Below are positions 1 to 64,000 of a stretch of DNA of 64,000 nt, piece by piece. The position numbers were made by a program, and so were the translations under genes. Positions within the stretch are counted from its first letter, which is position 1; every line of letters starts with the position of its first letter. This stretch comes from a virus: IMG/VR virus record IMGVR_UViG_3300013132_000023, positions 1-64,000 of that record. One strand, written 5' to 3'. The notes beneath the pieces were generated by a model. It made no database searches, was not told where the DNA came from, and saw only the letters and a program-made list of their open reading frames with translations.

Positions 1-173
1 AGGCGTCCAACCGAGTATCGGAACCACTTCTTCCTGTACTCATTGTACTGTTCGTTTACAAGAACGAATTCCAGCCAAACCCAGTAGTGGTCCCTAGTCT
101 TTACTGGCCAAAACGCAAAGCGTTTTTTGCTTTGCACATCATCATGTTTAGGATTATTGATTTTCCACTGCAT
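1..173 (-). CDS. Partial unknown small phage protein, cut by window edge
   Basis: From the ATG at 173 the frame stays open for 57 codons to the left edge, so the C-terminus is missing. A GGAG ribosome-binding site lies eight bases upstream, and the start follows the preceding stop codon after one base, as expected in an operon. The visible part begins MQWKINNPKHDD and is rich in Trp, Tyr, Phe and Lys/Arg; no family is recognised. The good ribosome site and tight spacing make it a likely real gene of unknown function. Confidence 0.6.
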   Translation of the reverse strand, partial: MQWKINNPKHDDVQSKKRFAFWPVKTRDHYWVWLEFVLVNEQYNEYRKKWFRYSVGR

Positions 174-174
174 C

Positions 175-441
175 TTAACGTCTCCAACAGCAACGGTCTT
201 GACCCATACGCGTCCGCACAATAACCTGAGGATTCGGCTGAATAGTCGTGCGGGCGACCTCTTCGCGGAATCTCCTGAACTTTTGAATTTCAAGAGCATT
301 CAACCGCTCTTGAGAGTTAACATACACAGTCATTTGCCGACTGTGAGATCCATACTGACTGTAGTTTGGCTGAGGCGGCAGAATCCTCTGTCCAAAGCTA
401 GTCGCGGATAGAACAACGATTGCAAATAGTGTCTTAATCAT
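175..441 (-). CDS. Small secreted protein with signal peptide
   Basis: Starting at MIKTLFAIVVLSATSFGQ gives an 88-residue product with a classical export signal: a Lys near the N-terminus, a hydrophobic core at about residues 4-13 and a small-residue stretch before Gln18 where cleavage is likely. The mature part is about 70 residues, basic, and ends with Cys-Cys-Trp-Arg-Arg. A start 30 codons further upstream is open but would bury the signal, so the inner start is preferred. It overlaps the preceding gene by 8 bases. A role at the envelope (for example superinfection exclusion or lysis) is only a guess; no lipobox Cys is present. Confidence 0.6.
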   Translation of the reverse strand: MIKTLFAIVVLSATSFGQRILPPQPNYSQYGSHSRQMTVYVNSQERLNALEIQKFRRFREEVARTTIQPNPQVIVRTRMGQDRCCWRR

Positions 442-871
442 TTCGTGGAGGTAGGTGTATTGCTCGCCTTTCGGCAAGCTGGTCTTCAATTGATAATGAC
501 ATGTCATATACTTCATCGTATCTGTTTCCACTCTGAAACAAACGCGTCAAAGCATCAAGACACTCTTTTCCAGACTCACAGTATATGGGAAAGTTTTCAT
601 TATAGAATGTATCGTGTCCAATAACAAGATACTTCGTTTTGTTCATCTTAGCTTGAATTAGCCAATGCACAATATTTTCTTTTGAAGCTGTCATGGTTTT
701 GAGTACAAAAGGCCAACGATCACTACTATCGGCCACAGTAAAGATTCTATCACGGCCTGCGTCGAAGTCAAGTCCTTTTGACAATAGACGATGAGAAACA
801 AAACGAAACCCGCGAGATAAATCGTTGCTAACGTAGTAATTAGGTCCATAGGTGATCCAGATTTCTTTCAA
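434..871 (-). CDS. Unknown protein, TTG start
   Basis: A 145-residue reading frame that begins at a TTG codon; an in-frame TAG lies two codons upstream and there is no ATG in the first forty codons, so the TTG is the only credible start. The product has a mixed alpha/beta look with no recognised domain or membrane segment and ends RRAIHLPPRND. It overlaps the small gene 840-986 upstream by 32 bases and the secreted-protein gene downstream by 8. Function unknown. The odd start could mean that the two overlapping frames are expressed together or that one of them is not used. Confidence 0.6.
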   Translation of the reverse strand: MKEIWITYGPNYYVSNDLSRGFRFVSHRLLSKGLDFDAGRDRIFTVADSSDRWPFVLKTMTASKENIVHWLIQAKMNKTKYLVIGHDTFYNENFPIYCESGKECLDALTRLFQSGNRYDEVYDMSLSIEDQLAERRAIHLPPRND

Positions 872-986
872 CCCACACTAAAACGGTAAAATCGTCCTCA
901 ATCTCTGCAATAGCTTCGTCTCGATCCGTTGTGAAGTTATCGTCACTAACAGGATGATTTTCGAGCCAATCAATATCCCTATGCAT
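840..986 (-). CDS. Small acidic protein (48 aa)
   Basis: A 48-codon frame starting MHRDIDWLENHPVSDD, strongly acidic (many Asp and Glu), with no recognised family. Support comes from translation signals: a GGAGA ribosome site lies eight bases before the ATG, and the start overlaps the previous stop as TAATG, a standard coupled arrangement. It fills the otherwise empty interval between the flanking genes. Its last ten codons overlap the TTG-started gene in another frame. Function unknown. Confidence 0.6.
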   Translation of the reverse strand: MHRDIDWLENHPVSDDNFTTDRDEAIAEIEDDFTVLVWVERNLDHLWT

Positions 987-1237
987 TATGAAAGTCTCCA
1001 CATATCTACTTCATACCCTTCGGTAATACCCCGTGTAAACGTTAGTGTCCATTCTGTGTTTTTGGCAAAATACTCAATTAGCTTTTCCTTATGAAGTCCT
1101 GCTGGTAATTCACTTACGGTACCATAAGTGTTCCCTTCTAAGACTTGGCGTCGCATACATTCAATAGCATCAAGATTTGCTTGTGCGACACGGTATTCTA
1201 TTTGTGACTTTACTGCTTCTTTAGTAGGAAATTTCAT
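986..1237 (-). CDS. Unknown small protein (83 aa)
   Basis: Product starts MKFPTKEAVKSQIEYRVAQ; an alternative ATG two codons upstream exists, but AAGG lies six bases before the chosen one and the start overlaps the previous stop as ATGA. The N-terminal half looks like a charged amphipathic helix (AVKSQIEYRVAQANLDAIEC) and the C-terminal half like beta strands. No family recognised. Part of the minus-strand operon of small accessory genes. Confidence 0.65.
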   Translation of the reverse strand: MKFPTKEAVKSQIEYRVAQANLDAIECMRRQVLEGNTYGTVSELPAGLHKEKLIEYFAKNTEWTLTFTRGITEGYEVDMWRLS

Positions 1238-1791
1238 AGCCATCCTTTTGGATCGTTTAAAAACCGAAGGTCGCCAGTAATCTGGACTGGACCACCATAC
1301 ATGTCTACGCCAATGTCATAGCGATTTGCCATTTTTGGCGTAGGGTGTTTCTTAGTCTTGCTTCCGTGGCAGTGCCCATGAAGATGAATACTGCCTCTAT
1401 GGAATCCATCCCATTCTGCCATCGGGTAATGACACATCACGAATTTCTTGCTCTCGTGTTCGATTTGAACAAGCGGATCAATAATCCTTACTCGCGGAAT
1501 AAATGTCTCGAACGGATGAGCCCACATTTTAAGCAATGTCTTGTCGTGGTTGCCCGGTACAATAAGACAAAGATGAAAGTTTAGCTGCTCGAATATTTGC
1601 TTAATACGCCATTCAGGTGCAAACGCAAAGTCCCCCAAGAAATACACAGTATCATCATTAGTTACACGCGAGTTCCATCGCGTAATCATTGCCTCGTCCA
1701 TTTCCTCAGCCGAGGCGAACGGACGATCACAGTACTTAATGATATTGAAATGCCCAAAGTGAGTATCACTACAAACAAAAATCTTACTCAC
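1234..1791 (-). CDS. Calcineurin-like metallophosphoesterase
   Basis: A 185-residue metal-dependent phosphoesterase. All family motifs are in order: Asp9-x-His11 (SDTHFGH), Gly53-Asp54, Gly80-Asn-His-Asp83, a CHYP motif, and HGHCHG near the C-terminus; these residues bind two metal ions in the family. The GTG start is chosen because the protein begins directly with the first beta strand, the codon overlaps the upstream stop as GTGA, and AGAAGAG precedes it; the 64 additional upstream codons are antisense-like overlap with the membrane-protein gene. The substrate cannot be read from sequence; small phosphodiesters or nucleotides are typical for such compact phage members. Confidence 0.88.
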   Translation of the reverse strand: MSKIFVCSDTHFGHFNIIKYCDRPFASAEEMDEAMITRWNSRVTNDDTVYFLGDFAFAPEWRIKQIFEQLNFHLCLIVPGNHDKTLLKMWAHPFETFIPRVRIIDPLVQIEHESKKFVMCHYPMAEWDGFHRGSIHLHGHCHGSKTKKHPTPKMANRYDIGVDMYGGPVQITGDLRFLNDPKGWL

Positions 1792-2030
1792 AATCTCTTC
1801 TTCTTTTTCAAGTAAACTCCCAGCACTGATCCAAAGAACAGGCCCGAGAGGTATGGAATGCTTTGCATTGGCTGATGCACAATGTCTGTGATGGCAAAAA
1901 TACCAATGGCTGAAACGAGCGTGCCCCAAAAGCCCGCCCACCACATTTCTTCCCTTTGGACAGCATTCATCCACAAGACCCACAATAGGTCAAGTACAAT
2001 TCCAAGGGGAAATAGCCACCAGTGAATCAT
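1788..2030 (-). CDS. Small membrane protein with 2-3 TM helices
   Basis: An 80-residue protein with hydrophobic segments at about residues 3-20, 31-48 and 59-75, Trp-rich at the interface, and a C-terminal Lys/Arg run (KKKKRL). The topology would allow a holin-type function, but no holin family is recognised and there is no endolysin nearby. It lies 3 bases after the preceding gene and shares a GTGA junction with the phosphoesterase gene. Treat as an inner-membrane protein of unknown role. Confidence 0.7.
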   Translation of the reverse strand: MIHWWLFPLGIVLDLLWVLWMNAVQREEMWWAGFWGTLVSAIGIFAITDIVHQPMQSIPYLSGLFFGSVLGVYLKKKKRL

Positions 2031-2033
2031 ATC

Positions 2034-2303
2034 TTATACGATTTTGTGATAAGCAAAGTACACGTCGGACTCGCCTTCAATCCAGTCTTTCAAAAACTGC
2101 TTAAAATCAGCTACACGCATAAGTTCGTTATTTAGACGCACTACGCGTTCCTGTCTCAAGTGCGAATACCTGCCGCCCTGTATGTAAAACATGAACGGGT
2201 GAACCTGTCTCTTTTCTTTAATACCTAAAAGCGTAGCAAGATACAGTCCCTTCGCAGAAGGAAATCTACTAATCTCTTTTAAAGCAATCTTCTGTTTGGA
2301 CAT
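2034..2303 (-). CDS. Unknown small basic protein (89 aa)
   Basis: Product begins MSKQKIALKEISRFPSAKG and is basic in its N-terminal two thirds, ending in an acidic-aromatic tail. No domain recognised. A GGTGG stretch lies about 10 bases before the ATG. Its beginning overlaps the end of the lipoprotein gene by 35 bases, and it is followed after 3 bases by the membrane-protein gene, so the three are probably cotranscribed. Confidence 0.6.
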   Translation of the reverse strand: MSKQKIALKEISRFPSAKGLYLATLLGIKEKRQVHPFMFYIQGGRYSHLRQERVVRLNNELMRVADFKQFLKDWIEGESDVYFAYHKIV

Positions 2304-2433
2304 TGACTTTAACCCACCTTAAATGTTTTCTGTTTATGATTCGATAGCTTTTACCATTGTACTCAATCCGTTGCGGCTCAGTCGGCGTCTGACACGACAC
2401 GAAAAGCAACAATAGAATAGGTAGAAACTTCAT
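2269..2433 (-). CDS. Very small lipoprotein (54 aa)
   Basis: A 54-residue reading frame: MKFLPILLLLFVSC followed by a Thr/Pro-rich stretch (QTPTEPQ) and a basic C-terminal part. Lys2, a hydrophobic core at residues 3-12 and Cys14 after Phe-Val-Ser form a lipoprotein signal peptide, so the mature protein would be about 41 residues and lipid-anchored. The size and Pro-containing linker recall outer-membrane spanin subunits (Rz1 type), but the mature part is less Pro-rich than usual and no inner-membrane partner is seen next to it. An immunity or exclusion lipoprotein is equally possible. Confidence 0.6.
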   Translation of the reverse strand: MKFLPILLLLFVSCQTPTEPQRIEYNGKSYRIINRKHLRWVKVNVQTEDCFKRD

Positions 2434-2464
2434 GCTAAATCGCGTTTACTTGCAAGAAACCATT

Positions 2465-3433
2465 TCATGATAGTACCTTCGTCATTTCTTTACTCAAGTG
2501 TTCGCACATTATTTCTACCAAGAAATTGTCCCACCACTTTGTATCTACCTTTTCAGGCAATGAACAACGCTTGCTGTTAAGTTCAATGAACGCAAGGTCG
2601 CGGTTCAATAGATCTTGCACAAACTCCAGCGGATGCTCGCCACGTTTGATGGCGAGCAGTAGCGGTGCATCGCGGAGTGGAAATCTTACCTCACCGAAGG
2701 TGATTATTTCTTGCAATTCTCTTGAGACACGCACAGCGTGGCTCAAAGCCTTCCAATCAATACCTTCAGCATTGGCAGCAGCATGTGCCCTGCTACCATA
2801 CGCAGCAAGCTGTTTCTCGGTAGAATCCAATACAGTCTGGATAGCGGTTGTTTCACCAAACCATTTACCAGCTATTTGCAATTCACGAATCCCCTGAGGA
2901 TTCTTGCGTTCGTCGTCCTTAAGCAAAGTATCCCAGATATCAACCATAGTACCACCAAAAGAAAGAGCTTCACGAAGTACTCTTCGGAACTCTTCAAGCC
3001 TGTTTAGGCGTTCGCCTTTCAAGCTGTACTTCGCGGCTTGGCCGCGAGCATAGCCAACAAAAGCGTTCATTTCTCTTGAAAGAAAACGCTTACGCTCAGC
3101 TACAATACGGTCCCACACCCAGCCGTATTCGGCTGTCTTGTGGACAAAAGCGGGCGGGGCAAACAACATGTCGATTGTCACCGTCTGGCCTTGCGTCGCC
3201 AGACGCAAGAAGTGGTGCAGCGAGTAGTACTCTACGTCACGCTCCCCCGGAAGGTTTTTACGGGTGTCGTCGCGGCCACCTTCGTGGGCTGTCCGGGGGA
3301 TACGCCCTAGTAGGATCTCTTCTGCTGTGGGCATGAAGAGACCCTTGAAGTCCTCATCCGACGTTGGGGTTTCAGTCCCGTACAGATGGCTGCCGAACTT
3401 TATTTCGCAGATCAGGTTTTTGGGCTTTGACAT
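2465..3433 (-). CDS. Nucleotidyltransferase (pol-beta superfamily)
   Basis: A 322-residue protein whose N-terminus carries the nucleotidyltransferase signature: Gly14-Ser15 followed by Ser25-Asp26-Glu-Asp28 (GSHLYGT then TSDEDFKG), the helix-turn and metal-binding Asp-x-Asp of the DNA polymerase beta fold. The rest is largely helical, as in the predicted phage and bacterial nucleotidyltransferases annotated only by this domain. The start is MSKPKNLICEI, which puts the motif in its usual place near the N-terminus; an upstream extension would lie antisense-like over the next gene. It probably transfers a nucleoside monophosphate to a nucleic acid, protein or small molecule; the acceptor is unknown. 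Confidence 0.75.
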   Translation of the reverse strand: MSKPKNLICEIKFGSHLYGTETPTSDEDFKGLFMPTAEEILLGRIPRTAHEGGRDDTRKNLPGERDVEYYSLHHFLRLATQGQTVTIDMLFAPPAFVHKTAEYGWVWDRIVAERKRFLSREMNAFVGYARGQAAKYSLKGERLNRLEEFRRVLREALSFGGTMVDIWDTLLKDDERKNPQGIRELQIAGKWFGETTAIQTVLDSTEKQLAAYGSRAHAAANAEGIDWKALSHAVRVSRELQEIITFGEVRFPLRDAPLLLAIKRGEHPLEFVQDLLNRDLAFIELNSKRCSLPEKVDTKWWDNFLVEIMCEHLSKEMTKVLS

Positions 3434-3644
3434 TTTTCTTACACCATGTTTTGAAAATGGAAAGGGCGTCTTCTTCCGAATAGGAAGTAAAGCTGCCATA
3501 TTCTTCAAAGGTGATTCGAACGGACGTACCAGAAGCCGATAGATACTCGGTGGCACGATAACTATACGTTTCTCCATCATCTGTCGTGATGGTGTCCGTC
3601 CACCACGAAGACTCATTCTTCAATGATTTCGAAAGAGAATCCAT
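3372..3644 (-). CDS. Unknown protein (90 aa) between NTase and YpsA region
   Basis: Product starts MDSLSKSLKNESSWWTD and continues with a beta-rich, Thr/Ser/Tyr-rich core and a Lys-rich tail. AGGA lies five bases before the chosen ATG. It overlaps the preceding gene by 32 bases and the nucleotidyltransferase start by 62, a long overlap for this genome, so the C-terminal third is less certain. It fills an interval of about 180 bases that would otherwise be empty. No family recognised. Confidence 0.5.
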   Translation of the reverse strand: MDSLSKSLKNESSWWTDTITTDDGETYSYRATEYLSASGTSVRITFEEYGSFTSYSEEDALSIFKTWCKKNVKAQKPDLRNKVRQPSVRD

Positions 3645-3849
3645 AGATGTCCTGAATTTCTTGCATGATAGCATTAATTCTTTTCATGACAAGCGGATCA
3701 CCAGATCTAATGAGATTGGATTGAGCAACCGCTAGGTTAGAAAGCATGATACCATAATTTTGCCAGTACGCTGAATCTTCGTGACGATGTGACGCTCTAG
3801 GACACCACGCGTGCGTCCACGGCTTGTGTATAATCCTTAGAACATTCAT
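3613..3849 (-). CDS. Unknown small protein (78 aa)
   Basis: Begins MNVLRIIHKPWTHAWCPRAS and contains a His/Trp/Cys-rich first third followed by a predicted helix ending in an acidic tail (IIEE). Its start overlaps the stop of the SLOG-type gene as ATGA, indicating translational coupling. No domain is recognised; the His and Cys residues near the N-terminus could bind metal but do not form a known motif. Confidence 0.6.
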   Translation of the reverse strand: MNVLRIIHKPWTHAWCPRASHRHEDSAYWQNYGIMLSNLAVAQSNLIRSGDPLVMKRINAIMQEIQDIYGFSFEIIEE

Positions 3850-4340
3850 TTGTCTTTTCCAGCAATGATTTCATCAGGGTTAAACTCGTGGATGATTTTA
3901 TTCTTAGAGATCGCGTAATCTACGCAGTTCTTGGTACCGCCATCGTCTCCTGTATAGTAGGCAACCAGCACGTCGCAGTTGTCTACCATCCATTCGTTAC
4001 GAGTCTGCATCTTGGAAGCTGCATACCCAGGCTCCGAAATGTACTTCACTTCCTGACATTGGTCAAGAAGTTTCTTGTAAGTTTCTCGACTCGACTTGGG
4101 CCAACGGTCGTCGTAACCCTCGAAAGGCAAAGCAGCTATGACTGGTAGATCTAGATACAAACCTACTTCCATCCAGAATTGGTCGATTCCTAGTGCTCCA
4201 CCAGAAATGAGAATAAGCTCCCCTTCGGGAACGTCATTCAAAAGTTCTAGCATGTGACGCCGAATAGCACGATGTGCCTCGGCGTTGTTGTACCCGCCCA
4301 GCTTATCGGGTCTATGTCCTGTTACTGCAATTCGTACCAT
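3846..4340 (-). CDS. SLOG/YpsA-like Rossmann-fold nucleotide-binding protein
   Basis: A 164-residue single-domain protein that opens with MVRIAVTGHRPDKLGGY, the hallmark N-terminus of the YpsA/DUF1273 branch of the SLOG (DprA-related) Rossmann fold. Further matches are the Ile-Ser-Gly-Gly-Ala-Leu-Gly-x-Asp strand-loop at about residue 44 and the Asp-x-Leu-Val-Ala-Tyr-Tyr segment near 125 before a GGT turn. SLOG domains bind nucleotides or their derivatives, and several cellular members act in signalling or defence; what this phage copy does is not known. It is coupled to the downstream 78-residue gene by ATGA. Confidence 0.8.
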   Translation of the reverse strand: MVRIAVTGHRPDKLGGYNNAEAHRAIRRHMLELLNDVPEGELILISGGALGIDQFWMEVGLYLDLPVIAALPFEGYDDRWPKSSRETYKKLLDQCQEVKYISEPGYAASKMQTRNEWMVDNCDVLVAYYTGDDGGTKNCVDYAISKNKIIHEFNPDEIIAGKDK

Positions 4341-4420
4341 TTTAGCAACACGTAATCGTGCTTAAATTCATCCTGGCGTCCATCGGCATAAGTATAAGTA
4401 TTTACCTTAAGCCAATTCAG
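4322..4420 (-). CDS. Candidate tiny ORF (32 aa) with CTG start
   Basis: Between the flanking genes one frame stays open from just after a TAG to position 4322 and encodes a plausible peptide (NWLKVNTYTYADGRQDEF and so on). There is no ATG, GTG or TTG suitably placed; a CTG stands nine bases after GGAG. Protein-like composition and exact filling of the 66-base gap are the only support; CTG starts are rare, so this is a candidate only. Confidence 0.25.
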   Translation of the reverse strand: MNWLKVNTYTYADGRQDEFKHDYVLLKWYELQ

Positions 4421-4817
4421 CTAACATAACTCCAAAATTGGCACCACGTTTTGTAAATTGCCATTTGAGACGAGGCGTCTCCCCGCGATCCAATGTATGC
4501 TTTTTAAGCAAATTGAGAAAATCAGTTAAGAACATGGTATACTTCGCTCCGGTCTGCATGTTCTTTACGTCAAAATGAGCTGCCGAGCGTCCACGAGAAA
4601 TACTCTCAATGGCTAGATTAGCTTCGAATACTTCGTTTGGTTTCCAGATGGGGCCAACTGTAATGCGATTCGCCTTGCGGCTAGCATCGGTACCGAACTG
4701 ACGTTCAATCTCATACCAGGAGGCATACTGCACGCCGCCATATTCCCATTCGTATTCCTCCTGGGGATAGTTGAGTGCATCGCCTTTGCGATTGTATGGA
4801 ATACTACCCTTGTACAT
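4407..4817 (-). CDS. Unknown protein (136 aa)
   Basis: Starts MYKGSIPYNRKGDALNYPQE; the second of two close ATGs is chosen because AGAAGGG lies six bases before it. The gene overlaps the cupin gene by 14 bases. The product is aromatic-rich in its first half, then has a basic C-terminal part with the run KKHTLDRGETPRLKWQFTKR. The pattern of alternating strands suggests a compact beta-containing fold, but I recognise no family. Function unknown. Confidence 0.65.
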   Translation of the reverse strand: MYKGSIPYNRKGDALNYPQEEYEWEYGGVQYASWYEIERQFGTDASRKANRITVGPIWKPNEVFEANLAIESISRGRSAAHFDVKNMQTGAKYTMFLTDFLNLLKKHTLDRGETPRLKWQFTKRGANFGVMLAELA

Positions 4818-5325
4818 TTTCATCCCTTCTAGATTGAACAAATGCGGGTTCCCATCGACGATCACGATAGAATCCCCACGGACGCCGCTTGAAACCAAAA
4901 CGAATAAACAGACTCCACGTCTGACCCTCTGTGCCGTTAGGCACAGTAATACGATGTGCGTCGTAACGACTACGTAGTTTGATCGGCGGATGTAATGGAT
5001 GCCTGAAATGCGTTACGGTCGGACCATTTGGAACAGTTTGTCGCTCTGGTTCTTCTTCGAAATACCCGCCCGCAAGCAGAATGCTTGCAGAGTTCCAAGG
5101 ATGATCGTGCAGACCATCATCGTCACTAGACCAAAAGCGATGCAGGTATATGCCTAACCAAGAAGTAGATAGAACGTAGAACCGTTCTAAGTAATTCTCT
5201 TTGTGACCATCGCGTTCGCGACAAATCATGCGTCGCTGGCCGCGTGACGCTAGCCAGCCTGCTAGACGTTCAAACCACTTAGGATCTGTACTGACAGTTG
5301 TTTGGGTCATTGAATCCGTCGTCAT
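4804..5325 (-). CDS. Cupin-like protein
   Basis: A 173-residue protein with a cupin-type metal-binding strand pair: LHDHPWN near residues 72-78, followed by a hydrophobic strand (ASILLAGGYFEE) and later His residues in HFRHPLHPP and DAHRI. This HxHPW layout is typical of small phage and bacterial proteins of the RmlC-like cupin superfamily. The substrate is unknown, but sugar or small-acid binding is common in the family. AAGGAG lies ten bases before the start. It overlaps the end of the dCMP deaminase gene by 47 bases. Confidence 0.65.
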   Translation of the reverse strand: MTTDSMTQTTVSTDPKWFERLAGWLASRGQRRMICRERDGHKENYLERFYVLSTSWLGIYLHRFWSSDDDGLHDHPWNSASILLAGGYFEEEPERQTVPNGPTVTHFRHPLHPPIKLRSRYDAHRITVPNGTEGQTWSLFIRFGFKRRPWGFYRDRRWEPAFVQSRRDENVQG

Positions 5326-5914
5326 AGCTAACTAGCTCCTTATCATTGTTATGACGTTGTGGCGGCAAAAAGTCAACTACAATACCCGCTTTTTCCAAAA
5401 GAGCAAGACCAACCGGACGCTTTTGTCCTAAGTGTCCAGGATATGGATACTCTTCGCCGTACACAACTCGAATGATGCCAGCTTGAATAATCAGTTTGGC
5501 ACATTCAAGACATGGAGCCAAAGTACAGTACATTGTTCCGCCAACAGAACTAGCGTGACTACGAGCAACCTTCATGATTGCATTAGATTCAGCGTGCAGA
5601 ACTTCTGGCTTAGTCACTAGCTGGGTCTTGAAATAACGACCGTCTTTGGTTCTCCATCGTCCATCGGCAAGCTTAAAGCAATTTTCCCGTATCCATTTAG
5701 GATCAGTAATTGCTCCAGATGAGCTTTGAGCAAAGTATTCTACGTCTTCGCAAGTATTGTCAAAACCTGCTGGAGTTCCGTTTACGCCTTCAAAACGCCC
5801 CTCGTTAGGAGTCACAAGAATGGCTCCTACTTTACGGCGTTCGGCTCGCGACAATTCTGCCGCAGCATACGCCATCTTCATGTATGCTTGATCTAAACTT
5901 TGCTGCGATGCCAT
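5279..5914 (-). CDS. dCMP deaminase (deoxycytidylate deaminase)
   Basis: A 211-residue zinc-dependent deaminase that converts dCMP to dUMP, feeding dTMP synthesis during phage DNA replication. The active site is complete: His107-Ala-Glu109 and Pro134-Cys135-Leu-Glu-Cys138, which ligate zinc and carry the catalytic Glu. The N-terminal segment (AYAAAELSRAERRKVGAIL) is the usual substrate-binding start of the family, and the insert of about forty residues between strand 1 and HAE is also typical of phage T4-type enzymes. No thymidylate synthase is visible in the window. Confidence 0.9.
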   Translation of the reverse strand: MASQQSLDQAYMKMAYAAAELSRAERRKVGAILVTPNEGRFEGVNGTPAGFDNTCEDVEYFAQSSSGAITDPKWIRENCFKLADGRWRTKDGRYFKTQLVTKPEVLHAESNAIMKVARSHASSVGGTMYCTLAPCLECAKLIIQAGIIRVVYGEEYPYPGHLGQKRPVGLALLEKAGIVVDFLPPQRHNNDKELVSYDDGFNDPNNCQYRS

Positions 5915-6159
5915 ACGTCTAGTAATTCTGTAGCCTTTTCAGGTTCAAATAATTTTGCGATTTCTACTTTTACGCCTTCAATCCAATTTTGAGCTAGAGC
6001 CTTAAAAAGGCTCTCTTCATCAATAGAATTATCGATAGATTTACATCTTGATGCAAAAGATCGTAACTTACCTAATTCTTGTTGTACGACCCAACGACCT
6101 CTTAATCTATTCTCCAGATTTAGAGAATCTATATCTGAGTTGTGCGAATTGGATTCCAT
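5893..6159 (-). CDS. Unknown small helical protein (88 aa)
   Basis: Start chosen at MESNSHNSDIDSLNLENRLRG, because a longer reading would lie far inside the preceding gene. The product is predicted mostly helical with a charged heptad-like pattern (ENRLRGRWVVQQELGKLRS). It overlaps the upstream gene by 53 bases and the deaminase gene by 22. No ribosome site is evident for this start. No family recognised. Confidence 0.5.
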   Translation of the reverse strand: MESNSHNSDIDSLNLENRLRGRWVVQQELGKLRSFASRCKSIDNSIDEESLFKALAQNWIEGVKVEIAKLFEPEKATELLDVWHRSKV

Positions 6160-6601
6160 AGGCTTGCATGAGTCGTTCGTATATCTCTTCGTTAGAAAAA
6201 AGCTCACGTTCTGCTTCCGGAGCAACAGAACGAAGCAGTCGCGTTAGTTCAGAAACTTTTGTACTAAAATCAGTTAATGAAATAGCAATTTCTGCAATCA
6301 AAGTACTCATACGTAAACGAACAATGTTTTGTTCTTGAATTTTTCTATGAGACTCATGAAAACGTCTTTTAAAGAGAGTTGCTTCTGGTTCGTCACAAGA
6401 AACAAATACGTCTCCTTCTTTTGGAGATATATATATTTCGTATGCCATATTTGCTGTTTCAGCTTCAACGAATACACCGCTAAATTCCATTGTATTGGAA
6501 TCAAATTTTTCCGATGCAAAAATTTCTGGATCTTCAACAAAAGCATTAATGCGTTCGTTAGGATTGTCCGTTTTAACAATATACACGTAATATCGCTTCA
6601 T
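6107..6601 (-). CDS. Unknown protein, first gene of a sigma-70-type unit
   Basis: The start is MKRYYVYIVKTDNPNER at 6601: the frame is open further upstream, but that part lies inside a consensus promoter, and AGGT precedes the chosen ATG. The 164-residue product has a beta-rich N-terminal half with a surface of Glu/Asp and a long helical C-terminal half (residues about 80-164). The opening VYIVKTDNP recalls small nucleic-acid-associated domains, but the match is too weak to name. It is the first gene after the promoter at 6635-6662 and so probably expressed early. Confidence 0.65.
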   Translation of the reverse strand: MKRYYVYIVKTDNPNERINAFVEDPEIFASEKFDSNTMEFSGVFVEAETANMAYEIYISPKEGDVFVSCDEPEATLFKRRFHESHRKIQEQNIVRLRMSTLIAEIAISLTDFSTKVSELTRLLRSVAPEAERELFSNEEIYERLMQAYGIQFAQLRYRFSKSGE

Positions 6602-6634
6602 AGTTAACTTACCTGATACTTCATCGTCATTCAT

Positions 6635-6662
6635 ATTATACCACGTCAACATTGATTGTCAA
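6635..6662 (-). promoter_or_regulatory. Consensus sigma-70-type promoter
   Basis: On the minus strand TTGACA (6662-6657), a 16-base spacer and TATAAT (6640-6635) match both hexamers exactly. It lies 33 bases before the start codon at 6601 and faces the small accessory genes to its left. Such a perfect host-type promoter suggests transcription by unmodified host RNA polymerase soon after infection. Confidence 0.85.
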
Positions 6663-6668
6663 ACGGTT

Positions 6669-6962
6669 TTATATCTTATCCCACTCCAAGATGATCCCGA
6701 GAATCGTGTGTGCTCTAATTTCAAGCTCTTTGCGACGTGCCCGTGACTTGGTTGTAGCCAGTTCCTTTAGAATCTTAGCTAGTTCACAATCCACAACTGC
6801 GTACAGTTGTTCTGCCTTAGGCTTGCGTGAAGCACCGAATAAGGCGGCTGCAATATCCAAAGCAAGACCGATTTCTGGTGCTATGACCTTGAGACCGGCT
6901 TTGATTGTTGGATTGGACAAAAGCTTAGTTACCTCTTCCACGTTCGTCCCACATTTGATCAA
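6669..6962 (-). CDS. Unknown small helical protein downstream of tailspike
   Basis: The 97-residue frame has a hydrophobic, Ala/Leu/Ile-rich segment at about residues 22-42 (AGLKVIAPEIGLALDIAAAL) followed by a charged helical C-terminal half. The segment contains charged residues, so an amphipathic rather than a clear transmembrane helix is likely. The ATG start overlaps the tailspike-like gene by 38 bases; a GTG at 6941 preceded by GGGA is an alternative start. Its place directly after a fibre gene would suit a fibre-assembly or membrane-active protein, but that is inference. Confidence 0.55.
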   Translation of the reverse strand: MIKCGTNVEEVTKLLSNPTIKAGLKVIAPEIGLALDIAAALFGASRKPKAEQLYAVVDCELAKILKELATTKSRARRKELEIRAHTILGIILEWDKI

Positions 6963-8112
6963 TCTGCTGATCAGTTAAATTTCCAACCTTACGGGTTACT
7001 TTACGCCATGCATTCCAACCTGGGTTTTGTGATGGCGGAACGTTTGAAACGAAACTAACAGTACCGTTATCAATACCACCACCGTAGACTGTATCAAGAG
7101 CAACGGCTGTTTTGTTACCAGTAATATTCCAGTCAGAAATCAATACTTCTTCAACGCCAGAAATCATCACATGGTCACGATTGGCGTTTGGACTGTTGAC
7201 GGAAAAGTTTGAAATTGAAAGCTGACGACTGCTAAAACCATTACTAGTTGGATACAAGCCGTGTCCACCGTCACTCCAGTGAACAAAAGCTCCTTGCGTA
7301 CTACCAATCGATTCATTATCTAAGAAGTAAATAGGATCTTCGCCATTGCCAACGATTGTGTAATCGCTACCGCCACCCCCTCCAACGTTACTTGAAATAC
7401 ACTTAGAGATAACTAATTTACCCCAAGCTTGAGCACCAGACTGAACGCGATTAACAAGCTGCAAGAAGGTACGTCCCATTTCACCGCCGACGCAATTTAC
7501 AAAGTAAGCATCGCCCTGATGATTATCAATATAGCCGCCATGTTCCACTGCCTTATGAAACTTCAAGTTTCGACAGTCCCATCCAGCGGGTCCATGACCC
7601 CGAATGTTCCATTTCATGCCCTTGCCGCCCCAGGCATTTGGATTTCTAGGAAGGAACATGAGATCGTACAACGTCATGCGACCAACTGTACCAAATTGAT
7701 TAACGATGAATGGAGTACTAGATTCACCGCCGTTCATTAATGTAAGATTTTGTATACGTAAATCACCGGCACCATTAAACACCGCGATGCCGCCAACCTT
7801 ACTTTGCATGTTTTTTTCTGCACCAACAATCGTAACGTTAGATACGTTACCAGTAGTCCATTTAACAGTATGAGTTAAATTGCCGTTTGGATTGTTGATT
7901 GATACGCCACGATGTTGATCGCCGATTACTTGAACGACGACACCTGGAAAACCATGAAATCGTAAAGCTTGTGCTAAAGCGTCGCCATTAAAAGACTGAT
8001 TATACATGTTTTTCGTAACGACTTGTCCTGTACTGAGAACAGTGTATCTATTTTGTTCACAGATGATATGAGGCTGTCCAATTGGTACTCTCGCAGGAAT
8101 CAAATTATTCAT
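6925..8112 (-). CDS. Right-handed beta-helix tailspike-like protein
   Basis: A 395-residue protein whose middle (about 60-350) shows the repetitive short-strand pattern, Asn/Gly turns and stacked hydrophobic triplets of parallel beta-helix proteins (for example VTIVGAEKNM, LRIQNLTLMNGG, VLISDWNITGN). Phage tailspikes and polysaccharide depolymerases use this fold to bind or cut surface glycans. The C-terminal 40 residues are Trp- and Arg-rich and end in an acidic/basic tail. It has no signal peptide. It lies on the strand opposite to the tail operon, unusual for a structural tail gene; an enzyme acting on cell-surface polysaccharide is the alternative. Confidence 0.65.
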   Translation of the reverse strand: MNNLIPARVPIGQPHIICEQNRYTVLSTGQVVTKNMYNQSFNGDALAQALRFHGFPGVVVQVIGDQHRGVSINNPNGNLTHTVKWTTGNVSNVTIVGAEKNMQSKVGGIAVFNGAGDLRIQNLTLMNGGESSTPFIVNQFGTVGRMTLYDLMFLPRNPNAWGGKGMKWNIRGHGPAGWDCRNLKFHKAVEHGGYIDNHQGDAYFVNCVGGEMGRTFLQLVNRVQSGAQAWGKLVISKCISSNVGGGGGSDYTIVGNGEDPIYFLDNESIGSTQGAFVHWSDGGHGLYPTSNGFSSRQLSISNFSVNSPNANRDHVMISGVEEVLISDWNITGNKTAVALDTVYGGGIDNGTVSFVSNVPPSQNPGWNAWRKVTRKVGNLTDQQIDQMWDERGRGN

Positions 8113-8233
8113 TATCTTTATACTACCATTTGAAGTTTAAATCGTTGCTCAAACCTAACCGTTCCGAAAAAACACTTCACTACTAAAGCAAGCCTTAGTT
8201 ATAATAGATCTTCTCCGCGTACATTCCATCAAA

Positions 8234-8977
8234 CTACTGGCCCGTTGTCAACTCACAACTGTCTTTTTTAAGTTCGCCCATCGAGTGGGTCATGTAATAC
8301 AAGATATATTGTTGGGCCATCGTGATTTCGACTGGCGACAATTTGTCTTGTTTTTGATCTTTAACATTGTGTGGATACATAACGTAGCTTCTAGCGTCTA
8401 TTCCTTCTTCAAGCACTAAAAAGCCAGTTGGTGCCGATTGTGTATATCCTACAACGTGTGGTACGCCAAACATGTGTCCTAGCTCATGCAGGCATACAGA
8501 ATAAGCCAAATCGGGATCTGCTTCAAGCGTGTCAGCGTCTAACAACATTCTATTGTTATTAGGTTCCCAGAGACCTAGCAATCCATTTGGCATGCTGTAG
8601 AGTGGCAACTGTAGATCGTCCATCAAAACTTGTATGATGTTATGTCTGTTAAGAAAACTTGGTCCTGGAAACAGCGTGTCTGCTTTCTTTGGATCCTCTA
8701 TGTAGACGGAAATCCTAACCGGCAGGTTATCAGACCACGTTTTCATGGCCTTCTTGAAAGCGTCCGTAGTTACAGGATACTTTTCAGCTTGAACGGCGAA
8801 AAGCAAAATCTCTACAGACACAAACGCCTTAGTGGCATTAGGGATAGAATCCTTGGCCGTAGCTGCTTCTGTGGACTGATACGATCCGCGTGAATAAGTT
8901 GTAAACTCATCCTTAGTGCTTAAGTTACACGCTAAGGCAATCAACAATAACACGCCAGCCAACAGGATCGTTCTCAT
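8234..8977 (-). CDS. Lipid-anchored metzincin zinc metalloprotease
   Basis: A 247-residue protein starting MRTILLAGVLLLIALAC: a lipoprotein signal peptide with Cys17 as the predicted lipid-modified residue. The catalytic zinc site is His164-Glu165-Leu-Gly-His168-Met-Phe-Gly171-Val-Pro-His174, the HExxHxxGxxH signature of metzincins (matrixin/astacin class), and Met200 in YVMYPH gives the expected Met-turn. It would act in the periplasm or at the envelope surface of the infected cell. GGAGGT lies eight bases before the chosen ATG; 14 further upstream codons lack one. A late-type element (9044-9053) precedes it by 66 bases. Phage-encoded lipid-anchored metzincins are uncommon. Confidence 0.85.
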   Translation of the reverse strand: MRTILLAGVLLLIALACNLSTKDEFTTYSRGSYQSTEAATAKDSIPNATKAFVSVEILLFAVQAEKYPVTTDAFKKAMKTWSDNLPVRISVYIEDPKKADTLFPGPSFLNRHNIIQVLMDDLQLPLYSMPNGLLGLWEPNNNRMLLDADTLEADPDLAYSVCLHELGHMFGVPHVVGYTQSAPTGFLVLEEGIDARSYVMYPHNVKDQKQDKLSPVEITMAQQYILYYMTHSMGELKKDSCELTTGQ

Positions 8978-9043
8978 AGTACGACCTCCATAGAAGCAAA
9001 CGCGACAGACAATAGGCAACTAGACCAATCTGCCACATATACT

Positions 9044-9053
9044 AATACTCTAA
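9044..9053 (-). promoter_or_regulatory. Late-type promoter element TTAGAGTATT (minus strand)
   Basis: Reading on the minus strand gives TTAGAGTATT, identical to the element at 18633-18642 and one base from the TTAGTGTATT consensus of the other sites. It sits 66 bases before the metalloprotease start and points toward it. No -35 hexamer at usual spacing is present. Confidence 0.6.
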
Positions 9054-9066
9054 GCTGACAAGCTTA
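9051..9066. repeat. Inverted repeat TAAGCT-GACA-AGCTTA
   Basis: A perfect six-base inverted repeat with a four-base centre overlaps the edge of the minus-strand late-type element. It could be an operator half-site pair or a small hairpin; AT-rich and short, so chance cannot be excluded. Confidence 0.35.
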
Positions 9067-9213
9067 AAAACGGGAAAAACATTCGTTGGTGTACTATCTA
9101 GTACTGTGCCCCCAAGTAAGGGGACACATGCTAAGCGATTCGTTATCCTTCAATCACAAACACCCTACAAGGGATGTTGTGACATCAAACAGGTATTCTG
9201 TCTTCAACTTTTC

Positions 9214-9504
9214 ATGGAAACCATCATTACATCAGAAAAAGACCTCAGGGAGTACAAACATCCCTTTTCGCATAACGTGAGGATGGTACATTTTAAGATG
9301 GTTGGGATTGGTCCTAATACGTTGGCACAAGCAGAGTATCTAGGTGCTAAAGTTTGCGATATTGCCACTATTCAACCTGGATATTTCGTCATTAGCGGCG
9401 ATGGTAACGGCTTGCGACAAGCAATGCATGATTTAGTAGATCGTTTTTGTAACGCCCAGGAGGGGAAACATGAGTCAGAGAATTCGAAGAGCACAGGATC
9501 GTAA
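9214..9504 (+). CDS. Unknown protein (96 aa), first plus-strand gene
   Basis: Start chosen at METIITSEKDLREYKHP; codons upstream read as non-protein-like sequence. No good ribosome site precedes it, so a later ATG (for example MVHFKMVGIG at 9280, preceded by GAGG) is possible. The product has an alpha/beta character (KMVGIGPNTLAQAEYLGAKV). No family recognised. Its end overlaps the next gene by 35 bases. Confidence 0.55.
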   Translation: METIITSEKDLREYKHPFSHNVRMVHFKMVGIGPNTLAQAEYLGAKVCDIATIQPGYFVISGDGNGLRQAMHDLVDRFCNAQEGKHESENSKSTGS

Positions 9505-9763
9505 GAACGAGGGTGCAACAATGGCAACTGGTGGTCACGTCGTTCATCATGATCGTGGTGAAACTCCCGTTGTTCGTACGCCACCGTCAAAGGCGACTGG
9601 AGATGTGTCCGGTAATCCGGCTGGTTTTGCACAAGCTTCTCCTTTTTTCAAGAAACTAGAACAAGAGAAGCCTAAGTCAAAAGCCGATGAGAAAAAGGCA
9701 ATTGCCGAGGCTTCGACGCCTGTAAAAGAAGACGAGAAGAAGAAAGAACAAGAAAAAGCTTAA
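9470..9763 (+). CDS. Charged, probably disordered protein (97 aa)
   Basis: Begins MSQRIRRAQDRKNEGATMAT after a strong AGGAGG-type ribosome site. The second half is almost entirely Lys, Glu, Ala and Pro (KPKSKADEKKAIAE and so on), predicted disordered or single helix. No domain. It lies just before the sigma-like gene with 4 bases between them. A nucleic-acid- or polymerase-binding adaptor would fit the composition and place, but this is speculative. Confidence 0.65.
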   Translation: MSQRIRRAQDRKNEGATMATGGHVVHHDRGETPVVRTPPSKATGDVSGNPAGFAQASPFFKKLEQEKPKSKADEKKAIAEASTPVKEDEKKKEQEKA

Positions 9764-9767
9764 TGAT

Positions 9768-10358
9768 ATGTCACTAGCCGTAGCACCAAGCGGTACTCCC
9801 ACCTACGACGATGTGGCAGGTGTCATTGAAGCTTTAGTACACACAGAGGGGCGAAAATATCCGATCCCTGGGATGGATTTTGAAGATACAGCCCAGGAAA
9901 TTAGGCTTGAATGCGTGCGTGTGTTGAAGTTTTACGACCCAACTCGTATTGGTCCCTCTCCATATAAATTTCTTCAAACGTGTGTACGGAACTTTCTGTA
10001 CAATCAACGTAGAGGAATTTGGGTTCCGAATAACCCTCCGTGCGTTAGATGTCCGTTATGGGACAAAGTACGCAAGACGTGTACTATTGAAGAAGTGGGA
10101 TGCGACAAGATTGTAGAGTATCGAGAGAACATGTCTATTAAGGCAGATCTTAAGAAGCCGTCTACTATTGAAAGTGACGTTCTAGATTCGATTCAAGAAG
10201 CGGAATTTGAAGCAATGCTTTTAGATCAAAGTATACGTCAGGCATTGCCTTTAAACTTGATTGAATACTACGAACGCATGATTATTGGTGAATATATTCC
10301 GGTTCGCATTAAACACCAGATTCGTGACATTGTAACGAGCATAATCAACAATGCCTAA
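9768..10358 (+). CDS. Late sigma-like factor (gp55-type, sigma region 2) with Cys4 insert
   Basis: A 196-residue protein. Residues 38-82 resemble sigma-70 region 2: an acidic FEDTAQEIRLECVRVLKFYDP helix that would face the beta-prime clamp helices, followed by the FLQTCVRNFLYNQRR helix that in sigma factors contacts the -10 element. Next comes Cys92-x2-Cys95, Cys105 and Cys112, a probable zinc-binding insert seen in other phage sigma-like proteins. The C-terminal part is too short for a full region 4, as in T4 gp55 (185 residues), which recognises a single -10-like late promoter. I infer that it directs host RNA polymerase to the TTAGTGTATT elements of this window. Its end overlaps the next gene by 8 bases. 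Confidence 0.75.
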   Translation: MSLAVAPSGTPTYDDVAGVIEALVHTEGRKYPIPGMDFEDTAQEIRLECVRVLKFYDPTRIGPSPYKFLQTCVRNFLYNQRRGIWVPNNPPCVRCPLWDKVRKTCTIEEVGCDKIVEYRENMSIKADLKKPSTIESDVLDSIQEAEFEAMLLDQSIRQALPLNLIEYYERMIIGEYIPVRIKHQIRDIVTSIINNA

Positions 10359-11130
10359 GTCATTTTCAGAAGACCAACGCAATATGGTACGTGAACTTGC
10401 TTCACAGGGCAAGTCACATATGGACATTGCAACGATAATGTCTGAGCGTTTTCCCGCCGATTGGAATGCCAAAAACGCAAATCGTACGGTTGCTCGTATC
10501 ATTCGTGAAGCACAAACTCCTGAAGTCATTCAAGAGAAAGCACTGCCTAAAACGTTAGACGAAATGACTCGCGAAGAGCGTTCTCGTTTTATTGAATCTA
10601 GAATACAGATTACGCCTCGTTTTCGCATGGCGTTTCAGAACTTTACTAACACAGACAAAGACGTATTCATCGATGAATACATGAACGTGGTTCGTTCTAC
10701 AGAAACGCTAACCGAGGTTGAAGAACAAGCGTTGTTTGCTTCAATCCTTGAACTTATTCTAGCTTTTCAAGCCCTCAATCGTAAAGAGAAAGAGGAGACT
10801 TGGCGTGATCAGTCTATGAGCGGTGAGATTCCTGATACTGATCCACGCTATAGACGCATTGTAGACGACAAGTACCAACGCGAATACGATCAGCACATGA
10901 AGCTTTATCAGAAAGGCATGAGCGAATTGAAGATGTCCCGTAAGGACAGACTAAAAGAAGTACGTTCTCACAAACAGACGCTTGTTGATTTGGCAGAGGA
11001 ACTTTCAACCAAAAACGCACAATCCGAAGTAGCAGACGAAATTGAACGTTTGTCAAAACTAAAAGATGGCGAACTTAAGCGTCTGTTAGACCTGGGACAT
11101 ATACATGGTGTGTTTGAGGAATACCTATGA
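10351..11130 (+). CDS. HTH/coiled-coil protein, possible small terminase subunit
   Basis: A 259-residue protein with an N-terminal helix-turn-helix (about residues 8-50: RELASQGKSHMDIATIMSER, then a second helix with NRTVARIIREA) and a long, charged, probably coiled-coil C-terminal half. This architecture and its location some genes before the large terminase fit a small terminase subunit, which recognises phage DNA for packaging. A transcription factor working with the neighbouring sigma-like protein is the main alternative. No enzymatic motif is visible. Confidence 0.5.
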   Translation: MPKSFSEDQRNMVRELASQGKSHMDIATIMSERFPADWNAKNANRTVARIIREAQTPEVIQEKALPKTLDEMTREERSRFIESRIQITPRFRMAFQNFTNTDKDVFIDEYMNVVRSTETLTEVEEQALFASILELILAFQALNRKEKEETWRDQSMSGEIPDTDPRYRRIVDDKYQREYDQHMKLYQKGMSELKMSRKDRLKEVRSHKQTLVDLAEELSTKNAQSEVADEIERLSKLKDGELKRLLDLGHIHGVFEEYL

Positions 11131-12065
11131 AGATTGCAATGCTTTATGCCTCTTGGGAGAACTTCGGCGAGAAGTGGTCTACTCCTTTTGGAATACGACA
11201 AGAACTTCAGTCTCGTGGTCATGAAGTAAGACACTACAACTTGTATCATGATGATGGCATTTTGTTTCCAAATAACATACGACATTATTCCAATCAAGGA
11301 ATTAATCGTTTGTTTCAAGAGTTTTCTGCTAGAACCTTTGTACCCGACGCTATCTTTGTAATGGATTATGGTCCGTGGGACGCAGTTCAATTAGACAAGA
11401 GAAATTTTCCAGGTGTCGTAATTGTCAAAGAATGTGGCGATGAACCACAGTCACATCGTCAGCACTGGAATGCACTTCATCGTGTTCACGTCATGCTTTC
11501 ACCAGACATGCCATGTGTTAGTCGATATCATACTGCTGGATGTCATGCCGTTTACTGGACACATTTTGCAGATACTAGATTGTTCTATCCGCGAGATATT
11601 GCTCCGCAATTTGATTGTGTAACGACATGTGGTCCTCGTGGTAATGGATTAACTGAACAACTCCAAAAGCTGTTAGGTGATCGCTTTAACAATGAGCGTT
11701 ACTTTTATGGCGAAGATCACGCTAAGCGATTACACCTTGGAAAGATGGTATTTCAGTGTTCTCAGTACAAAGAAGTTACTCGTAGGATTTTTGAAGGTAT
11801 GGCCTGTGGTTGTATGGTAATTACTGATCGTTTGCCAGTAGAAACCGGCATGAGCGAAATGTTTATTGAGGGCCAAGATATTGTGTACTATGACAATGCC
11901 GTTGATGCAGCAGAGAAGATTCGTTTCTATGCCGACAACGATGTAGAACGAGAACGTATTGCTCGCAATGGATATAAAAAAGTACTTGCGTGTCACACGC
12001 AGGTACAGCGTGTTGATTTGTTTGAGAATTGTGTTTTGTCAGCAAAGGAAACCTTACTGAAATGA
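11127..12065 (+). CDS. Glycosyltransferase (GT-B, CgeB/GT1-like)
   Basis: A 312-residue protein with a Rossmann-like N-terminus (MKIAMLYASWENFGEKWSTP) and the characteristic GT-B C-terminal signature: an RRIFEGMACGCMVITD stretch that binds the nucleotide-sugar donor, followed by a helix with the ARNGYKKVLACHT ending typical of the CgeB/Glyco_trans_1_2 group. It would transfer a sugar from an activated nucleotide donor; acceptor could be a virion protein, modified DNA base or host glycan. The start overlaps the upstream stop as ATGA, and it is coupled by another ATGA to the secreted protein that follows. Confidence 0.8.
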   Translation: MKIAMLYASWENFGEKWSTPFGIRQELQSRGHEVRHYNLYHDDGILFPNNIRHYSNQGINRLFQEFSARTFVPDAIFVMDYGPWDAVQLDKRNFPGVVIVKECGDEPQSHRQHWNALHRVHVMLSPDMPCVSRYHTAGCHAVYWTHFADTRLFYPRDIAPQFDCVTTCGPRGNGLTEQLQKLLGDRFNNERYFYGEDHAKRLHLGKMVFQCSQYKEVTRRIFEGMACGCMVITDRLPVETGMSEMFIEGQDIVYYDNAVDAAEKIRFYADNDVERERIARNGYKKVLACHTQVQRVDLFENCVLSAKETLLK

Positions 12066-12592
12066 AAAACTTGATTTTGTTTCTTGCGGCTTTGGCAACT
12101 ATTGTTTCTGTTGTAGTGTTTACATCTAAGACTCCAGCGATTGCTAGCCCTGCTGTTGTTACCGCTGCTATTGTTTCAAACGGTAATCCGTACCTTGGAA
12201 CATCTCCGTCTAGTTTTCCTATGCCAACGGTCGATTGTCCTCCTGGTAACTATTACGTAGACATTAATTGTGCTAAAGCATGTTATGACAAGTATGCACA
12301 GAGAATGTTTGAAATCTATCAAGGTGCTGCTAATGCTTACAATCAGAGTGATTTAAGACGTGTGTCTCAGCTTATCGAAGTAGATAACGCACTAAACGTT
12401 TGTTTGAATGCTAATCCTACCCCGGCTCAAGTTGAGGCATGTGTGCAAGCTGCTCGTGCTCAATACAATCAGATTAATGCCGAACATCAGTCAAGAGTTG
12501 CAGCTATAGCGGCATCTGTAGCTACTGATTCAGCAGCGGCTTTAGGTGACTTTATTGCTTGTGCTGCAAATTGTTGCTATAAAGACCAATGA
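12062..12592 (+). CDS. Secreted Cys-rich protein
   Basis: A 176-residue protein beginning MKNLILFLAALATIVSVVVF, a signal peptide (Lys2, hydrophobic core 4-20, cleavage likely near AIAS-P). The mature part has nine Cys residues in pairs or clusters (VDCPP, DINCAKACYDK, NVCLNAN, EACVQAA, ACAANCCYKDQ) within Ala/Gln-rich helices, suggesting a disulfide-stabilised helical bundle in the periplasm. No family recognised. It lies between two glycosyltransferase genes with ATGA overlaps on both sides, so the three may serve one purpose. Confidence 0.75.
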   Translation: MKNLILFLAALATIVSVVVFTSKTPAIASPAVVTAAIVSNGNPYLGTSPSSFPMPTVDCPPGNYYVDINCAKACYDKYAQRMFEIYQGAANAYNQSDLRRVSQLIEVDNALNVCLNANPTPAQVEACVQAARAQYNQINAEHQSRVAAIAASVATDSAAALGDFIACAANCCYKDQ

Positions 12593-13398
12593 CAACTAGC
12601 GAACGCAATCAAGAACTAGGTAAGCCACGTTGGAATTACGATTATCAGTGCTACAAAGACACTGATAACGTTTTTCTGGAACGTGGTTTGTATTCAATTA
12701 TTGTGCTTGCACATGGTCGTCCGGACGTTACTAAACGTTCAGTCTTGTCAACCCTTGATTGCGTTCGCGGTTATTCTGGTGAAATAGAATGGATTTTTAT
12801 AGAGAACGGCAACGATAAGTCTAATCTTGATTTTTTTGATAGTCTTGATTTAGAACGCAAGGTTGTCGTGCGTCAAAAAAACTATGGTATTAACGAAGGA
12901 CTGAATCAAGGCTGGGCTATTTCGCGTGGTGAATTTGTTATGATTCACGAAAACGACTGGAACGCATCTTGTTCAGTTGATTTTTTGTCGATTGCAAACG
13001 ACATTTTTACTGAAAGAGAAGACGTTGGTATCATTCAACTTCGTGATCCTTTTGATCCAAACGAAAATCATGGCTTTGGTAAACCAGAATACAATCCGTG
13101 GTCTTGTTCACGGGATCATGTAGAACGGTCTGGTTTTAAACTTTGGAAAGAGAAAACATCTTGCGGTCATGAATATGACTTAGCAAAGTATCCGAATGGA
13201 TTCAATAACAATCCGGTTTTGATTCGTAAGACATTGTATTACGCTTGTGGACCGTATCCAGAGCCAATCATTGGTTCGGATCCAAGACATGGAGAAACCG
13301 AGTATCAAGAACGTGTAGCAAGAACAAAGTGTTCTATTGCTTACATTGGATTGCCGATATATCGGCATGCTGGACGTGTACAAACACAAGGAGTTTGA
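12589..13398 (+). CDS. Glycosyltransferase family 2 (GT-A fold)
   Basis: A 269-residue protein with a GT2-like domain: strand YSIIVLAHGRPDVTKRSV at about residues 35-52, an acidic strand (IEWIFIENGND), a NYGINEGLNQGW segment of the nucleotide-sugar pocket and the motif FVMIHENDWN, in which His-Glu-Asn-Asp takes the place of the metal-binding DxD. The C-terminal part is Cys- and Trp-rich and presumably binds the acceptor. Donor and acceptor are unknown. The gene overlaps the secreted-protein gene as ATGA. Confidence 0.75.
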   Translation: MTTSERNQELGKPRWNYDYQCYKDTDNVFLERGLYSIIVLAHGRPDVTKRSVLSTLDCVRGYSGEIEWIFIENGNDKSNLDFFDSLDLERKVVVRQKNYGINEGLNQGWAISRGEFVMIHENDWNASCSVDFLSIANDIFTEREDVGIIQLRDPFDPNENHGFGKPEYNPWSCSRDHVERSGFKLWKEKTSCGHEYDLAKYPNGFNNNPVLIRKTLYYACGPYPEPIIGSDPRHGETEYQERVARTKCSIAYIGLPIYRHAGRVQTQGV

Positions 13399-13399
13399 T

Positions 13400-13624
13400 A
13401 TGGTTAAAAATGGCGAAACTGTAGAGGTTGGTGGTGTAACTGCAACTGTTGAAACATCATGGGGTCAAGGCAGACACAGAATGTATCGATTAAGTGATGG
13501 TCGTGAGATTTTGGATTTGCAAGAACTAGTTAAAACTGGTGCCGCTAAGATCATTCCGTCAGTGGTTAAGAATAAGACTTGGCCGGATATGATTCCAAAT
13601 TCTTTGAAGCCAAAAAATGGCTGA
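13400..13624 (+). CDS. Unknown small protein (74 aa)
   Basis: Starts MVKNGETVEVGGVTATVETS after AAGGAG. Short, beta-rich N-terminal half and a basic C-terminal half with Pro and Trp (KNKTWPDMIPNSLKPKNG). The fold looks like a small SH3- or tudor-sized barrel, but no family is recognised. It precedes the ERCC4 nuclease gene by 8 bases. Confidence 0.6.
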   Translation: MVKNGETVEVGGVTATVETSWGQGRHRMYRLSDGREILDLQELVKTGAAKIIPSVVKNKTWPDMIPNSLKPKNG

Positions 13625-13632
13625 GAATAGCA

Positions 13633-14118
13633 ATGGTCAAAGAAAAACCAATACTGATTGTTGACACCAGAGAGAAGACCCCTTGGGACTTTGAAAGTGA
13701 TGATGCTTTCTCTGGTGTCTTGTACACCAAGCTTGATGGTGGTGATTACAGCATTCAGGGCATGGAAAACATCTTGGTTGTCGAACGTAAGGCAACTGTA
13801 GATGAATTGTTTGTGAATTTTACTAAGGATAGAGAACGTATTCGGGCTGAGTTTGAAAGACTCAAAGACCATAAGTTTAGGATTATTGTTATCGAAGAGA
13901 CGTGCGATGACGTTATGAATCCATACAAGTATTACGTAAACAAAAAGGGTATTAATAAGCGAAGTCCAAAAATGCCGGTTGCTGTTGTTGCGTCTGGTCT
14001 CACTAACTTGATGCTTGAACACAACGCAATGGTTATTTTTGGCGGCAGTAGGGCACAGGCTATGGTGCGTGGTATTCTGTTGCGTGCTTGGGAATTGCAT
14101 CAAGCAGGTAAACTATGA
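13633..14118 (+). CDS. ERCC4-type nuclease
   Basis: A 161-residue single-domain nuclease of the ERCC4 (XPF/Mus81) superfamily. Motifs in order: Asp11 in LIVDTREKTPWDF, Gly37-Asp38-Tyr-Ser40, and Glu51-Arg52-Lys53 in VVERKA, which form the GDX(n)ERKX(3)D-like active site. These enzymes cut branched or flap DNA. The gene overlaps the large-terminase gene as ATGA, so a role in resolving branched replication products before or during packaging is plausible, like endonuclease VII in T4. The preceding 18 codons in frame belong to overlap with the upstream gene and are not included. Confidence 0.82.
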   Translation: MVKEKPILIVDTREKTPWDFESDDAFSGVLYTKLDGGDYSIQGMENILVVERKATVDELFVNFTKDRERIRAEFERLKDHKFRIIVIEETCDDVMNPYKYYVNKKGINKRSPKMPVAVVASGLTNLMLEHNAMVIFGGSRAQAMVRGILLRAWELHQAGKL

Positions 14119-16157
14119 AGCCGTCTGAGATTCGTAAAATCCGGGGTACACCCTGGAATACTACATGGAGTAGCGATGACGTTCAGGACATTTTTTCTGA
14201 ATGTGGTCCGTTTCATGGATTATACCACATGGCATCATTCAATCTTGCTTGGTTTATTGAAAAGGTGTTCAATAACCAACAAGGCAAACCATTGCGTCTT
14301 GAATCGTTTCAACAGATTATGCTAGATCTTCTATGGAACAAAAAGTTCCCTATGATTCTCGCAACTCGTGGTGCCGGTAAGACATTTATTTTGGCATTGT
14401 ACGCTCTAATGCGAGCCCTTCTTGTTCCTGGTTCTAAGATCGTTATTGTAGGTGCTGGCTTTCGTCAAGCTAAGTTGGTTTTTAAGTACATTGAACAATT
14501 GTACGAATCAAGTCCATTAGTTAAAGAAGCAATCTCACAATGGGGCGGTCCTAAGTACGGTTCTGATGCGGCGACTCTTCGCGTTGGTTTGTCGTCTATC
14601 CAGGCTATTCCTATTGGAGACGGGGAAAAGATCCGTGGTTTGCGTGCTACTGTTTTGATTGCTGACGAATTCGCCTCTATTCCAGAAGACATCTTTGATA
14701 TCGTTATTGCACCATTTACCGCCGTTCACATGAATCCTGCTGAACGTGCTGCTCAAAAACGTTTTGTTGGTCGTTTAAAAGAGCTTGGTGCTGATGATCA
14801 ACTAATCAAAGCTATTGAAAATACACAAGGATTTGGTAACCAGATTGTTATCTCTGGTACGCCAAGCTACAAACACAATCACTTCTATAGACGTTATTGT
14901 GTCTATATGGCTTTCTTGAAGTCTAAAGGCGATGCTGGTCGCCTTAAGCGTGCCCTTGAAGAGCAGCAACTTCAAAGTACTGGTCGATGGCAAGAGATTG
15001 ACGAAGACGACATTAAGCATGCTGAAACAACGTGGAGGCAATATGCTGTTTATCAATTGCCGTACACTGCTTTGCCAGAAGGATTCATGGAAGAAGACAT
15101 CATTCGTACTTCTCGTGCATCTTATCCTGGTCATCGTTTTGCGATGGAGTTTTTGTCGCAATTTCCTGATGATACTGATGGCTTTATTCGTCGATCTTGG
15201 ATTGATAGATCTACGCCTCGTGGTCCAGAACAAATACCAGTTACGGTGGAGTTGTACGGTGATCCTAGAGCTACATACATTATGGGTGTTGACCCTGCTC
15301 GTTGGAACGATAATCTCGGTATCGTTATTCTTAAACTTACTGAACGCGGTAAAGAATTGGTCTATTGTCAAGCGTGGGACAGAACAGAATTTGGTACTTC
15401 GTCACGCAAGATTCGTGAAATAGTTCAACGATTCAATGTGTCGTATCTTGTTATGGACGCTGGTGGTGGTGGAGAACAGATTCGTGAGTGGTTATGTAAG
15501 AAAGTTGATGACGTAGAGCCTCACGAGTTTATTTGGGTTATTCCTGATCAAATGGAAAAGTACACCGGCGACAAAACCGGCATGGCTGCTCCTGGTCGTA
15601 AGATCTTGGAAATGGTTGACTTTACTCCAGCCTGGATTTCACAAGCGGCTCACGGTGTCGAAGCAGACATTGAGCAGGGTAATATTCTGTTCCCATATCA
15701 CGCAGACGACAAGCAAGCATACGAACAATACATGCGTCATTTTCAGTTAGTCACCATAACTGAATCTGAAAAGCAACGTCTACAACATGATTTATGGGGT
15801 ATGGACGATTGGGAAGCAGAGCAAATGTCTGGTCGCAATGGCGAAAAGATTGTGCCTACTTATGGTGTCATGCAAAACATTGACGAATGTCTCAATGAGA
15901 CATGTGCTATCGTTCGCATGGTAAGCACTAAAGGCACTGAGAGTTTCGAGCTACCCAAACTTTCAGAACAGCCGGAAGGCTTAGACATGCGTCGCCGCGA
16001 CCGTTGGTCGGCTTTGATGCTAGCAAATTACGGAGCTAAGGTGTTTTTGGGTACTGGCCATAAACCCAAACCGCTTGTTGGAATGACCCCTAATAAGCGT
16101 CGTCGTACGTCTTATACACAAAGAGGATCACGCGGGCGTGGGTCCGTGAGGTATTAG
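14115..16157 (+). CDS. terL: Large terminase subunit (packaging ATPase/nuclease)
   Basis: A 680-residue packaging motor. The ATPase domain has Walker A at residues 85-90 (R-GAGKT) and Walker B ending Asp184-Glu185 (VLIADEF); an ISGTP coupling motif follows near residue 249. The RNase H-like nuclease domain shows Asp393 in MGVDPARW and Asp448 in LVMDAGGGG, which bind the catalytic metals that cut the concatemer. It docks on the portal encoded next. The stop codon TAG at 16155-16157 is itself the first part of a late promoter element. Confidence 0.95.
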   Translation: MKPSEIRKIRGTPWNTTWSSDDVQDIFSECGPFHGLYHMASFNLAWFIEKVFNNQQGKPLRLESFQQIMLDLLWNKKFPMILATRGAGKTFILALYALMRALLVPGSKIVIVGAGFRQAKLVFKYIEQLYESSPLVKEAISQWGGPKYGSDAATLRVGLSSIQAIPIGDGEKIRGLRATVLIADEFASIPEDIFDIVIAPFTAVHMNPAERAAQKRFVGRLKELGADDQLIKAIENTQGFGNQIVISGTPSYKHNHFYRRYCVYMAFLKSKGDAGRLKRALEEQQLQSTGRWQEIDEDDIKHAETTWRQYAVYQLPYTALPEGFMEEDIIRTSRASYPGHRFAMEFLSQFPDDTDGFIRRSWIDRSTPRGPEQIPVTVELYGDPRATYIMGVDPARWNDNLGIVILKLTERGKELVYCQAWDRTEFGTSSRKIREIVQRFNVSYLVMDAGGGGEQIREWLCKKVDDVEPHEFIWVIPDQMEKYTGDKTGMAAPGRKILEMVDFTPAWISQAAHGVEADIEQGNILFPYHADDKQAYEQYMRHFQLVTITESEKQRLQHDLWGMDDWEAEQMSGRNGEKIVPTYGVMQNIDECLNETCAIVRMVSTKGTESFELPKLSEQPEGLDMRRRDRWSALMLANYGAKVFLGTGHKPKPLVGMTPNKRRRTSYTQRGSRGRGSVRY

Positions 16158-16163
16158 TGTATT
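16155..16163 (+). promoter_or_regulatory. Late promoter element ATTAGTGTATTC
   Basis: TAGTGTATT preceded by T, 51 bases before the portal start; its TAG is the terminase stop codon. One of nine copies of the TTAG(T/A)GTATT element before virion-type genes; no -35 hexamer is seen. Confidence 0.75.
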
Positions 16164-16213
16164 CCCTTCTGGATGATCATATTGCAATTTGATTACCTCA
16201 GGATGCTCTCAAA

Positions 16214-18631
16214 ATGACTAAAACACGCACTAACGCTGCCACGGTACGTCTTCGTCAGGATACTATCGCTAAAATGGCAGATCCCAACGCGATGCTTGGG
16301 GCGGCTACTCGTGCCAATGGCCCTGATAAGTCTCTGGCTTATTTTTATGGCAACATGGGAGATAGCATTGAGCGTCGTTTTAATGGCGATGGCGGAATGC
16401 TTGGAGAAGGAAATGATGGTTTCCAAGGAATCATGGGGGCCGGTAGTTCGTGGCAGGCACAGGGGTTTGGCAACTACTTTGGAAGTGGCTTACTAAACGG
16501 CTTTGGTCGTATGAATTCAGGAGCCCAGGGCGGGACGGGCGGCGGTTTTACGTACTTGCGTCGTTTTTCGTCTAATGCGGCTTTCAATCATTCTCTTATC
16601 GCACAATGCATGATGGCTTATTTAGGCTATGGCGTTGTTCGCAATATCATTGATTTGTATTCTGACTTTGCTACCGAGGGGCTTGAAATTGAGCACCCCG
16701 ACGAGAGCGTGCGTAACTTCTATCGTACATGGGCTACAAAAGTTAAGCTTCGTGATCGTGTGCATTGCATGTTTCTCAATTTGTTCGTTGCTGGAAACGT
16801 CTTCATTCATCGCCGTTGGGCGTCGCTTTCAAACGAAGAAAAGCGTGCCATGAAGCGTTCTAAGTCAGCAGAGAACGTTAAAGATATGTTAGTGATTCGC
16901 GGCAACTCTCGCGATACGACAATTGAAGGGCGTGAAACTGGATTCATCGATTGGTTTTTAAGCCAGAAGGGTGAAATCAATTTGGCCGACGACAGTCAAA
17001 ATGGCAAGGCTATTGCCGAAGCCCCTCCTGCTCCGTCAGAAGAATACACTCCTGAAAATCTTCAAAAGAGAATTCCGTGGGGTTACACGTTCCTGAATCC
17101 CCTGCAAATGGAAATTCGTGGTCGTAAGCTTCGTGGCGATAGTTACTGGATTATGGCCATTGATAAACGTGATACACTTGACATGGCTCGTGGTCTTGGT
17201 ATGCGTAGTTCTTTTAACCAAGAGCTTGGTACTACTGAAGTAAATCTGCCTCGCGAATTCTTGAGTCGCATTCAGTCTTACCAAGGGCCGGGTGCCGGAT
17301 ATTCCGCTGAGGTTAAATTATCGAGAGAAGAATTGATTGTTGTTCAAGCTCCCGGTAAATGGGACTGGTTTGACTGGGCGGTACCTTTCTGCTATCCAGC
17401 CTTGAAGTCGCTTGCATTCAAAGATTGCTTGCGTAACATGGAAATGAAGGCATGTCAGTCTGTTATCAATTCTATCTTCCTTTTCAAGCTTGGTAACATT
17501 GAAAAGGGTATGCCAGCAGAAGATGAACACTTTGAGCGTCTTGCTGATATGTTGCAAATGCCTGGACAGGCTCTTAATATTTTGTGGAATGAGGCTATTG
17601 AAGCAGAAGTAATTCAGGCTGATGTTAAGGGGATTTTTGATACTGGCAAACATGATTCCGTTGACAAGGACATTTTGACGGCACTTGGTGTCCCAGAAGT
17701 TTTGATTGGTGGCAAGGGTAGTAATTTTTCAAACTCTTACGTTGCTGTTGCGACCGTTCTTGAACGTTTAGAGTCATATCGTGAACAGGTGTACGATTGG
17801 CTTTTAAATGAAGTGAAAATTATTGCTGATGCAATGGGTTTTCAAAAGCTTCCTGACATTAAGTTTGGTCGTACAAGTCTTAAGGACGAGAAGGGCTATC
17901 AAGCCTTTTTAACTGGACTTTATGATCGTGGTATTCTGTCTGGTGATACGCTACTTCGTGAAGCTGAAACAACTGCGGAAGTTGAAGCTTCGAAGATGAA
18001 AGAAGAAAAGGATAAGTATCGCGAGAAAGATATCTTCGAACCTAAGGGGCCGTATGTTAAGGATCCTAAGTCTCCTGGTGGTTTGGACAAAAAGTCTAAG
18101 CCAAAAACTCCAAATGGACGCCCTCAGAATTCTAGCACTGGTCCAACCGGCAAGCAGGAAAATCCACGTACGCCTACGGGACAAGGGATTGCTGCTTTGC
18201 TGGAAGCCCAGGAGATTATTTCTCGACGCGGACGCATTGCATTGCAATATCTTGAAGACTTTATTAGTGATCGTGTTTTACAAGCTAAGGCACGCGAAAA
18301 TCCTAATCTCAAGAACGTTAAAAATATGCGTGCAGATGAACGTGAGCGTTTAGAGTGGTTGATCTATAACGTTTTCAGCCACATGCCGCCGCCGCAAGAT
18401 GACGAAGTTAAGATGAATGATGACTTCATTATTAACATGCTTCGTTCAGATGCGTGCGAGACCGTTAAAGTAGAAGTGTTTAATCTCTATACTGACAAGG
18501 TAGCTGATTACAGTAAAACGTATAATAAGGCTCCAACACGCGAAATGCGTCGTCAGTTTATGGTTTCTGCATGGACACAACGAGCAATTATGGAACACCT
18601 TGATCAAAAACCTGACATTCTTCGAATGTGA
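16214..18631 (+). CDS. Portal protein
   Basis: An 805-residue protein after the terminase. The region at about residues 125-205 (cysteine-poor, GYGVVRNIIDLYSDFATEGLE, then an amphipathic helix and the GNVFIHR strand) is typical of portal proteins; the region around 390-540 (MKACQSVINSIFLFKLGN, then GVPEVLIGG) matches the clip/stem part. Twelve copies would form the ring through which DNA enters the head. The long Gly/Asn-rich N-terminus and Lys/Pro-rich stretch at about 600-660 are probably disordered. It starts the first late transcription unit. Confidence 0.85.
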   Translation: MTKTRTNAATVRLRQDTIAKMADPNAMLGAATRANGPDKSLAYFYGNMGDSIERRFNGDGGMLGEGNDGFQGIMGAGSSWQAQGFGNYFGSGLLNGFGRMNSGAQGGTGGGFTYLRRFSSNAAFNHSLIAQCMMAYLGYGVVRNIIDLYSDFATEGLEIEHPDESVRNFYRTWATKVKLRDRVHCMFLNLFVAGNVFIHRRWASLSNEEKRAMKRSKSAENVKDMLVIRGNSRDTTIEGRETGFIDWFLSQKGEINLADDSQNGKAIAEAPPAPSEEYTPENLQKRIPWGYTFLNPLQMEIRGRKLRGDSYWIMAIDKRDTLDMARGLGMRSSFNQELGTTEVNLPREFLSRIQSYQGPGAGYSAEVKLSREELIVVQAPGKWDWFDWAVPFCYPALKSLAFKDCLRNMEMKACQSVINSIFLFKLGNIEKGMPAEDEHFERLADMLQMPGQALNILWNEAIEAEVIQADVKGIFDTGKHDSVDKDILTALGVPEVLIGGKGSNFSNSYVAVATVLERLESYREQVYDWLLNEVKIIADAMGFQKLPDIKFGRTSLKDEKGYQAFLTGLYDRGILSGDTLLREAETTAEVEASKMKEEKDKYREKDIFEPKGPYVKDPKSPGGLDKKSKPKTPNGRPQNSSTGPTGKQENPRTPTGQGIAALLEAQEIISRRGRIALQYLEDFISDRVLQAKARENPNLKNVKNMRADERERLEWLIYNVFSHMPPPQDDEVKMNDDFIINMLRSDACETVKVEVFNLYTDKVADYSKTYNKAPTREMRRQFMVSAWTQRAIMEHLDQKPDILRM

Positions 18632-18632
18632 G

Positions 18633-18642
18633 TTAGAGTATT
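18633..18642 (+). promoter_or_regulatory. Late promoter element variant TTAGAGTATT
   Basis: Differs from the consensus by one base (A for T), and is identical to the minus-strand copy at 9044-9053. It lies in the short gap after the portal stop, 21 bases before the next start codon, with AAGGAG in between. Confidence 0.6.
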
Positions 18643-18662
18643 ATCTACCAAGGAGATATGAC

Positions 18663-19565
18663 ATGGACAGAACCAAAGCTATTATCCGTAAAGTGGGTAA
18701 TGAGTTTTGTGTCTTCTCTCATGGTGGTAAGAACCTAGGCTGTTCTACGGATCGCAAAGGTGCAGAAAAACGGCTACGTCAAGTCGAGTATTTTAAGCAC
18801 AAAGGGTCATCAGAAATGAACTACGATAAAGCATTTTCAAACTTCGCTAAAGCTTTGAGTGAAGTTAATCCCATTGAAGTTGGCAAGGCTTCTACTGCAA
18901 CCTCGCCTACTTTAGAGATTAATTCGGAACTGAATGTTTCCGACAATCTTGCAATTGGTAGTATTGCAAGTCGTGCTTCTAGTCGCGTTCTTGATAATAA
19001 AGATCATTTCCCGGTGATTACTGAGACTCAGGCACGTTCAAGCATGGCTCGTGTGCTTCAATTGACCGAGACTCCTGCGTGGTACAGTGGAACTATTGCG
19101 GAGCTTCGACAAGAAGTCTACGCTGGCATCGTTATACTACATCCTGATATCGAACTCAATGTTCGCGTGCCGGTTGAGCTGGCCGTGGCTCTCTCTGACG
19201 GACAAACGCCTTGTCATGTTTCTGAAAAAACAATTAAGAATCCTGCTGACGTTGCCAAAAATCAAGTTCCCAGCGTTTCTCGTCGTACGTTGACAAGTGC
19301 TCAGGTTGCAGAGGCTTTAAAGAATGACGATCTTCGCAGTGCAATTGCTGGTCGCTTAATGGAAATTGTAGATCAACACGTTGAACAGCTAAAGACTGCA
19401 AAGAAGGTTGCAACGCAACTATTGAATAGTGGATTAACTTCCGAAGAATTCGATCAATTAAGCACGTTCTTGCAGGAAGGCATTTTGCGTGAAATCATTG
19501 GACGTGGAGCAACTGCTTCTAGAGCGGAAGATCGTCGTCTTGAACTTATCAACAAATTAAAATAA
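18663..19565 (+). CDS. Head-associated protein of unknown role
   Basis: A 300-residue product; start MDRTKAIIRKVGNEFC follows AAGGAG by five bases, while a longer frame reaches back into the portal gene. Residues about 9-45 (FCVFSHGGKNLGCSTDRKG then KRLRQVEYFKH) form a Cys-containing basic motif common at the N-termini of phage head-region proteins. The rest is helical with several Ala/Ser-rich segments. Location between portal and protease suggests a capsid-assembly or internal head protein; no enzyme motif is visible. Confidence 0.65.
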   Translation: MDRTKAIIRKVGNEFCVFSHGGKNLGCSTDRKGAEKRLRQVEYFKHKGSSEMNYDKAFSNFAKALSEVNPIEVGKASTATSPTLEINSELNVSDNLAIGSIASRASSRVLDNKDHFPVITETQARSSMARVLQLTETPAWYSGTIAELRQEVYAGIVILHPDIELNVRVPVELAVALSDGQTPCHVSEKTIKNPADVAKNQVPSVSRRTLTSAQVAEALKNDDLRSAIAGRLMEIVDQHVEQLKTAKKVATQLLNSGLTSEEFDQLSTFLQEGILREIIGRGATASRAEDRRLELINKLK

Positions 19566-19566
19566 C

Positions 19567-20652
19567 GTGGATAAAAAGAAAGTTAAACTCAATTCTCCCT
19601 TTCGACTTCCTGCTGGTAGCAAGAAGAAGTTTGGCGTTTACGTAAAAAACGAAAAGGGAAATATTGTTAAAGTCACGTTTGGTGATCCAAACATGGAAAT
19701 TAAACGCGACGATCCAAACCGTAGAAAGAACTTTAGAGCACGTCATAACTGTGATAATCCAGGACCAAAATGGAAAGCTAGATATTGGTCCTGTTATCAA
19801 TGGCGTGCTGGTACTCCTGTTAAAGCGGAAATCGATGAATATGTTGACATTACATTAATGGAAATGGTTCTAATTCCAACCGTAGAAGAAGAACCGTGTT
19901 GTGAAGAGTGTAGTCAATCTACAGCTAATAATCGTCCTGGTTTATGGGAAAATATTCGTCGTAAGAAAATGAGAGAAGGTAAGAACTATCGTCCAGCTAA
20001 ACCTGGAGATTCAGATAGACCGACTCAAGAGCAAATAGAAAGAGCTAAATCATTACAGATGGGCAAACCATCTAAAAATGACCCTAGAAAAACACCTGCA
20101 CCACCTAAAGATCAAAAACGTGGATCTAAGAAGAATCCAGAAGGAAGTGCAAAAAAGTCCAATCCCAGTATTGAGTTTAGCAAAGAAACTGAAGCTAGAC
20201 TTCAAAAAATAGTTTCTGAGCATAATGCAAAGAGCGAAAAGAAAGTTACTATTGGGATGTTAAAGGCAGTTTATCGTCGTGGTGCTGGTGCTTTTTCTAC
20301 TAGCCATGCACCTAATATGAGTCGTGATGGATGGGCTATAGCAAGAGTCCGTGCATTTTTATATCTTGTAAAGAATGGTAAACCATCAAATCCTAACTAT
20401 GTTCAGGACAATGACCTACTTCCAAAGGGACACTCTAAAAAGTCTGAAGGTGTCGCAATAGAATCAAAGGACAACAACGTGTCCAAAGGGTCTTTCGACG
20501 AATTCACTAAAAAAGATATTTTTATCGGCAAGCAGCCAAAGAAAAAGAAGTTCAGTCAAAAAGCATTTGAAATTGTTGCTCAAATGAATCCTTATATGGG
20601 TCCACAAAAGCCAACAGACGGCGATCCAAAGCGTAAAAAACCAAAAAAGTAG
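19567..20652 (+). CDS. Two-domain basic protein in head module
   Basis: A 361-residue, very basic protein starting at GTG two bases after the previous stop. An N-terminal domain (about 15-100: KKKFGVYVKNEKGNIVKVTFG, a DDPNRRKNFRARHNCDNPG motif, and WKARYWSCYQWR) is joined by a Lys/Pro-rich linker to a C-terminal domain at about 215-300 (KKVTIGMLKAVYRRGAGAFS, then SRDGWAIARVRAFL and NDLLP). Both modules recur in head regions of unrelated large phages as domains of unknown function. The linker contains CCEEC. A DNA-binding or internal head protein is likely. Confidence 0.65.
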   Translation: MDKKKVKLNSPFRLPAGSKKKFGVYVKNEKGNIVKVTFGDPNMEIKRDDPNRRKNFRARHNCDNPGPKWKARYWSCYQWRAGTPVKAEIDEYVDITLMEMVLIPTVEEEPCCEECSQSTANNRPGLWENIRRKKMREGKNYRPAKPGDSDRPTQEQIERAKSLQMGKPSKNDPRKTPAPPKDQKRGSKKNPEGSAKKSNPSIEFSKETEARLQKIVSEHNAKSEKKVTIGMLKAVYRRGAGAFSTSHAPNMSRDGWAIARVRAFLYLVKNGKPSNPNYVQDNDLLPKGHSKKSEGVAIESKDNNVSKGSFDEFTKKDIFIGKQPKKKKFSQKAFEIVAQMNPYMGPQKPTDGDPKRKKPKK

Positions 20653-20664
20653 AAAGGATTTTCT

Positions 20665-20973
20665 ATGCCTACAAACTTAAATGCTGGCTACACAAACAAC
20701 ATTAATACGATTGAAATTCGTGTTAACGGCTCTCATCAGCAGCGTGTAACCGACAGAAAAATTGATCTTGATGGTAACGGCGTCAAAGAGCAGGTTTTAA
20801 TTGTCGTGACTGCTGGTCATGCAGTAGGTACGCCAAGTGCTCCTGGTGGCAAAATAACACAAACTGTTACAAAGCCCGATGGAATTGCTCGTTCTGTCGT
20901 TTCGCAGAAAACCGAAACCGATGGTGGTGTTACTAATAGCAATACTGTAACAGAATTTACCGAAGGTGCTTGA
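20665..20973 (+). CDS. Small beta-rich virion-region protein (102 aa)
   Basis: Begins MPTNLNAGYTNNINTIEIRV after AAAGGA. The product alternates short hydrophobic strands with Asn, Gly, Thr and Lys (KIDLDGNGVKEQVLIVVTAG), predicted as a beta sandwich or barrel. No family recognised. It lies between the basic two-domain gene and the protease gene, so is probably a minor head component. Confidence 0.6.
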   Translation: MPTNLNAGYTNNINTIEIRVNGSHQQRVTDRKIDLDGNGVKEQVLIVVTAGHAVGTPSAPGGKITQTVTKPDGIARSVVSQKTETDGGVTNSNTVTEFTEGA

Positions 20974-21161
20974 TCATGGATATGAATAAACTTCTTGGTC
21001 GCAATCGTTGGGATCGTAATCGTGGTCTTCAACACTCTTCTTTTAGCGAAGTTTTGCAGCGTGCTTCTGCTATTTTAAAGAATAAGAAGACTATACAAAA
21101 GCCCGAAGACGATGAGTACGAGGACGACGAGGACGAGGATGAGAATTTGAAGCAGTCTTGA
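20970..21161 (+). CDS. Small protein with strongly acidic tail (63 aa)
   Basis: Its start overlaps the preceding stop (ATGATC... within TGATC) by four bases. The first half is basic (NKLLGRNRWDRNRG) with an amphipathic helix, the last third is almost only Asp and Glu. Such charge separation is common in small scaffolding or DNA-mimic proteins, but function is unknown. Confidence 0.6.
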   Translation: MIMDMNKLLGRNRWDRNRGLQHSSFSEVLQRASAILKNKKTIQKPEDDEYEDDEDEDENLKQS

Positions 21162-21183
21162 TGGTCTTTAGTTTATTACCACA

Positions 21184-23037
21184 GTGGGTATGAAATACCG
21201 TACAATATTAACTGCCAAGGCTGACATTGTAAAGCCTAAATCTGAAGAGTTTAAGGCTATCGCTTCTTCTTTGCAAGATCGATATGGCTTTGAGCTAAAG
21301 CCTCAGATGGATTTATTGTATGTACGTTCATGCCTTGTGTCTGCTGGTGTCCATGCTGGTGTAAATGATAACGACGATATCTTTACACGCGAAGAAGCTT
21401 GGGCCGCTCGTCATACTCCGGTTTTAAAGCCGTTTAATTGGCAACACAACGACAAGGACATCCTTGGCGTAATTTATACAGTACAAGCACGCAATTTGAA
21501 GGGTGACATCTTAGATATTACAGATGAAACCCCGCCTGATTGCGATTTTGATCTTTGGGTAGAAGCTGCCGTCTTTAGTCTCATTCATCCAGAACGTGCC
21601 GCTGAGGTCGAGTCTCGATCAGCCGCAGGCACTCTGTTTGTTTCTATGGAGGCTTGGTTTGACGATTACAGTTACGGGTTATGTAACTCGAAGACTGGTA
21701 CTCTCGGCAAGATTGTTGCCCGAAATAAGAATACCTCATTCTTGGATCAGCATCTACGTGCTGGTGGTGGAGTGGGCGTATATCATGATCCTGAATTAGA
21801 TCAGGACATGAGAATTGGTCGCGTCCTAAGGTCTATTACCTTTGGAGGCTGTGGCTTTGTGGATCGTCCTGCAAACAAGCGTTCTGTCATTGAGGCTGCT
21901 GAGCCAATGAACGCTTCTAGTGGGCAGCAAGATACTCAATCGCAAATTGAACTCTTACTCCAAAAAGTATTAGAATCTCAACGTGAGGAAATAATGAATA
22001 CCCAAGCAAAAAGTGAAATTAGCGTTCCTGATGTAGTGGGTGCCGCTGTTGAATCGGCCCTCGAAAAACGCGAGAAGGCGGCAGCCGATAAGCGTGAGCA
22101 TGACGCTCTGGTAGGTCGTGCAACTCAAGCCGAAGACAATGCCAAGCATTTGCAGTCTCAGGTAGAAGATCTATCTAAGGCTAAGGACATGCAGGCCGCA
22201 GAAGTTCAGGCTCTCAAGGTTCAACTTGAGCAGTACGGTCTGGCTGTTGATAACCTTGTGAACGAAGCTGTTGCGGGTGCAACTGGCAGTATTCCTGCTG
22301 AAATCGCTGCTATTGACAGTGCAAAGTCAGGCGAAGCTGCTTTTAAGGCTAAGCTTGCTTGGATCGGTAACTCGGTTGCGTCGCTAGCAGAGCGTGCAAC
22401 TCGTGCCGCAGAGCTAGAGGAGCAGCTTGCAGAAGCCGAAGCAGTTGTACGCGAACAAGAAGTTCGTGCTCTGCTTGGTGAAGCTGTTTCAGAAGAAGCT
22501 CTTGAGACTTTTGTAGCTCATGCAGCTACTCTGAGCGAAGAAGCATATACGCATTGGCGTGATGAAAAGGAACTTATGGTTCTGGAAATCTCTGCTCGTG
22601 CTGCAAAGAAGGAAATGCCCTTCCCGCTTAAGAAGGGCGAGAAGATGAAAGAAGGTAAGTCTGCTGATAAGAGCTATGCAAACGTGTTTGAAGCACTGCT
22701 TGCAAAGCGTCGTTCGGAGAGTGGCATGGCTCCTCATGATACCCCAACTCACATGGGGCATTTGATTAATCATCCTGGTGGCGAAGGCGTCAATAGTGGC
22801 GTCACCACGAATGATTTGCGTACACCTCGTCATAAGATTTCTGGCTCTGCCGGGGACAACCCCGCCAAGTCTCTTGAGACCGCTCAAGAAGAAGGCGGCG
22901 TCTCACTTGCCGGTGCTCAAGCTAGTGGCGATGGTGAAGGTACCAACCCCTTCCGCGTTCTCGCGGGTCTAGTGGTTGATGCCAAAGTTGAAGAGAAGGA
23001 AGCTCAGGAACGTCCTGGCTTCGATCCCGTTAAGTAA
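21184..23037 (+). CDS. Prohead protease fused to scaffold-like coiled coil
   Basis: A 617-residue protein. Residues about 1-235 resemble T4 gp21-type (S77) prohead serine proteases: His88 in FNWQHND with the following KDILGVIY strand, and Ser154 in LFVSMEAWF as probable catalytic residues, then a GCGFVDRPANKRS end. Residues about 250-480 form a Glu/Ala/Lys-rich coiled coil as in scaffolds, and the C-terminal 130 residues are Gly/Ser-rich. The arrangement suggests a self-processing scaffold that is degraded on maturation. Start is GTG or the ATG two codons later; no ribosome site is clear. Confidence 0.78.
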   Translation: MGMKYRTILTAKADIVKPKSEEFKAIASSLQDRYGFELKPQMDLLYVRSCLVSAGVHAGVNDNDDIFTREEAWAARHTPVLKPFNWQHNDKDILGVIYTVQARNLKGDILDITDETPPDCDFDLWVEAAVFSLIHPERAAEVESRSAAGTLFVSMEAWFDDYSYGLCNSKTGTLGKIVARNKNTSFLDQHLRAGGGVGVYHDPELDQDMRIGRVLRSITFGGCGFVDRPANKRSVIEAAEPMNASSGQQDTQSQIELLLQKVLESQREEIMNTQAKSEISVPDVVGAAVESALEKREKAAADKREHDALVGRATQAEDNAKHLQSQVEDLSKAKDMQAAEVQALKVQLEQYGLAVDNLVNEAVAGATGSIPAEIAAIDSAKSGEAAFKAKLAWIGNSVASLAERATRAAELEEQLAEAEAVVREQEVRALLGEAVSEEALETFVAHAATLSEEAYTHWRDEKELMVLEISARAAKKEMPFPLKKGEKMKEGKSADKSYANVFEALLAKRRSESGMAPHDTPTHMGHLINHPGGEGVNSGVTTNDLRTPRHKISGSAGDNPAKSLETAQEEGGVSLAGAQASGDGEGTNPFRVLAGLVVDAKVEEKEAQERPGFDPVK

Positions 23038-23053
23038 CTAAGGAGGCATTACA

Positions 23054-23521
23054 ATGGCTCTAAAAGAAACCCGTCAAACGTGGCAGACAAATATTGACTG
23101 CACCGTTTCTGGTGTTGCTGAACGCGGTGGTATTCTTTCGTTTGTTCCCGGCGTTAATGGTCTCTGCGAATACGGCAATGCTGCCGCAGTCTCAGGACAG
23201 CTTTCTAAGCCCGCTGGCTTGCTCTTGGATGACGTTGAAGCATTGAATTACTTCAACCATCCTGAGTATCGTCAGCGTAACGTTGTGCCTCAGGGCAGCG
23301 TTGTTGGCATTGCTACAGAAGGCGAGTTCTGGACTGACTTCGTTGAAACTACGACTGCCGATGGTGTAAGCGTGGGTACCTACCGTCCAGGCGATATTTT
23401 GTATCTGGCTAACAATGGTAACGTTAGTCGTCAACAGATTCTTTCCATTCGTCCTGTCGTTGGCAGGGCACTGAGTGCCTTATCTGCGGACGGTTTCTTG
23501 AAAATCCGTCTTGAACTATAA
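23054..23521 (+). CDS. Capsid decoration-type protein (copy 1)
   Basis: A 155-residue protein after AAGGAGG, directly before the major capsid gene. It shares with the product of 25869-26438 the same strand order and the motifs GLLLDDVEALN and SVVGIATEGEFWTDFVE (in the other copy GLQLNDIEWMN and GIVGIASQGDFITDWI). A Gly-rich beta barrel placed next to the capsid gene fits a decoration or head-stabilising protein present in many copies. Function is inferred from position and composition. Confidence 0.7.
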   Translation: MALKETRQTWQTNIDCTVSGVAERGGILSFVPGVNGLCEYGNAAAVSGQLSKPAGLLLDDVEALNYFNHPEYRQRNVVPQGSVVGIATEGEFWTDFVETTTADGVSVGTYRPGDILYLANNGNVSRQQILSIRPVVGRALSALSADGFLKIRLEL

Positions 23522-23532
23522 GGAGGACAGAC

Positions 23533-24573
23533 ATGAATCTAACACTACGTTATCCTAAGGAAGCAATTGAAGCTCTTCGTGCAACGGCTAGCCCGGACAA
23601 TGATGTCCGTAGCCGTGCTCAAAAGGCATTTGCTGCTGAACTGAACATGCCTCTTCGTCAAGGCGTGTTTGATCGTGACAACCTAGGCGGAATCTACGAA
23701 AAGCAGGTTCTTGCTCCTGGTGCTCAAGCCAACTACCCACTCGACTTCGTGAAGCCGGGTGAGGAAGACGAATTCATGGCATTCACTCTGCCTAAGCAGG
23801 GTCGTGTGCCTGAGCGTCACGTTGAAGGCGATGAGTTGTGGGTACCGACCTTCCAGATCGGTAACGCAATTGACTGGTCGTTGAAGTACGCTAAGGAAGC
23901 ACGTTTCGACGTGATCATGCGTGCTATCCGCGTGTACGAAGCTGGTTTGGTTCGCAAGGGGAATAGCGACGGTTGGCGTACCATTCTAAGTGGCGCCGAT
24001 GGCAGTGGCTCGGTAGTGACGGCAAACGGTGCTGCTCCGTTCACTGGATCGTCTCTGTATCCGACTGCGGCTGCTGGTCAGTTCACAAAGGAACTCATTA
24101 GCCGCATGAAGACTGCGATGACTCGTGGTGCTGGTGGCAACGGTAACAGCGGTCGTTTGACCGACGTTTACTTGTCGCTTGAGGCAATGGAAGACATTCG
24201 TGCTTGGGACGTAGACGAGATCGACGAGTTCACTCGTCGTGAAATCTTCGTGAGCCGTGAATACGGTCTTGCTCAGATCTACGGCGTCGTTCTGCACGAA
24301 ATGACTGAGTTTGGCGAAGGTCAGGAGTACGAGGAATTCCTCGAACAAACCTTGGCTCGTTCTCACCAAGTCGTGAATTCCGTGACTCTCAAGGAGTTCT
24401 GCCTCGGTCTCGACCTGTCCACAATGGACAGCTTCGTGATGCCGGTTCGCGAAGAACTACAGACCTACGAAGACCCGGCTCTCTACCGTGAGCAGCGTGC
24501 TGGTATCTTCGGCTGGATGGAACACGGCTTCGCCGTTCTCGATCCACGTCGTATCTTGATTGGCGAGTTCTAA
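23533..24573 (+). CDS. Major capsid protein (HK97 fold)
   Basis: A 346-residue protein with an optimal AGGAGG site and codon use richer in C-ending codons than its neighbours, as expected for the most abundant virion protein. It has the N-arm, a long helix region, the DVYLSLEAMEDIRAWD spine-type segment at about 220 and an aromatic C-terminal domain (AGIFGWMEHGFAVLDPRR). The gene is followed by an intrinsic terminator. The HK97 assignment rests on position between scaffold/decoration and connector genes, size and these segments, not on a clear sequence identity. Confidence 0.85.
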   Translation: MNLTLRYPKEAIEALRATASPDNDVRSRAQKAFAAELNMPLRQGVFDRDNLGGIYEKQVLAPGAQANYPLDFVKPGEEDEFMAFTLPKQGRVPERHVEGDELWVPTFQIGNAIDWSLKYAKEARFDVIMRAIRVYEAGLVRKGNSDGWRTILSGADGSGSVVTANGAAPFTGSSLYPTAAAGQFTKELISRMKTAMTRGAGGNGNSGRLTDVYLSLEAMEDIRAWDVDEIDEFTRREIFVSREYGLAQIYGVVLHEMTEFGEGQEYEEFLEQTLARSHQVVNSVTLKEFCLGLDLSTMDSFVMPVREELQTYEDPALYREQRAGIFGWMEHGFAVLDPRRILIGEF

Positions 24574-24595
24574 TCAAGGTCTAGGCTATGAAAAC

Positions 24596-24629
24596 GAGGG
24601 CGGGGGGTCGTAGACCTCTCGCCCTCTTT
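24596..24629 (+). terminator. Intrinsic terminator after capsid gene
   Basis: GAGGGCG (24596-24602) pairs with CGCCCTC (24620-24626) around a loop that can form an inner GGGTC/GACC stem, followed by TTT. A late promoter element begins four bases later, so the capsid unit ends and a new unit starts here. Confidence 0.8.
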
Positions 24630-24632
24630 GCT

Positions 24633-24641
24633 TAGTGTATT
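24633..24641 (+). promoter_or_regulatory. Late promoter element TTAGTGTATTTTT
   Basis: An exact copy of the consensus in noncoding sequence, four bases downstream of a terminator hairpin and 21 bases before the next start codon. It would begin the connector-gene unit. Confidence 0.8.
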
Positions 24642-24661
24642 TTTAACAGTGAGGTACAATA

Positions 24662-25534
24662 ATGGCTGGAGAAACAAAGGTCTTAACTGTCGGCCAAGCG
24701 TCGTCTGCCCTTGATGTATTTTTGTCTGCTAATGGTGCTGCTGTTAGTGGTAAATATGTTGGGTTTCAGCTTTTTGATGCCTCTAATGTATCTGCTGTTA
24801 GTGGTGTTGCACTTAATCCAAATCTTGGGCAATACGTAGGTTCTGGCATAATTCCAGCCGGATATCAGCTTGGTACGTGGCGAATCAACTGGACGATTGT
24901 CACGTTGGCAAATAATATTGTAACTGCATCGGAACCATTTTGTGTACAAGACGTGAGCGTGACCATTGGTTTCGTTCCTCTTGATGACAAGACGAGTGCG
25001 ATTTACGACGCAGTACGCATCGATATTGGCGATCCGAACGGTCAGGTATTTGATGATGACTTCTTGAAGAGAGTTCTTCAGAAGGCCGTACGTAGACTTA
25101 ACCAACGTCTCGGATTGTCACCCACCTCTAGACCTAAGGGTATTCCTGGGAATTTTGGTGGGCCACGCATTAAAGTGTCTGCTATAGTAGCTGATGTTGA
25201 GAACGGCACTATTACGCCATACAACGATGAAATTTGCGACCTTGTTGTTATGCAAATGGAATTAATTGTTCTTGAAAGTGAAGTTTCAGCACTTAAGAGA
25301 TTAGCAGCCAGTGCTTCATCTGGCCCGTTCGCTAACTTTGTTGCTTCGGCAGCTAATGATGGCGTGTCTGTAACGAATGCTGACGGTGTATCTGTCACTA
25401 TTTCACCGTCACGTTTACAGGTTCGTGCCGACTTACACAAGTTCGACGTGAAGCAACGTCGCGAAGAACTTGAAGGAGCTATTCGTGCTTTCTTGAATCG
25501 CATGACTGGTAACTTTGGCAAAATGGTTTACTAA
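24662..25534 (+). CDS. Head-tail connector/adaptor-type protein
   Basis: A 290-residue protein. The N-terminal 100 residues are an Ig-like beta sandwich (KVLTVGQASSALDVFLSANG, then a LGTWRINWTIVT strand); the rest is helical, with a DEICDLVVMQMELIVLESEV helix at about 195-214 and a long C-terminal helix, resembling gp6/gp15-type head-tail adaptors. Immediately downstream of the major capsid gene, this suits an adaptor that binds below the portal. Its end overlaps the next start by one base. Confidence 0.65.
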   Translation: MAGETKVLTVGQASSALDVFLSANGAAVSGKYVGFQLFDASNVSAVSGVALNPNLGQYVGSGIIPAGYQLGTWRINWTIVTLANNIVTASEPFCVQDVSVTIGFVPLDDKTSAIYDAVRIDIGDPNGQVFDDDFLKRVLQKAVRRLNQRLGLSPTSRPKGIPGNFGGPRIKVSAIVADVENGTITPYNDEICDLVVMQMELIVLESEVSALKRLAASASSGPFANFVASAANDGVSVTNADGVSVTISPSRLQVRADLHKFDVKQRREELEGAIRAFLNRMTGNFGKMVY

Positions 25535-25878
25535 TGCTCGTTCACTCTAAAATTCCTCGCGGAATACTACACCTAGATAGGTTTAGAATACACGGAAAAG
25601 AAACAGGTTATCCACCATGTGACATTCCGTTTGATCTTTACAACAAATGCAAAGATGGTCTTCAAGACGCCACTTATCGCGAAGGATTCTTAAGTGTCAT
25701 TTTTAAGACAGCTTTTCCAGAAGTAGCTTTCACGTATAGTGAATTACGTTACTTGCCGGAAGAAACACTAGATCGTATTGGTCCTTTGATGATTGACAAA
25801 TACGATTCTTCGTGGTCGCACAAAAAGAAAGTTGATCAAATAAAACTCAGGCTAGCAGAAATTTCACCATGTCGTTAA
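25534..25878 (+). CDS. Unknown protein (114 aa) in connector cluster
   Basis: Begins MLVHSKIPRGILHLDRFRIH and overlaps its neighbours by 1 and 10 bases. Mixed charged and aromatic composition (Tyr, Phe, Lys), no signal or membrane segment, no recognised family. Position between the adaptor and the second decoration-type protein points to a minor connector or assembly role. Confidence 0.6.
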   Translation: MLVHSKIPRGILHLDRFRIHGKETGYPPCDIPFDLYNKCKDGLQDATYREGFLSVIFKTAFPEVAFTYSELRYLPEETLDRIGPLMIDKYDSSWSHKKKVDQIKLRLAEISPCR

Positions 25879-26438
25879 AGCCTCTCAGACAAACCCAGCA
25901 AGTCAATATTGACTTCATTACGCCCTGGACACAGCAGCGTGGTGGATGTCTTGTTTTGACCTCTGCTTCGGGAATGTATTTTGCTGAGTACGCTCATGAT
26001 CCAAGTGGTCTTGTTCCAATGGGGCTACAACTTAATGATATTGAGTGGATGAATCTGTCACGTCAGTATAATCGTACTTTTTTAGGTTACACGACTGACC
26101 TTCCGTGTGGTATTGTTGGTATCGCTTCTCAAGGTGATTTCATTACTGATTGGATTCATTTAGTTGGATCCGTGAACAATGGAGACCTTGCTTACGCGGG
26201 TCCAAGTGGAACTTTTACAAATTCTGCGGCATTTGGCGGGACTGTTATTGGTAAATTTATTGGACCACTAGAAATTGATCCTCACACTGTCACTTTTCGG
26301 GGGCTTGGTTTTAGCCGACAGTACATGGATCCTTGTACAAAGCAAATCGTGTGGGAAAACAATCCCGCTGACAAAATTCAAATTGTAACTCCTGGTCATA
26401 TCAAAATTCGCATAGATGTAGGATTGCAATCGAGGTAA
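25869..26438 (+). CDS. Capsid decoration-type protein (copy 2)
   Basis: A 189-residue paralogue of the 23054-23521 product: both start with a Met-x-Leu-Lys-x-x-Arg-Gln-Thr segment, share the aligned motifs listed there, and end in a KIRL/KIRI strand. This copy has an insert of about 30 residues near the C-terminus with an extra Cys and aromatic loop (FRGLGFSRQYMDPCTKQ). It may decorate a different position, such as the vertex or the connector, where it is encoded. Confidence 0.65.
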   Translation: MSLKPLRQTQQVNIDFITPWTQQRGGCLVLTSASGMYFAEYAHDPSGLVPMGLQLNDIEWMNLSRQYNRTFLGYTTDLPCGIVGIASQGDFITDWIHLVGSVNNGDLAYAGPSGTFTNSAAFGGTVIGKFIGPLEIDPHTVTFRGLGFSRQYMDPCTKQIVWENNPADKIQIVTPGHIKIRIDVGLQSR

Positions 26439-26439
26439 C

Positions 26440-26982
26440 ATGGTTCTTTTGCCCAACAATCAGAATCTTTTGGCGGCGAGTGGTTTAGTTAACATGCCGT
26501 TTCTAGAAATGGTCTATCATTCGATGATGGACGAAATGATGGGCGACATGGGGCGAATTGTTACTTTTCACCTGCCTCCTATTGTTCAACAAGACAACGT
26601 TACACAAGGTAAGCCCGCTCCTCAACAATACAACCCATTCTTTTCTAGAGTACCAGTTCCGAATACGAATACACGTCATGCTGGCGTTAAAGTGACTCAT
26701 CGTGATGTACAGTATAATGCTCAGATTGTATTTGGTCCATTGGCTGCTCCAACCGAAGATCGTATGGGTATTGGTGAGCTTGCTACTGATGAAGCACGTA
26801 TTACAATAGTAATTGAAGCATTGCCTCACGTACAAGAAGCGTATGGCGTTAGTATTGAAGGACGACGTTTTCGCATCGAACAAACACGTCCAGTTGGTTT
26901 AAGTACTCGACGTTACATTATGATTAAGCTCAAGGAAGTACAAGAGCTTGAGCCCCCTACTTCTGATATTACGATTGGTTAA
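26440..26982 (+). CDS. Head completion/closure-type protein (180 aa)
   Basis: Begins MVLLPNNQNLLAASGLVNMP one base after the previous stop. The product has a Met-rich helix (MVYHSMMDEMMGDMGR), then a Pro/Asn-rich loop and a beta domain. Genes at this place code for stopper or head-completion proteins; this is inferred from order, not from a motif. A start at MPFLEMVYHS is a second option. Confidence 0.55.
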   Translation: MVLLPNNQNLLAASGLVNMPFLEMVYHSMMDEMMGDMGRIVTFHLPPIVQQDNVTQGKPAPQQYNPFFSRVPVPNTNTRHAGVKVTHRDVQYNAQIVFGPLAAPTEDRMGIGELATDEARITIVIEALPHVQEAYGVSIEGRRFRIEQTRPVGLSTRRYIMIKLKEVQELEPPTSDITIG

Positions 26983-26984
26983 TC

Positions 26985-28010
26985 ATGGGACTTGAGTATA
27001 AACTTCGAAGCTTGCTGAAGCTAAATCTGAAGCTTTTTGTTGACATGCATATGTTGCGTGAAGGTGCCTTCATGAACATTGCTTCTGGTTCATTGTTCTA
27101 CGATGGCAGCGACATGAGTGTGTTGTTGCCCGATACATCTGCTGACGATACTCTTTTTGGAGCTAGCGATGGAACAGTTTGGCAATCACCGTTTAGACAA
27201 TGGGTGTATGAATCAGGTGTGTCGTTGGACGGCACCAATCTTCAATTACCTCCTGTTGTTGCCTCTGGGGTGTTTATTGAGGGTGCTTTTCGCAGCACAA
27301 GCGATCCTGTGTTTGGTCACTCTATTGATTTTACTAATGGTAGAGTTATCTTCGATTCGCCAAAATCACTTGACCTCAAAGTGCATGCGAAATTCTCGGC
27401 GAGAGAAGTCAGAGTAGATTTTGAACATCAATTCAATCAACAATTTCAAGATGGATTCTTAGAAAGTAAGTATACAACGAATCCTCTTACGTCTATGCAG
27501 TTGGTTTATCCTTCTGGGTCAGCACAGCCATTTCCTGCAATTTTCATTGAAGTAGACGGTCGAGATTTACGTCCTTACGAACTTGGTAATCGTAGTGCCA
27601 TAATTGAAGACGAAGTGAAGCTTCATATTTGGGCTCTTGACGACATTCAAAGAGACAACATAGTAGACATTCTAACTGGACAATGGCATAAGTCTTTGCC
27701 GATTATTGACTTTAATGTTGCTCCGCTTCCGTTGTCCGGTATCTACAACACCCTATCTCCTGAGTATGTACCTTATCAGGTAATGTTGCGTAATTCGAGT
27801 TTGGTTACAACAATTGGCTCTGGTACCCCTGTTCGCTACACATCATACATTGATGAAGTAGATACACGTAATTTGCCAGCGTCAGAGGAATACGAACGAG
27901 CACTAGTTACGTACAAAGTTAAGGTATTCTTGAATGCACCAACGACTCCATTAGGACATGTTTTTGGGCCTATTACTACCTTGCCCACGATTCAAGATCC
28001 AGGGTTATGA
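26985..28010 (+). CDS. Neck/tail completion-type protein (341 aa)
   Basis: A 341-residue, beta-rich protein with an N-terminal helix (LEYKLRSLLKLNLKLFVDMH) and several strand-turn-strand segments (ELGNRSAIIEDEVKLHIWAL). No clear family. It is the last gene of the connector unit before the tail tube unit, where tail-terminator or tail-completion proteins usually lie. Its stop precedes a late element by three bases. Confidence 0.55.
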   Translation: MGLEYKLRSLLKLNLKLFVDMHMLREGAFMNIASGSLFYDGSDMSVLLPDTSADDTLFGASDGTVWQSPFRQWVYESGVSLDGTNLQLPPVVASGVFIEGAFRSTSDPVFGHSIDFTNGRVIFDSPKSLDLKVHAKFSAREVRVDFEHQFNQQFQDGFLESKYTTNPLTSMQLVYPSGSAQPFPAIFIEVDGRDLRPYELGNRSAIIEDEVKLHIWALDDIQRDNIVDILTGQWHKSLPIIDFNVAPLPLSGIYNTLSPEYVPYQVMLRNSSLVTTIGSGTPVRYTSYIDEVDTRNLPASEEYERALVTYKVKVFLNAPTTPLGHVFGPITTLPTIQDPGL

Positions 28011-28013
28011 GGT

Positions 28014-28022
28014 TAGTGTATT
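28014..28022 (+). promoter_or_regulatory. Late promoter element TTAGTGTATTTAT
   Basis: Exact consensus copy, 77 bases before the tail-tube start. The leader between them can fold: GCAGC (28032-28036) with GCTGC (28048-28052) and a perfect 14-base palindrome TACTTTGCAAAGTA at 28062-28075. Confidence 0.8.
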
Positions 28023-28061
28023 TATGGTTTGGCAGCATAGGTACCTCGCTGCAATTCGTAA

Positions 28062-28075
28062 TACTTTGCAAAGTA
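28062..28075. repeat. 14-base perfect palindrome in tail-tube leader
   Basis: TACTTTGCAAAGTA reads the same on both strands, 24 bases before the ATG of the tail-tube gene and just upstream of its GGGAGG site. Could be an operator or, in RNA, part of a structured leader. Confidence 0.4.
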
Positions 28076-28098
28076 CGCCCTAGTTTGGGAGGAAGAAA

Positions 28099-29511
28099 AT
28101 GACCAATAACAACCGTGTCTTTTATGCGATTGAACAAGTCGCTATTAAGGATAATGCTGCCCCTCCGACTGGGACAGTGGCATCTGTAAACTCTAGAGAG
28201 TTTGTTACAGGTATCCTTGCATCTGGTGTCGATCAAGTAAATGGCCTGTGGGAAGTTCCGCGTGGTCTTCAGTCGATTGGCATGTCAACTACGTTCAACC
28301 TGGAACAGGTTTTCCAGCTTGGTCAAGTTGAGTTGTACGAGTACTCGGAACGTCAGCCTGACGTTGAAGTCACTATGTCGAAGGCAATCGATGGCAGCAA
28401 GCCATTGTTCTTCATGTTGACCAATCCGGCTGCCGGAAACGATATTGTTGCTCGTACGGCTAACTATCGAGTTGATATTGCTTTACAGATTTATCCAGAT
28501 ACTCAGTTCCGTGCAACAGGCAGACCGCAAGCGATTGTGACTGCTTCTGGTATGTACCTTTCAAACGTATCGTATACCTTCCCTATCGACGGCTTCGTAA
28601 CTGAAGACGTAACCTTGGTTGGTAACGACAAGATTTGGGGTGTCATGGTTGCCGTGTCTGGTGCAACAGCCGGTAACAATGGTGCCAATAGTGCAGAACC
28701 TATTGTTAACTGGCCAGCCGCCGCAAACGGTAGTCATCCGGAAGCTCCGGAAGGTACGCCGTCTGGTGTGTTTGGAAAAGACGGCAATACGTCCGCACTT
28801 GTTGAAGCTGGTGCTCAAGAACTTGCTGGCGGTAGCGACCGTTTCGGTGTTGTCATTGTAGGTTCTGGTATTCAGCGTCGCGAAGAAGTAGACATTCGTC
28901 GCTCAATTTTGCCGACTGACATCCCCGGTGTGATTTCACCTGTTGCTTCTGGTATCGATGCCGCTTACGTAAACGGTGGTTTCGGTGCTCAAGGGCCGGG
29001 TACCCTGAAAGGGGCAGATCAGCGAATTGCAGACGCTAACACGGACTTTATCGCTGAGCATATTCAGAACATCACTGTATCGTTTTCAATTGCTCGTGAC
29101 GACATTTTCGAGCTTGGCTCGAAGCGTCCGTTTGTGAAGACTCCTGCGTTCCCGCTTGAGGCTACTTGTTCGATTGAAGTAATCACTGCCCAAGGTGACT
29201 TGGTTGACGCAACTTCGGATATTGACTGTGGTCCTGACAATACTCAGGAAAACAACACGATCATTATTCGTACGTGTGACGGTCTCCAGGTTGACCTTGG
29301 TGACGCGAACCGCTTGACGAGCGTTGAGCAGGGTGGTGGTGAGGCTGGTGGTGACAACATGACCATCACTTACAACTACTCAAGCTTCAACGTTTTCAAC
29401 GTGTCACATGACTTCTTCCAGCCAAACCACAGAGTGTTGGTATTCGAAACGGGCAGAAGTCGCTTTAACGTTGGAGCACCACGCTTCACACGTAGCGTGT
29501 TAGGCATCTAA
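28099..29511 (+). CDS. Major tail tube protein (probable)
   Basis: A 470-residue beta-rich protein with an optimal GGGAGG ribosome site, its own late promoter and its own terminator, and codon use like the capsid gene; these mark a very abundant virion protein. Its position before the tail assembly and tape measure genes fits the tail tube. No sheath gene accompanies it. Residues about 205-260 are Gly/Ala/Ser-rich and may be a surface domain inserted in the tube fold. Assignment rests on context. Confidence 0.7.
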   Translation: MTNNNRVFYAIEQVAIKDNAAPPTGTVASVNSREFVTGILASGVDQVNGLWEVPRGLQSIGMSTTFNLEQVFQLGQVELYEYSERQPDVEVTMSKAIDGSKPLFFMLTNPAAGNDIVARTANYRVDIALQIYPDTQFRATGRPQAIVTASGMYLSNVSYTFPIDGFVTEDVTLVGNDKIWGVMVAVSGATAGNNGANSAEPIVNWPAAANGSHPEAPEGTPSGVFGKDGNTSALVEAGAQELAGGSDRFGVVIVGSGIQRREEVDIRRSILPTDIPGVISPVASGIDAAYVNGGFGAQGPGTLKGADQRIADANTDFIAEHIQNITVSFSIARDDIFELGSKRPFVKTPAFPLEATCSIEVITAQGDLVDATSDIDCGPDNTQENNTIIIRTCDGLQVDLGDANRLTSVEQGGGEAGGDNMTITYNYSSFNVFNVSHDFFQPNHRVLVFETGRSRFNVGAPRFTRSVLGI

Positions 29512-29530
29512 TCTAGGTGTCGTTAACAGG

Positions 29531-29565
29531 GGGACGCAGTACGGGGGGTGCTGCGTCCCTTTTTG
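29531..29565 (+). terminator. Intrinsic terminator after tail tube gene
   Basis: GGGACGCAG (29531-29539) pairs with CTGCGTCCC (29551-29559), followed by six T residues. Nine-base GC-rich stem; the next gene starts 23 bases later without any late promoter element, so partial readthrough is needed for its expression. Confidence 0.88.
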
Positions 29566-29587
29566 ACCCCTCGGTGCAAGGTTTTTT

Positions 29588-30784
29588 ATGACGGTTCAGG
29601 ATCAGATTAATCGTTTGCTTTGGGATCGTAGAGTATTGACGTTTGAAGATGAAATTCAACGTCCCAGTGACATTGAATATGTCATCATTCGTGACTTTAC
29701 TCTTCATGATCGTAATTTCTACTTGATGATTCGCGACCTTGAAGAAGCTAAAGCTCGTCGCGAAGGCGTGCCAACCGAAGGCGACCTTTTGAATGCTGCC
29801 AGACAAGCTGGTTATTGGGGCAAAGTAGAAGACGATATTGAAGCTAAGGCTGATGGGCATATAGCTTTTCTTCAAGCTGAATTTGCAGCCAAGAGCAAGT
29901 TTCGCTCTCGCCAGAATATCATTAAACTTCAAATTGAAGATGCCCAAGCTAAGAAGGCTTGGGTGCAGCGTAAACGAAATGAATTCAAGTTCAATAGTGC
30001 TGAATATCTAGCACATGAAACTGCTGCTTTTAAGCTAATGTGTCGCGTGGTATTAAAGCCAGACGGTAGCTTAATGTTTCCGACAGAAGAGTTTTTGTTG
30101 GAATGCAAAAAGGATTACTTTCAGTGGATCTATTTTTTGCTCAATGAGGTAATGAGCGAGAATTCTTGGGACGTTACTTCTTTACGTAGCGTTGCCCGTT
30201 CGGTTGAATGGCGTATGTTTTGGACTCTTACCCGCGAAAACCTGCCAACGCTTTTTAACCGTCCGGTTGGCGATTTAACCCACAATCAACGATTTCTAGT
30301 TTACTGGAGTCGTGTTTATGATTCTGCTTTTGAATCACATGAGCCTCCAGAGCGTGATGTTATTGAGGACGATGATTTGTTCGATCAATGGTTAGCTAAT
30401 CGTGATCTTCAACGCAAGGAAGACAAGGATAGCGACAGCAGCAAAAAGAAATTGCCTGAACATGGTCATGTGCTTGATGGTGAGCATATTGATGTTTGTA
30501 ACTGTGGTGCTAAAGAAAAGAATCGTGGCAAGTATCTTGGTGAAAAGGTACCACACGCAGTGACGTGTCCATTTGGAACGTGGCATAGGTATACGCCAGA
30601 AGAACGCGAAACCAAGGCACGTCTAATTTATGGACGCAACAGTAAGTCTGTTCGTCAAATCATGGATCGTGAACATGAAACTGTACTTCAAAAGGGATTG
30701 GTACAGGAACAAGATTTGAGACAAAAGACCACGCGACAGCAGCTTGGAATGAAGACAAACGTAATCCCGGTAAAGAGACGATGA
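29588..30784 (+). CDS. Unknown tail-region protein (398 aa)
   Basis: Starts MTVQDQINRLLWDRRVLTFE with AAGG six bases upstream. Highly charged and helical with a small Cys/His cluster near residues 300-328 (VCNCGAKEKN, then VTCPFGTWH), possibly metal binding, and a Lys/Arg-rich C-terminus. Located between the tail tube and tape measure, where tail assembly chaperones are usual. No family match. Expression depends on readthrough of the terminator just upstream. Confidence 0.55.
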   Translation: MTVQDQINRLLWDRRVLTFEDEIQRPSDIEYVIIRDFTLHDRNFYLMIRDLEEAKARREGVPTEGDLLNAARQAGYWGKVEDDIEAKADGHIAFLQAEFAAKSKFRSRQNIIKLQIEDAQAKKAWVQRKRNEFKFNSAEYLAHETAAFKLMCRVVLKPDGSLMFPTEEFLLECKKDYFQWIYFLLNEVMSENSWDVTSLRSVARSVEWRMFWTLTRENLPTLFNRPVGDLTHNQRFLVYWSRVYDSAFESHEPPERDVIEDDDLFDQWLANRDLQRKEDKDSDSSKKKLPEHGHVLDGEHIDVCNCGAKEKNRGKYLGEKVPHAVTCPFGTWHRYTPEERETKARLIYGRNSKSVRQIMDREHETVLQKGLVQEQDLRQKTTRQQLGMKTNVIPVKRR

Positions 30785-31329
30785 AAAACAACCCCTCTAG
30801 AGATCAGCTTGCAAAAAGTCTTGATCGTCGTGTACGACATTTAATGATTCGAACCCTGGAACGTTTCGAGTCTTCGTTTTCTCAGCAAGATGAAACTCGC
30901 GAAGGACAGCTTTTTAAAGCAGATCTGAGAACAGCATTTAATGATGCTTTGCGTGCTCAACGTGACGAACTCAATGATTATGAAATTGAGTATCGCCCGC
31001 TACGCATGACATCAGATACGCTAGCTATGACGCCTACGTTTTTACAAAGTGTACAAAAAGTAGACTTTGGTTTTAAACTAAAGGGCGATCCGTTTTTTGC
31101 CGTATACGGATCGATAGACAAAGCCGTTGTATTAAATGCTTTGCGTGCAGAGATGGAATGTGGTTTATTAAATCAACAAAATGAACATGCTGTTTTGACA
31201 GTTGTTGGTCTTGAAGCATGCGTTTTTAGCGTACTTCCATTGTTGGACAAATATCTTTTACATCCAGATGTGCGTAAACGTTATATTGCATGGCGAGAAG
31301 AAATCACAAAATTATACACGCAAACATGA
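30781..31329 (+). CDS. Unknown protein (182 aa)
   Basis: Coupled to the preceding gene by an ATGA overlap. A helical, Leu- and Arg-rich protein (KSLDRRVRHLMIRTLERFES) with a central aromatic beta part. No family recognised; its place suggests a tail-assembly accessory. The following HNH gene starts inside its stop codon region. Confidence 0.55.
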   Translation: MKNNPSRDQLAKSLDRRVRHLMIRTLERFESSFSQQDETREGQLFKADLRTAFNDALRAQRDELNDYEIEYRPLRMTSDTLAMTPTFLQSVQKVDFGFKLKGDPFFAVYGSIDKAVVLNALRAEMECGLLNQQNEHAVLTVVGLEACVFSVLPLLDKYLLHPDVRKRYIAWREEITKLYTQT

Positions 31330-31814
31330 AGACATTAGAAAAACGATTTTGGTCTAAGGTTAATAAAGCTTCTGGTGTGTACGGCGATTCCGGATCTTAT
31401 CCTACCGAATGCTGGCAATGGAAAGGGGCTAAAATGGTTTCTGGCTATGGTCACATGCGTATTCGTGGTAAAAACAAACATTCTCATAGGGTGCTATTTG
31501 ATCTTATGGGAAGATCATTACAAACACACGAGTGCGTATTGCATAAATGTGACAATAGGGCGTGTGTAAATCCAGATCATCTTTTTATTGGTAATCGACA
31601 AGACAACGCTAACGATGCGTACGCAAAAGGCAGAAACAAAGGAGCGATTGGCGATGCAAATTTCAACACCAAGCTAACCGAAGAAAATGTACGTGCTATT
31701 CGTGCATCTATCTCTACTGGTGCGACCCATCAAGCAATGGCCGACAGATTTCATGTTTCAAGAACTAGTATTTCAGCTATCGTTAGGGGCAAGACTTGGC
31801 GACATGTCGTGTAG
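31326..31814 (+). CDS. Free-standing HNH homing endonuclease
   Basis: A 162-residue HNH_3-type endonuclease: His73 in LHKCDNRAC and Asn82/His85 in VNPDHLFIGNRQDNAND form the beta-beta-alpha metal nuclease motif; two Cys pairs may bind a structural zinc. Residues about 109-160 (ANFNTKLTEENVRAIRAS then HQAMADRFHVSRTSISAIV) form an HTH DNA-binding module that gives site specificity. The start overlaps the previous stop as ATGA. It is a mobile element inside the tail operon, not needed for virion assembly. Its TAG stop is the first part of the next late promoter element. Confidence 0.9.
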   Translation: MKTLEKRFWSKVNKASGVYGDSGSYPTECWQWKGAKMVSGYGHMRIRGKNKHSHRVLFDLMGRSLQTHECVLHKCDNRACVNPDHLFIGNRQDNANDAYAKGRNKGAIGDANFNTKLTEENVRAIRASISTGATHQAMADRFHVSRTSISAIVRGKTWRHVV

Positions 31815-31820
31815 TGTATT
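31812..31820 (+). promoter_or_regulatory. Late promoter element GTAGTGTATTAT
   Basis: TAGTGTATT with G rather than T at the position before TAG; 34 bases before the next start codon. Its TAG is the stop codon of the HNH gene. It would drive the tail-assembly and tape measure genes. Confidence 0.7.
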
Positions 31821-31854
31821 ATATTGGTGTTAGGTTTACAAAAGGAGCAAGGTA

Positions 31855-32616
31855 ATGGTAGAACGTACTTTTAAGGCAACGGATCGCAATGGTAGCGTGC
31901 AAGAGTTTGAACTCAAGCCGCCCAGCTTGTCCGAGGAAAATGAAGGCGAGCGTCAGTATCGCATAGCCTATAGTAAGGCTCTTGTCGAAGGTATATTCCC
32001 TCGTGAAAAGCTTAGAGAACTCATGCGTGAACACGGCATGTGGACCGAGGAAGACGACAAAGAACTTAAGAAAGCGGTCGGCAAGATTGCGGTTTTTCAA
32101 ATAGAGCTTCGTCGTGCCGAAACAGAGGGAGACGAAAAGGCGTGTCTTAAAGCAGCCCAGGGCATTGGAGAAGCCCGTCGTCGTATGTGGGAACTGTTCC
32201 TTGTACAGCAAAGTGTATACATGAACTCTGCTGAAGGCATTGCAGAAATGATTAAAACTGAAGCAATCATGGCTGCATGTACTAGATTAAAGTCTACTGG
32301 CGAACGTTATTGGAAAGACTATCCAGAATACGTACGCGAGCGTGATCTTAATAGCAAGTCATCCGTGTATCCTAGCGTCATTGAGGTTCAAACGAAAATT
32401 CTGGATAGTGCTCGCGTAGACCTCATGTCTGATTTTCCAGAACATCGCTATTTGAAGAGTGCAGAAGAACGAATTATTGACCGTGAAATTGAAGAACAGG
32501 TTTCTCGCGAAATTCAAACTCGTGCAGAAAAAGCCATTAAGGCAGACAAGTCCTCTACAAAGAAGAAAGTAAAACGTGGTAAGTCCGTGGAAGCTAGACC
32601 TAATTCGGCCAAGTGA
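31855..32616 (+). CDS. Tail assembly-type protein (253 aa)
   Basis: Starts MVERTFKATDRNGSVQEFEL after AGGAGC. Acidic N-terminal half, then a long charged helix and a Lys/Ser-rich tail. Position two genes before the tape measure fits a tail assembly chaperone; no sequence motif proves it. Its end overlaps the next frame by 41 bases. Confidence 0.55.
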   Translation: MVERTFKATDRNGSVQEFELKPPSLSEENEGERQYRIAYSKALVEGIFPREKLRELMREHGMWTEEDDKELKKAVGKIAVFQIELRRAETEGDEKACLKAAQGIGEARRRMWELFLVQQSVYMNSAEGIAEMIKTEAIMAACTRLKSTGERYWKDYPEYVRERDLNSKSSVYPSVIEVQTKILDSARVDLMSDFPEHRYLKSAEERIIDREIEEQVSREIQTRAEKAIKADKSSTKKKVKRGKSVEARPNSAK

Positions 32617-33223
32617 CGCGATTACAATCGCTGTCAATCAGGCTTGGGCCGACGCTCTCGCAGATCTTGAGAAGTGGATAGGGACAGACCTTATCGACGC
32701 CATGATCTACGGGGGTCTCGGTATTCAGGGTATTTCACAAACTACATTCTATCGTTTTATTTCAAGCCCAGAAGGATTGAGTGAACTTGGTATTGAAAGT
32801 TCTGAGCCGCCTCGTTTGTTAGACGCTTATAGAGATTCATTTAAAGTTTCTCGTAACAACAAAATCATCATGTTGAAATTTGGTGATGTTGCTAGACTTA
32901 AGCTTGGTACTCCTCATCCTGCATCTGGTACTGGATTCTTGCAAATCGATTCTTGGATGGAGTGGATTTTGGATGGAGTTAATGTTGGTAGTGGATATGT
33001 TCCTCGTACAAAACTGCCTCGCAATGCACAGAAACGTATTCGTATCAATTCTGCTCCTGGTGGCTTAATGCTTCCTCGTGGTGTTTTTGGTAGCACTGGT
33101 TCTTGGCGTTTTCCGACAAGTCTGAATGACTATGACATGGATTGGTTTAAAACAAACATTGCTGCGATTGAGTCTGCAATAACTGATGCGATAACATTGT
33201 TTCTAACACGGAAATTAACCTAA
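32576..33223 (+). CDS. Unknown tail protein (215 aa)
   Basis: Reads from a GTG inside the end of the preceding gene in the +1 frame; no strong ribosome site is visible, so re-initiation or frameshifting is possible. The product has a helical N-terminal half (ITIAVNQAWADALADLEKWI) and a Gly/Pro-rich strand region near the C-terminus. It joins the tape measure gene by an overlap of one base (TAATGG). A minor tail or tail-completion role is inferred from position. Confidence 0.55.
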   Translation: MVSPWKLDLIRPSDAITIAVNQAWADALADLEKWIGTDLIDAMIYGGLGIQGISQTTFYRFISSPEGLSELGIESSEPPRLLDAYRDSFKVSRNNKIIMLKFGDVARLKLGTPHPASGTGFLQIDSWMEWILDGVNVGSGYVPRTKLPRNAQKRIRINSAPGGLMLPRGVFGSTGSWRFPTSLNDYDMDWFKTNIAAIESAITDAITLFLTRKLT

Positions 33224-36200
33224 TGGCAAGAGTACAGCTAGAGGCCGTATTGCGATTGGTTGATGTGCAAATCAACCCACAGGTTTTCCGTCGTATTAGT
33301 CAATCTGTTGCCGGAATGCCTGGATCATTAGCAAACGTAAACGTTAATCTTAGACAAACGGTTACGCATGCAAACAATTTGAATCGTAGATTGCAGCAAA
33401 CAACGCAAACGCTCAGCAATAGCGAGCGTGCTGCACGTCTTTTGTTGCAGCGTATGGCACAGTTTGCAATCTTGTTGCCAACTTTTGCAACATTGAATCG
33501 TGCTATTCAAGGTAGCGTTTCTTTCTTGTTTGAATTTGATAGTGCTCTTCGTGATATCGTACGTACTGACGTTAGTAGTCTCAGGGATCGCATGGAGGAG
33601 ATTGGCGATACTGCACTGAGAACTGCTATGGATCTTGGTGTAGTAGCACAAGAAGTTCTCAATGTTACTAAGACATTCGTGCAAGCTGGTTTAAGCATCG
33701 AGGACGCCCAAGAACGTGCTCGTCTTGCTATTATTGCTACACAAGTATCAACACTAGATACCGAAGGTGCTGTACAGTTTTTGATTACGGCCACCAATCA
33801 ATTTGGACTCAATACTGATCAATTGAAATCTTCTCTTGATGCTTTAGTTAAAGTTGAAGACTTGGCAGCCGTTGAAGCTCAAGACATTTCCGAAGCGTTT
33901 CGTACGGGTGGTAACTCTATGGCTAGCTTCGGCAAGAACATTAATGATGCTATTGGATTGATTTCTGCATTAAAGCAACAGAGCGGTAAATCTGGTCGTG
34001 AAATCGGTACCTTCTTTAAGACTTTACAGACCCGTATCTTCGCTGCTGGTGAGTCGCGTGATGCACTTGAAGCTCTTGGTGTTGAAGTAGAAAATCTTGA
34101 TGGTACTTTGCGTCCTACGCTTACTGTTTTGAATGACATGAAGGCGGCTTTTGATGGATTGACAGAAGCACAGGCCGCTAATGCTAGTAAGGCTATTGCT
34201 GGAGTTCGTCAATTTGAAGCGTTGGATGCGACTTTAAAATCTTTGAAGCGTGCTAACGAACTGTCTACGGAAGCCTCCGAGGCTGCTGGTGCCGTAGATC
34301 AAAAGCGTACGGTAACTGATCAAAAACTTGAAATTCAATTGGGCAAATTGATTGCACAAGGTCAGGCTTTTGCTGAAGCTCTTGGTGATGCTGGCTTAGA
34401 AGATGCAATTAACAAGGTGTTAAAAGTTGCAACCAAATTGCTTGGTGTTTTCACTAGTGTTGTGGATATGATTTCGCAAGCCGGTGGTAGCATTACGCCG
34501 TTACTTGCTCTTGCTGGTGTTCGTATTGGTGGTAGCGTTTTAGGTTTTGCTAGTGGTGGTGCTCCTGGTGGTGGCGGTATGCAAGCTCCTCAACCTGGAC
34601 AGCAAGGTTTTATTGGTCCACTAACGCAATCTCAAGCGGCAATGGCAAGCTTGGGAACTGATTTAAAGCGTCTTGGCTCTATTGCCGTTGACGGTGGCAA
34701 GGCTCTTGGTATCATGGCTTACAATGTTGGCGTGAACACTAAGGCCACTTCGATGTATGGCTATACTACTTCGATTGCGTCAAGGACATTAACTCAACAT
34801 ACGGCTGCCGTTATGGCAAATGCTAGGGCTCTTACTGCATCTGCCGCAGCTTCATTTCAGAATAGAGTTGCGAATCTTCAAGGAGCAACTTCAATGGTAG
34901 CGATTACACTTGCTGCCTCAATGTTGCCGAAGGTATTTGAAGTTCTTGAAGAAAAAGCCGGTGGTCTTGGTGGACAATTAGGTCAAGGTGCCGCTGCTTT
35001 TACTGGTATTGCCGGTGAGAGTGCTACGCTCGCTGCTCAATTTGCAGTGCTTGGTCCTCAAGCAGCCGGTATTGCTGCTTTTTTCGGAGCGTTAACAGGA
35101 AGCGTTTCACGTTTCTTTGACGCATTGGAAGAACGCATTAAAACATTTAGTGAACAAGCCGAATTGTCAAATCGAGACGGTAGAGTTTCTGCTGCCGAGT
35201 TTCGATTACAGGGTGGTGGACGCCTAGGTTCCGAAGCTCAAGCTAGCTTTATTGAAGTCTTAGAGAATAGCGTTAAAGGCGTAGAACTTGGTCAGCCTCT
35301 TGCAGCGGCTATTCAAAAATCATTTGATCAAGCCGCAAAAGGCAAGGGGTTTGGAGATCTTAAAATTGCTGGTGACGAATTACGTGAATCGTTACTTGGA
35401 AACGTTAATGTCATTAAGGCTCTTGTTGATACCAACCAGGGTTATTTAAAGTCTGTTGCTGATTCCGAGGGACGCTTAGAACAATTCACTCAATTACAAG
35501 ATGGTCTTGCAGACGGTACGTTAAAGTCTGGCGAAGCCTTTGGTTTACTCGTTCGTGCTCTTGGTGCTGGTGAAGTTGAAATTGACCGTGTAACTGGCCT
35601 CATTAAGAAGTCTTTGTCATTTGAAGAATTCAAAGCAGCACAAGATACTCTAGAACTAGCTGACGGTATTCGTCTATTAGGTCGCGAACTAGGACTTGCA
35701 AAACTCGGTCCAGAGGCATTATCTGATGAATTGGTGCGTCTTGAAAGTGAATTCTTGGTTACGCAAGAAGCTTCTGAGCGTACTCAAGAATCTCTTCGTG
35801 AAACCCTTAACGCGGCAATCTTAAATCTTGGTGACGTAAACTTTGCTAAGAACGTTAAGTTCCAAGACTTGCTTGCCGATTTACTTGATACACCAGAAAC
35901 TTTTGATACTGATTCTATTGAAGCTTTCAAGGAAGTAATTCGTGGTTTGCCAAAAGCTGAACGCGAAGCCGCTGAAGACATTTTGGAAATTGTTAAGCAA
36001 CAAGTTGAAGACAAGATTGATTTGCAAAAAGCTGAAAACGACATGATTGCAGAACAGTCTCGTCGTCGTAAGGCTTTGTTTGATGCAGAAGCGGTTGCAA
36101 CACAGAATGCATTCGAAGCTTCTCGTAAGTTTACTGCTGAGTTGATGAAGTTTGGAGATGCCGTTAACACAGAGGTATTAGCGTCTTTCCAGAACCTAAC

Positions 36201-38418
36201 TCTTCTTGATGTGGAAGATGTACTTGCTGGTACTTCGGGTCTTGGCGAAGGATTACAGCAAGTAATCATGAGTGCTTTTGCAGATCCTATCACTCAGGCT
36301 GAACAAGTTCTTGCGGCAGCTACGGCTTCTACTCAGGCAGAATTAGACATTCTTGCAAAGCGTCTTGAAATTGTCAATGGCAAGTTAGAAGACTCTGCTA
36401 ATTCGAATAACATTGCTGCTTTGACTACAGAGAAGCGTGCAATTGAATTGCAGATGGAAACTACTAAGCAATCTGGTGCAATTGCGGCCACAGAAGCTAA
36501 GATCAAAATACTGGAAGCTGAAAAAGAAGCTGCCGAAGAAGCCGCCGAACGTGAAAAAGAGCGTCTAGAGGCTTTGGAAAAACTAGCAGATGCGTCTAGA
36601 GCATTTGACAATGAGTTGCGTAAGATCAATCAGGGCTTTGAAGAATTCATGCAACAAAGAGTTGATGATCTTTTAAGCCAAGAAGCAGATGCACAGTCTG
36701 AACTTAAAGACGCACAACAACAAGTGTTGGCTTCTACTCAAGGTCTCGCTGAAGCGTATGATGGTTTGATTCAAGCTCAACTTAACTACAATGGTGTAAT
36801 TGCCGAAGCTCAAATCAAGAGCAATTTACTTGCTCGTGACATTGGTAAGCTTACTGGTGCGATTTTTAGTTTTGATGGCGAGCTTTCGGCCATTGGTGTT
36901 GCTTTTAGAAACGTGTTAAATGACTCAAACATTACTCTTGGTAAGCGTATTGAACTAGAGCGTCAGCTTGCTGATGAAACACTTGCTTTCTTGCAACAGG
37001 CTAAAGACGAAATTGTAAACGCCGGTATTGGTATTTTTGGACAGACTGGTCAAGAAAATCAGGCTCTTGGACAGGGCATTGCTGGTTTACAGTTTGTTGC
37101 AGAACAACTAGGCGGTTCGTTTGAAGCTTTCTTGAACATGAGTCAAGGAGACTTAGCAGGAGTAAGTCAGACATTGTTGTCATTACCGGCAGAGTTCCGT
37201 CAACAAATTCTCAATGCCCTTTCGTTCTTGCCAAGCACCATGAACGTTGGTGGCTTCTCTGTAGAACAGCTAACTGAAGCAATTGGACAGGTTGGTGCAG
37301 GAGTTGCACCCGAGTCTGGATTGCCATCTATTGAAGAACTAAACAATCAACAAGTTGAGCAATTAACAAAACTACAAGAGCTTGCCTTGCAAGACGCACA
37401 GCTACAATTTGCACAGGTTCTTTCGGCCCAAGAACAAGTTGCAGTTGCACAGGAGGCTGTTGCTGCTGCACAAATTGCACAAGAGCGTGCTTCGCAAAAC
37501 CTTACCGAGGTTCGTGATGCTGTTCTCCAGGAAATGGCGGTTTTGGAAACGGCTAACGCTGAACGTATAGAACTCTTGAATGCAGTTATTGCAACTGACG
37601 ATAAGAATACATTGATGATGATCGAAAAAGAAGCACAGGCTTTTGCAGATCAAAACTCTGTGTTCCGTGAAGTTGGAGACAATATTGTCAAAGGAATTGC
37701 AAGTGCAATTGGAGCCAAGTTGGCTGTACTTGAAGCTACTGCCAATGTTGCTAACATGGCTAGGGGATATATTCCAAACTTTGCTGGTGGTAATTTGTCA
37801 CCGGACGAAGCCGCTGGTTTGTTACGTGCTGCGTCTCGCGAAAAGCGTGCTATGCCAGCCGGTGCTGGACTTGCTGTAGCCAATACAAGTGAAGCTATCA
37901 TTCCTATGCGATATCGAGGATTTGTTCCTAATTTCCAGGATGGTAATGCGTCTCCAATTGCTGCTGGTATTTCTGCTATCAAGCAAATTAACGAAACTGT
38001 TGTTGCGGCTATCGCTCGTTCGGTTACGCAGTCACTTAGTAATTTGGATAGTGGTACTCAGTCTTCGGAATTGCTCACGGAAGTTGTTGCAGAATTGCGT
38101 GACATTAGAGATACCCTTGTTAACGTTGAAGAATCTAATGTACAGATTCAAGCCAACACCTTACAAACTGGTACAGGAACACAAACACAACAGTCTTCTG
38201 CAAATTCTGATGTACGTATTGTACTTGAAACGAACCAGAGAAATCAGATTGCTGTTAGCGGTCTTGAGGGTCTTCGTGAACAAATTTCGGTTGCCGTTAA
38301 GGAAGCTGCTGCGGAACAAGTTGATCAGCAACTTGCAACACTATTGTCGGAACTCGATAACATTCTTTCTGCACTCCAAGAGCGTGGCATTATCTCTAGC
38401 CTAGGTCAAGCACGATGA
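33223..38418 (+). CDS. Tape measure protein
   Basis: At 1731 residues the longest tail protein; sets tail length and is probably injected with DNA. Near residues 85-430 it has the phage minor-tail TMP domain (RTGGNSMASFGKNINDAIGL, then QQSGKSGREIGTFFK). Hydrophobic Ala/Gly-rich segments lie at about 440-620. Long coiled-coil stretches follow, ending in a region with two copies of a (Y/F)(I/V)PNF motif: GYIPNF at 1515-1520 and GFVPNF at 1566-1571. Large phage tape measures often carry this motif near the C-terminus. The short overlap with the following gene (ATGA) indicates coupling. Confidence 0.9.
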   Translation: MARVQLEAVLRLVDVQINPQVFRRISQSVAGMPGSLANVNVNLRQTVTHANNLNRRLQQTTQTLSNSERAARLLLQRMAQFAILLPTFATLNRAIQGSVSFLFEFDSALRDIVRTDVSSLRDRMEEIGDTALRTAMDLGVVAQEVLNVTKTFVQAGLSIEDAQERARLAIIATQVSTLDTEGAVQFLITATNQFGLNTDQLKSSLDALVKVEDLAAVEAQDISEAFRTGGNSMASFGKNINDAIGLISALKQQSGKSGREIGTFFKTLQTRIFAAGESRDALEALGVEVENLDGTLRPTLTVLNDMKAAFDGLTEAQAANASKAIAGVRQFEALDATLKSLKRANELSTEASEAAGAVDQKRTVTDQKLEIQLGKLIAQGQAFAEALGDAGLEDAINKVLKVATKLLGVFTSVVDMISQAGGSITPLLALAGVRIGGSVLGFASGGAPGGGGMQAPQPGQQGFIGPLTQSQAAMASLGTDLKRLGSIAVDGGKALGIMAYNVGVNTKATSMYGYTTSIASRTLTQHTAAVMANARALTASAAASFQNRVANLQGATSMVAITLAASMLPKVFEVLEEKAGGLGGQLGQGAAAFTGIAGESATLAAQFAVLGPQAAGIAAFFGALTGSVSRFFDALEERIKTFSEQAELSNRDGRVSAAEFRLQGGGRLGSEAQASFIEVLENSVKGVELGQPLAAAIQKSFDQAAKGKGFGDLKIAGDELRESLLGNVNVIKALVDTNQGYLKSVADSEGRLEQFTQLQDGLADGTLKSGEAFGLLVRALGAGEVEIDRVTGLIKKSLSFEEFKAAQDTLELADGIRLLGRELGLAKLGPEALSDELVRLESEFLVTQEASERTQESLRETLNAAILNLGDVNFAKNVKFQDLLADLLDTPETFDTDSIEAFKEVIRGLPKAEREAAEDILEIVKQQVEDKIDLQKAENDMIAEQSRRRKALFDAEAVATQNAFEASRKFTAELMKFGDAVNTEVLASFQNLTLLDVEDVLAGTSGLGEGLQQVIMSAFADPITQAEQVLAAATASTQAELDILAKRLEIVNGKLEDSANSNNIAALTTEKRAIELQMETTKQSGAIAATEAKIKILEAEKEAAEEAAEREKERLEALEKLADASRAFDNELRKINQGFEEFMQQRVDDLLSQEADAQSELKDAQQQVLASTQGLAEAYDGLIQAQLNYNGVIAEAQIKSNLLARDIGKLTGAIFSFDGELSAIGVAFRNVLNDSNITLGKRIELERQLADETLAFLQQAKDEIVNAGIGIFGQTGQENQALGQGIAGLQFVAEQLGGSFEAFLNMSQGDLAGVSQTLLSLPAEFRQQILNALSFLPSTMNVGGFSVEQLTEAIGQVGAGVAPESGLPSIEELNNQQVEQLTKLQELALQDAQLQFAQVLSAQEQVAVAQEAVAAAQIAQERASQNLTEVRDAVLQEMAVLETANAERIELLNAVIATDDKNTLMMIEKEAQAFADQNSVFREVGDNIVKGIASAIGAKLAVLEATANVANMARGYIPNFAGGNLSPDEAAGLLRAASREKRAMPAGAGLAVANTSEAIIPMRYRGFVPNFQDGNASPIAAGISAIKQINETVVAAIARSVTQSLSNLDSGTQSSELLTEVVAELRDIRDTLVNVEESNVQIQANTLQTGTGTQTQQSSANSDVRIVLETNQRNQIAVSGLEGLREQISVAVKEAAAEQVDQQLATLLSELDNILSALQERGIISSLGQAR

Positions 38419-39920
38419 ACGTCTTATCTCAAGTTCCCAATCCGCCGTTAGCAGCCGTTGAAGTTTACTATAATGGCTGCAAGCTAACGCCAGCTCCATT
38501 AATTGATTGGACGATTGAACCGCAGTTTGACGATGCTGGTGTTCGTACCGCTAATCTCAATCGTTTGACTCTTACTGGCACCGTACTTGTAACTCCGTCT
38601 GGTAGTTACGAGCAAATGTTCATTAAGCAAACTGAACTACGTAACGCGTTTTCGGTTGATGATGCTGATTTCGTTATCTTAGCTGGTCCTGGTAACAAGA
38701 CTTTATCGCCGGGTACGATTATTTCGTCTGGTCTAAGACCAAAAGTCACTAGCGTTAGCGTTCCGGCAGATACTCAATTCATACGTATTGACTATAGTGT
38801 TGAACTAGAAGACTTAGTAACCGCTTCTGGTGTTAGTGGTGTTACATCAAGCTTAAGCGACCAATGGTCGTTTAGAGAAAATCCAGATACTTGTACTGTT
38901 CAGGTTACGCACAACATTAGTGCCGAAGGACCGGACGGTGAGTCTGATAAGTTTGAGCAGGCTATGCGTGCAGTTCAAGCACGTATTGGTATTGACAAGC
39001 TGCCACTTGCTATTCCATTCTTTGTACAACCAAATGCTTCTGGTTTGTTTGGCATTACTCATCCGTCAAATCCTGCTGGCGGTCCTATTTTCGAAGTGTC
39101 TGTACAGCGTGAAGAAGTTGCTGACGTATCTAATGGTACGTATCAGGTAACAGAAATCTTTACGATTGTTAGTGGCGTACCATTCTACTATACGTCACGC
39201 ACAGAGTCTTTTGAAGAAGACGTAAATGGTGTTGCAACCGTAACGGTTGCCGGTACCGTTCAAGGACTTGGACGTACGTTGACGCCAAATTATCCGGATG
39301 GTGGTGTTGGCTTTGAAAGAGCCTGCTCTGGATTCATTAATCACGTTAAGCCTAAGTTACGCTGGGAAGCTTCTGGCGTTTACGTTAAGTTCAAGGAGGG
39401 TGGAAATGGAAGCGGTATTGCCGTCTACAATCCTACCTCGTATTCTGTATCACAAAATAAGTGCCGTGGCACTGTCGATTTTTCTATTACTTTTACAGAC
39501 GATCCCGCTGCTAATTTACCAAGTGGTATAGTAAGTAGCAGTTGTAGCGTTTCTATGGTTGAAGGAATTAGATTGTATGCTACTCATGCAATTCCGTTTA
39601 GACGCCTTGGAAACATCATACAAGACATTAAGACTACAACGGAAGGATCTATCTCTATTCAATGTCAAGCAACTTCGAAGAATACTGGCAATCCGACTGT
39701 AGATACAAATCGTGCTATTCAGTATGTTCAAGATGAACTTAATCGTCTTAAGAGCTTACACGCCAATCCGGCCAATTTTGTAACTCTTCGTATTTCGAAC
39801 TTGAATCAACAGTTTAGTGCAACCGATCTTACCAGTCAGGCTACACTTGATTTTGCATTCACTGTTGATCTATCAACGACACCTGATGTGAATTCTAACA
39901 TTGCATTGAGGACAATCTAA
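38415..39920 (+). CDS. Tail tip/distal tail-type protein (501 aa)
   Basis: A 501-residue beta-rich protein coupled to the tape measure gene by an ATGA overlap. Strand-rich throughout with many Thr/Ser/Val and no enzymatic motif. Genes immediately after a tape measure commonly encode distal-tail (Dit-like) or hub proteins; the length, longer than a simple Dit, suggests an extra galectin- or tube-like domain. Function inferred from position. Confidence 0.6.
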   Translation: MNVLSQVPNPPLAAVEVYYNGCKLTPAPLIDWTIEPQFDDAGVRTANLNRLTLTGTVLVTPSGSYEQMFIKQTELRNAFSVDDADFVILAGPGNKTLSPGTIISSGLRPKVTSVSVPADTQFIRIDYSVELEDLVTASGVSGVTSSLSDQWSFRENPDTCTVQVTHNISAEGPDGESDKFEQAMRAVQARIGIDKLPLAIPFFVQPNASGLFGITHPSNPAGGPIFEVSVQREEVADVSNGTYQVTEIFTIVSGVPFYYTSRTESFEEDVNGVATVTVAGTVQGLGRTLTPNYPDGGVGFERACSGFINHVKPKLRWEASGVYVKFKEGGNGSGIAVYNPTSYSVSQNKCRGTVDFSITFTDDPAANLPSGIVSSSCSVSMVEGIRLYATHAIPFRRLGNIIQDIKTTTEGSISIQCQATSKNTGNPTVDTNRAIQYVQDELNRLKSLHANPANFVTLRISNLNQQFSATDLTSQATLDFAFTVDLSTTPDVNSNIALRTI

Positions 39921-40480
39921 TGGTTCAGTTTCCTGATGTTGAATGGATTCAGCAGAGTCTATCGATTAATCCTTCTGGATCAAGGCACTTAAAGCTAGGT
40001 GCTGCTGGATTCTTGCGTGTTTTGGACACGAGTGCTGGTGGTGTTCTGGATTTTGGTCAGTTGAACACTACTGGTTCTGGATCTATCACGTCCACTAAAC
40101 TGGCTTATGCTAGAGTTAATGACTTGGGTGATGCTAGTGGCGTTTTCAACATGCGATTCTTCCTTGTGAATACGTCTGCATGGGGTGCTGGTACCTTCCG
40201 ATTTTTAGAGCGAAAGACATTGCACTTTGTCCCAAGTCTTTCATTGAATTCGTCTGCTAACAATACGCCTACGGTAGTGCCGTCACAAGCGAATTTGTCT
40301 GGTACTATTACTACTCCAGAGTTTCCATTGGGTAAACCTTGGATGAGTGGAATAGCCGACATTGACGTAAGTCAATATGTTTATCTTGCTGTTGAAGCTA
40401 GTAGTGATGTACCTATTGGAACGTATGGCGGGGCTGGTGCTGGTTCATTCCGTTACAGGTTGATTTATGACTTCTCATGA
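39920..40480 (+). CDS. Small tail fibre/jelly-roll protein A (186 aa)
   Basis: Beta-rich 186-residue protein with a conserved ending (VPIGTYGGAGAGSFRYRLIYDFS) that aligns with the endings of the products of 40651-41298 and 52703-53368. Its start shares one base with the previous stop. A small beta-sandwich tail decoration or receptor-binding subunit is likely. Confidence 0.6.
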   Translation: MVQFPDVEWIQQSLSINPSGSRHLKLGAAGFLRVLDTSAGGVLDFGQLNTTGSGSITSTKLAYARVNDLGDASGVFNMRFFLVNTSAWGAGTFRFLERKTLHFVPSLSLNSSANNTPTVVPSQANLSGTITTPEFPLGKPWMSGIADIDVSQYVYLAVEASSDVPIGTYGGAGAGSFRYRLIYDFS

Positions 40481-40664
40481 CAAAATCGAACTTCGTAAGG
40501 TAGACGAACCAGAGTTCAATAGTCTGCCACGCGGCGTACGTCTAATTACAGTAGGCGACAAGCTAGTCTTTGCACGCTGTATTGGCAGTCGCTTTATACC
40601 ACTTTCAGATAGCGAACAAGAAAGGCTTCGCGAGAAGCATATTCAATCAAATGGCGGCGGGTGA
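40467..40664 (+). CDS. Unknown small protein (65 aa)
   Basis: Overlaps the preceding gene by 14 bases and the next one by 14. Starts MTSHDKIELRKVDEPEFNSL; a compact strand-loop-strand core is followed by a Glu/Arg helix and Gly-rich end. Short but protein-like in composition, and it bridges the two paralogous tail genes. No family recognised. Confidence 0.5.
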   Translation: MTSHDKIELRKVDEPEFNSLPRGVRLITVGDKLVFARCIGSRFIPLSDSEQERLREKHIQSNGGG

Positions 40665-41298
40665 TTTTCCTGTAATTCGCGTGTTCGAATGGGATACGAC
40701 AGAGATAGCAAGTCCGGTTGGTAACCGTAACTTGCCGGGTGGTTCGTTTGCCTTCAAGAAAATCGTTGCATCCGGATGTGCCACTGCAAATCCTAATTTT
40801 CCTGGCACCACATCGGGAACGTTATTGTTTGAAAACGTAAGGTTTGATCTTACTAATCCGCCTCTTCCATCACACGTAGCTTCAAGAGTAACCGCTATTA
40901 CGTTTAATTTGGCAGCTAGCGGTACAGCAATTTCAGATCTTAGACTATATCTTGTTACTGATTCTGCTTTTCAAGCAGGACAAGATCAAGGACTAGATAG
41001 GGGTTTTATACAGTATGCTCCTAGTGGTAGTTTGTGGTTACCGAATCTCGTATTGGCGTCTGGGGCAGTTGCTCGCCTACCGTTAACTGTTCCTGTTGCT
41101 CCTAACGTACGTCGCCAAGATGGTGGAAATGCCCTCATTGGACAGGACGATGGTAATTCTTCTGAGTTCATTTACATGAATATCGTTGTTCCTCTAGGAA
41201 CTCCTTTGGGGCCTTTTGGCGTATGTGGTTCTGGTCTTTTAAGACTAGGACTAGTGTTTAACTACTGGTCTAATGCTTTTGTATTAGATCTAGGTTAG
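40651..41298 (+). CDS. Small tail fibre/jelly-roll protein B (215 aa)
   Basis: Start chosen at MAAGDFPVIRVFEWDTTEIA; upstream codons lie in the overlap with the preceding gene and are not protein-like. The ending (PLGTPLGPFGVCGSGLLRL) matches the PIGTYGGAGAGSFRYRL ending of the neighbour at 39920-40480. Predicted beta sandwich. The stop codon TAG is the start of the next late element. Confidence 0.6.
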   Translation: MAAGDFPVIRVFEWDTTEIASPVGNRNLPGGSFAFKKIVASGCATANPNFPGTTSGTLLFENVRFDLTNPPLPSHVASRVTAITFNLAASGTAISDLRLYLVTDSAFQAGQDQGLDRGFIQYAPSGSLWLPNLVLASGAVARLPLTVPVAPNVRRQDGGNALIGQDDGNSSEFIYMNIVVPLGTPLGPFGVCGSGLLRLGLVFNYWSNAFVLDLG

Positions 41299-41304
41299 TG
41301 TATT
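41296..41304 (+). promoter_or_regulatory. Late promoter element TTAGTGTATTC
   Basis: Exact consensus copy whose TAG is the stop codon of the preceding gene. Nine bases downstream a six-base hairpin GAGACA-TCG-TGTCTC (41313-41327) would stand at or near the 5' end of the mRNA; start codon 59 bases after the element. Confidence 0.8.
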
Positions 41305-41312
41305 CTTTTTTT

Positions 41313-41327
41313 GAGACATCGTGTCTC
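41313..41327 (+). promoter_or_regulatory. Hairpin at 5' end of the 61-aa gene mRNA
   Basis: GAGACA and TGTCTC pair around TCG, immediately after the expected transcription start of the element at 41296. A 5'-terminal hairpin of this sort usually protects mRNA from degradation. Confidence 0.5.
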
Positions 41328-41362
41328 TTCGGACGTTCGAACTTTTCTTAGGAGGTAATGCT

Positions 41363-41548
41363 ATGGCAACTTTCAATGCAACTAGCAGCACCAACAACGC
41401 AAACCAAGTTCTTTGGAGCTACAGCACACGCCTAGTCTGGCACACAGACCGTGATGTGTCTGGTACCAGCCGTGGTGGCGAAGTTGAAGCTGTACACAAT
41501 CTTGGTGTTGGTGTGGCTACGGGTGATCCTTTCACCAATCTACTGTGA
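41363..41548 (+). CDS. Very small, separately transcribed virion-region protein (61 aa)
   Basis: Begins MATFNATSSTNNANQVLWSY eight bases after AGGAGG, one of the best ribosome sites here. It has its own late promoter and its own terminator, and uses C-ending codons like the capsid and tube genes, so it should be made in large amounts. Its N-terminus is Asn/Ser/Thr-rich and the rest is beta-like with an Arg/Asp-rich loop. No family recognised. An abundant tail decoration subunit is the best guess. Confidence 0.75.
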   Translation: MATFNATSSTNNANQVLWSYSTRLVWHTDRDVSGTSRGGEVEAVHNLGVGVATGDPFTNLL

Positions 41549-41567
41549 TTTTGGGTAGATGAGCTAA

Positions 41568-41604
41568 CTAAGGTCGGGTGCTTAACATGAGCACCCGACC
41601 TTAG
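41568..41604 (+). terminator. Strong terminator overlapping a late promoter
   Basis: CTAAGGTCGGGTGCT (41568-41582) pairs perfectly over 15 bases with AGCACCCGACCTTAG (41590-41604), loop TAACATG. Instead of a plain T tract, the downstream side runs directly into TGTATTTTTA, so the last four stem bases TTAG are also the first four of a late element. Confidence 0.85.
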
Positions 41605-41610
41605 TGTATT
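41602..41610 (+). promoter_or_regulatory. Late promoter element TTAGTGTATTTTT, fused to terminator
   Basis: Exact consensus copy whose TTAG lies in the descending arm of the terminator stem. 46 bases before the next start codon; the leader contains a TGAG/CTCA and AGCG/CGCT nested hairpin (41619-41644). Confidence 0.8.
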
Positions 41611-41655
41611 TTTAGACATGAGGCGTAGCGTTCGCTTAGTCTCAGGAGCAAGGAC

Positions 41656-42132
41656 ATGGCAAAAGCTACTTTTGAACATGAAGGCAATTCTGGCCTTCTA
41701 ACGGTCATTACCCATTTTGACCACACGGCATTTATACCCTGCACCAAAAGGGTAGATGAGGCGTTTCGTCTCGGCGGCACTGCTGTAAACTCTGTTGTCG
41801 TCTATGAAGGCTTAACACTCAACCTTCCATGCTTACCGTCATTTGTTCACTTTCGAGCTTTCCGTACACCGGAAGATTACTTTGATTCCGTTGGTGTAAT
41901 TTCTCAAGAAGATTGGTCAGACTCGGATCGTCATTGTTACGTGACTGAATACTATAGCCTTGATATGGAAGGCAAGAAACCGAGCTGGTTTATCAGTCGT
42001 CAGCCAATTCAAAACGCCAATCATTTGTTCATAAATCTAGACGTTGTTGATGGTGGTGGCAATGTTGTGCGTCGTTATCGTGTATCTCCATTTACCGGAG
42101 AATATCGTGTCATGGAGGGCCTAAATGCCTAA
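41656..42132 (+). CDS. Unknown tail-region protein (158 aa)
   Basis: Starts MAKATFEHEGNSGLLTVITH seven bases after GGAGC. Beta-rich, with Cys, Trp and aromatic loops and a Gly-rich DVVDGGGNVVRRYRV ending. First gene of the fibre unit and overlaps the large LamG protein gene by 8 bases, so probably its partner or chaperone. No family recognised. Confidence 0.6.
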   Translation: MAKATFEHEGNSGLLTVITHFDHTAFIPCTKRVDEAFRLGGTAVNSVVVYEGLTLNLPCLPSFVHFRAFRTPEDYFDSVGVISQEDWSDSDRHCYVTEYYSLDMEGKKPSWFISRQPIQNANHLFINLDVVDGGGNVVRRYRVSPFTGEYRVMEGLNA

Positions 42133-45100
42133 TCTCATTACTGATGGTTCTCTTGTTGGTTTTTGGCCACTGAACGAGCCGAGTGGAGCACCAATTTGGC
42201 AAAACTATTCCCCTGCTTTTGGTTTTGCTCCTAGTGGTATTGGGCTAGACTTGACGGTTGCTGTTGCAGACGTAAGCAATCTTGAGGAATTTATGTCAGT
42301 GTGGCCTGGGCGTGCCACCGTGTTTAATCCTGAGTCTGGTGTATTTTACACCGGGTATCAAGTGCAAGGAGCTTGGAAAACTGGTACCGATTCGTCTCCA
42401 TTGAGTCGTTATTTAGTAATGGCTGGTGGATCAAGTCGAGGAGCACAACAAATTTGGCAACCAGCCATTGCTAATAGTGGATTCACTGTTGGTTTTTGGG
42501 TATATCCAAATAGCAATGGTAATTTGTCTTTCTACTCTAACATGTTGGCTTCTACTAATTCAGCTATTGAAGCTTGTAGAGCACACACTCTTGTTGGAGC
42601 ATTTCAGTCGAACACGTCTAACGCTGGTTGGCACATTGGTATTTCCGGTGCTATGGATCGTGCAGCACAGTTCAATTTTGATGCTACTGCTGGTAATCAA
42701 TTACGTGCTTTTGCATTCATTGAAAAGACTGGTACTGCTGCTCCAGCAGATTTGTTAAGTGTACCTATTGAATCTGGAAAGTTTACCCATCTTTCATACA
42801 GCTTCCGATTTATCGATGGCGTTTCGAATCAGATTGTTCTTTATAAAGATGGTCATGTTGCCGTTAGTGGGACAACTTCAGCCAGCCTGACGGCAGCTAA
42901 TACAAATCTTATTACTAATGCTTTAGCACGTTCACTTACTGTTGGTGCTTCGGATGATGGAACTACCGCTACAGACGACTATGAACGTACGAGCGGATGG
43001 AATCATCTTGTTTCTGGTTTGTATTTTTTCAAGCGTGTTCTCAATGAAGGAGAAGTGCTTGAAATGCATCAGCGTGGTGGACTACAACCAGCACTTGAAC
43101 AGACTATTGTACCTTCTCCTACACGCCTTACGTCTAGCTACTTGATTGCGTATTATCCATTCATGGAGCCTGGATATGGCGACGTAAGCTCAACGCACTT
43201 GGCAGCTAATTCAAATTACGACGCCGGTTCTTCTTCTGAGCGTGTTTTTGCCCCTGGTCCACATGGTTTTGGTGGTGTTTTCCACAATGGAACAAACACG
43301 TCTAACTATCATGCTGTACCAAGTGGCGTATGCTTTGAAATGCTAGACGGTGGAAGCTGGACGTTTGGTACATGGTGTAGTCTTAATAACGCCGCTAACC
43401 GTGATGATAACATCTTCTTTTCGTGGGGTTCAGTAACTACCGTTACAAATGCAGCACTTGATCCTGCGTCTGCTGCTTTTACAACTAATACTGGCGGCAT
43501 CGTTGGTACTGTAAGTGGTGTAACAAACCAACAAAGAATTGCTATTGAAGTTTATACTCTTGGAAGCAACCGTAATGCTGCCTCTACTCGCGTGTTTAAT
43601 CTTGATGGATCTTTTGAGTATTACAATCAATCATGCTTTCATATTGCCCTAGCTTATGATAATGAAACAAGAGGACTTTCTGTTTTCCTCAATGGTCATT
43701 TAGCACAAAGCGGAACGTTACCTAATTCACTTACCGATCAGTTGCGTCGAATCACTGGTAGTGGATATCCGTTAATGTTTGGAAACGGAGTTCAAGACGG
43801 TATTTTGGATTCTGTGACACGCGGTTTGCATACTGGTGGAGGTATTGACATTTGGCTTGGTCCTTGTTTCATGGCAAATGGTGCTCTGAACACACAAACA
43901 GTACGCGGCATTGCCTTAAGCGGCATTGTTGATCTGTCTTCTATTTATCGCACACGTCATGATCCTCGTCTTGTTGGATATTGGCCATGTAATACCTATC
44001 TACTTTCTGACGTTTTAGTTCTTGATGAAGCACGCGTATGGAGCCGAGTACCAAGTCACTTGGTGCGTGGCGACTCAAGTCCTACGGATGAGCGTTGGTA
44101 TGACGTGGATTTAAATGATGCTGCTGGTAGCGTGTATCGTAATGACGGTACTGCACGCATTGATCACTTTGGAACGCGTACAAATCCTCCGGAGCTTTCT
44201 AGCTATGGTAACCTTGGGATTACTTCTGGTATTTTTGTTGCTAACGCTGGATCTTTAGGAACAGAAGGAGCAACTAATGCTGGTGAGTCTGAGTCGTCTT
44301 ATGGCAATAATTCTATTCGTCACAAGCCGGTAATAGAAACGAGATCTTCGTCAGCACAGAACATTGCGGGCGAGTATATTGTTGCTTTTGAAGTAACTCC
44401 TAGTGGTCGTATTCCGGCAGTAGACACTGTTCGTACTGCGGCAACTACTGCAATTCATACAAATTGTTTACTGTTTGCTATTGGTAATCAAGCTTCATCT
44501 CCAGGAGCGGGTGACGCTTCGTATCATGGTTTCTTGACTTCACTTAATGCTAATAATCCAGATCCGTTGGGATTTGATGCTGGTCTAGGTGGGTCTGGTG
44601 TGATTATTAAGATCATGGGCAGTGAGGATACAATTACTGCCGCTAATCAGATTCCTTTGGTTTCCGGTAGATTGCCTTTTGGAGTACCAAGCAAAGTGCT
44701 TGTACATACCAAATTTGATAATCCATATTTATTCAATGGTATTACTGCTGGTCAATCTTCGTATACTATTAGTCTATGGATTAATGGTGTTTTGACACAT
44801 AGACGTACTTTACCGCACGTCAATTCGCGTGTGTGGTCCGATGGTGTAGTTGAAGATGCTGCTTCTACTGTACTCGTACAGTTTGGTGGCGTTTTGGCAA
44901 GCGACCTATACACTTCTACTGTAGGGTGGCAAGCTGGTTTAGGCGATATCTTTATGCGTGAAATCTTCCTTATGAAGGGAGTTTTCTTAAAAGACGAAGT
45001 TGCAGCGTTGGCGAATAGCGGCATTCAGTCTCCGTCTATTGCTGGTTTTACAAATCAAATGTCTACTACGCAGGTTACAATTGCTGACGCAGACATTCAG

Positions 45101-47158
45101 GGTTACTGGCGTTTCAATGGTTTTGACGGTAATGGATCTGGTACTACTGATTTAAGTCCAAAAAACAATCATCTATTTCCGGCAGCACAAAGATACAACG
45201 ATACAATTGGTGCAACGCAAGCTGCTAATTACATTCGTTATGCACCGGCTATGTTTAAAGATAGTTCGCTCGGTGTTCAATGTAGCGGTATTTCGTACAA
45301 TTCTTTGCAGGTTACTAATAGTAATCCAAATAGATTGCCAATTTTTATGGCGTCTGGTTCTGTTTTTAACAATCCAAACGACGGCTTTTCAATTGGTTTC
45401 TTTGCAAAGAAAAAAGAAGACGTTGTACTAAGTCGTTTTGATCTTCTTTTGGCATACGGCATTATTCCAACTTCTGTTACAACTACAACAGTTGACAATG
45501 ATTACGGTTGGGTCATTGGACAAGATGACTCAGAAAATATGAAAATGATTATTTCGACAAGTGGCAATATGTACTTGTCGAATACAAACAACGCTGCTAT
45601 GTCTGGTCAAGTAATGTGTGGAATTTTCGGAGAAGGCACTAAGTCTTCTTCGCAAACTTCTTTGATTGCATTTGATCGTATTGGTAGAAGTGAAGTTAAG
45701 TCTCCGCGTCTAGATTCTTGGGCACATTATTGCTGGACTTATGATCCTGCGGATTTCACTGTTCGTTGTTATCTGAATGGCGAGCTTGTAGATTCTGTAC
45801 GAATGAAGCTTGCTGTAAACCCAGCTAATTCTATTCAGATTCCGGCAGATCCTTTCGTGCGTCATATTACGTTCTTGCAGCACGCAACTGATGCATGGAC
45901 ATTTAATACAATTAACATCTATGATTTTACGTCAGTATTGACAGATGTTTTCTATTTTAGTAGATCGCTATCTGAACCAGAGGTTCGTTACATTGCCTTG
46001 AACGGCATTGATGATGCAACGGGTACGGTTGCAAGTGGTGTAATTGGTGGTTTCGTACACGGACAAGATACTGGATCTGGTTTGATCGGTGGTTTGTCTC
46101 GTGGTCAAGACACTGCATCGGGCGTTATTGGTGCTTACATTTCTGCTAGTACGGCAGCGAGTGGCTTGATTGGTGGCTACGTATCTGGTATTGTGTTTGG
46201 TACAGGAACAATTGGTGGTTTCTTGCAAGGCGTTGATACAATGTCTGGCATTGCCGCTGGTTACGTTGTTGGTGTTTACCTGGGATCTGGCATGGTGGCC
46301 GGTTATATTCACGGTCAAAATGTTGGTTCTGGTTTGTTTGGTGGTTTAATTCTTGGTTCACAGGGTGCCATTAATTCTATTGGTGGTTTAATCCAGGCCA
46401 GTGATTTGGGTAGTGGTATTGTTGGTGGCTATATGCTTGGCGGTTTGTTAGGACGTATAGAATTTGATACCAGCTTTACTGTTGAAGTTATGGCAGCACA
46501 AGACTTCGATGCACAAATGGAAATCGCTAAGACTATTGCGTCTGATTTTGACGCTAAACTAGTGATTTTCCAGAACGAAGTACCGCCATTGGTAAGTATT
46601 ATTGTTCCGAATACTACCGTTAGTGGCTTAATGCCTCCGTTCAATCAGTATTTCGTAGGCGTTGCCTCCGGTCAGCGGGGTAAGACAATCACTCAAACTC
46701 GTTGGAACTTCAGCGACTTTACGCCTTCCGTTAGCGTAGCCGTAAGTGGTGCTGGATTCTATCCAATTCAACATCGTTTTGCTGCAAGTGGATTCTACAT
46801 TGTCCGTTTTGAAGCAATTGACTCAGATGGATTGCATGCGTCAGCTACACGTATTGTGAACGCTGCATCTGGTATTAATCCAGTAATCGTAAGCTTGTCT
46901 GGTGTACCTCGTTCTGGTAATGCTGGTTTGACGGTAGACTTTACTACAACTGTTGACATCTTGCCGCCTGGAGTAAGCATTGTTTCTCGTCTTCTGGCAT
47001 TTGATGACGGACAAACGACTACGGCATTTAGTCCAACGCACGTTTACACGGAGCCCGGTACGTATAAACCAATTTGGTGTGTTCGAGATTCGCGTGGTGT
47101 TACGTGGTGTGATAGCTTGGAAGCCGGTAATGATTTCCTCGCAAACGGAGGGGCGTAA
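42125..47158 (+). CDS. Large multi-LamG tail fibre protein with Gly-repeat and PKD-like end
   Basis: 1677 residues. Four ConA/LamG-like lectin units begin at about residues 10, 340, 616 and 991, each starting with an (L/I)(V/I)xG/AYW/Y-(P/R)-type strand (for example LVGFWPLNEP, LIAYYPFMEP, LVGYWPCNTY, IQGYWRFNGF) and containing the LYKDGHVAVSG/FLNGHLAQSG-type hairpin. Residues about 1298-1440 are a run of roughly nine 15-18-residue repeats of the kind SGxIGGxxxG. The end (about 1480-1677) resembles PKD/Ig-like domains (GFYIVRFEAIDSDG, then PGTYKPIWCVRDSRG). A receptor-binding or side fibre is likely. Confidence 0.75.
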   Translation: MPNLITDGSLVGFWPLNEPSGAPIWQNYSPAFGFAPSGIGLDLTVAVADVSNLEEFMSVWPGRATVFNPESGVFYTGYQVQGAWKTGTDSSPLSRYLVMAGGSSRGAQQIWQPAIANSGFTVGFWVYPNSNGNLSFYSNMLASTNSAIEACRAHTLVGAFQSNTSNAGWHIGISGAMDRAAQFNFDATAGNQLRAFAFIEKTGTAAPADLLSVPIESGKFTHLSYSFRFIDGVSNQIVLYKDGHVAVSGTTSASLTAANTNLITNALARSLTVGASDDGTTATDDYERTSGWNHLVSGLYFFKRVLNEGEVLEMHQRGGLQPALEQTIVPSPTRLTSSYLIAYYPFMEPGYGDVSSTHLAANSNYDAGSSSERVFAPGPHGFGGVFHNGTNTSNYHAVPSGVCFEMLDGGSWTFGTWCSLNNAANRDDNIFFSWGSVTTVTNAALDPASAAFTTNTGGIVGTVSGVTNQQRIAIEVYTLGSNRNAASTRVFNLDGSFEYYNQSCFHIALAYDNETRGLSVFLNGHLAQSGTLPNSLTDQLRRITGSGYPLMFGNGVQDGILDSVTRGLHTGGGIDIWLGPCFMANGALNTQTVRGIALSGIVDLSSIYRTRHDPRLVGYWPCNTYLLSDVLVLDEARVWSRVPSHLVRGDSSPTDERWYDVDLNDAAGSVYRNDGTARIDHFGTRTNPPELSSYGNLGITSGIFVANAGSLGTEGATNAGESESSYGNNSIRHKPVIETRSSSAQNIAGEYIVAFEVTPSGRIPAVDTVRTAATTAIHTNCLLFAIGNQASSPGAGDASYHGFLTSLNANNPDPLGFDAGLGGSGVIIKIMGSEDTITAANQIPLVSGRLPFGVPSKVLVHTKFDNPYLFNGITAGQSSYTISLWINGVLTHRRTLPHVNSRVWSDGVVEDAASTVLVQFGGVLASDLYTSTVGWQAGLGDIFMREIFLMKGVFLKDEVAALANSGIQSPSIAGFTNQMSTTQVTIADADIQGYWRFNGFDGNGSGTTDLSPKNNHLFPAAQRYNDTIGATQAANYIRYAPAMFKDSSLGVQCSGISYNSLQVTNSNPNRLPIFMASGSVFNNPNDGFSIGFFAKKKEDVVLSRFDLLLAYGIIPTSVTTTTVDNDYGWVIGQDDSENMKMIISTSGNMYLSNTNNAAMSGQVMCGIFGEGTKSSSQTSLIAFDRIGRSEVKSPRLDSWAHYCWTYDPADFTVRCYLNGELVDSVRMKLAVNPANSIQIPADPFVRHITFLQHATDAWTFNTINIYDFTSVLTDVFYFSRSLSEPEVRYIALNGIDDATGTVASGVIGGFVHGQDTGSGLIGGLSRGQDTASGVIGAYISASTAASGLIGGYVSGIVFGTGTIGGFLQGVDTMSGIAAGYVVGVYLGSGMVAGYIHGQNVGSGLFGGLILGSQGAINSIGGLIQASDLGSGIVGGYMLGGLLGRIEFDTSFTVEVMAAQDFDAQMEIAKTIASDFDAKLVIFQNEVPPLVSIIVPNTTVSGLMPPFNQYFVGVASGQRGKTITQTRWNFSDFTPSVSVAVSGAGFYPIQHRFAASGFYIVRFEAIDSDGLHASATRIVNAASGINPVIVSLSGVPRSGNAGLTVDFTTTVDILPPGVSIVSRLLAFDDGQTTTAFSPTHVYTEPGTYKPIWCVRDSRGVTWCDSLEAGNDFLANGGA

Positions 47159-47161
47159 GGT

Positions 47162-50100
47162 ATGAATATTCTTGTTTCGAATGGAGTTGTCGTAAGTGGC
47201 GTAGGAGTGCCGCTTAATGGTATTGCGTGGCCTTCTGGTCAGTTTAATAGCAATGCCCCAGGGTCACAGCTTTGTGCCTTTTTGTCTTCTGTTAATGCTA
47301 CGTTTGGTTTCAATGTAACGCCTCATTCCTTTCAAACCGAGTGGATTCCTTGTGGCGATTCTTGTGCATTTCATGGTGCCTCTGGACAATTGCCCAATAT
47401 TGGTCATCCGTTAGAATTGTTTGTTGGCGACTTCTTTTTCCGTGGTCGCGTAACACACGCAGACTATACTACGACTACTGGTGGCACTGTAGTTGGTATA
47501 ACTGTAGAGGATGATCGTCGTCAATTACGTCGCGTTAAGATTCATACTGAAGACCTAGGAGAAGACGCACCAAGCGGTGTCGTTTCAATTGCCCGTGCTT
47601 ATCGTATAGTCAATGGTTTGAACGATCTCAACGGTGATCCAAACGATCCAAATATTAGAGAGTATCGTCGCATTTTGCAATTTGGTGGAACGTATAATCA
47701 GTTATTGACGGCTATTCAGCTTCATTTTAACCAAGGAAAATGTTCGATTGCTGTTACGGAACTTCCAACAGCGGAACAACTTGAAAGCAATATTGGTGGC
47801 ACAATTGACGCTCTGCGTTTTCAGTTTAATCTGACGACTCTTGATGAAGCCATTACTCGTATCCTTCAAGATACTGGTTACGATTGGTACTGGAACATGG
47901 ACGCTCAGCGTCTAAATCTAATTAACAAGAAGGTAGCTTTTGATCTATCTGAAAATGATATTCTGGATCTTGTGTCGCAATTTGGTAGTGCGAGTGGATT
48001 AAACGAAACAAAGCAACTGGGTTTTGGTCAGGACGTTGTTCCGGATCCAACACGTTTTCGTGTACTTGGTGGACACCAAGAAGGTTTCATTAACTCACAT
48101 TTATTGAGTCCAATTGATGGTCTTGATACATTTGGTTTAGACGGTCACGTAAACAAAGACGTTAAGAGTTCTGGAATCAACATTGTTTTCACACCAGCTT
48201 GGTCTCGTTTGACAATAGGCTTTTATGACGCAGACGGTTTTTATCGTACGTACATACCTACTGAAAAAGAGCTACAACTTGCTCTTGCTGGCATTGAACA
48301 GTGGACGTATTTCAAGATTTATCAAACAGATCTGACGACGGCTAATCCACCAGGATTTGCTTTGCCGGTAGACGCAGGATCGATTGCAGCACAACATCCA
48401 ACTTTCCAGAGTCGTTTGGATCCAGTTATGCCGTTGGCAGCATTTGGAACCGGCAATGAAGCATCTGGTATTCGTATTATTAGCAATAGACGTGACCAGG
48501 AGCAAAACTGGGTTTTGTCTTTTTATTCACGCATTAGCGATCACGCGTCACGTCACTATGGACGTTCGTATGTAGCCGAAGGACTGTTGTTCAATGAAGC
48601 GTCTGGTTTGTTCCGTCTTGTTGATGCGGCTTGGGCAAACGTAGAGAATCAAGTTCAGGGATACGGTCTTTCAACTTCAGGCGTTGTGATATCGGTTGGT
48701 AGTGGTGTTTACTTAGAAGATTACGAAATCAATCGTGCTCTTGGTCCTATTAGTCCGTTCGTCACTGACGATTTCCGTGTACGTGCGTACTGCCGTCTTC
48801 CGGCTAGTACGGTTTATGGTCCGCAGGGCGATAGTAATCCTGCTGGCTTTGGTAACTGGACAGAAGACGCACCTCCTTTTAATCCTACTGGTTCGGGCGA
48901 TCACTATATCCCCGTTCAGTTAACACTGGTTGGTAATCGCGTAGAAGACCCTCGTAGTGACGAGCTTTATTCTTTTGAAGATTACCCCGAGGGTACGATA
49001 TGGTGTCAATTGCCAATTAACGCTGGACCATCGGGCGGTCTTCGCGTTGATCCAATCATTAGGCAGTTGTCTACATTAGTCACTACGAATACAAAGCTTG
49101 CTGGTTCTGGCTTGACGGATATCATTAATCCAGCAATTGTCTTGAACGTTTATGATTCTTTGTCTGGTGTAGCTATTCCAGTAGAAGCACGTAGTCGTTA
49201 TGGTCAAACGTATCCAGGCCAATGGGTTTTGGGAGATCTGCATTATGAACGTGATGAAGACGTTCAGCTTGATGATCAATTTGTACCTTGGGCTTATTCT
49301 CCCGAAGGTAATCAAACGTCTTTACAGATTATGACGGATCGTGCTATTCGTCGTGTACAAGGTAAGATTGTACCGCGTAGTTCTTCACGATATGCTGACT
49401 TCCAACAAGTTGGATTACCATTGTTGTCTTTTGATGCATTTGCAGAACAAGGCATTGGTCCTTCTGGTCGCTATGGTGAAATCAGTCATGGTGTTAGCGA
49501 ATTGAATATTTCGTTTGGCATCGAAGGATTTGGAACTCGCTATAAGATACAGTCCTACTTCCCGAAGTTTGGTCGTGAAGCACCGCTTGGTGAGCGTGTG
49601 CGTGCTCAACTTAATGGCGTAATCAATCCTATCGATTTTACTGACTTGTCATTGTTGAATCCTCTGCCGGGTAATCCTCCTGATCCGTTGTTACCGGGCG
49701 ATTCATTCTTGCCGCCTATTTTCTTCGATAGAGAAAAACGAGCCGTTCGTGTAACCATTACGGACGTTACTAATGTTTTCACGCTTGGTAGCAATCCTGC
49801 GACCCAAGAAGAAGAACGTTATCGTGGTCTTGATCAGAATTCGTATTACAAGCCGCCTTTTGGTTTTTCTTCTAGCAATCCGGATTTCGCGAAAGGTGCT
49901 ATTTGTATTGATGGTTTCCTGAATGTTGGAGATGAAGCACTGTATCATACGGACGAATTTGAATTGCCCGGTGGTAATCGCGTGCTGAGATACTTCACTC
50001 AGGGGCGTCCTTTTGGAAATGGTACGATTGTACAAATTCAAAATGTCAACGCTAACGATCTTTCGGCATATGACGTTACTATCGTAGACCCTACAACTCT

Positions 50101-50530
50101 CTCAACGTTAGGTGTTGAGCGTGCTATTCTTGGCGTACAAGTTCTTAATGGTTCTGTTTCAATTGGAGATCGTACTACGCTTGCAGCACAAGGAGATGCA
50201 CCTATTGCTCCAGGAGCAAGCAATGGTACTATCTATGTAGCTGGTACTGTTCAAGATTCTGCTGGTGTTACACCAGTTGAGATTGTTGAAGTAAGCCTTG
50301 CAACTACTGTTAATGCTCGTGCAACTTGCAGAATACTTAACAATAATGGTGTTGTTGTTACGTCTGGTACGTTGTATTCAGATGTAGTACCGATTCCATA
50401 TCCACAGTTTGCTACATCTGGTGATCGTGGTTTCTTAACCAGGGCAACCGTTCCAAGCGGAACGCTTGGTGCTACAGCTCAAGTAAATTTCATTCAGATA
50501 GTAAAGCCAGCATTTATTAGGTACGCGTAA
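47162..50530 (+). CDS. Tail tip/hub-type protein (1122 aa)
   Basis: A 1122-residue protein that starts after the LamG gene with three bases between. The first 300 residues (FFFRGRVTHADYT, EDDRRQLRRVKI and DEAITRILQDTGYDWYWN) resemble tail hub proteins of the gp27/VgrG-like type, whose N-terminal barrels close the tail tube. Later parts are beta-rich with many Pro/Gly loops. It would join tube and fibre. The assignment is by segment resemblance and place. Confidence 0.6.
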   Translation: MNILVSNGVVVSGVGVPLNGIAWPSGQFNSNAPGSQLCAFLSSVNATFGFNVTPHSFQTEWIPCGDSCAFHGASGQLPNIGHPLELFVGDFFFRGRVTHADYTTTTGGTVVGITVEDDRRQLRRVKIHTEDLGEDAPSGVVSIARAYRIVNGLNDLNGDPNDPNIREYRRILQFGGTYNQLLTAIQLHFNQGKCSIAVTELPTAEQLESNIGGTIDALRFQFNLTTLDEAITRILQDTGYDWYWNMDAQRLNLINKKVAFDLSENDILDLVSQFGSASGLNETKQLGFGQDVVPDPTRFRVLGGHQEGFINSHLLSPIDGLDTFGLDGHVNKDVKSSGINIVFTPAWSRLTIGFYDADGFYRTYIPTEKELQLALAGIEQWTYFKIYQTDLTTANPPGFALPVDAGSIAAQHPTFQSRLDPVMPLAAFGTGNEASGIRIISNRRDQEQNWVLSFYSRISDHASRHYGRSYVAEGLLFNEASGLFRLVDAAWANVENQVQGYGLSTSGVVISVGSGVYLEDYEINRALGPISPFVTDDFRVRAYCRLPASTVYGPQGDSNPAGFGNWTEDAPPFNPTGSGDHYIPVQLTLVGNRVEDPRSDELYSFEDYPEGTIWCQLPINAGPSGGLRVDPIIRQLSTLVTTNTKLAGSGLTDIINPAIVLNVYDSLSGVAIPVEARSRYGQTYPGQWVLGDLHYERDEDVQLDDQFVPWAYSPEGNQTSLQIMTDRAIRRVQGKIVPRSSSRYADFQQVGLPLLSFDAFAEQGIGPSGRYGEISHGVSELNISFGIEGFGTRYKIQSYFPKFGREAPLGERVRAQLNGVINPIDFTDLSLLNPLPGNPPDPLLPGDSFLPPIFFDREKRAVRVTITDVTNVFTLGSNPATQEEERYRGLDQNSYYKPPFGFSSSNPDFAKGAICIDGFLNVGDEALYHTDEFELPGGNRVLRYFTQGRPFGNGTIVQIQNVNANDLSAYDVTIVDPTTLSTLGVERAILGVQVLNGSVSIGDRTTLAAQGDAPIAPGASNGTIYVAGTVQDSAGVTPVEIVEVSLATTVNARATCRILNNNGVVVTSGTLYSDVVPIPYPQFATSGDRGFLTRATVPSGTLGATAQVNFIQIVKPAFIRYA

Positions 50531-52608
50531 TGGTTATGCAATCAGGTGTAGTGCCGTATGAGTACGCTCATGGCGGCAGAAGATTTGAATCAAAGCCTAT
50601 CCCGTTGGGCTTGTCTGGCATTTTGCTAGAACAGGCACAGTTTGTAATTACTGCTGAAATTAGAAAATGGATTGGTGATTACTCTGACTTGCAGCCATTC
50701 AATGTATACATCAATACGGACGCTTTGCCATCTGGACAATATGAACCAAAGGCTAATGGTACAACCTTAGACAATGCTCTTAATCCGGGGGCAGTTGTTT
50801 TTGTTGATCACATTTTAGAGTGTCGTGCAGCGTTGAATGTACTCTTAAATTTGTACGAAGCTGACACTGACTTAGACACATATCAATATCGTGCAGGGTG
50901 GCTACAAGCTTTGTTTCCTGAAAGTACGAGTGGATTCATAAATGGCTCTGACGATCAAGCATTTTTCACTGGAATTGGGCATTGGCGACATAGAAGACCA
51001 TCAGAAATTGGAATTATCGATTATGTTTCTGATGAAGTTTTAGGAGCATCTGGCGTCTTATACGATATCGATTTTTCAGAAGTGATGTTCAATCCGGCAC
51101 CACATATTGCTGGTTTGGGCTTTGATGAGGCACATGGACTCAGGGTAAACAATACGAATGATACCTTTGCTATTCAACAATACCCGGTCTTTCCAGCTTT
51201 TCAAAAGACCGATGGCTCTATTATTGATTTGAACGGTAGAGAGCCAGCTAATTTGTCTACATACAGAACGTCACACGTATCGTCTGGAGCGTTGCGTTTA
51301 CATGGATACATGCTGAGACCACAGACGAAACTCATGTTATCTAGGGAGCGTACGTTTGGCAGCGATGTAGACTTTACGATTTTTTCCGAAGGTATTCGTG
51401 CTCCATACAATCCTAATGTACCAACAACGCTTGTCTTTATCACTCCAACTTCACAAGGTAGTGGAGTGTATAGAATTGGTGCAGCTAATAGATTCGTAGA
51501 CTTTCCAAATGCAACTATTGAGTCGGGTATTTTTAGTCACTGGCCACCAATAGAAGTGTATTGGCCTTCGGATCATCCAACAAGCTCTACTACCACTACT
51601 GCCAATGGTGGTTATCATGTCTTTAATGACTGCATATGGATGACAGACGTATCCTTGAGTTCGTCTTTTGGCGGTCCTAACTTTGGATATCCTTCTGGTC
51701 TTGCTGTTTTGTCTCCGTATACAGGACACAGAATGTGGCTTCGTTATGCGGATATGACACCAATAGACATTGATGTTTTTGGAGGCATCAATAAGCGTAA
51801 TTGGGGAACTGGAAAAGGACTAGAGCGTGTTTCGTCAAACAACATCTATCGTGTCGCTCCAATAGTTGCAAAATCAACACCTACCCCTACTTCCGGACAG
51901 TTTGTTTTCGGTTGCTACAATGACAATCTAGATCTTGTAACGACTATCACAACAATTTCATCTTCTCCTAATGGTGACAACCTTTTTCCTCTCGGAGGTG
52001 CAGTCATTTCTCTTAGTGATTTTTGGTTTAACGGATCAAACTACTTTGTTGCCAATGCAGAATTCGTTGGTTTTGATTTGTGGAAATTAGACTCTTCGTT
52101 CAGTTACGTCACTAAGTATGTTTTCAATCGTCCTAGTGGAATACATAATGCAAGAGGAGCTTATGTTAATGGTCAAGATGTTCTATTCTATTTTGTACTA
52201 AACAATGCTCCTGGTGATGCAAATTTTGCTACAAGCGGTATATTTCCAATCAACTTTATTGATGAAGGCAGTGATCCGTTTGATAATTCGGCTAATCTTG
52301 GTCCGGTTGGTGAAGCTGAAATTTCGCCAGCGACCGCAAAATACATCAATGGTGCGGCACAACTTGGTGTAGCTCAGACCGCTGAAATCATGGATCTTTT
52401 TGAAGTAACGTCGTCAACTCACGTTGTTCCTGGTGTTTATGCTATCGTTCGTTTTAAGCTAAATACGAATCCCTTTAATGGTGGCGATTTGTATCTTTTA
52501 CGCTTGCAGGAAACCTCTACGGCTTGGGAAATTGTAGCATTGACGAGACTTGAAACTGCCGTCAATTCTTTTATGCCAAGACGTGAATTACTGTATATGG
52601 GCTATTAG
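50530..52608 (+). CDS. Tail fibre-type protein (692 aa)
   Basis: A 692-residue protein overlapping the hub gene by one base. Beta-rich with many Asn/Ser/Gly loops and aromatic pairs, and with a C-terminal part having a propeller-like series of GSNYFVANAEFVGFD-type strands. No enzymatic motif. The order hub, then this, then a small jelly-roll protein suggests a receptor-binding fibre. The stop codon TAG starts the next late element. Confidence 0.6.
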   Translation: MVMQSGVVPYEYAHGGRRFESKPIPLGLSGILLEQAQFVITAEIRKWIGDYSDLQPFNVYINTDALPSGQYEPKANGTTLDNALNPGAVVFVDHILECRAALNVLLNLYEADTDLDTYQYRAGWLQALFPESTSGFINGSDDQAFFTGIGHWRHRRPSEIGIIDYVSDEVLGASGVLYDIDFSEVMFNPAPHIAGLGFDEAHGLRVNNTNDTFAIQQYPVFPAFQKTDGSIIDLNGREPANLSTYRTSHVSSGALRLHGYMLRPQTKLMLSRERTFGSDVDFTIFSEGIRAPYNPNVPTTLVFITPTSQGSGVYRIGAANRFVDFPNATIESGIFSHWPPIEVYWPSDHPTSSTTTTANGGYHVFNDCIWMTDVSLSSSFGGPNFGYPSGLAVLSPYTGHRMWLRYADMTPIDIDVFGGINKRNWGTGKGLERVSSNNIYRVAPIVAKSTPTPTSGQFVFGCYNDNLDLVTTITTISSSPNGDNLFPLGGAVISLSDFWFNGSNYFVANAEFVGFDLWKLDSSFSYVTKYVFNRPSGIHNARGAYVNGQDVLFYFVLNNAPGDANFATSGIFPINFIDEGSDPFDNSANLGPVGEAEISPATAKYINGAAQLGVAQTAEIMDLFEVTSSTHVVPGVYAIVRFKLNTNPFNGGDLYLLRLQETSTAWEIVALTRLETAVNSFMPRRELLYMGY

Positions 52609-52614
52609 TGTATT
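52606..52614 (+). promoter_or_regulatory. Late promoter element ATTAGTGTATTC
   Basis: Consensus TAGTGTATT preceded by T; its TAG is the stop codon of the fibre gene. It lies 88 bases before the next start, with AGGAG in the leader; no clear hairpin was found there. Confidence 0.75.
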
Positions 52615-52702
52615 CTTTTGCAAGCATTGATGTGTTTGTCATAGCATGGTCCGAAGTAACGTTCCTGTTTTAGGATAGTTGCTTTGACTTAGGAGATAAA
52701 AG

Positions 52703-53368
52703 ATGGTATCAGGAATTCGTTTTTTTGCTTGTTCTGGAGCAATGGGTGGTACGCCATCAACTCGTGCGACTCCCAACGTAGAGATTTTTGCTTTTGAAAT
52801 TGGAGCTACAAATAGCCCTAATCGTATGGGCTTTTTTGGTTCCGCTGGTGCTCCGAACTCTGCCGTAATCGTGGGTCAATACCAAGATCGTACGCATTGT
52901 ACTGATCATGTTGGTACAGATCGTGGTGTTATGATTAATGTCAAGTATCTTGGTGCATCTGATGCGTCTGTTTCTGGCGTTCCGTTGACCTCTACTGGTC
53001 ACACCCTGGCTAGTATTCCACAGAACTCCGGTACACTATTGGCACGTTTTACAGATCCTACCAGTACGGCTGTCGTTACGCAAACAGCTACATTCCGTGC
53101 GGTTAATTTCACTGCTGGTTCTGGTGTTCCTGATATTGGCGATTTGGCTTCAAACATTGTCATTCAGGCTGCACAATTACAGGATACTGCTGGTAATGCC
53201 GGTGACGCTAGCTGGTCGCAGATTTCAAGCGGTGGTGCTGCCTTAGCGTTGGCCGATCAATCAATTTCTGCAACAGTTCATGATTTCCACTTGATCGTTA
53301 GTGGTTCTCCATCTCAGGCTGGTCGTAAGATTGACTTTGGTTATTATCTACAGCTTGAATTCTTGTAA
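52703..53368 (+). CDS. Small tail fibre/jelly-roll protein C (221 aa)
   Basis: Third member of the small beta-sandwich set; the end IVSGSPSQAGRKIDFGYYLQ is similar in pattern to the ends of the 39920 and 40651 products. It has its own late promoter, strong AGGAG site and terminator, implying high expression of a single virion protein. Ser/Thr/Gly-rich throughout, no motif of an enzyme. Confidence 0.65.
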   Translation: MVSGIRFFACSGAMGGTPSTRATPNVEIFAFEIGATNSPNRMGFFGSAGAPNSAVIVGQYQDRTHCTDHVGTDRGVMINVKYLGASDASVSGVPLTSTGHTLASIPQNSGTLLARFTDPTSTAVVTQTATFRAVNFTAGSGVPDIGDLASNIVIQAAQLQDTAGNAGDASWSQISSGGAALALADQSISATVHDFHLIVSGSPSQAGRKIDFGYYLQLEFL

Positions 53369-53398
53369 GCGAACAGGATAGATTCTAACAAAAAGAAG

Positions 53399-53428
53399 GG
53401 GCGACAAGTGTTAACTTGTCGCCCTTTT
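53399..53428 (+). terminator. Terminator at end of late region
   Basis: GGGCGACAAG (53399-53408), loop TGTTAA, CTTGTCGCCC (53415-53424), then TTTT. It ends late transcription four bases before the -35 of the replication promoter. Confidence 0.92.
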
Positions 53429-53431
53429 GTA

Positions 53432-53459
53432 TTGACAGTCTTGAATGCCGTGCCATAAT
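53432..53459 (+). promoter_or_regulatory. Sigma-70-type promoter of replication block
   Basis: TTGACA (53432-53437), 16-base spacer, CATAAT (53454-53459), 49 bases before the first start codon. Matches the host consensus except for one base and has no late element, which suggests early transcription by host polymerase. Confidence 0.8.
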
Positions 53460-53508
53460 GTTCTTACCACTCGCCGTGCTGATATCACCGGCAGTTTTGG
53501 AATAGATC

Positions 53509-53964
53509 ATGAACTTGGCTTTTAGCTCGAAACATCCCTTTGTACCAAATCCAGCGAAGGATTCTACTGTAACTCGCTGGATTGCGTCTCTATCGGACGG
53601 TACGACCGTCTTTGAGGATGTTACCCCCCAGGAAATTTCTTCCTGGTTGAGACTTAGAGAGTATGTTCGGTTGCATGGTTTAAAGATAACAAACCTGCGA
53701 CTTGAAGCATATGGTCGTCGCGTGTTACTGGTTCCGTACAGGGATGCCGAAGACTGTCCTCAGATTAACGGTTACTGGCACAGTAAAAAAATGCACGCCC
53801 TCATGACGGCGAGTGGTATAATTGAGGGCCGCGAATGTGGCATTGGGTATGTAAAGGCCCGCGAGATCATCATTACGTGGGTTAACCAAGACGGAACCGT
53901 ACGACAAGAGATTAGGCCGTACAAGGAAAACGACTTGGCTACAATCATTAACGATTATCCGTGA
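53509..53964 (+). CDS. Unknown first gene of replication unit (151 aa)
   Basis: Starts MNLAFSSKHPFVPNPAKDST with only a weak GGA upstream. Mixed alpha/beta with Trp and Arg (SWLRLREYVRLHGLKITNL, then YGRRVLLVPYRDAEDC); no recognised domain. As first gene of an early unit it may be a regulator or host-takeover protein. It overlaps the next gene by four bases (GTGA). Confidence 0.6.
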   Translation: MNLAFSSKHPFVPNPAKDSTVTRWIASLSDGTTVFEDVTPQEISSWLRLREYVRLHGLKITNLRLEAYGRRVLLVPYRDAEDCPQINGYWHSKKMHALMTASGIIEGRECGIGYVKAREIIITWVNQDGTVRQEIRPYKENDLATIINDYP

Positions 53965-54401
53965 AGTACGCTTCTATTACCACTCCCGGCATTGAGCACG
54001 ACGACGCCAACATGTTGGCTGAGTTCATTTGGCTCAATCGCGATATTCGTACTGACATTTTTCCTTGGAAAGGTGATAATGGCAAAGAGTGGGGACGATT
54101 GGTTTCTGCTCTAAAGAAGCTAATGAAAGAGCCCTATGAGCTATCCGCTCAGCAGCTTGCGTTTTACATTTGGAAGTGCAAGCCCCATGCTATTAGTTCG
54201 CCAGAATTTGCAAAGATGGCCGTTGTGGCTCGTAAGCTTTTTAAGCCACTTCAACTTGAACAAGTGGCGACACTTTACACTGATCGTCGCAAAGAGCTAG
54301 CGGCGACTGGCCTAGAACGAGTTACATACAAGCAAGAACGTCCGAAGTCTTTAATGTCATTCTTGAGAGAGCTAGAACGTAATGAAGCAGAAACCAACTG
54401 A
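53961..54401 (+). CDS. Unknown helical protein next to recombinase (146 aa)
   Basis: Begins at GTG overlapping the previous stop as GTGA. Helical, with a Trp-rich N-terminal part (FIWLNRDIRTDIFPWKGD) and a Lys/Arg/Glu-rich end; overlaps the recombinase gene by 20 bases. Could be a recombination mediator or loader, like UvsY next to UvsX, but no motif supports that. Confidence 0.55.
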   Translation: MKYASITTPGIEHDDANMLAEFIWLNRDIRTDIFPWKGDNGKEWGRLVSALKKLMKEPYELSAQQLAFYIWKCKPHAISSPEFAKMAVVARKLFKPLQLEQVATLYTDRRKELAATGLERVTYKQERPKSLMSFLRELERNEAETN

Positions 54402-55548
54402 ACAACAACAAACCGCGAAGCCTGAGATTTCGTTTGACTTCTTTAAGCAAGAGGTAGAAGCGGAAGGTGTGCGAGCTATGCTTGCACCCGAGATTGGAGA
54501 TCCCGAGTCTAATCGTTCTGGGTCTTTTAACTTAGATTACGATCTAGCTGTTCCTTTTCCAGAAGGTCGCATTACAGAGATTTTTGGTGAAGAGGGGACA
54601 TGTAAGACTACATTGGCTTTGGAGGTTGCTGGTCGTGCTTTGCAAGCCGGTAAGACGGTTCTCTATGTTAACATGGAGAAAAACCTTAATCTTTCTTTAA
54701 TGCTTACCGTACGTACTTTGCGTCCATATCTAGATGCAGCCGTTGAACAAATGAAGAAGGGCAAGCTTGGCAATTGTCCGCTATGGATTGTCAATGCTTC
54801 TAATGGTGAACAAGCGTTTGAGGCCATGAGGAAGTTTTCTACAATGGTACCTAGAGGCTTAGCTATCTTAGATTCGATTGATGCTGCTCAGCCGTCAGCC
54901 GTTCTGGCTGGTGAGATTGGTGAGAACAAGGTTGGTAATTTGGCCAAGCTCATGTCAGACGCTATGCGTAAGTTGATCAGCGTTACAGAGCAGAATAAAG
55001 TTGCCTTGATTTTTGTCAATCAGATTCGCGACAAGATCACTATGTACGGCGACCCAACAGATACTCCTGGTGGGCGTGCTCTTAAGTTCTACGCTTCGCA
55101 GCGTATTCGTTTACAGAAGCCCGGTAAAGCACAGACTTTAGTTGATTCTGATGGCGAACGTATTGGGGTTGTGATTCGTTACAAGGTCGTAAAAAACAAG
55201 GTGGCTCCTGATGGTTGCGAAGGTGAGTTTCCCATTCTCTTTAAGAATGGTATTTTTCGCGAACAGGAGCTTGTCACTAAGTGCTGTAATTTTGGAGTTT
55301 TGCGTTTAGGCGGCAAAGGAGGACAGCAGGTTTTCTTGCCAAAACTAGACAGAGAAACTAATGATTTTGTCAAAGGTAAAAATGGCGAACTTGAAGAAAC
55401 GTGCATGAGTCAGTTTAATGCGGCTCGTCGCTTGTTAATGGATAGTACGTTGGCTATTAAGCTTGAAAAAGAATTGCTGACGAAGATGGATGTTGGTGGG
55501 ATTGATCCGATTGACAATCTAACTAATGAAATTCAAGACCCTAAGTAA
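54382..55548 (+). CDS. RecA/UvsX-like recombinase
   Basis: A 388-residue strand-exchange ATPase. Walker A is Gly69-Glu-Glu-Gly-Thr-Cys74-Lys75-Thr76-Thr: the last Gly before Lys, nearly invariant in bacterial RecA, is Cys (T4 UvsX has Phe there). The core strands follow (VLYVNMEKN, then LAILDSIDA, with Asp at the Walker B position), then NQIRDKITMYG and DTPGGRALKFYAS, matching RecA loops L1/L2 and the DNA-binding region. It would promote recombination-dependent replication and repair. Gly/Lys-rich part near 300 and an acidic end follow. Confidence 0.92.
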   Translation: MKQKPTEQQQTAKPEISFDFFKQEVEAEGVRAMLAPEIGDPESNRSGSFNLDYDLAVPFPEGRITEIFGEEGTCKTTLALEVAGRALQAGKTVLYVNMEKNLNLSLMLTVRTLRPYLDAAVEQMKKGKLGNCPLWIVNASNGEQAFEAMRKFSTMVPRGLAILDSIDAAQPSAVLAGEIGENKVGNLAKLMSDAMRKLISVTEQNKVALIFVNQIRDKITMYGDPTDTPGGRALKFYASQRIRLQKPGKAQTLVDSDGERIGVVIRYKVVKNKVAPDGCEGEFPILFKNGIFREQELVTKCCNFGVLRLGGKGGQQVFLPKLDRETNDFVKGKNGELEETCMSQFNAARRLLMDSTLAIKLEKELLTKMDVGGIDPIDNLTNEIQDPK

Positions 55549-55945
55549 CCGCGAAATTCGCATGGATATATTGCCAGAACGCTATCCAATGCGTTCACGC
55601 GAACAGAGCAAGTCCGTTGGACAATTCCTGCTTGGCAGGAGTTTGCGTGCTATTTATGGCACCAGTGCCGTTATACTGGAAGAGTTTCCTATTCCAGACG
55701 AACGTCTCTTCATAGACTTTTACATGCCACATCATAGTTTGGCGTTCGAGTATCATGGTCCACAGCATGACGAATTCAACAGGTTTTTTCACGGTGACAA
55801 AAAGGGATTCTTAAAATCACAAGAACGTGACACACGTAAGCGTGGATGGTGTGATATTAATGATATTCGTCTCGTAGAAGTACGCAACACCGTAACAGCA
55901 GAACAACTACAGGATTTAATTAAGGACGCTAGAGACAATGAGTAA
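55526..55945 (+). CDS. Vsr/DUF559-like endonuclease
   Basis: A 139-residue protein with the core of restriction-endonuclease-fold nucleases: FIDFYMPHHSLAFEYHGPQH (Asp in strand 2, then Glu-Tyr-His and a Gln-His), followed by QERDTRKRGWCDINDIRLVEV, as in Vsr-like and DUF559 families. Starts at 55526 (overlap of 23 bases) or 55562; neither has a ribosome site. It stands between recombinase and helicase, where a nicking or junction enzyme could work in replication, though a mobile endonuclease is the alternative. Confidence 0.7.
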   Translation: MKFKTLSNREIRMDILPERYPMRSREQSKSVGQFLLGRSLRAIYGTSAVILEEFPIPDERLFIDFYMPHHSLAFEYHGPQHDEFNRFFHGDKKGFLKSQERDTRKRGWCDINDIRLVEVRNTVTAEQLQDLIKDARDNE

Positions 55946-57407
55946 CGTTGCTGCTGAAAAGATTTTTTTGGCTGGAGTTGCTAAGTATCCATCCAAGTTT
56001 TTTGAGTTTGTTGAATATCTAGACGAAGAGGATTTTCAGCATGCCGTTACACGCATGACATTTGAGGCCATGCGATCTTTGATTGTAGATAAGGAAACGG
56101 AGACGATTACAAAAGCTAAGCTTGTAGCGGAGGCTAAGGCTCTTGGTCATCAAAACTATTTAGCGGCTACTAAAAACGGCGAGTGGCTTGATGAGCTATT
56201 TGCAGAAGAGATTACGATTCATGAAGTGGACGCTCATTTTTTAGAGGTCAAGCGTCAGTCTCTTAAGGACAAGTACCAAGAGGCTTTCATTGAGTTACGT
56301 GATTATCTTGCTTCAACTGACGATCCGCTTTCAACCATGATTAGTAAGGTTGAAAATGGTATTGTTAACAAGGTGAATATTCTAGACAAGGGCGAGCACG
56401 CCATTGAAGACATGCGTGAGGGGTTTAAGGAGTTCATTGATTCGTTAGCCGATGATCCTGGTCACGTTGGGTTGGATCTTGGTTATCCAATTTGGCAAGA
56501 GCGTATTGGGCATATTCGTAATGGCACAGTTACGTTCATTGTTGGTACTACTGGTAGTGGCAAGTCACAGTTTGGAATGCGTGCGGCTATTACCGCTGCC
56601 CGTAAGGGGCTTCCTGTTTTGTATCTTGATAGCGAATTGAATAAGCAGGATCAGTGGGTTCGTATGGCGGCTATGATTTCTAAGGTGCCGTCTGAGTATG
56701 TTGAGACTGGTTTTTGGCGTTTGTCAGCCGAAGAACTACGTGATCGTGGTGTTACTGACATAAACAAGATTGATGAAATTTTGGCATGTGGTCGTCGCTT
56801 GCGTGATTCGAGGTTGTGGGATCTTATTAAGAACATGCCGATCTACTATCAATCGATTAGTGGACTTAGTGTTCCTGATGTTGTTCCACACATGCGTCGT
56901 TGGCTTTTGACACACGTAAAGCCTGATCGTGATACTCGTGTTCCTCAGTGCTTGATTGTATATGATTACATCAAGCTTGCTATGACCAATGAAATTAGTC
57001 GTGGTATTCTAGCAGAGTGGCAGCAGCATGGTTTGCATGTTGCTAATCTGCACGATTTTATGAACAAATACAATGTGCCATGCATTGCTTTTGGTCAGAC
57101 GAACAACGAAGTTGACGAGGGTATTAAGTGTGTTGCTGGCGGTAAGCGTATCAGCGAGAACGTTGACTCGGTAAGCTACTTTAAGCGAAAGTCAGACCAG
57201 GAGCGTGCTATGGATAGCATGGGTACGCACATGTCTAAGATTTTCAAATCACGTTATGGGCGTGGATTATGGGGTAGTTACATTAACTTTAATGTTAATT
57301 TGAGTTTTGGTGAATTTGTTGAGTTGGATATTGGTAGTGTTCAGCCGCCACAGCAGCAGCAGCAGCAGCAGCAACCACAGGCGGCAGGAGACGATGATGA
57401 CGACTAA
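55938..57407 (+). CDS. dnaB: Replicative DNA helicase, DnaB type
   Basis: A 489-residue hexameric helicase. The RecA-like core has Walker A at 203-210 (GTTGSGKS), a LYLDSELN strand and a LIVYDYIKLA Walker B; the GQTNNEVDEG sensor motif and an arginine-finger region (KIFKSRYGRG) follow. The N-terminal 170 residues form the primase-binding domain. The end is Pro-Pro, eight Gln (CAG repeats), then Pro-Gln-Ala-Ala-Gly and five Asp: an acidic tail that could bind polymerase or SSB. The end overlaps the primase start by 11 bases. Confidence 0.93.
   Translation: MSNVAAEKIFLAGVAKYPSKFFEFVEYLDEEDFQHAVTRMTFEAMRSLIVDKETETITKAKLVAEAKALGHQNYLAATKNGEWLDELFAEEITIHEVDAHFLEVKRQSLKDKYQEAFIELRDYLASTDDPLSTMISKVENGIVNKVNILDKGEHAIEDMREGFKEFIDSLADDPGHVGLDLGYPIWQERIGHIRNGTVTFIVGTTGSGKSQFGMRAAITAARKGLPVLYLDSELNKQDQWVRMAAMISKVPSEYVETGFWRLSAEELRDRGVTDINKIDEILACGRRLRDSRLWDLIKNMPIYYQSISGLSVPDVVPHMRRWLLTHVKPDRDTRVPQCLIVYDYIKLAMTNEISRGILAEWQQHGLHVANLHDFMNKYNVPCIAFGQTNNEVDEGIKCVAGGKRISENVDSVSYFKRKSDQERAMDSMGTHMSKIFKSRYGRGLWGSYINFNVNLSFGEFVELDIGSVQPPQQQQQQQQPQAAGDDDDD
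57351..57371 (+). repeat. (CAG)7 microsatellite in helicase
   Basis: Seven CAG triplets plus CAA encode eight Gln near the C-terminus of DnaB. Trinucleotide runs of this length are unusual in phages and can vary by slippage. Confidence 0.85.
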
Positions 57408-58476
57408 CATTCAAGAAGAACAAAAACGCACTCTCCGTAATCATGCGAATCGGCAGATTGCTTATTTGCTAGATAAACTTGGTGTTGAATACCATGATCG
57501 TGGCGATGGATTAATTCAAGCGTGTTGTCCTTGTAAGCAACACGGTGGAGATCGTGATAATCCAACTGCCTGGAGTTGGCGTGTTGATCTTGGTAAGTGG
57601 GTATGTTGGTCACATCATTGTGAAGAATCTCGTGGTAACGATATCTTTGGTTTGATTAGTAGCGTTAAGGGAATCAATTTTCGTGAGACCATAAAGTGGA
57701 TTACGTCCATGCTTGAAGATCGCGAAATTGATCTTACTACAGCCGCTCCTGATCCAGAGAACTTGCATCGCGGAGTTCAGTTGCATATTCACGAACCGCT
57801 GTCCGAAGACAATCTCAAATTCTTACAGCCCGATCCTCAGTATCTTTTGAATCGCGACTTTGATCTTGAGGTTTTACGTAAGTATGAAGCTGGATTATGG
57901 ATTCGCCCTGGAACTTACATGGATGGTCGCGTGGTGTTTCCTGTACGTGATCACGAAGGACACTTAGTTGGTTATACTGGTCGAACCGTACATACTCCTG
58001 AGTATTTTGAAAAGCGTGGAGTTAAGTACATGAAATGGGTTCATGGTCGTCATTACAATAGATGGCCACAGCGTGGTGATATTTTCACAAGCTCTATTTT
58101 GTTCAACTTGTATCGTGCTAAGCATTGTCTTGGGCCAAACAAGCGTATTATCTTGGTAGAAGGACCGCTTGATGGAATGAAGCTGGAAGAAGCCGGTATT
58201 CATAATTGGGTAGCTACTCTCGGTACTAGTTTTTGTCATGCTCATCGTACACTGCTTGTGAAGTATGGAGTGCGTGAACTATACGTTGCCTATGACAATG
58301 ATGACCCAAGTAAGTACGCCAACAAACAAAGTCCCGGCGAGAAGGGCTGGGAACGTTTACAGCGTATTGTTGGAGATCTCTTTGTTATTGAACGAGTAGA
58401 ATTGCCACCCGACTCTGACTGTGGCGACCTTGATGTGTCTACGCTCCAGAACATATTTAAGAACATATCATGTTAA
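57397..58476 (+). CDS. DNA primase (CHC2 zinc finger and Toprim)
   Basis: A 359-residue primase. Cysteines 43, 44, 46 and His49 (ACCPCKQHGG) with Cys70/His73/His74/Cys75 (VCWSHHCEE) form a CHC2-type zinc finger that binds template DNA. Toprim motifs are VEGPLDGMK (Glu255, Asp259) and YDNDD (Asp300, Asp302). The start is the second of two adjacent ATGs, with AGGAG six bases upstream inside the helicase's acidic tail codons. It acts with the DnaB helicase encoded just before it. Its end overlaps the nuclease gene by 7 bases. Confidence 0.92.
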   Translation: MTTNIQEEQKRTLRNHANRQIAYLLDKLGVEYHDRGDGLIQACCPCKQHGGDRDNPTAWSWRVDLGKWVCWSHHCEESRGNDIFGLISSVKGINFRETIKWITSMLEDREIDLTTAAPDPENLHRGVQLHIHEPLSEDNLKFLQPDPQYLLNRDFDLEVLRKYEAGLWIRPGTYMDGRVVFPVRDHEGHLVGYTGRTVHTPEYFEKRGVKYMKWVHGRHYNRWPQRGDIFTSSILFNLYRAKHCLGPNKRIILVEGPLDGMKLEEAGIHNWVATLGTSFCHAHRTLLVKYGVRELYVAYDNDDPSKYANKQSPGEKGWERLQRIVGDLFVIERVELPPDSDCGDLDVSTLQNIFKNISC

Positions 58477-59444
58477 AACTCAAATCAATTTCACCCAGCC
58501 GTATCAAGACATTTGATATGTGCAAGTTTAAGTATTGGTTGACGTATCATACCGACCATAAGCTCAAGTCAAATTGGGGAGCTTCACATGGATCTCTTCT
58601 TCATGATATTTTAGAGAACTATTCTAATGGTAGTGATTTAGATTGGACCGCACGCCTTTATCGTGGTTATGGCGGAAAGCTCGAAACGACAGACAAGTTT
58701 GGCAAGCCAACCGTAATGGAAACGCCACTTGTTTGGGCAAAGCCAGACGAATACACTGATCGCAAGCCTTATTGCGATACTTGTCCATACGCCGATTACA
58801 ATGATGGTGTTTGTTCAATTTCTCTTGCAAGTCTTAAGGAATTACCAGGATGTCCACGCGATCTTTTTGATGGCTCGGTCTCTATGCTTGCCAGTACAAT
58901 TGATCGTTATCAAGACATTTGGAAAAAGACATTACGCAATTCGCAAGGCAATTTGGTTGGAACAGAATACGAGTTTAAGATTACGGTTCCTGGTACAGAG
59001 GTTCCGATGGTTGGCATTATGGATCTAGTAACAGAAGAAGATTCTGATACTGTTCACATTATGGATTACAAAACTGGATCTTGGACACAGACTTACCAAG
59101 AGTGTTGTGATGATATTCAGGTTAAAATGTACTCATTAGCCGCTCGTCGTGAATTCATTGACGACGTTAACAAGAAGGGGTATAAATACAAAAACGTTAT
59201 CTTGACGTTTGATTATTTTACCAAGTCTCCAATTACTCTTGCGTTTACAAAAGAGGAAGACAACGAAACAGAACGATGGGTTCGTAACAAGATTCAGGAG
59301 ATTCAATCGACAGAGTGGATTACGCGTATCGTTAGAAACAATCAGGAGTTTGAAGAACGACGATCCTGGAAGTGTCGTTCTTTGTGTGACACGGGTGTAT
59401 GTAGTCGCGAATGGAAAGGTAAGTTTCAAAATCATGAAGCGTAG
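58470..59444 (+). CDS. Cas4/RecB-like nuclease with Fe-S cysteine set
   Basis: A 324-residue PD-(D/E)XK exonuclease. Active-site residues are Asp185 (GIMDLV) and Asp199-x-Lys201 (MDYKTG). Cys18 (DMCKFKYW) pairs with the C-terminal set Cys302, Cys306 and Cys311 (WKCRSLCDTGVC), the spacing of the iron-sulfur cluster in Cas4/AddB-type nucleases. An extra Cys cluster (CDTCPYADYNDGVC) lies at about residues 102-115. It could prepare single-strand ends for the RecA-like protein. No other CRISPR component is present. Confidence 0.85.
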   Translation: MLKLKSISPSRIKTFDMCKFKYWLTYHTDHKLKSNWGASHGSLLHDILENYSNGSDLDWTARLYRGYGGKLETTDKFGKPTVMETPLVWAKPDEYTDRKPYCDTCPYADYNDGVCSISLASLKELPGCPRDLFDGSVSMLASTIDRYQDIWKKTLRNSQGNLVGTEYEFKITVPGTEVPMVGIMDLVTEEDSDTVHIMDYKTGSWTQTYQECCDDIQVKMYSLAARREFIDDVNKKGYKYKNVILTFDYFTKSPITLAFTKEEDNETERWVRNKIQEIQSTEWITRIVRNNQEFEERRSWKCRSLCDTGVCSREWKGKFQNHEA

Positions 59445-60030
59445 GGCACGTATTACCAAAGATTGGATCGACGCATATTTTGATTATGGCGTTGATCGTC
59501 AGAATCGTCGTATCTTTTTGTTTGAAGGAGTAGATGAAGGTTCTATTGGTACGGTTATCAAAGCACTGTATTACATGGACTCCGAGTCAAGTACTCGTCC
59601 AATTGAGCTTTTGATTGGGTCGTTTGGCGGAAGCGAATATGAAATGTTCGCGTTGTATGACATGATTCGTACTTTGCGGTCGCCAATTCATACGACGGCT
59701 ATTGGTAAATGCATGAGTGCTGCTCCACTATTGGTTGCCTGCGGTCAACCGGGAGAACGATTTGCTACTCCAAATACTTGGTTTATGGTTCACCAGTCTT
59801 GGGAAGACTTTGGCCCAAAGCGTACCGACGAGATTCGCAAGGATTTGGCTCACTACGATAAAATGGGTGACCGTTGGTATGACCTTATGGCAAAACATAC
59901 AAATAGGGATGCAAAGTTTTGGCGTAAACATTGCGAGAACGTAGGCGATCATTTTTTTAGTGCATATGATGCACAAAATCTTGGACTAATTGATCACATT
60001 TGGGACGAAAAGGAGGAAGACGATGAGTAA
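59434..60030 (+). CDS. ClpP-like serine protease
   Basis: A 198-residue member of the ClpP fold. The catalytic Ser95 lies in GKCMSAAPLL (in ClpP the equivalent is GxAASMGA), and His120 in WFMVHQSW is at the expected place; the third Asp is later and less clear. The LLIGSFGGSEYEMFALYDM segment is typical of the oligomer handle. The start overlaps the nuclease gene by 11 bases. In phages such proteins usually sit with capsid genes as scaffold proteases; here it is in the replication unit, so its substrate may be a replication or host protein. Confidence 0.85.
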   Translation: MKRRARITKDWIDAYFDYGVDRQNRRIFLFEGVDEGSIGTVIKALYYMDSESSTRPIELLIGSFGGSEYEMFALYDMIRTLRSPIHTTAIGKCMSAAPLLVACGQPGERFATPNTWFMVHQSWEDFGPKRTDEIRKDLAHYDKMGDRWYDLMAKHTNRDAKFWRKHCENVGDHFFSAYDAQNLGLIDHIWDEKEEDDE

Positions 60031-60724
60031 GCATCGCGTTGTTGTTTGTTGTTGGTTACACGGTCATAAGACAGAATTGTTCATGACGCGTACTCAGGAA
60101 GATTCTCTCAACAAGAAGATTAACAATCTCAAGGCGGTATGTCCGGTTTGTCGAGATCAAGGACTCGGAAACCAGCCCATTTTTTTGCAAGAAGGTGCCT
60201 CTTTGTTCAATCCGTCTAAAGTTTATCGTTGTGAGAAGGGGCACGCGTGTAACATTGGCCCACTTTCAAGAAGCATGTTGCACGTAAGATACGGTCCTAA
60301 TTCAGACGACTTCGTAAATGTCGAAGGAACCATCGATGATTTGCCAGAACTAGTTGACACAAAGGACATTGCGTGTCATCATGTAGGTGCCGATGGTAAG
60401 CCTTGTGATTGTAAGTTATTTCCGGTAGATGACTTTGTACTTACATACGTCCAATCGGCAAGTATCAAGACTACAACGCGTCTTGGTGATCTGTGGGATC
60501 GTGCCGGTGCCCAACCAGTGCGTCCCGCACGCCAAGACAAGGACGGTGAGTTTGTTGAAAGTAGCACGGAGAAAGCTAATCGTGAGCGTCTAAAGCGTAT
60601 GCGTGAACGCAACGTTCCTGTCGCCAAGAGTCCCGGTCGCCGCATCGACAAGCCAACCAATACAACGTACGAACGCCGCTCCAAGGGATCGGTTAACCCA
60701 GATAGACTTCAAGGACCGAAATGA
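60023..60724 (+). CDS. Zinc-ribbon protein of unknown role (233 aa)
   Basis: Start overlaps the end of the ClpP-like gene (ATGAGTAA) after AGGAGG. CxxC (CPVCRD), CEKGHAC and CHH...CDCK motifs suggest two zinc-binding knuckles. The C-terminal third is Arg/Lys/Ser-rich and probably disordered, DNA- or RNA-binding. No family named. It lies between protease and polymerase, and could be a single-strand-binding or replication accessory. Confidence 0.6.
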   Translation: MSKHRVVVCCWLHGHKTELFMTRTQEDSLNKKINNLKAVCPVCRDQGLGNQPIFLQEGASLFNPSKVYRCEKGHACNIGPLSRSMLHVRYGPNSDDFVNVEGTIDDLPELVDTKDIACHHVGADGKPCDCKLFPVDDFVLTYVQSASIKTTTRLGDLWDRAGAQPVRPARQDKDGEFVESSTEKANRERLKRMRERNVPVAKSPGRRIDKPTNTTYERRSKGSVNPDRLQGPK

Positions 60725-63700
60725 CCTTTGTACATCTAAATGTACGCTCTAAAGCTTCAATGCTGTATGGATCTGCTGACATTCAAGATCTAGTACAGCG
60801 AGCCAAGACATTGGGACAACCAGCCGTTGCGTTGACAGATTATGGCAACATGTATAATGCAATCCACTTCTATCGGGCTGCCGTAGAAGCTGGGATTAAG
60901 CCGATCATTGGCGTTGATTTGTTCTTTTGCGAAGACGCTAAGGAACAGAAGATTCAACGCATGCGTAACGTATACCACGTAGTTTTGCTTGCCGAGAACG
61001 ATACTGGCATGCAGAATATTGCACGTTTGGTATCTGCTTCTAACTCCGAAGACTATTACTACTACAATCCTCGTATTGATTTTAAGCTATTGGAGCTTTA
61101 CAAGGAGGGTGTTATTTGTCTTACCGGCAGCAGCTTAGATGGTCTTGTGTCGTCTAGTCTGTATGATAAGGTTGGCACGGATGGAGAAGTAATTGAATCT
61201 GCTGCTCTATTTAAGGCAGACGGCATTGTGCGTCGTCTTTTGAAGATCTTTGATGCTAGTCATCTATTCTTGGAAGTTCAGAACACGCATTTGCCACAAC
61301 AGGAAGTTATCAATGGTCGTTTGCGTTCCATTGCTAAAAAGTATGGTTTGCGTACCGTGGCTACTAACAATGTTCACTATGTTGAACCTCATGACGCCGA
61401 AGCACATAAGACTTTGTTAGAAATTGGTGTGGGTCAGTTTAATCGTGCTACGAGTACTGTTTTTACTGCTGAGGAATACTACCTCAAGTCACGTCAGGAC
61501 ATGGAGCGGCTTGGGTTCTTGCCAGAAGAACTAGATTTAACTTTGGAAATCGCCGAGCGTTGCAAGATTAACATTGATCTCAAGAAAAGACGTTTGCCTC
61601 GTTACGAGTTTGTTCCGGCAGGAACCAATGCATCAGAATATCTACGCAAACTGTCAAACGACGGCATGAGGGCTCTTGGTATTAATCCAAAAGCTGGCGA
61701 TAGTTTTGAGACCTATCAGCAACGTCTTGACAGAGAACTAGCTGACATTGAAGAAATGGGATTTGTAGACTATTTCCTCATTGTTCATGATGTTGTATCT
61801 TGGGTACGTAAGCAAGGTGTTTTGTTAGGGCGTGGACGTGGTAGTGCTGGAGGTAGCTTGGTTAGCTATGCCCTGGGGATTACCGAGATTGATCCATTGG
61901 AATATGGTTTGATTTGGGAGCGTTTCTTGAACAAGGGACGTGGTGGCTTGCCCGATATCGACACTGACGTGCCGCGTTCTTATCGTCAAAAAGTGCTTGA
62001 ATACGTTCGCACGCGATTTGGTGAAGGTAATGTCGCACAGCTTGTAACGCTTGGCGGTCTACAGGCTAAGGCAATCTTGAAAGAAGTTTTTAAGGTATAC
62101 GGCATGCCGTTCGATGAGGCCAACAAAATTACGGCACTTGTACCTGCCAAGAATGACGAGCACGTACCCATTACTTTGCAAGAGGCCATTGACACTGTTC
62201 CAGGGCTTAAGGTGTATTACGATAAGTATACACCGTGGTTTAAGATAGCTCTTGCTCTTGAAGGATGTTACAAGAGCACTGGTATTCACGCTGCCGCAGT
62301 TGTGATTTCAGATATTCCATTTGCCCAAAGTCCTTATCCTCTTACGCGTTCTAAAGACGGTGATTTGATTTTTGGATGGGACATGAACACGGTAGACTCT
62401 CTTAGTCTGCTTAAGTTGGATATTCTTGGTCTAACGACCTTGGACGATATTCAGGTTACTATGAATCTTGTTAAGGAACGTCGTGGTATTCGACCTTCTC
62501 GTTCTACAATTCCATTGAATGATCCTGCTACTTGGGCCATGATTGGACAGGGGTTTACTGTTGGTGTTTTTCAAATTGAAAAGCAACTTGGTCGTACGTG
62601 GAGCAAGAATCTCCAGCCTGAGTTAATTGAACAATTAAGTGACCTTGTGTCATTGATTCGTCCCGGTCCTATGGAGTCTAACATGCACACGACATATCGT
62701 GGCGTGAAGATGCAAGGGCAAGCTCCTGCGTATATTCATCCTAAGCTAGAAGCTATTATGGGTGGAACGTTCTCTGCTTTGCTGTATCAAGAGCAGGTTA
62801 TTGAAATCTGCAAACAATTGGCTGGCATGTCATTGATTGATGCTGACAAGGTACGCAAGGCAATGGGCAAAAAGAAGCCAGAAGAAATGAAAAAGTGGAA
62901 AGAACAGTTTGTTAGCGGCTGTTCTGTTAATGGTATTGAAGTTGTAACTGCCGAAGAGATATGGGGCTATATCGAGAAGTTTGCTGGATACGGTTTCAAT
63001 AAGTCGCACGGTGTAGGCTATGCACTTTTGGCTTATGAGACTGCGTACTTCAAAGCAAATTATACTGTTGAGTTTTTGTGTGCCAAGCTTCGTCACGCGG
63101 ATTCTCATCCCGATAAATTTGAACAAATGTCAGCACTTGTATATGATGGCAAGTTGTTTGGCATCGATATCGTACCTCCGCGTCTTAAGCACAAGAACAA
63201 AGACTTCGCTGTAATTGATGATCATAAGATTGCATTTGGACTTAGTGCCCTTAAAGGTGTTGGTCGTGCTGCAATTACAGAGCTAGCTAAGGTTACCGAA
63301 GACACGAAGACTTTTGACGACTTGATTTGGCGTGTACTTACCACTAGTACAAAGATTAACAGTGCAGTAATGTTGGCGTTGATTCGTGCTGGTGCATTCG
63401 ACGATCAACAAGAACATCGCGTTGAGTGTGAAAGACGTTTCAAGCTATTAGAAGCCTTAACAGACAAAGAACGTGAATCGGTTCAAGCTCTTATCCCACA
63501 TCAAGGCGATAAGCCGGATTGGGTTCGTATTATTCGTGCTATAGCTGACGAGACAAAAGTCCAGGTTATTAAAGATCGCTATGGCATAAAGATTCCAAAC
63601 ACTAAACGCCGCGAGGCTATTCGTACTCTCCTGTCAGATTATGACATGGGTGAGATTTTTGATAGCAAAGCACAGCGTATCGCCTGGGAGCAGTTCTATC

Positions 63701-64000
63701 TTGGTATTTCTCTTAGCGGCAGTGAAGCCGATATCTACAAAGCCAAAGATACGTGCATTGATCTAGTTCGCAATGGTGAAGCTGATACCATGTTTGAGAT
63801 TGCTGTTTGCGTAGACGCAGTTCGTCAGATTACTACGAAAAAGGGAGACGCTATGGCTTTTGTTACCGCTCGCGACACAACGTACGTCATGGATAACATC
63901 GTGGTTTTCCCTAAGACGTTTGAAAAATCTAAGCACCTACTTGAAGAAGGTAGCGTCATTAGAATTAAAGGCAAGATGGATGATCGTGGTTCTTTAATTG
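60721..64000 (+). CDS. dnaE: DNA polymerase III alpha subunit, DnaE type (partial)
   Basis: From ATG (overlapping the previous stop as ATGA) the frame is open for 1093 codons to the right edge, so the end is missing. An N-terminal PHP domain (HLNVRSKASM, LTDYGNMYN) lacks several metal ligands (HLN, DYG instead of HxH, DHG) and is probably inactive as a nuclease. The palm has Asp412-Ile-Asp414 (PDIDTD) and Asp567 (LKLDILGL), the catalytic triad of C-family polymerases. GYGFNKSHGVGYALLAY and a C-terminal OB-fold (VIRIKGKMDDRG) follow. It is the replicative polymerase of the phage. Confidence 0.95.
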   Translation, partial: MTFVHLNVRSKASMLYGSADIQDLVQRAKTLGQPAVALTDYGNMYNAIHFYRAAVEAGIKPIIGVDLFFCEDAKEQKIQRMRNVYHVVLLAENDTGMQNIARLVSASNSEDYYYYNPRIDFKLLELYKEGVICLTGSSLDGLVSSSLYDKVGTDGEVIESAALFKADGIVRRLLKIFDASHLFLEVQNTHLPQQEVINGRLRSIAKKYGLRTVATNNVHYVEPHDAEAHKTLLEIGVGQFNRATSTVFTAEEYYLKSRQDMERLGFLPEELDLTLEIAERCKINIDLKKRRLPRYEFVPAGTNASEYLRKLSNDGMRALGINPKAGDSFETYQQRLDRELADIEEMGFVDYFLIVHDVVSWVRKQGVLLGRGRGSAGGSLVSYALGITEIDPLEYGLIWERFLNKGRGGLPDIDTDVPRSYRQKVLEYVRTRFGEGNVAQLVTLGGLQAKAILKEVFKVYGMPFDEANKITALVPAKNDEHVPITLQEAIDTVPGLKVYYDKYTPWFKIALALEGCYKSTGIHAAAVVISDIPFAQSPYPLTRSKDGDLIFGWDMNTVDSLSLLKLDILGLTTLDDIQVTMNLVKERRGIRPSRSTIPLNDPATWAMIGQGFTVGVFQIEKQLGRTWSKNLQPELIEQLSDLVSLIRPGPMESNMHTTYRGVKMQGQAPAYIHPKLEAIMGGTFSALLYQEQVIEICKQLAGMSLIDADKVRKAMGKKKPEEMKKWKEQFVSGCSVNGIEVVTAEEIWGYIEKFAGYGFNKSHGVGYALLAYETAYFKANYTVEFLCAKLRHADSHPDKFEQMSALVYDGKLFGIDIVPPRLKHKNKDFAVIDDHKIAFGLSALKGVGRAAITELAKVTEDTKTFDDLIWRVLTTSTKINSAVMLALIRAGAFDDQQEHRVECERRFKLLEALTDKERESVQALIPHQGDKPDWVRIIRAIADETKVQVIKDRYGIKIPNTKRREAIRTLLSDYDMGEIFDSKAQRIAWEQFYLGISLSGSEADIYKAKDTCIDLVRNGEADTMFEIAVCVDAVRQITTKKGDAMAFVTARDTTYVMDNIVVFPKTFEKSKHLLEEGSVIRIKGKMDDRGSLI

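Follow-up and report, generated by a model that had tools for sequence, protein, structure and literature searches.

A conserved single-element sequence upstream of late-type genes in an uncultivated phage and the sigma-like protein that may read it

Which signals switch on the particle-building genes of an uncultivated phage, and which protein reads them? The question arises from the window analysed here, which covers the initial 64 kb of an IMG/VR virus record of 137,177 bases, the genome of an uncultivated phage, and in which a sequence-only reading had listed nine copies of TTAG(T/A)GTATT as promoters for a phage sigma factor with only region 2. As judged from sequence comparison, single-block promoters like TTAGTGTATT most likely switch on these genes and are conserved across the related phage group.

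Copies of the element in the window and the genes downstream

Exact matches to TTAGWGTATT number eight in the window, whereas dinucleotide-shuffled sequences gave 0.27 on average and 3 at most. They start at 16154, 18633, 24632, 28013, 41295, 41601 and 52605 on the plus strand and occupy 9044-9053 on the minus strand, and the rest of the record (73 kb) holds zero additional exact copies. The sequence-only reading was therefore right for eight exact copies, which are clear of chance, whereas its ninth (31811-31820, GTAGTGTATT) has one mismatch to TTAGWGTATT. Its coordinates stand at 9044 and 18633, but 16155, 24633, 28014, 31812, 41296, 41602 and 52606 should each be lowered by one, and its list lacked a further likely site, the tenth within the window, at 21168. 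The strand agrees with that of the downstream gene at all sites, as had been claimed, and all eight exact copies are intergenic, in line with the earlier statement that no copy lies within genes. They stand 20-88 bases 5′ of a same-strand start, a slight correction of the 21-89 bases first given, and the spacing from the 31811 element to its downstream gene start is 34 bases. A chance repeat or a codon bias as the source of the element is ruled out by the shuffles and the intergenic placement.

On the minus strand, TTAGAGTATT (9044..9053) lies 66 nt 5′ of a putative metalloprotease gene (8234-8977), and the element is kept 5′ of the orthologous gene in G004, G002 and G007 (TTAGCGTATT). The metalloprotease named in the sequence-only reading is backed by an HELGH motif, but the Pfam matches are sub-threshold. 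On the plus strand, TTAGTGTATT (16154..16163) precedes the portal gene (16214-18631), TTAGAGTATT (18633..18642) precedes gene 18663-19565, and TTAGTGTATT is found again 5′ of gene 24662-25534 (24632..24641), of the conserved gene 28099-29511, a putative sheath gene (28013..28022), of gene 41363-41548 (41295..41304), of gene 41656-42132 (41601..41610) and of gene 52703-53368 (52605..52614). The mismatched copy at 31811..31820, also on the plus strand, precedes gene 31855-32616. Profile matches assign a virion-type function to just two genes, the portal gene (16214) and the terminase gene (14115) 5′ of it; the remaining downstream genes are in a block with the portal, major head protein and tape measure genes or have no assigned function, so the claim that virion-type genes follow the element holds by profile for the portal and otherwise by block membership at best.

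Four of the nine window elements provide, with their TAG, the stop codon of the gene before them (terminase gene 14115-16157, and genes 31290-31814, 40651-41298 and 50530-52608), and the same overlap is seen in 51/147 sites, compared to 11.6% of other intergenic TAGs. The element at 24632 is immediately 3′ of an intrinsic-terminator-like hairpin (24596-24626), and the one at 41601 overlaps the stem of another (41567-41605). As just two of the nine sites adjoin or overlap hairpins, we rejected the possibility that the element is a terminator by-product; folding upstream of the sites is modestly enriched (28% below -12 kcal/mol vs 12% of random windows).

When the entire genome of the window phage was scanned with a matrix, extra likely sites appeared at 21168, 76536, 89933, 92211 and 103665 (minus), the last four of which are outside the window and weaker. 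The probable tenth element, TTAGTTTATT (21168..21177, plus, 13.2 bits), stands 5′ of gene 21184/21190-23037. In G007, an exact TTAGTGTATT precedes a 580-aa gene at the matching position in the gene order, apparently the equivalent of the 21184 gene, and in G020 the ortholog of this gene is preceded by TTATCGTATA.

Conservation and anatomy of the element

We recruited about 30 related viral contigs with the major head protein and the terminase as queries. Ten relatives were first read over their whole length, followed by G020 and a phage contig within a Hydrogenophaga MAG. The exact 10-mer is present in 20 of the 21 records searched, and its copies far exceed those of a reversed-pattern control. 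The sequence-only reading had named an equal frequency inside genes and on random strands as evidence against a promoter, and this was not what 11 genomes showed: intergenic DNA holds 63 of their 69 exact copies, though coding sequence makes up about 88% of the total, and a same-strand start follows within 200 bases for 63 of the 69. Since the genes were called by a simple open-reading-frame script, the few copies that fall inside may reflect mis-called starts. Sites of at least 15 bits are distributed likewise (102 outside genes, 15 inside), and matrices with permuted columns gave 24-30 sites, compared to 188 with the real matrix.

The element also follows the genes that it precedes in the window. 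In 11 relatives, 88 orthologs of these nine genes could be compared, and 68 of them have the element upstream (at most one mismatch), compared to 110/2774 (4%) of other genes, with a Fisher p of ~1e-69, which overstates independence because the genomes are related. It is kept 5′ of the portal gene even where portal identity is 32-34%, and, de novo, TTAGTGTA is the most enriched upstream 8-mer in G000, G005 and G021. Among sequenced phages, the head and sheath-like proteins of the window phage had no match, or a distant match to Bacillus phage G, and its terminase is at most ~26% identical to that of distant phages. An open-access literature search for TTAGTGTATT gave no phage promoter paper among the matches listed.

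The consensus across relatives is TTAGTGTA[T/A]T, with column frequencies in 186 sites of T.78 T.98 A.99 G.99 T.90 G.95 T.99 A1.0 T.77 T.77, followed by two weak columns (A.54 T.52). Alignment of the nine window sites from -60 to +40 revealed no conserved column outside the 10-mer, and in the 186 sites from 11 genomes there was neither a -35 nor any other conserved column between -45 and -1, which bears out the earlier claim that a -35 is lacking. A search for further upstream motifs returned chiefly tRNA and purine-rich words. The sites thus carry a single -10-type element without a -35, as phage single-element promoters do. The element is read as TTAGTG followed by TATTAT, the hexamer lying at -12 to -7.

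Promoters of this class would start transcription 6-9 bases past the element. We examined 54 sites with 50 nt or more before the start codon, which places them outside the Shine-Dalgarno zone; there, the expected +1 (position 18) is occupied by G in 56% and by C in 2% (p 6e-7). Over positions 18-20, the frequencies are 0.56/0.52/0.41 for G and 0.02/0.13/0.20 for C, and T occupies position 16 in 50%. The signature is seen with only these distant sites, which rules out the Shine-Dalgarno sequence as its cause. This initiator-like G/purine signature, which lies at the distance expected of such promoters, is the best in silico sign that transcripts may start at the sites. The observed sites are very probably real promoter elements.

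The candidate reader and the competing explanations

Three sigma-like genes are found in the window phage. sigA (9768..10358, plus strand) encodes a candidate late sigma factor of 196 aa with region 2 (residues ~13-85), a Cys4 motif (C92, C95, C105, C112), a helical C-terminus and no region 4. Its region 2 matches that of sigB in hhalign (probability 95.8% over 80 columns, with no match further on), while the match to Pfam Sigma70_r2 (E 0.0082) is under the curated cut-off. The sigA C-terminal 62 residues gave a probability under 1% against sigB and sigC, compared to 93% for region 4 of sigB and sigC matched with one another. An AlphaFold model of moderate quality (pLDDT 76, pTM 0.45) gave zero Foldseek matches at E<=0.001, and its short high-probability or best single-domain matches are to sigma domain 2. 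sigA had no match in PHROGs, and a sequence search of solved structures returned nothing useful. A candidate phage sigma with region 2 and without region 4 is therefore encoded here, its Pfam match being sub-threshold, and, together with an element that behaves as a single-element promoter, this agrees with the sequence-only idea of a region-2-only sigma.

The Cys4 motif, NNPPCxxC...C...C, follows region 2 and perhaps binds zinc; its four cysteines are invariant in 13 genomes, and sigA is found in all 13 of 13. A weak matrix-scan site at 9086 lies 5′ of the sigA operon; in G011, two back-to-back elements occur (59127 minus and 59137 plus), and the plus copy is 5′ of the sigA operon. The gene next to sigA (10351-11130) is likewise conserved, and a helical, DNA-binding-like segment is predicted at the N-terminus of its product.

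G020 offers a natural variant. Its sigA is 30% identical, it has zero copies of TTAGTGTAWW, and seven exact copies of TTAWCGTATA are present instead, five of them intergenic, including those 5′ of the portal, sheath-like and 21184-type orthologs. This implies that the element and the sigma changed together in this one lineage.

As for the other subunits, an RNA polymerase beta subunit (PF00562) was detected in none of nine genomes and in all of 14 cellular control genomes, although very divergent phage subunits may escape the search, and hence the core is presumably the host's. A search for a T7-type RNA polymerase gave no match, as did its positive control.

These observations can be combined as follows. 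Late (structural) transcription units would be driven by the single -10-type element TTAGTG-TATTAT, with ten strong leading bases and two weak last ones, and transcription would start ~9 bases (8-10) past the 10-mer. sigA, which is likely to be the reader, would join the host core RNA polymerase and then recognise the element; a -35 would be dispensable because sigA has no region 4, and the Cys4 motif could help to contact the upstream TTAG half. Late timing is inferred from the genes served. To this best overall explanation, late-unit single-element promoters read by sigA with the host core RNA polymerase, we assign a probability of roughly 0.8. A bolder version, which we regard as tentative and rather doubtful, is that sigA represents a new architecture, in which region 2 would be followed by a zinc-binding Cys4 module that stands in for regions 3 and 4 and itself reads the upstream TTAG half, and that a stand-alone 10-12 bp code co-evolves with the sigma across unclassified phages; the co-divergence of element and sigma is seen in one genome, G020.

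Could another sigma factor read the late promoters? sigB (64272-64931), which is FliA-like and can be aligned with FliA structures over its whole length, and sigC (102757-103269) are clear sigma factors with regions 2 and 4, and the operon that contains sigC has an element of its own (103665, minus). However, a sigma with region 4 would normally contact a -35, which the element sites lack. Neither gene was detected in G014 or G020, an absence that is not proven because both contigs may be incomplete, yet G014 keeps TTAGTGTAT(T/A) at late genes and G020 keeps the shifted form. A role of sigB or sigC as the reader is thus improbable.

Even less probable is that the main sigma factor of the host reads the element as an extended -10 promoter of unusual form. 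The final six positions, TATTAT, are -10-like and have a TG just upstream, but this TG directly adjoins the hexamer, where an extended -10 would have one base in between, and the leading TTAG is 78-99% conserved, compared to 52% for the final T. In G020, moreover, bases 4, 5 and 10 changed together. In the Hydrogenophaga MAG (4.7 Mb), six out of six TTAGTGTAWW copies are on the phage contig, which is a weak argument since only ~2 would be expected elsewhere by chance at its high GC.

The binding site of a phage activator or a 5′-leader RNA signal, rather than a core promoter, would account for an element that is always on the sense strand and close to starts, and the DNA-binding-like segment in the neighbour of sigA would suit an activator, but a MotA-like box would require a second conserved -10 downstream, which is not seen, and the purine/G signature at the expected +1 is 3′ of the element, which would then not be transcribed, so this explanation is very unlikely.

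If the reading of sigA and its single-element promoters is true, sequence alone would have yielded the late regulon for a group of uncultivated phages, with one protein to test, and a further sequence class would join the few promoters that work without a -35. The series of relatives, one with an altered element and an altered sigma, would make a sigma-to-DNA recognition code directly testable, and a single-block promoter with a small sigma could serve as an orthogonal expression part.

Comparison with known phage promoters

Phage-encoded sigma-type factors direct temporal classes of genes in SPO1, whose middle and late promoters are bipartite; a second promoter element is thus present in SPO1, unlike in the window phage. 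In phage 7-11, a phage sigma likewise directs the late genes, but gp47 has region 4 and its late promoters are bipartite, GTAAtg-(16)-aCTA (PMC8948821). The motifs of this phage that were predicted computationally (PMC4331800) were superseded by a different experimental consensus (PMC8948821), a precedent that calls for caution with computed promoters such as those of the window phage.

T4 late promoters consist of a single 8-bp TATA box without a -35 and are read by gp55, in which the recognisable sigma part is domain 2 (PMC2988020). The single -10 element, the lack of a -35, a sigma with only domain 2 recognisable and, probably, the service to late genes are shared with the window phage. However, the T4 late element TATAAATA is not the sequence found here, gp55 has no Cys4 motif, and it acts with gp33 and the phage sliding clamp, whereas no match to a DnaN-type clamp (DNA_pol3_beta_3) was found in nine genomes. 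Membership of sigA in the gp55 family is not supported, as its profile comparison with gp55 (E 4e-4 over 48 columns) is no better than that of sigB.

The closest parallel is phiEco32, a 77-kb Kuravirus. Its gp36 has no region 4 and, at middle/late promoters, reads the single, experimentally mapped element tAATGTAtA, with starts 6-8 bp downstream (PMC8948821), so that here, too, a single element without a -35 is paired with a sigma without region 4 (PMC8948821; PMC4331800). Aligned on TGTAT, tAATGTAtA and TAGTGTATT are alike at 7/9 positions, near but distinct, and there are 7 exact copies of AATGTATA in phiEco32. The claim that the element is unlike known ones, which set it against T4 and SPO1 and overlooked phiEco32, is therefore not upheld (PMC8948821). 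The element of the window phage is nevertheless longer, its TTAG being almost invariant, and gp36 lacks the Cys4 motif of sigA. Using gp36 as a single sequence, hhalign aligned sigA with it over only 17 columns (probability 3.5%), and a kinship of sigA to gp36 or gp55 past general sigma-2 similarity was not demonstrable. In summary, since T4 gp55 and phiEco32 gp36 use single-element promoters, the mechanism proposed for the window phage would be of a known kind, and the novelty lies in the element, in a sigma that bears the cysteine motif and in the phage group.

Stop codons and hairpins at the candidate promoter element

In 51 of the 147 sites of the candidate late promoter element TTAGWGTATT in 12 genomes (the window phage and its relatives), the TAG of the element is the stop codon of the upstream gene, compared with 11.6% of the other intergenic TAGs. 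This double use occurs at 16154, 31811, 41295 and 52605 in the window, and at 103665 in the genome. At 24596-24641 and at 41567-41610 in the window, a strong terminator-like hairpin leads straight into a promoter element, and the element at 41601 forms part of the stem of its hairpin. A divergent candidate late promoter also precedes the gene at 8234-8977 in the window (minus strand), which encodes a putative secreted metalloprotease carrying HELGHMFGVPH, with sub-threshold reprolysin/matrixin matches; several relatives keep the element upstream of its ortholog.

Sigma factor genes and the neighbour of sigA

The phage also encodes sigB (genome 64272-64931), a FliA-like sigma factor with region 4, and sigC (genome 102757-103269, minus strand), a further sigma factor with region 4. 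Directly 3′ of the candidate late sigma factor gene sigA lies a gene at 10351-11130 in the window, whose ortholog is found downstream of sigA in 13 of 13 genomes. Its product is predicted to fold with three helices at the N-terminus, followed by long helices, and one ortholog matches phrog_323, 'D5-like' (E 4.5e-5). The gene may encode the small subunit of the terminase, or else a regulator that binds DNA.

tRNA genes and a possible host

The genome contains 26 tRNA genes, at about 116-124.5 kb (minus strand) and at 133 kb, and, away from these, genes for an RNA ligase, a poly(A)/CCA-type nucleotidyltransferase and an RlaP-like enzyme, which together suggest a tRNA supply and repair set. A Hydrogenophaga MAG includes among its binned contigs a related 158-kb phage contig (NZ_JAILWB010000012.1), whose sigA is 72% identical; this points weakly to a Burkholderiales host.
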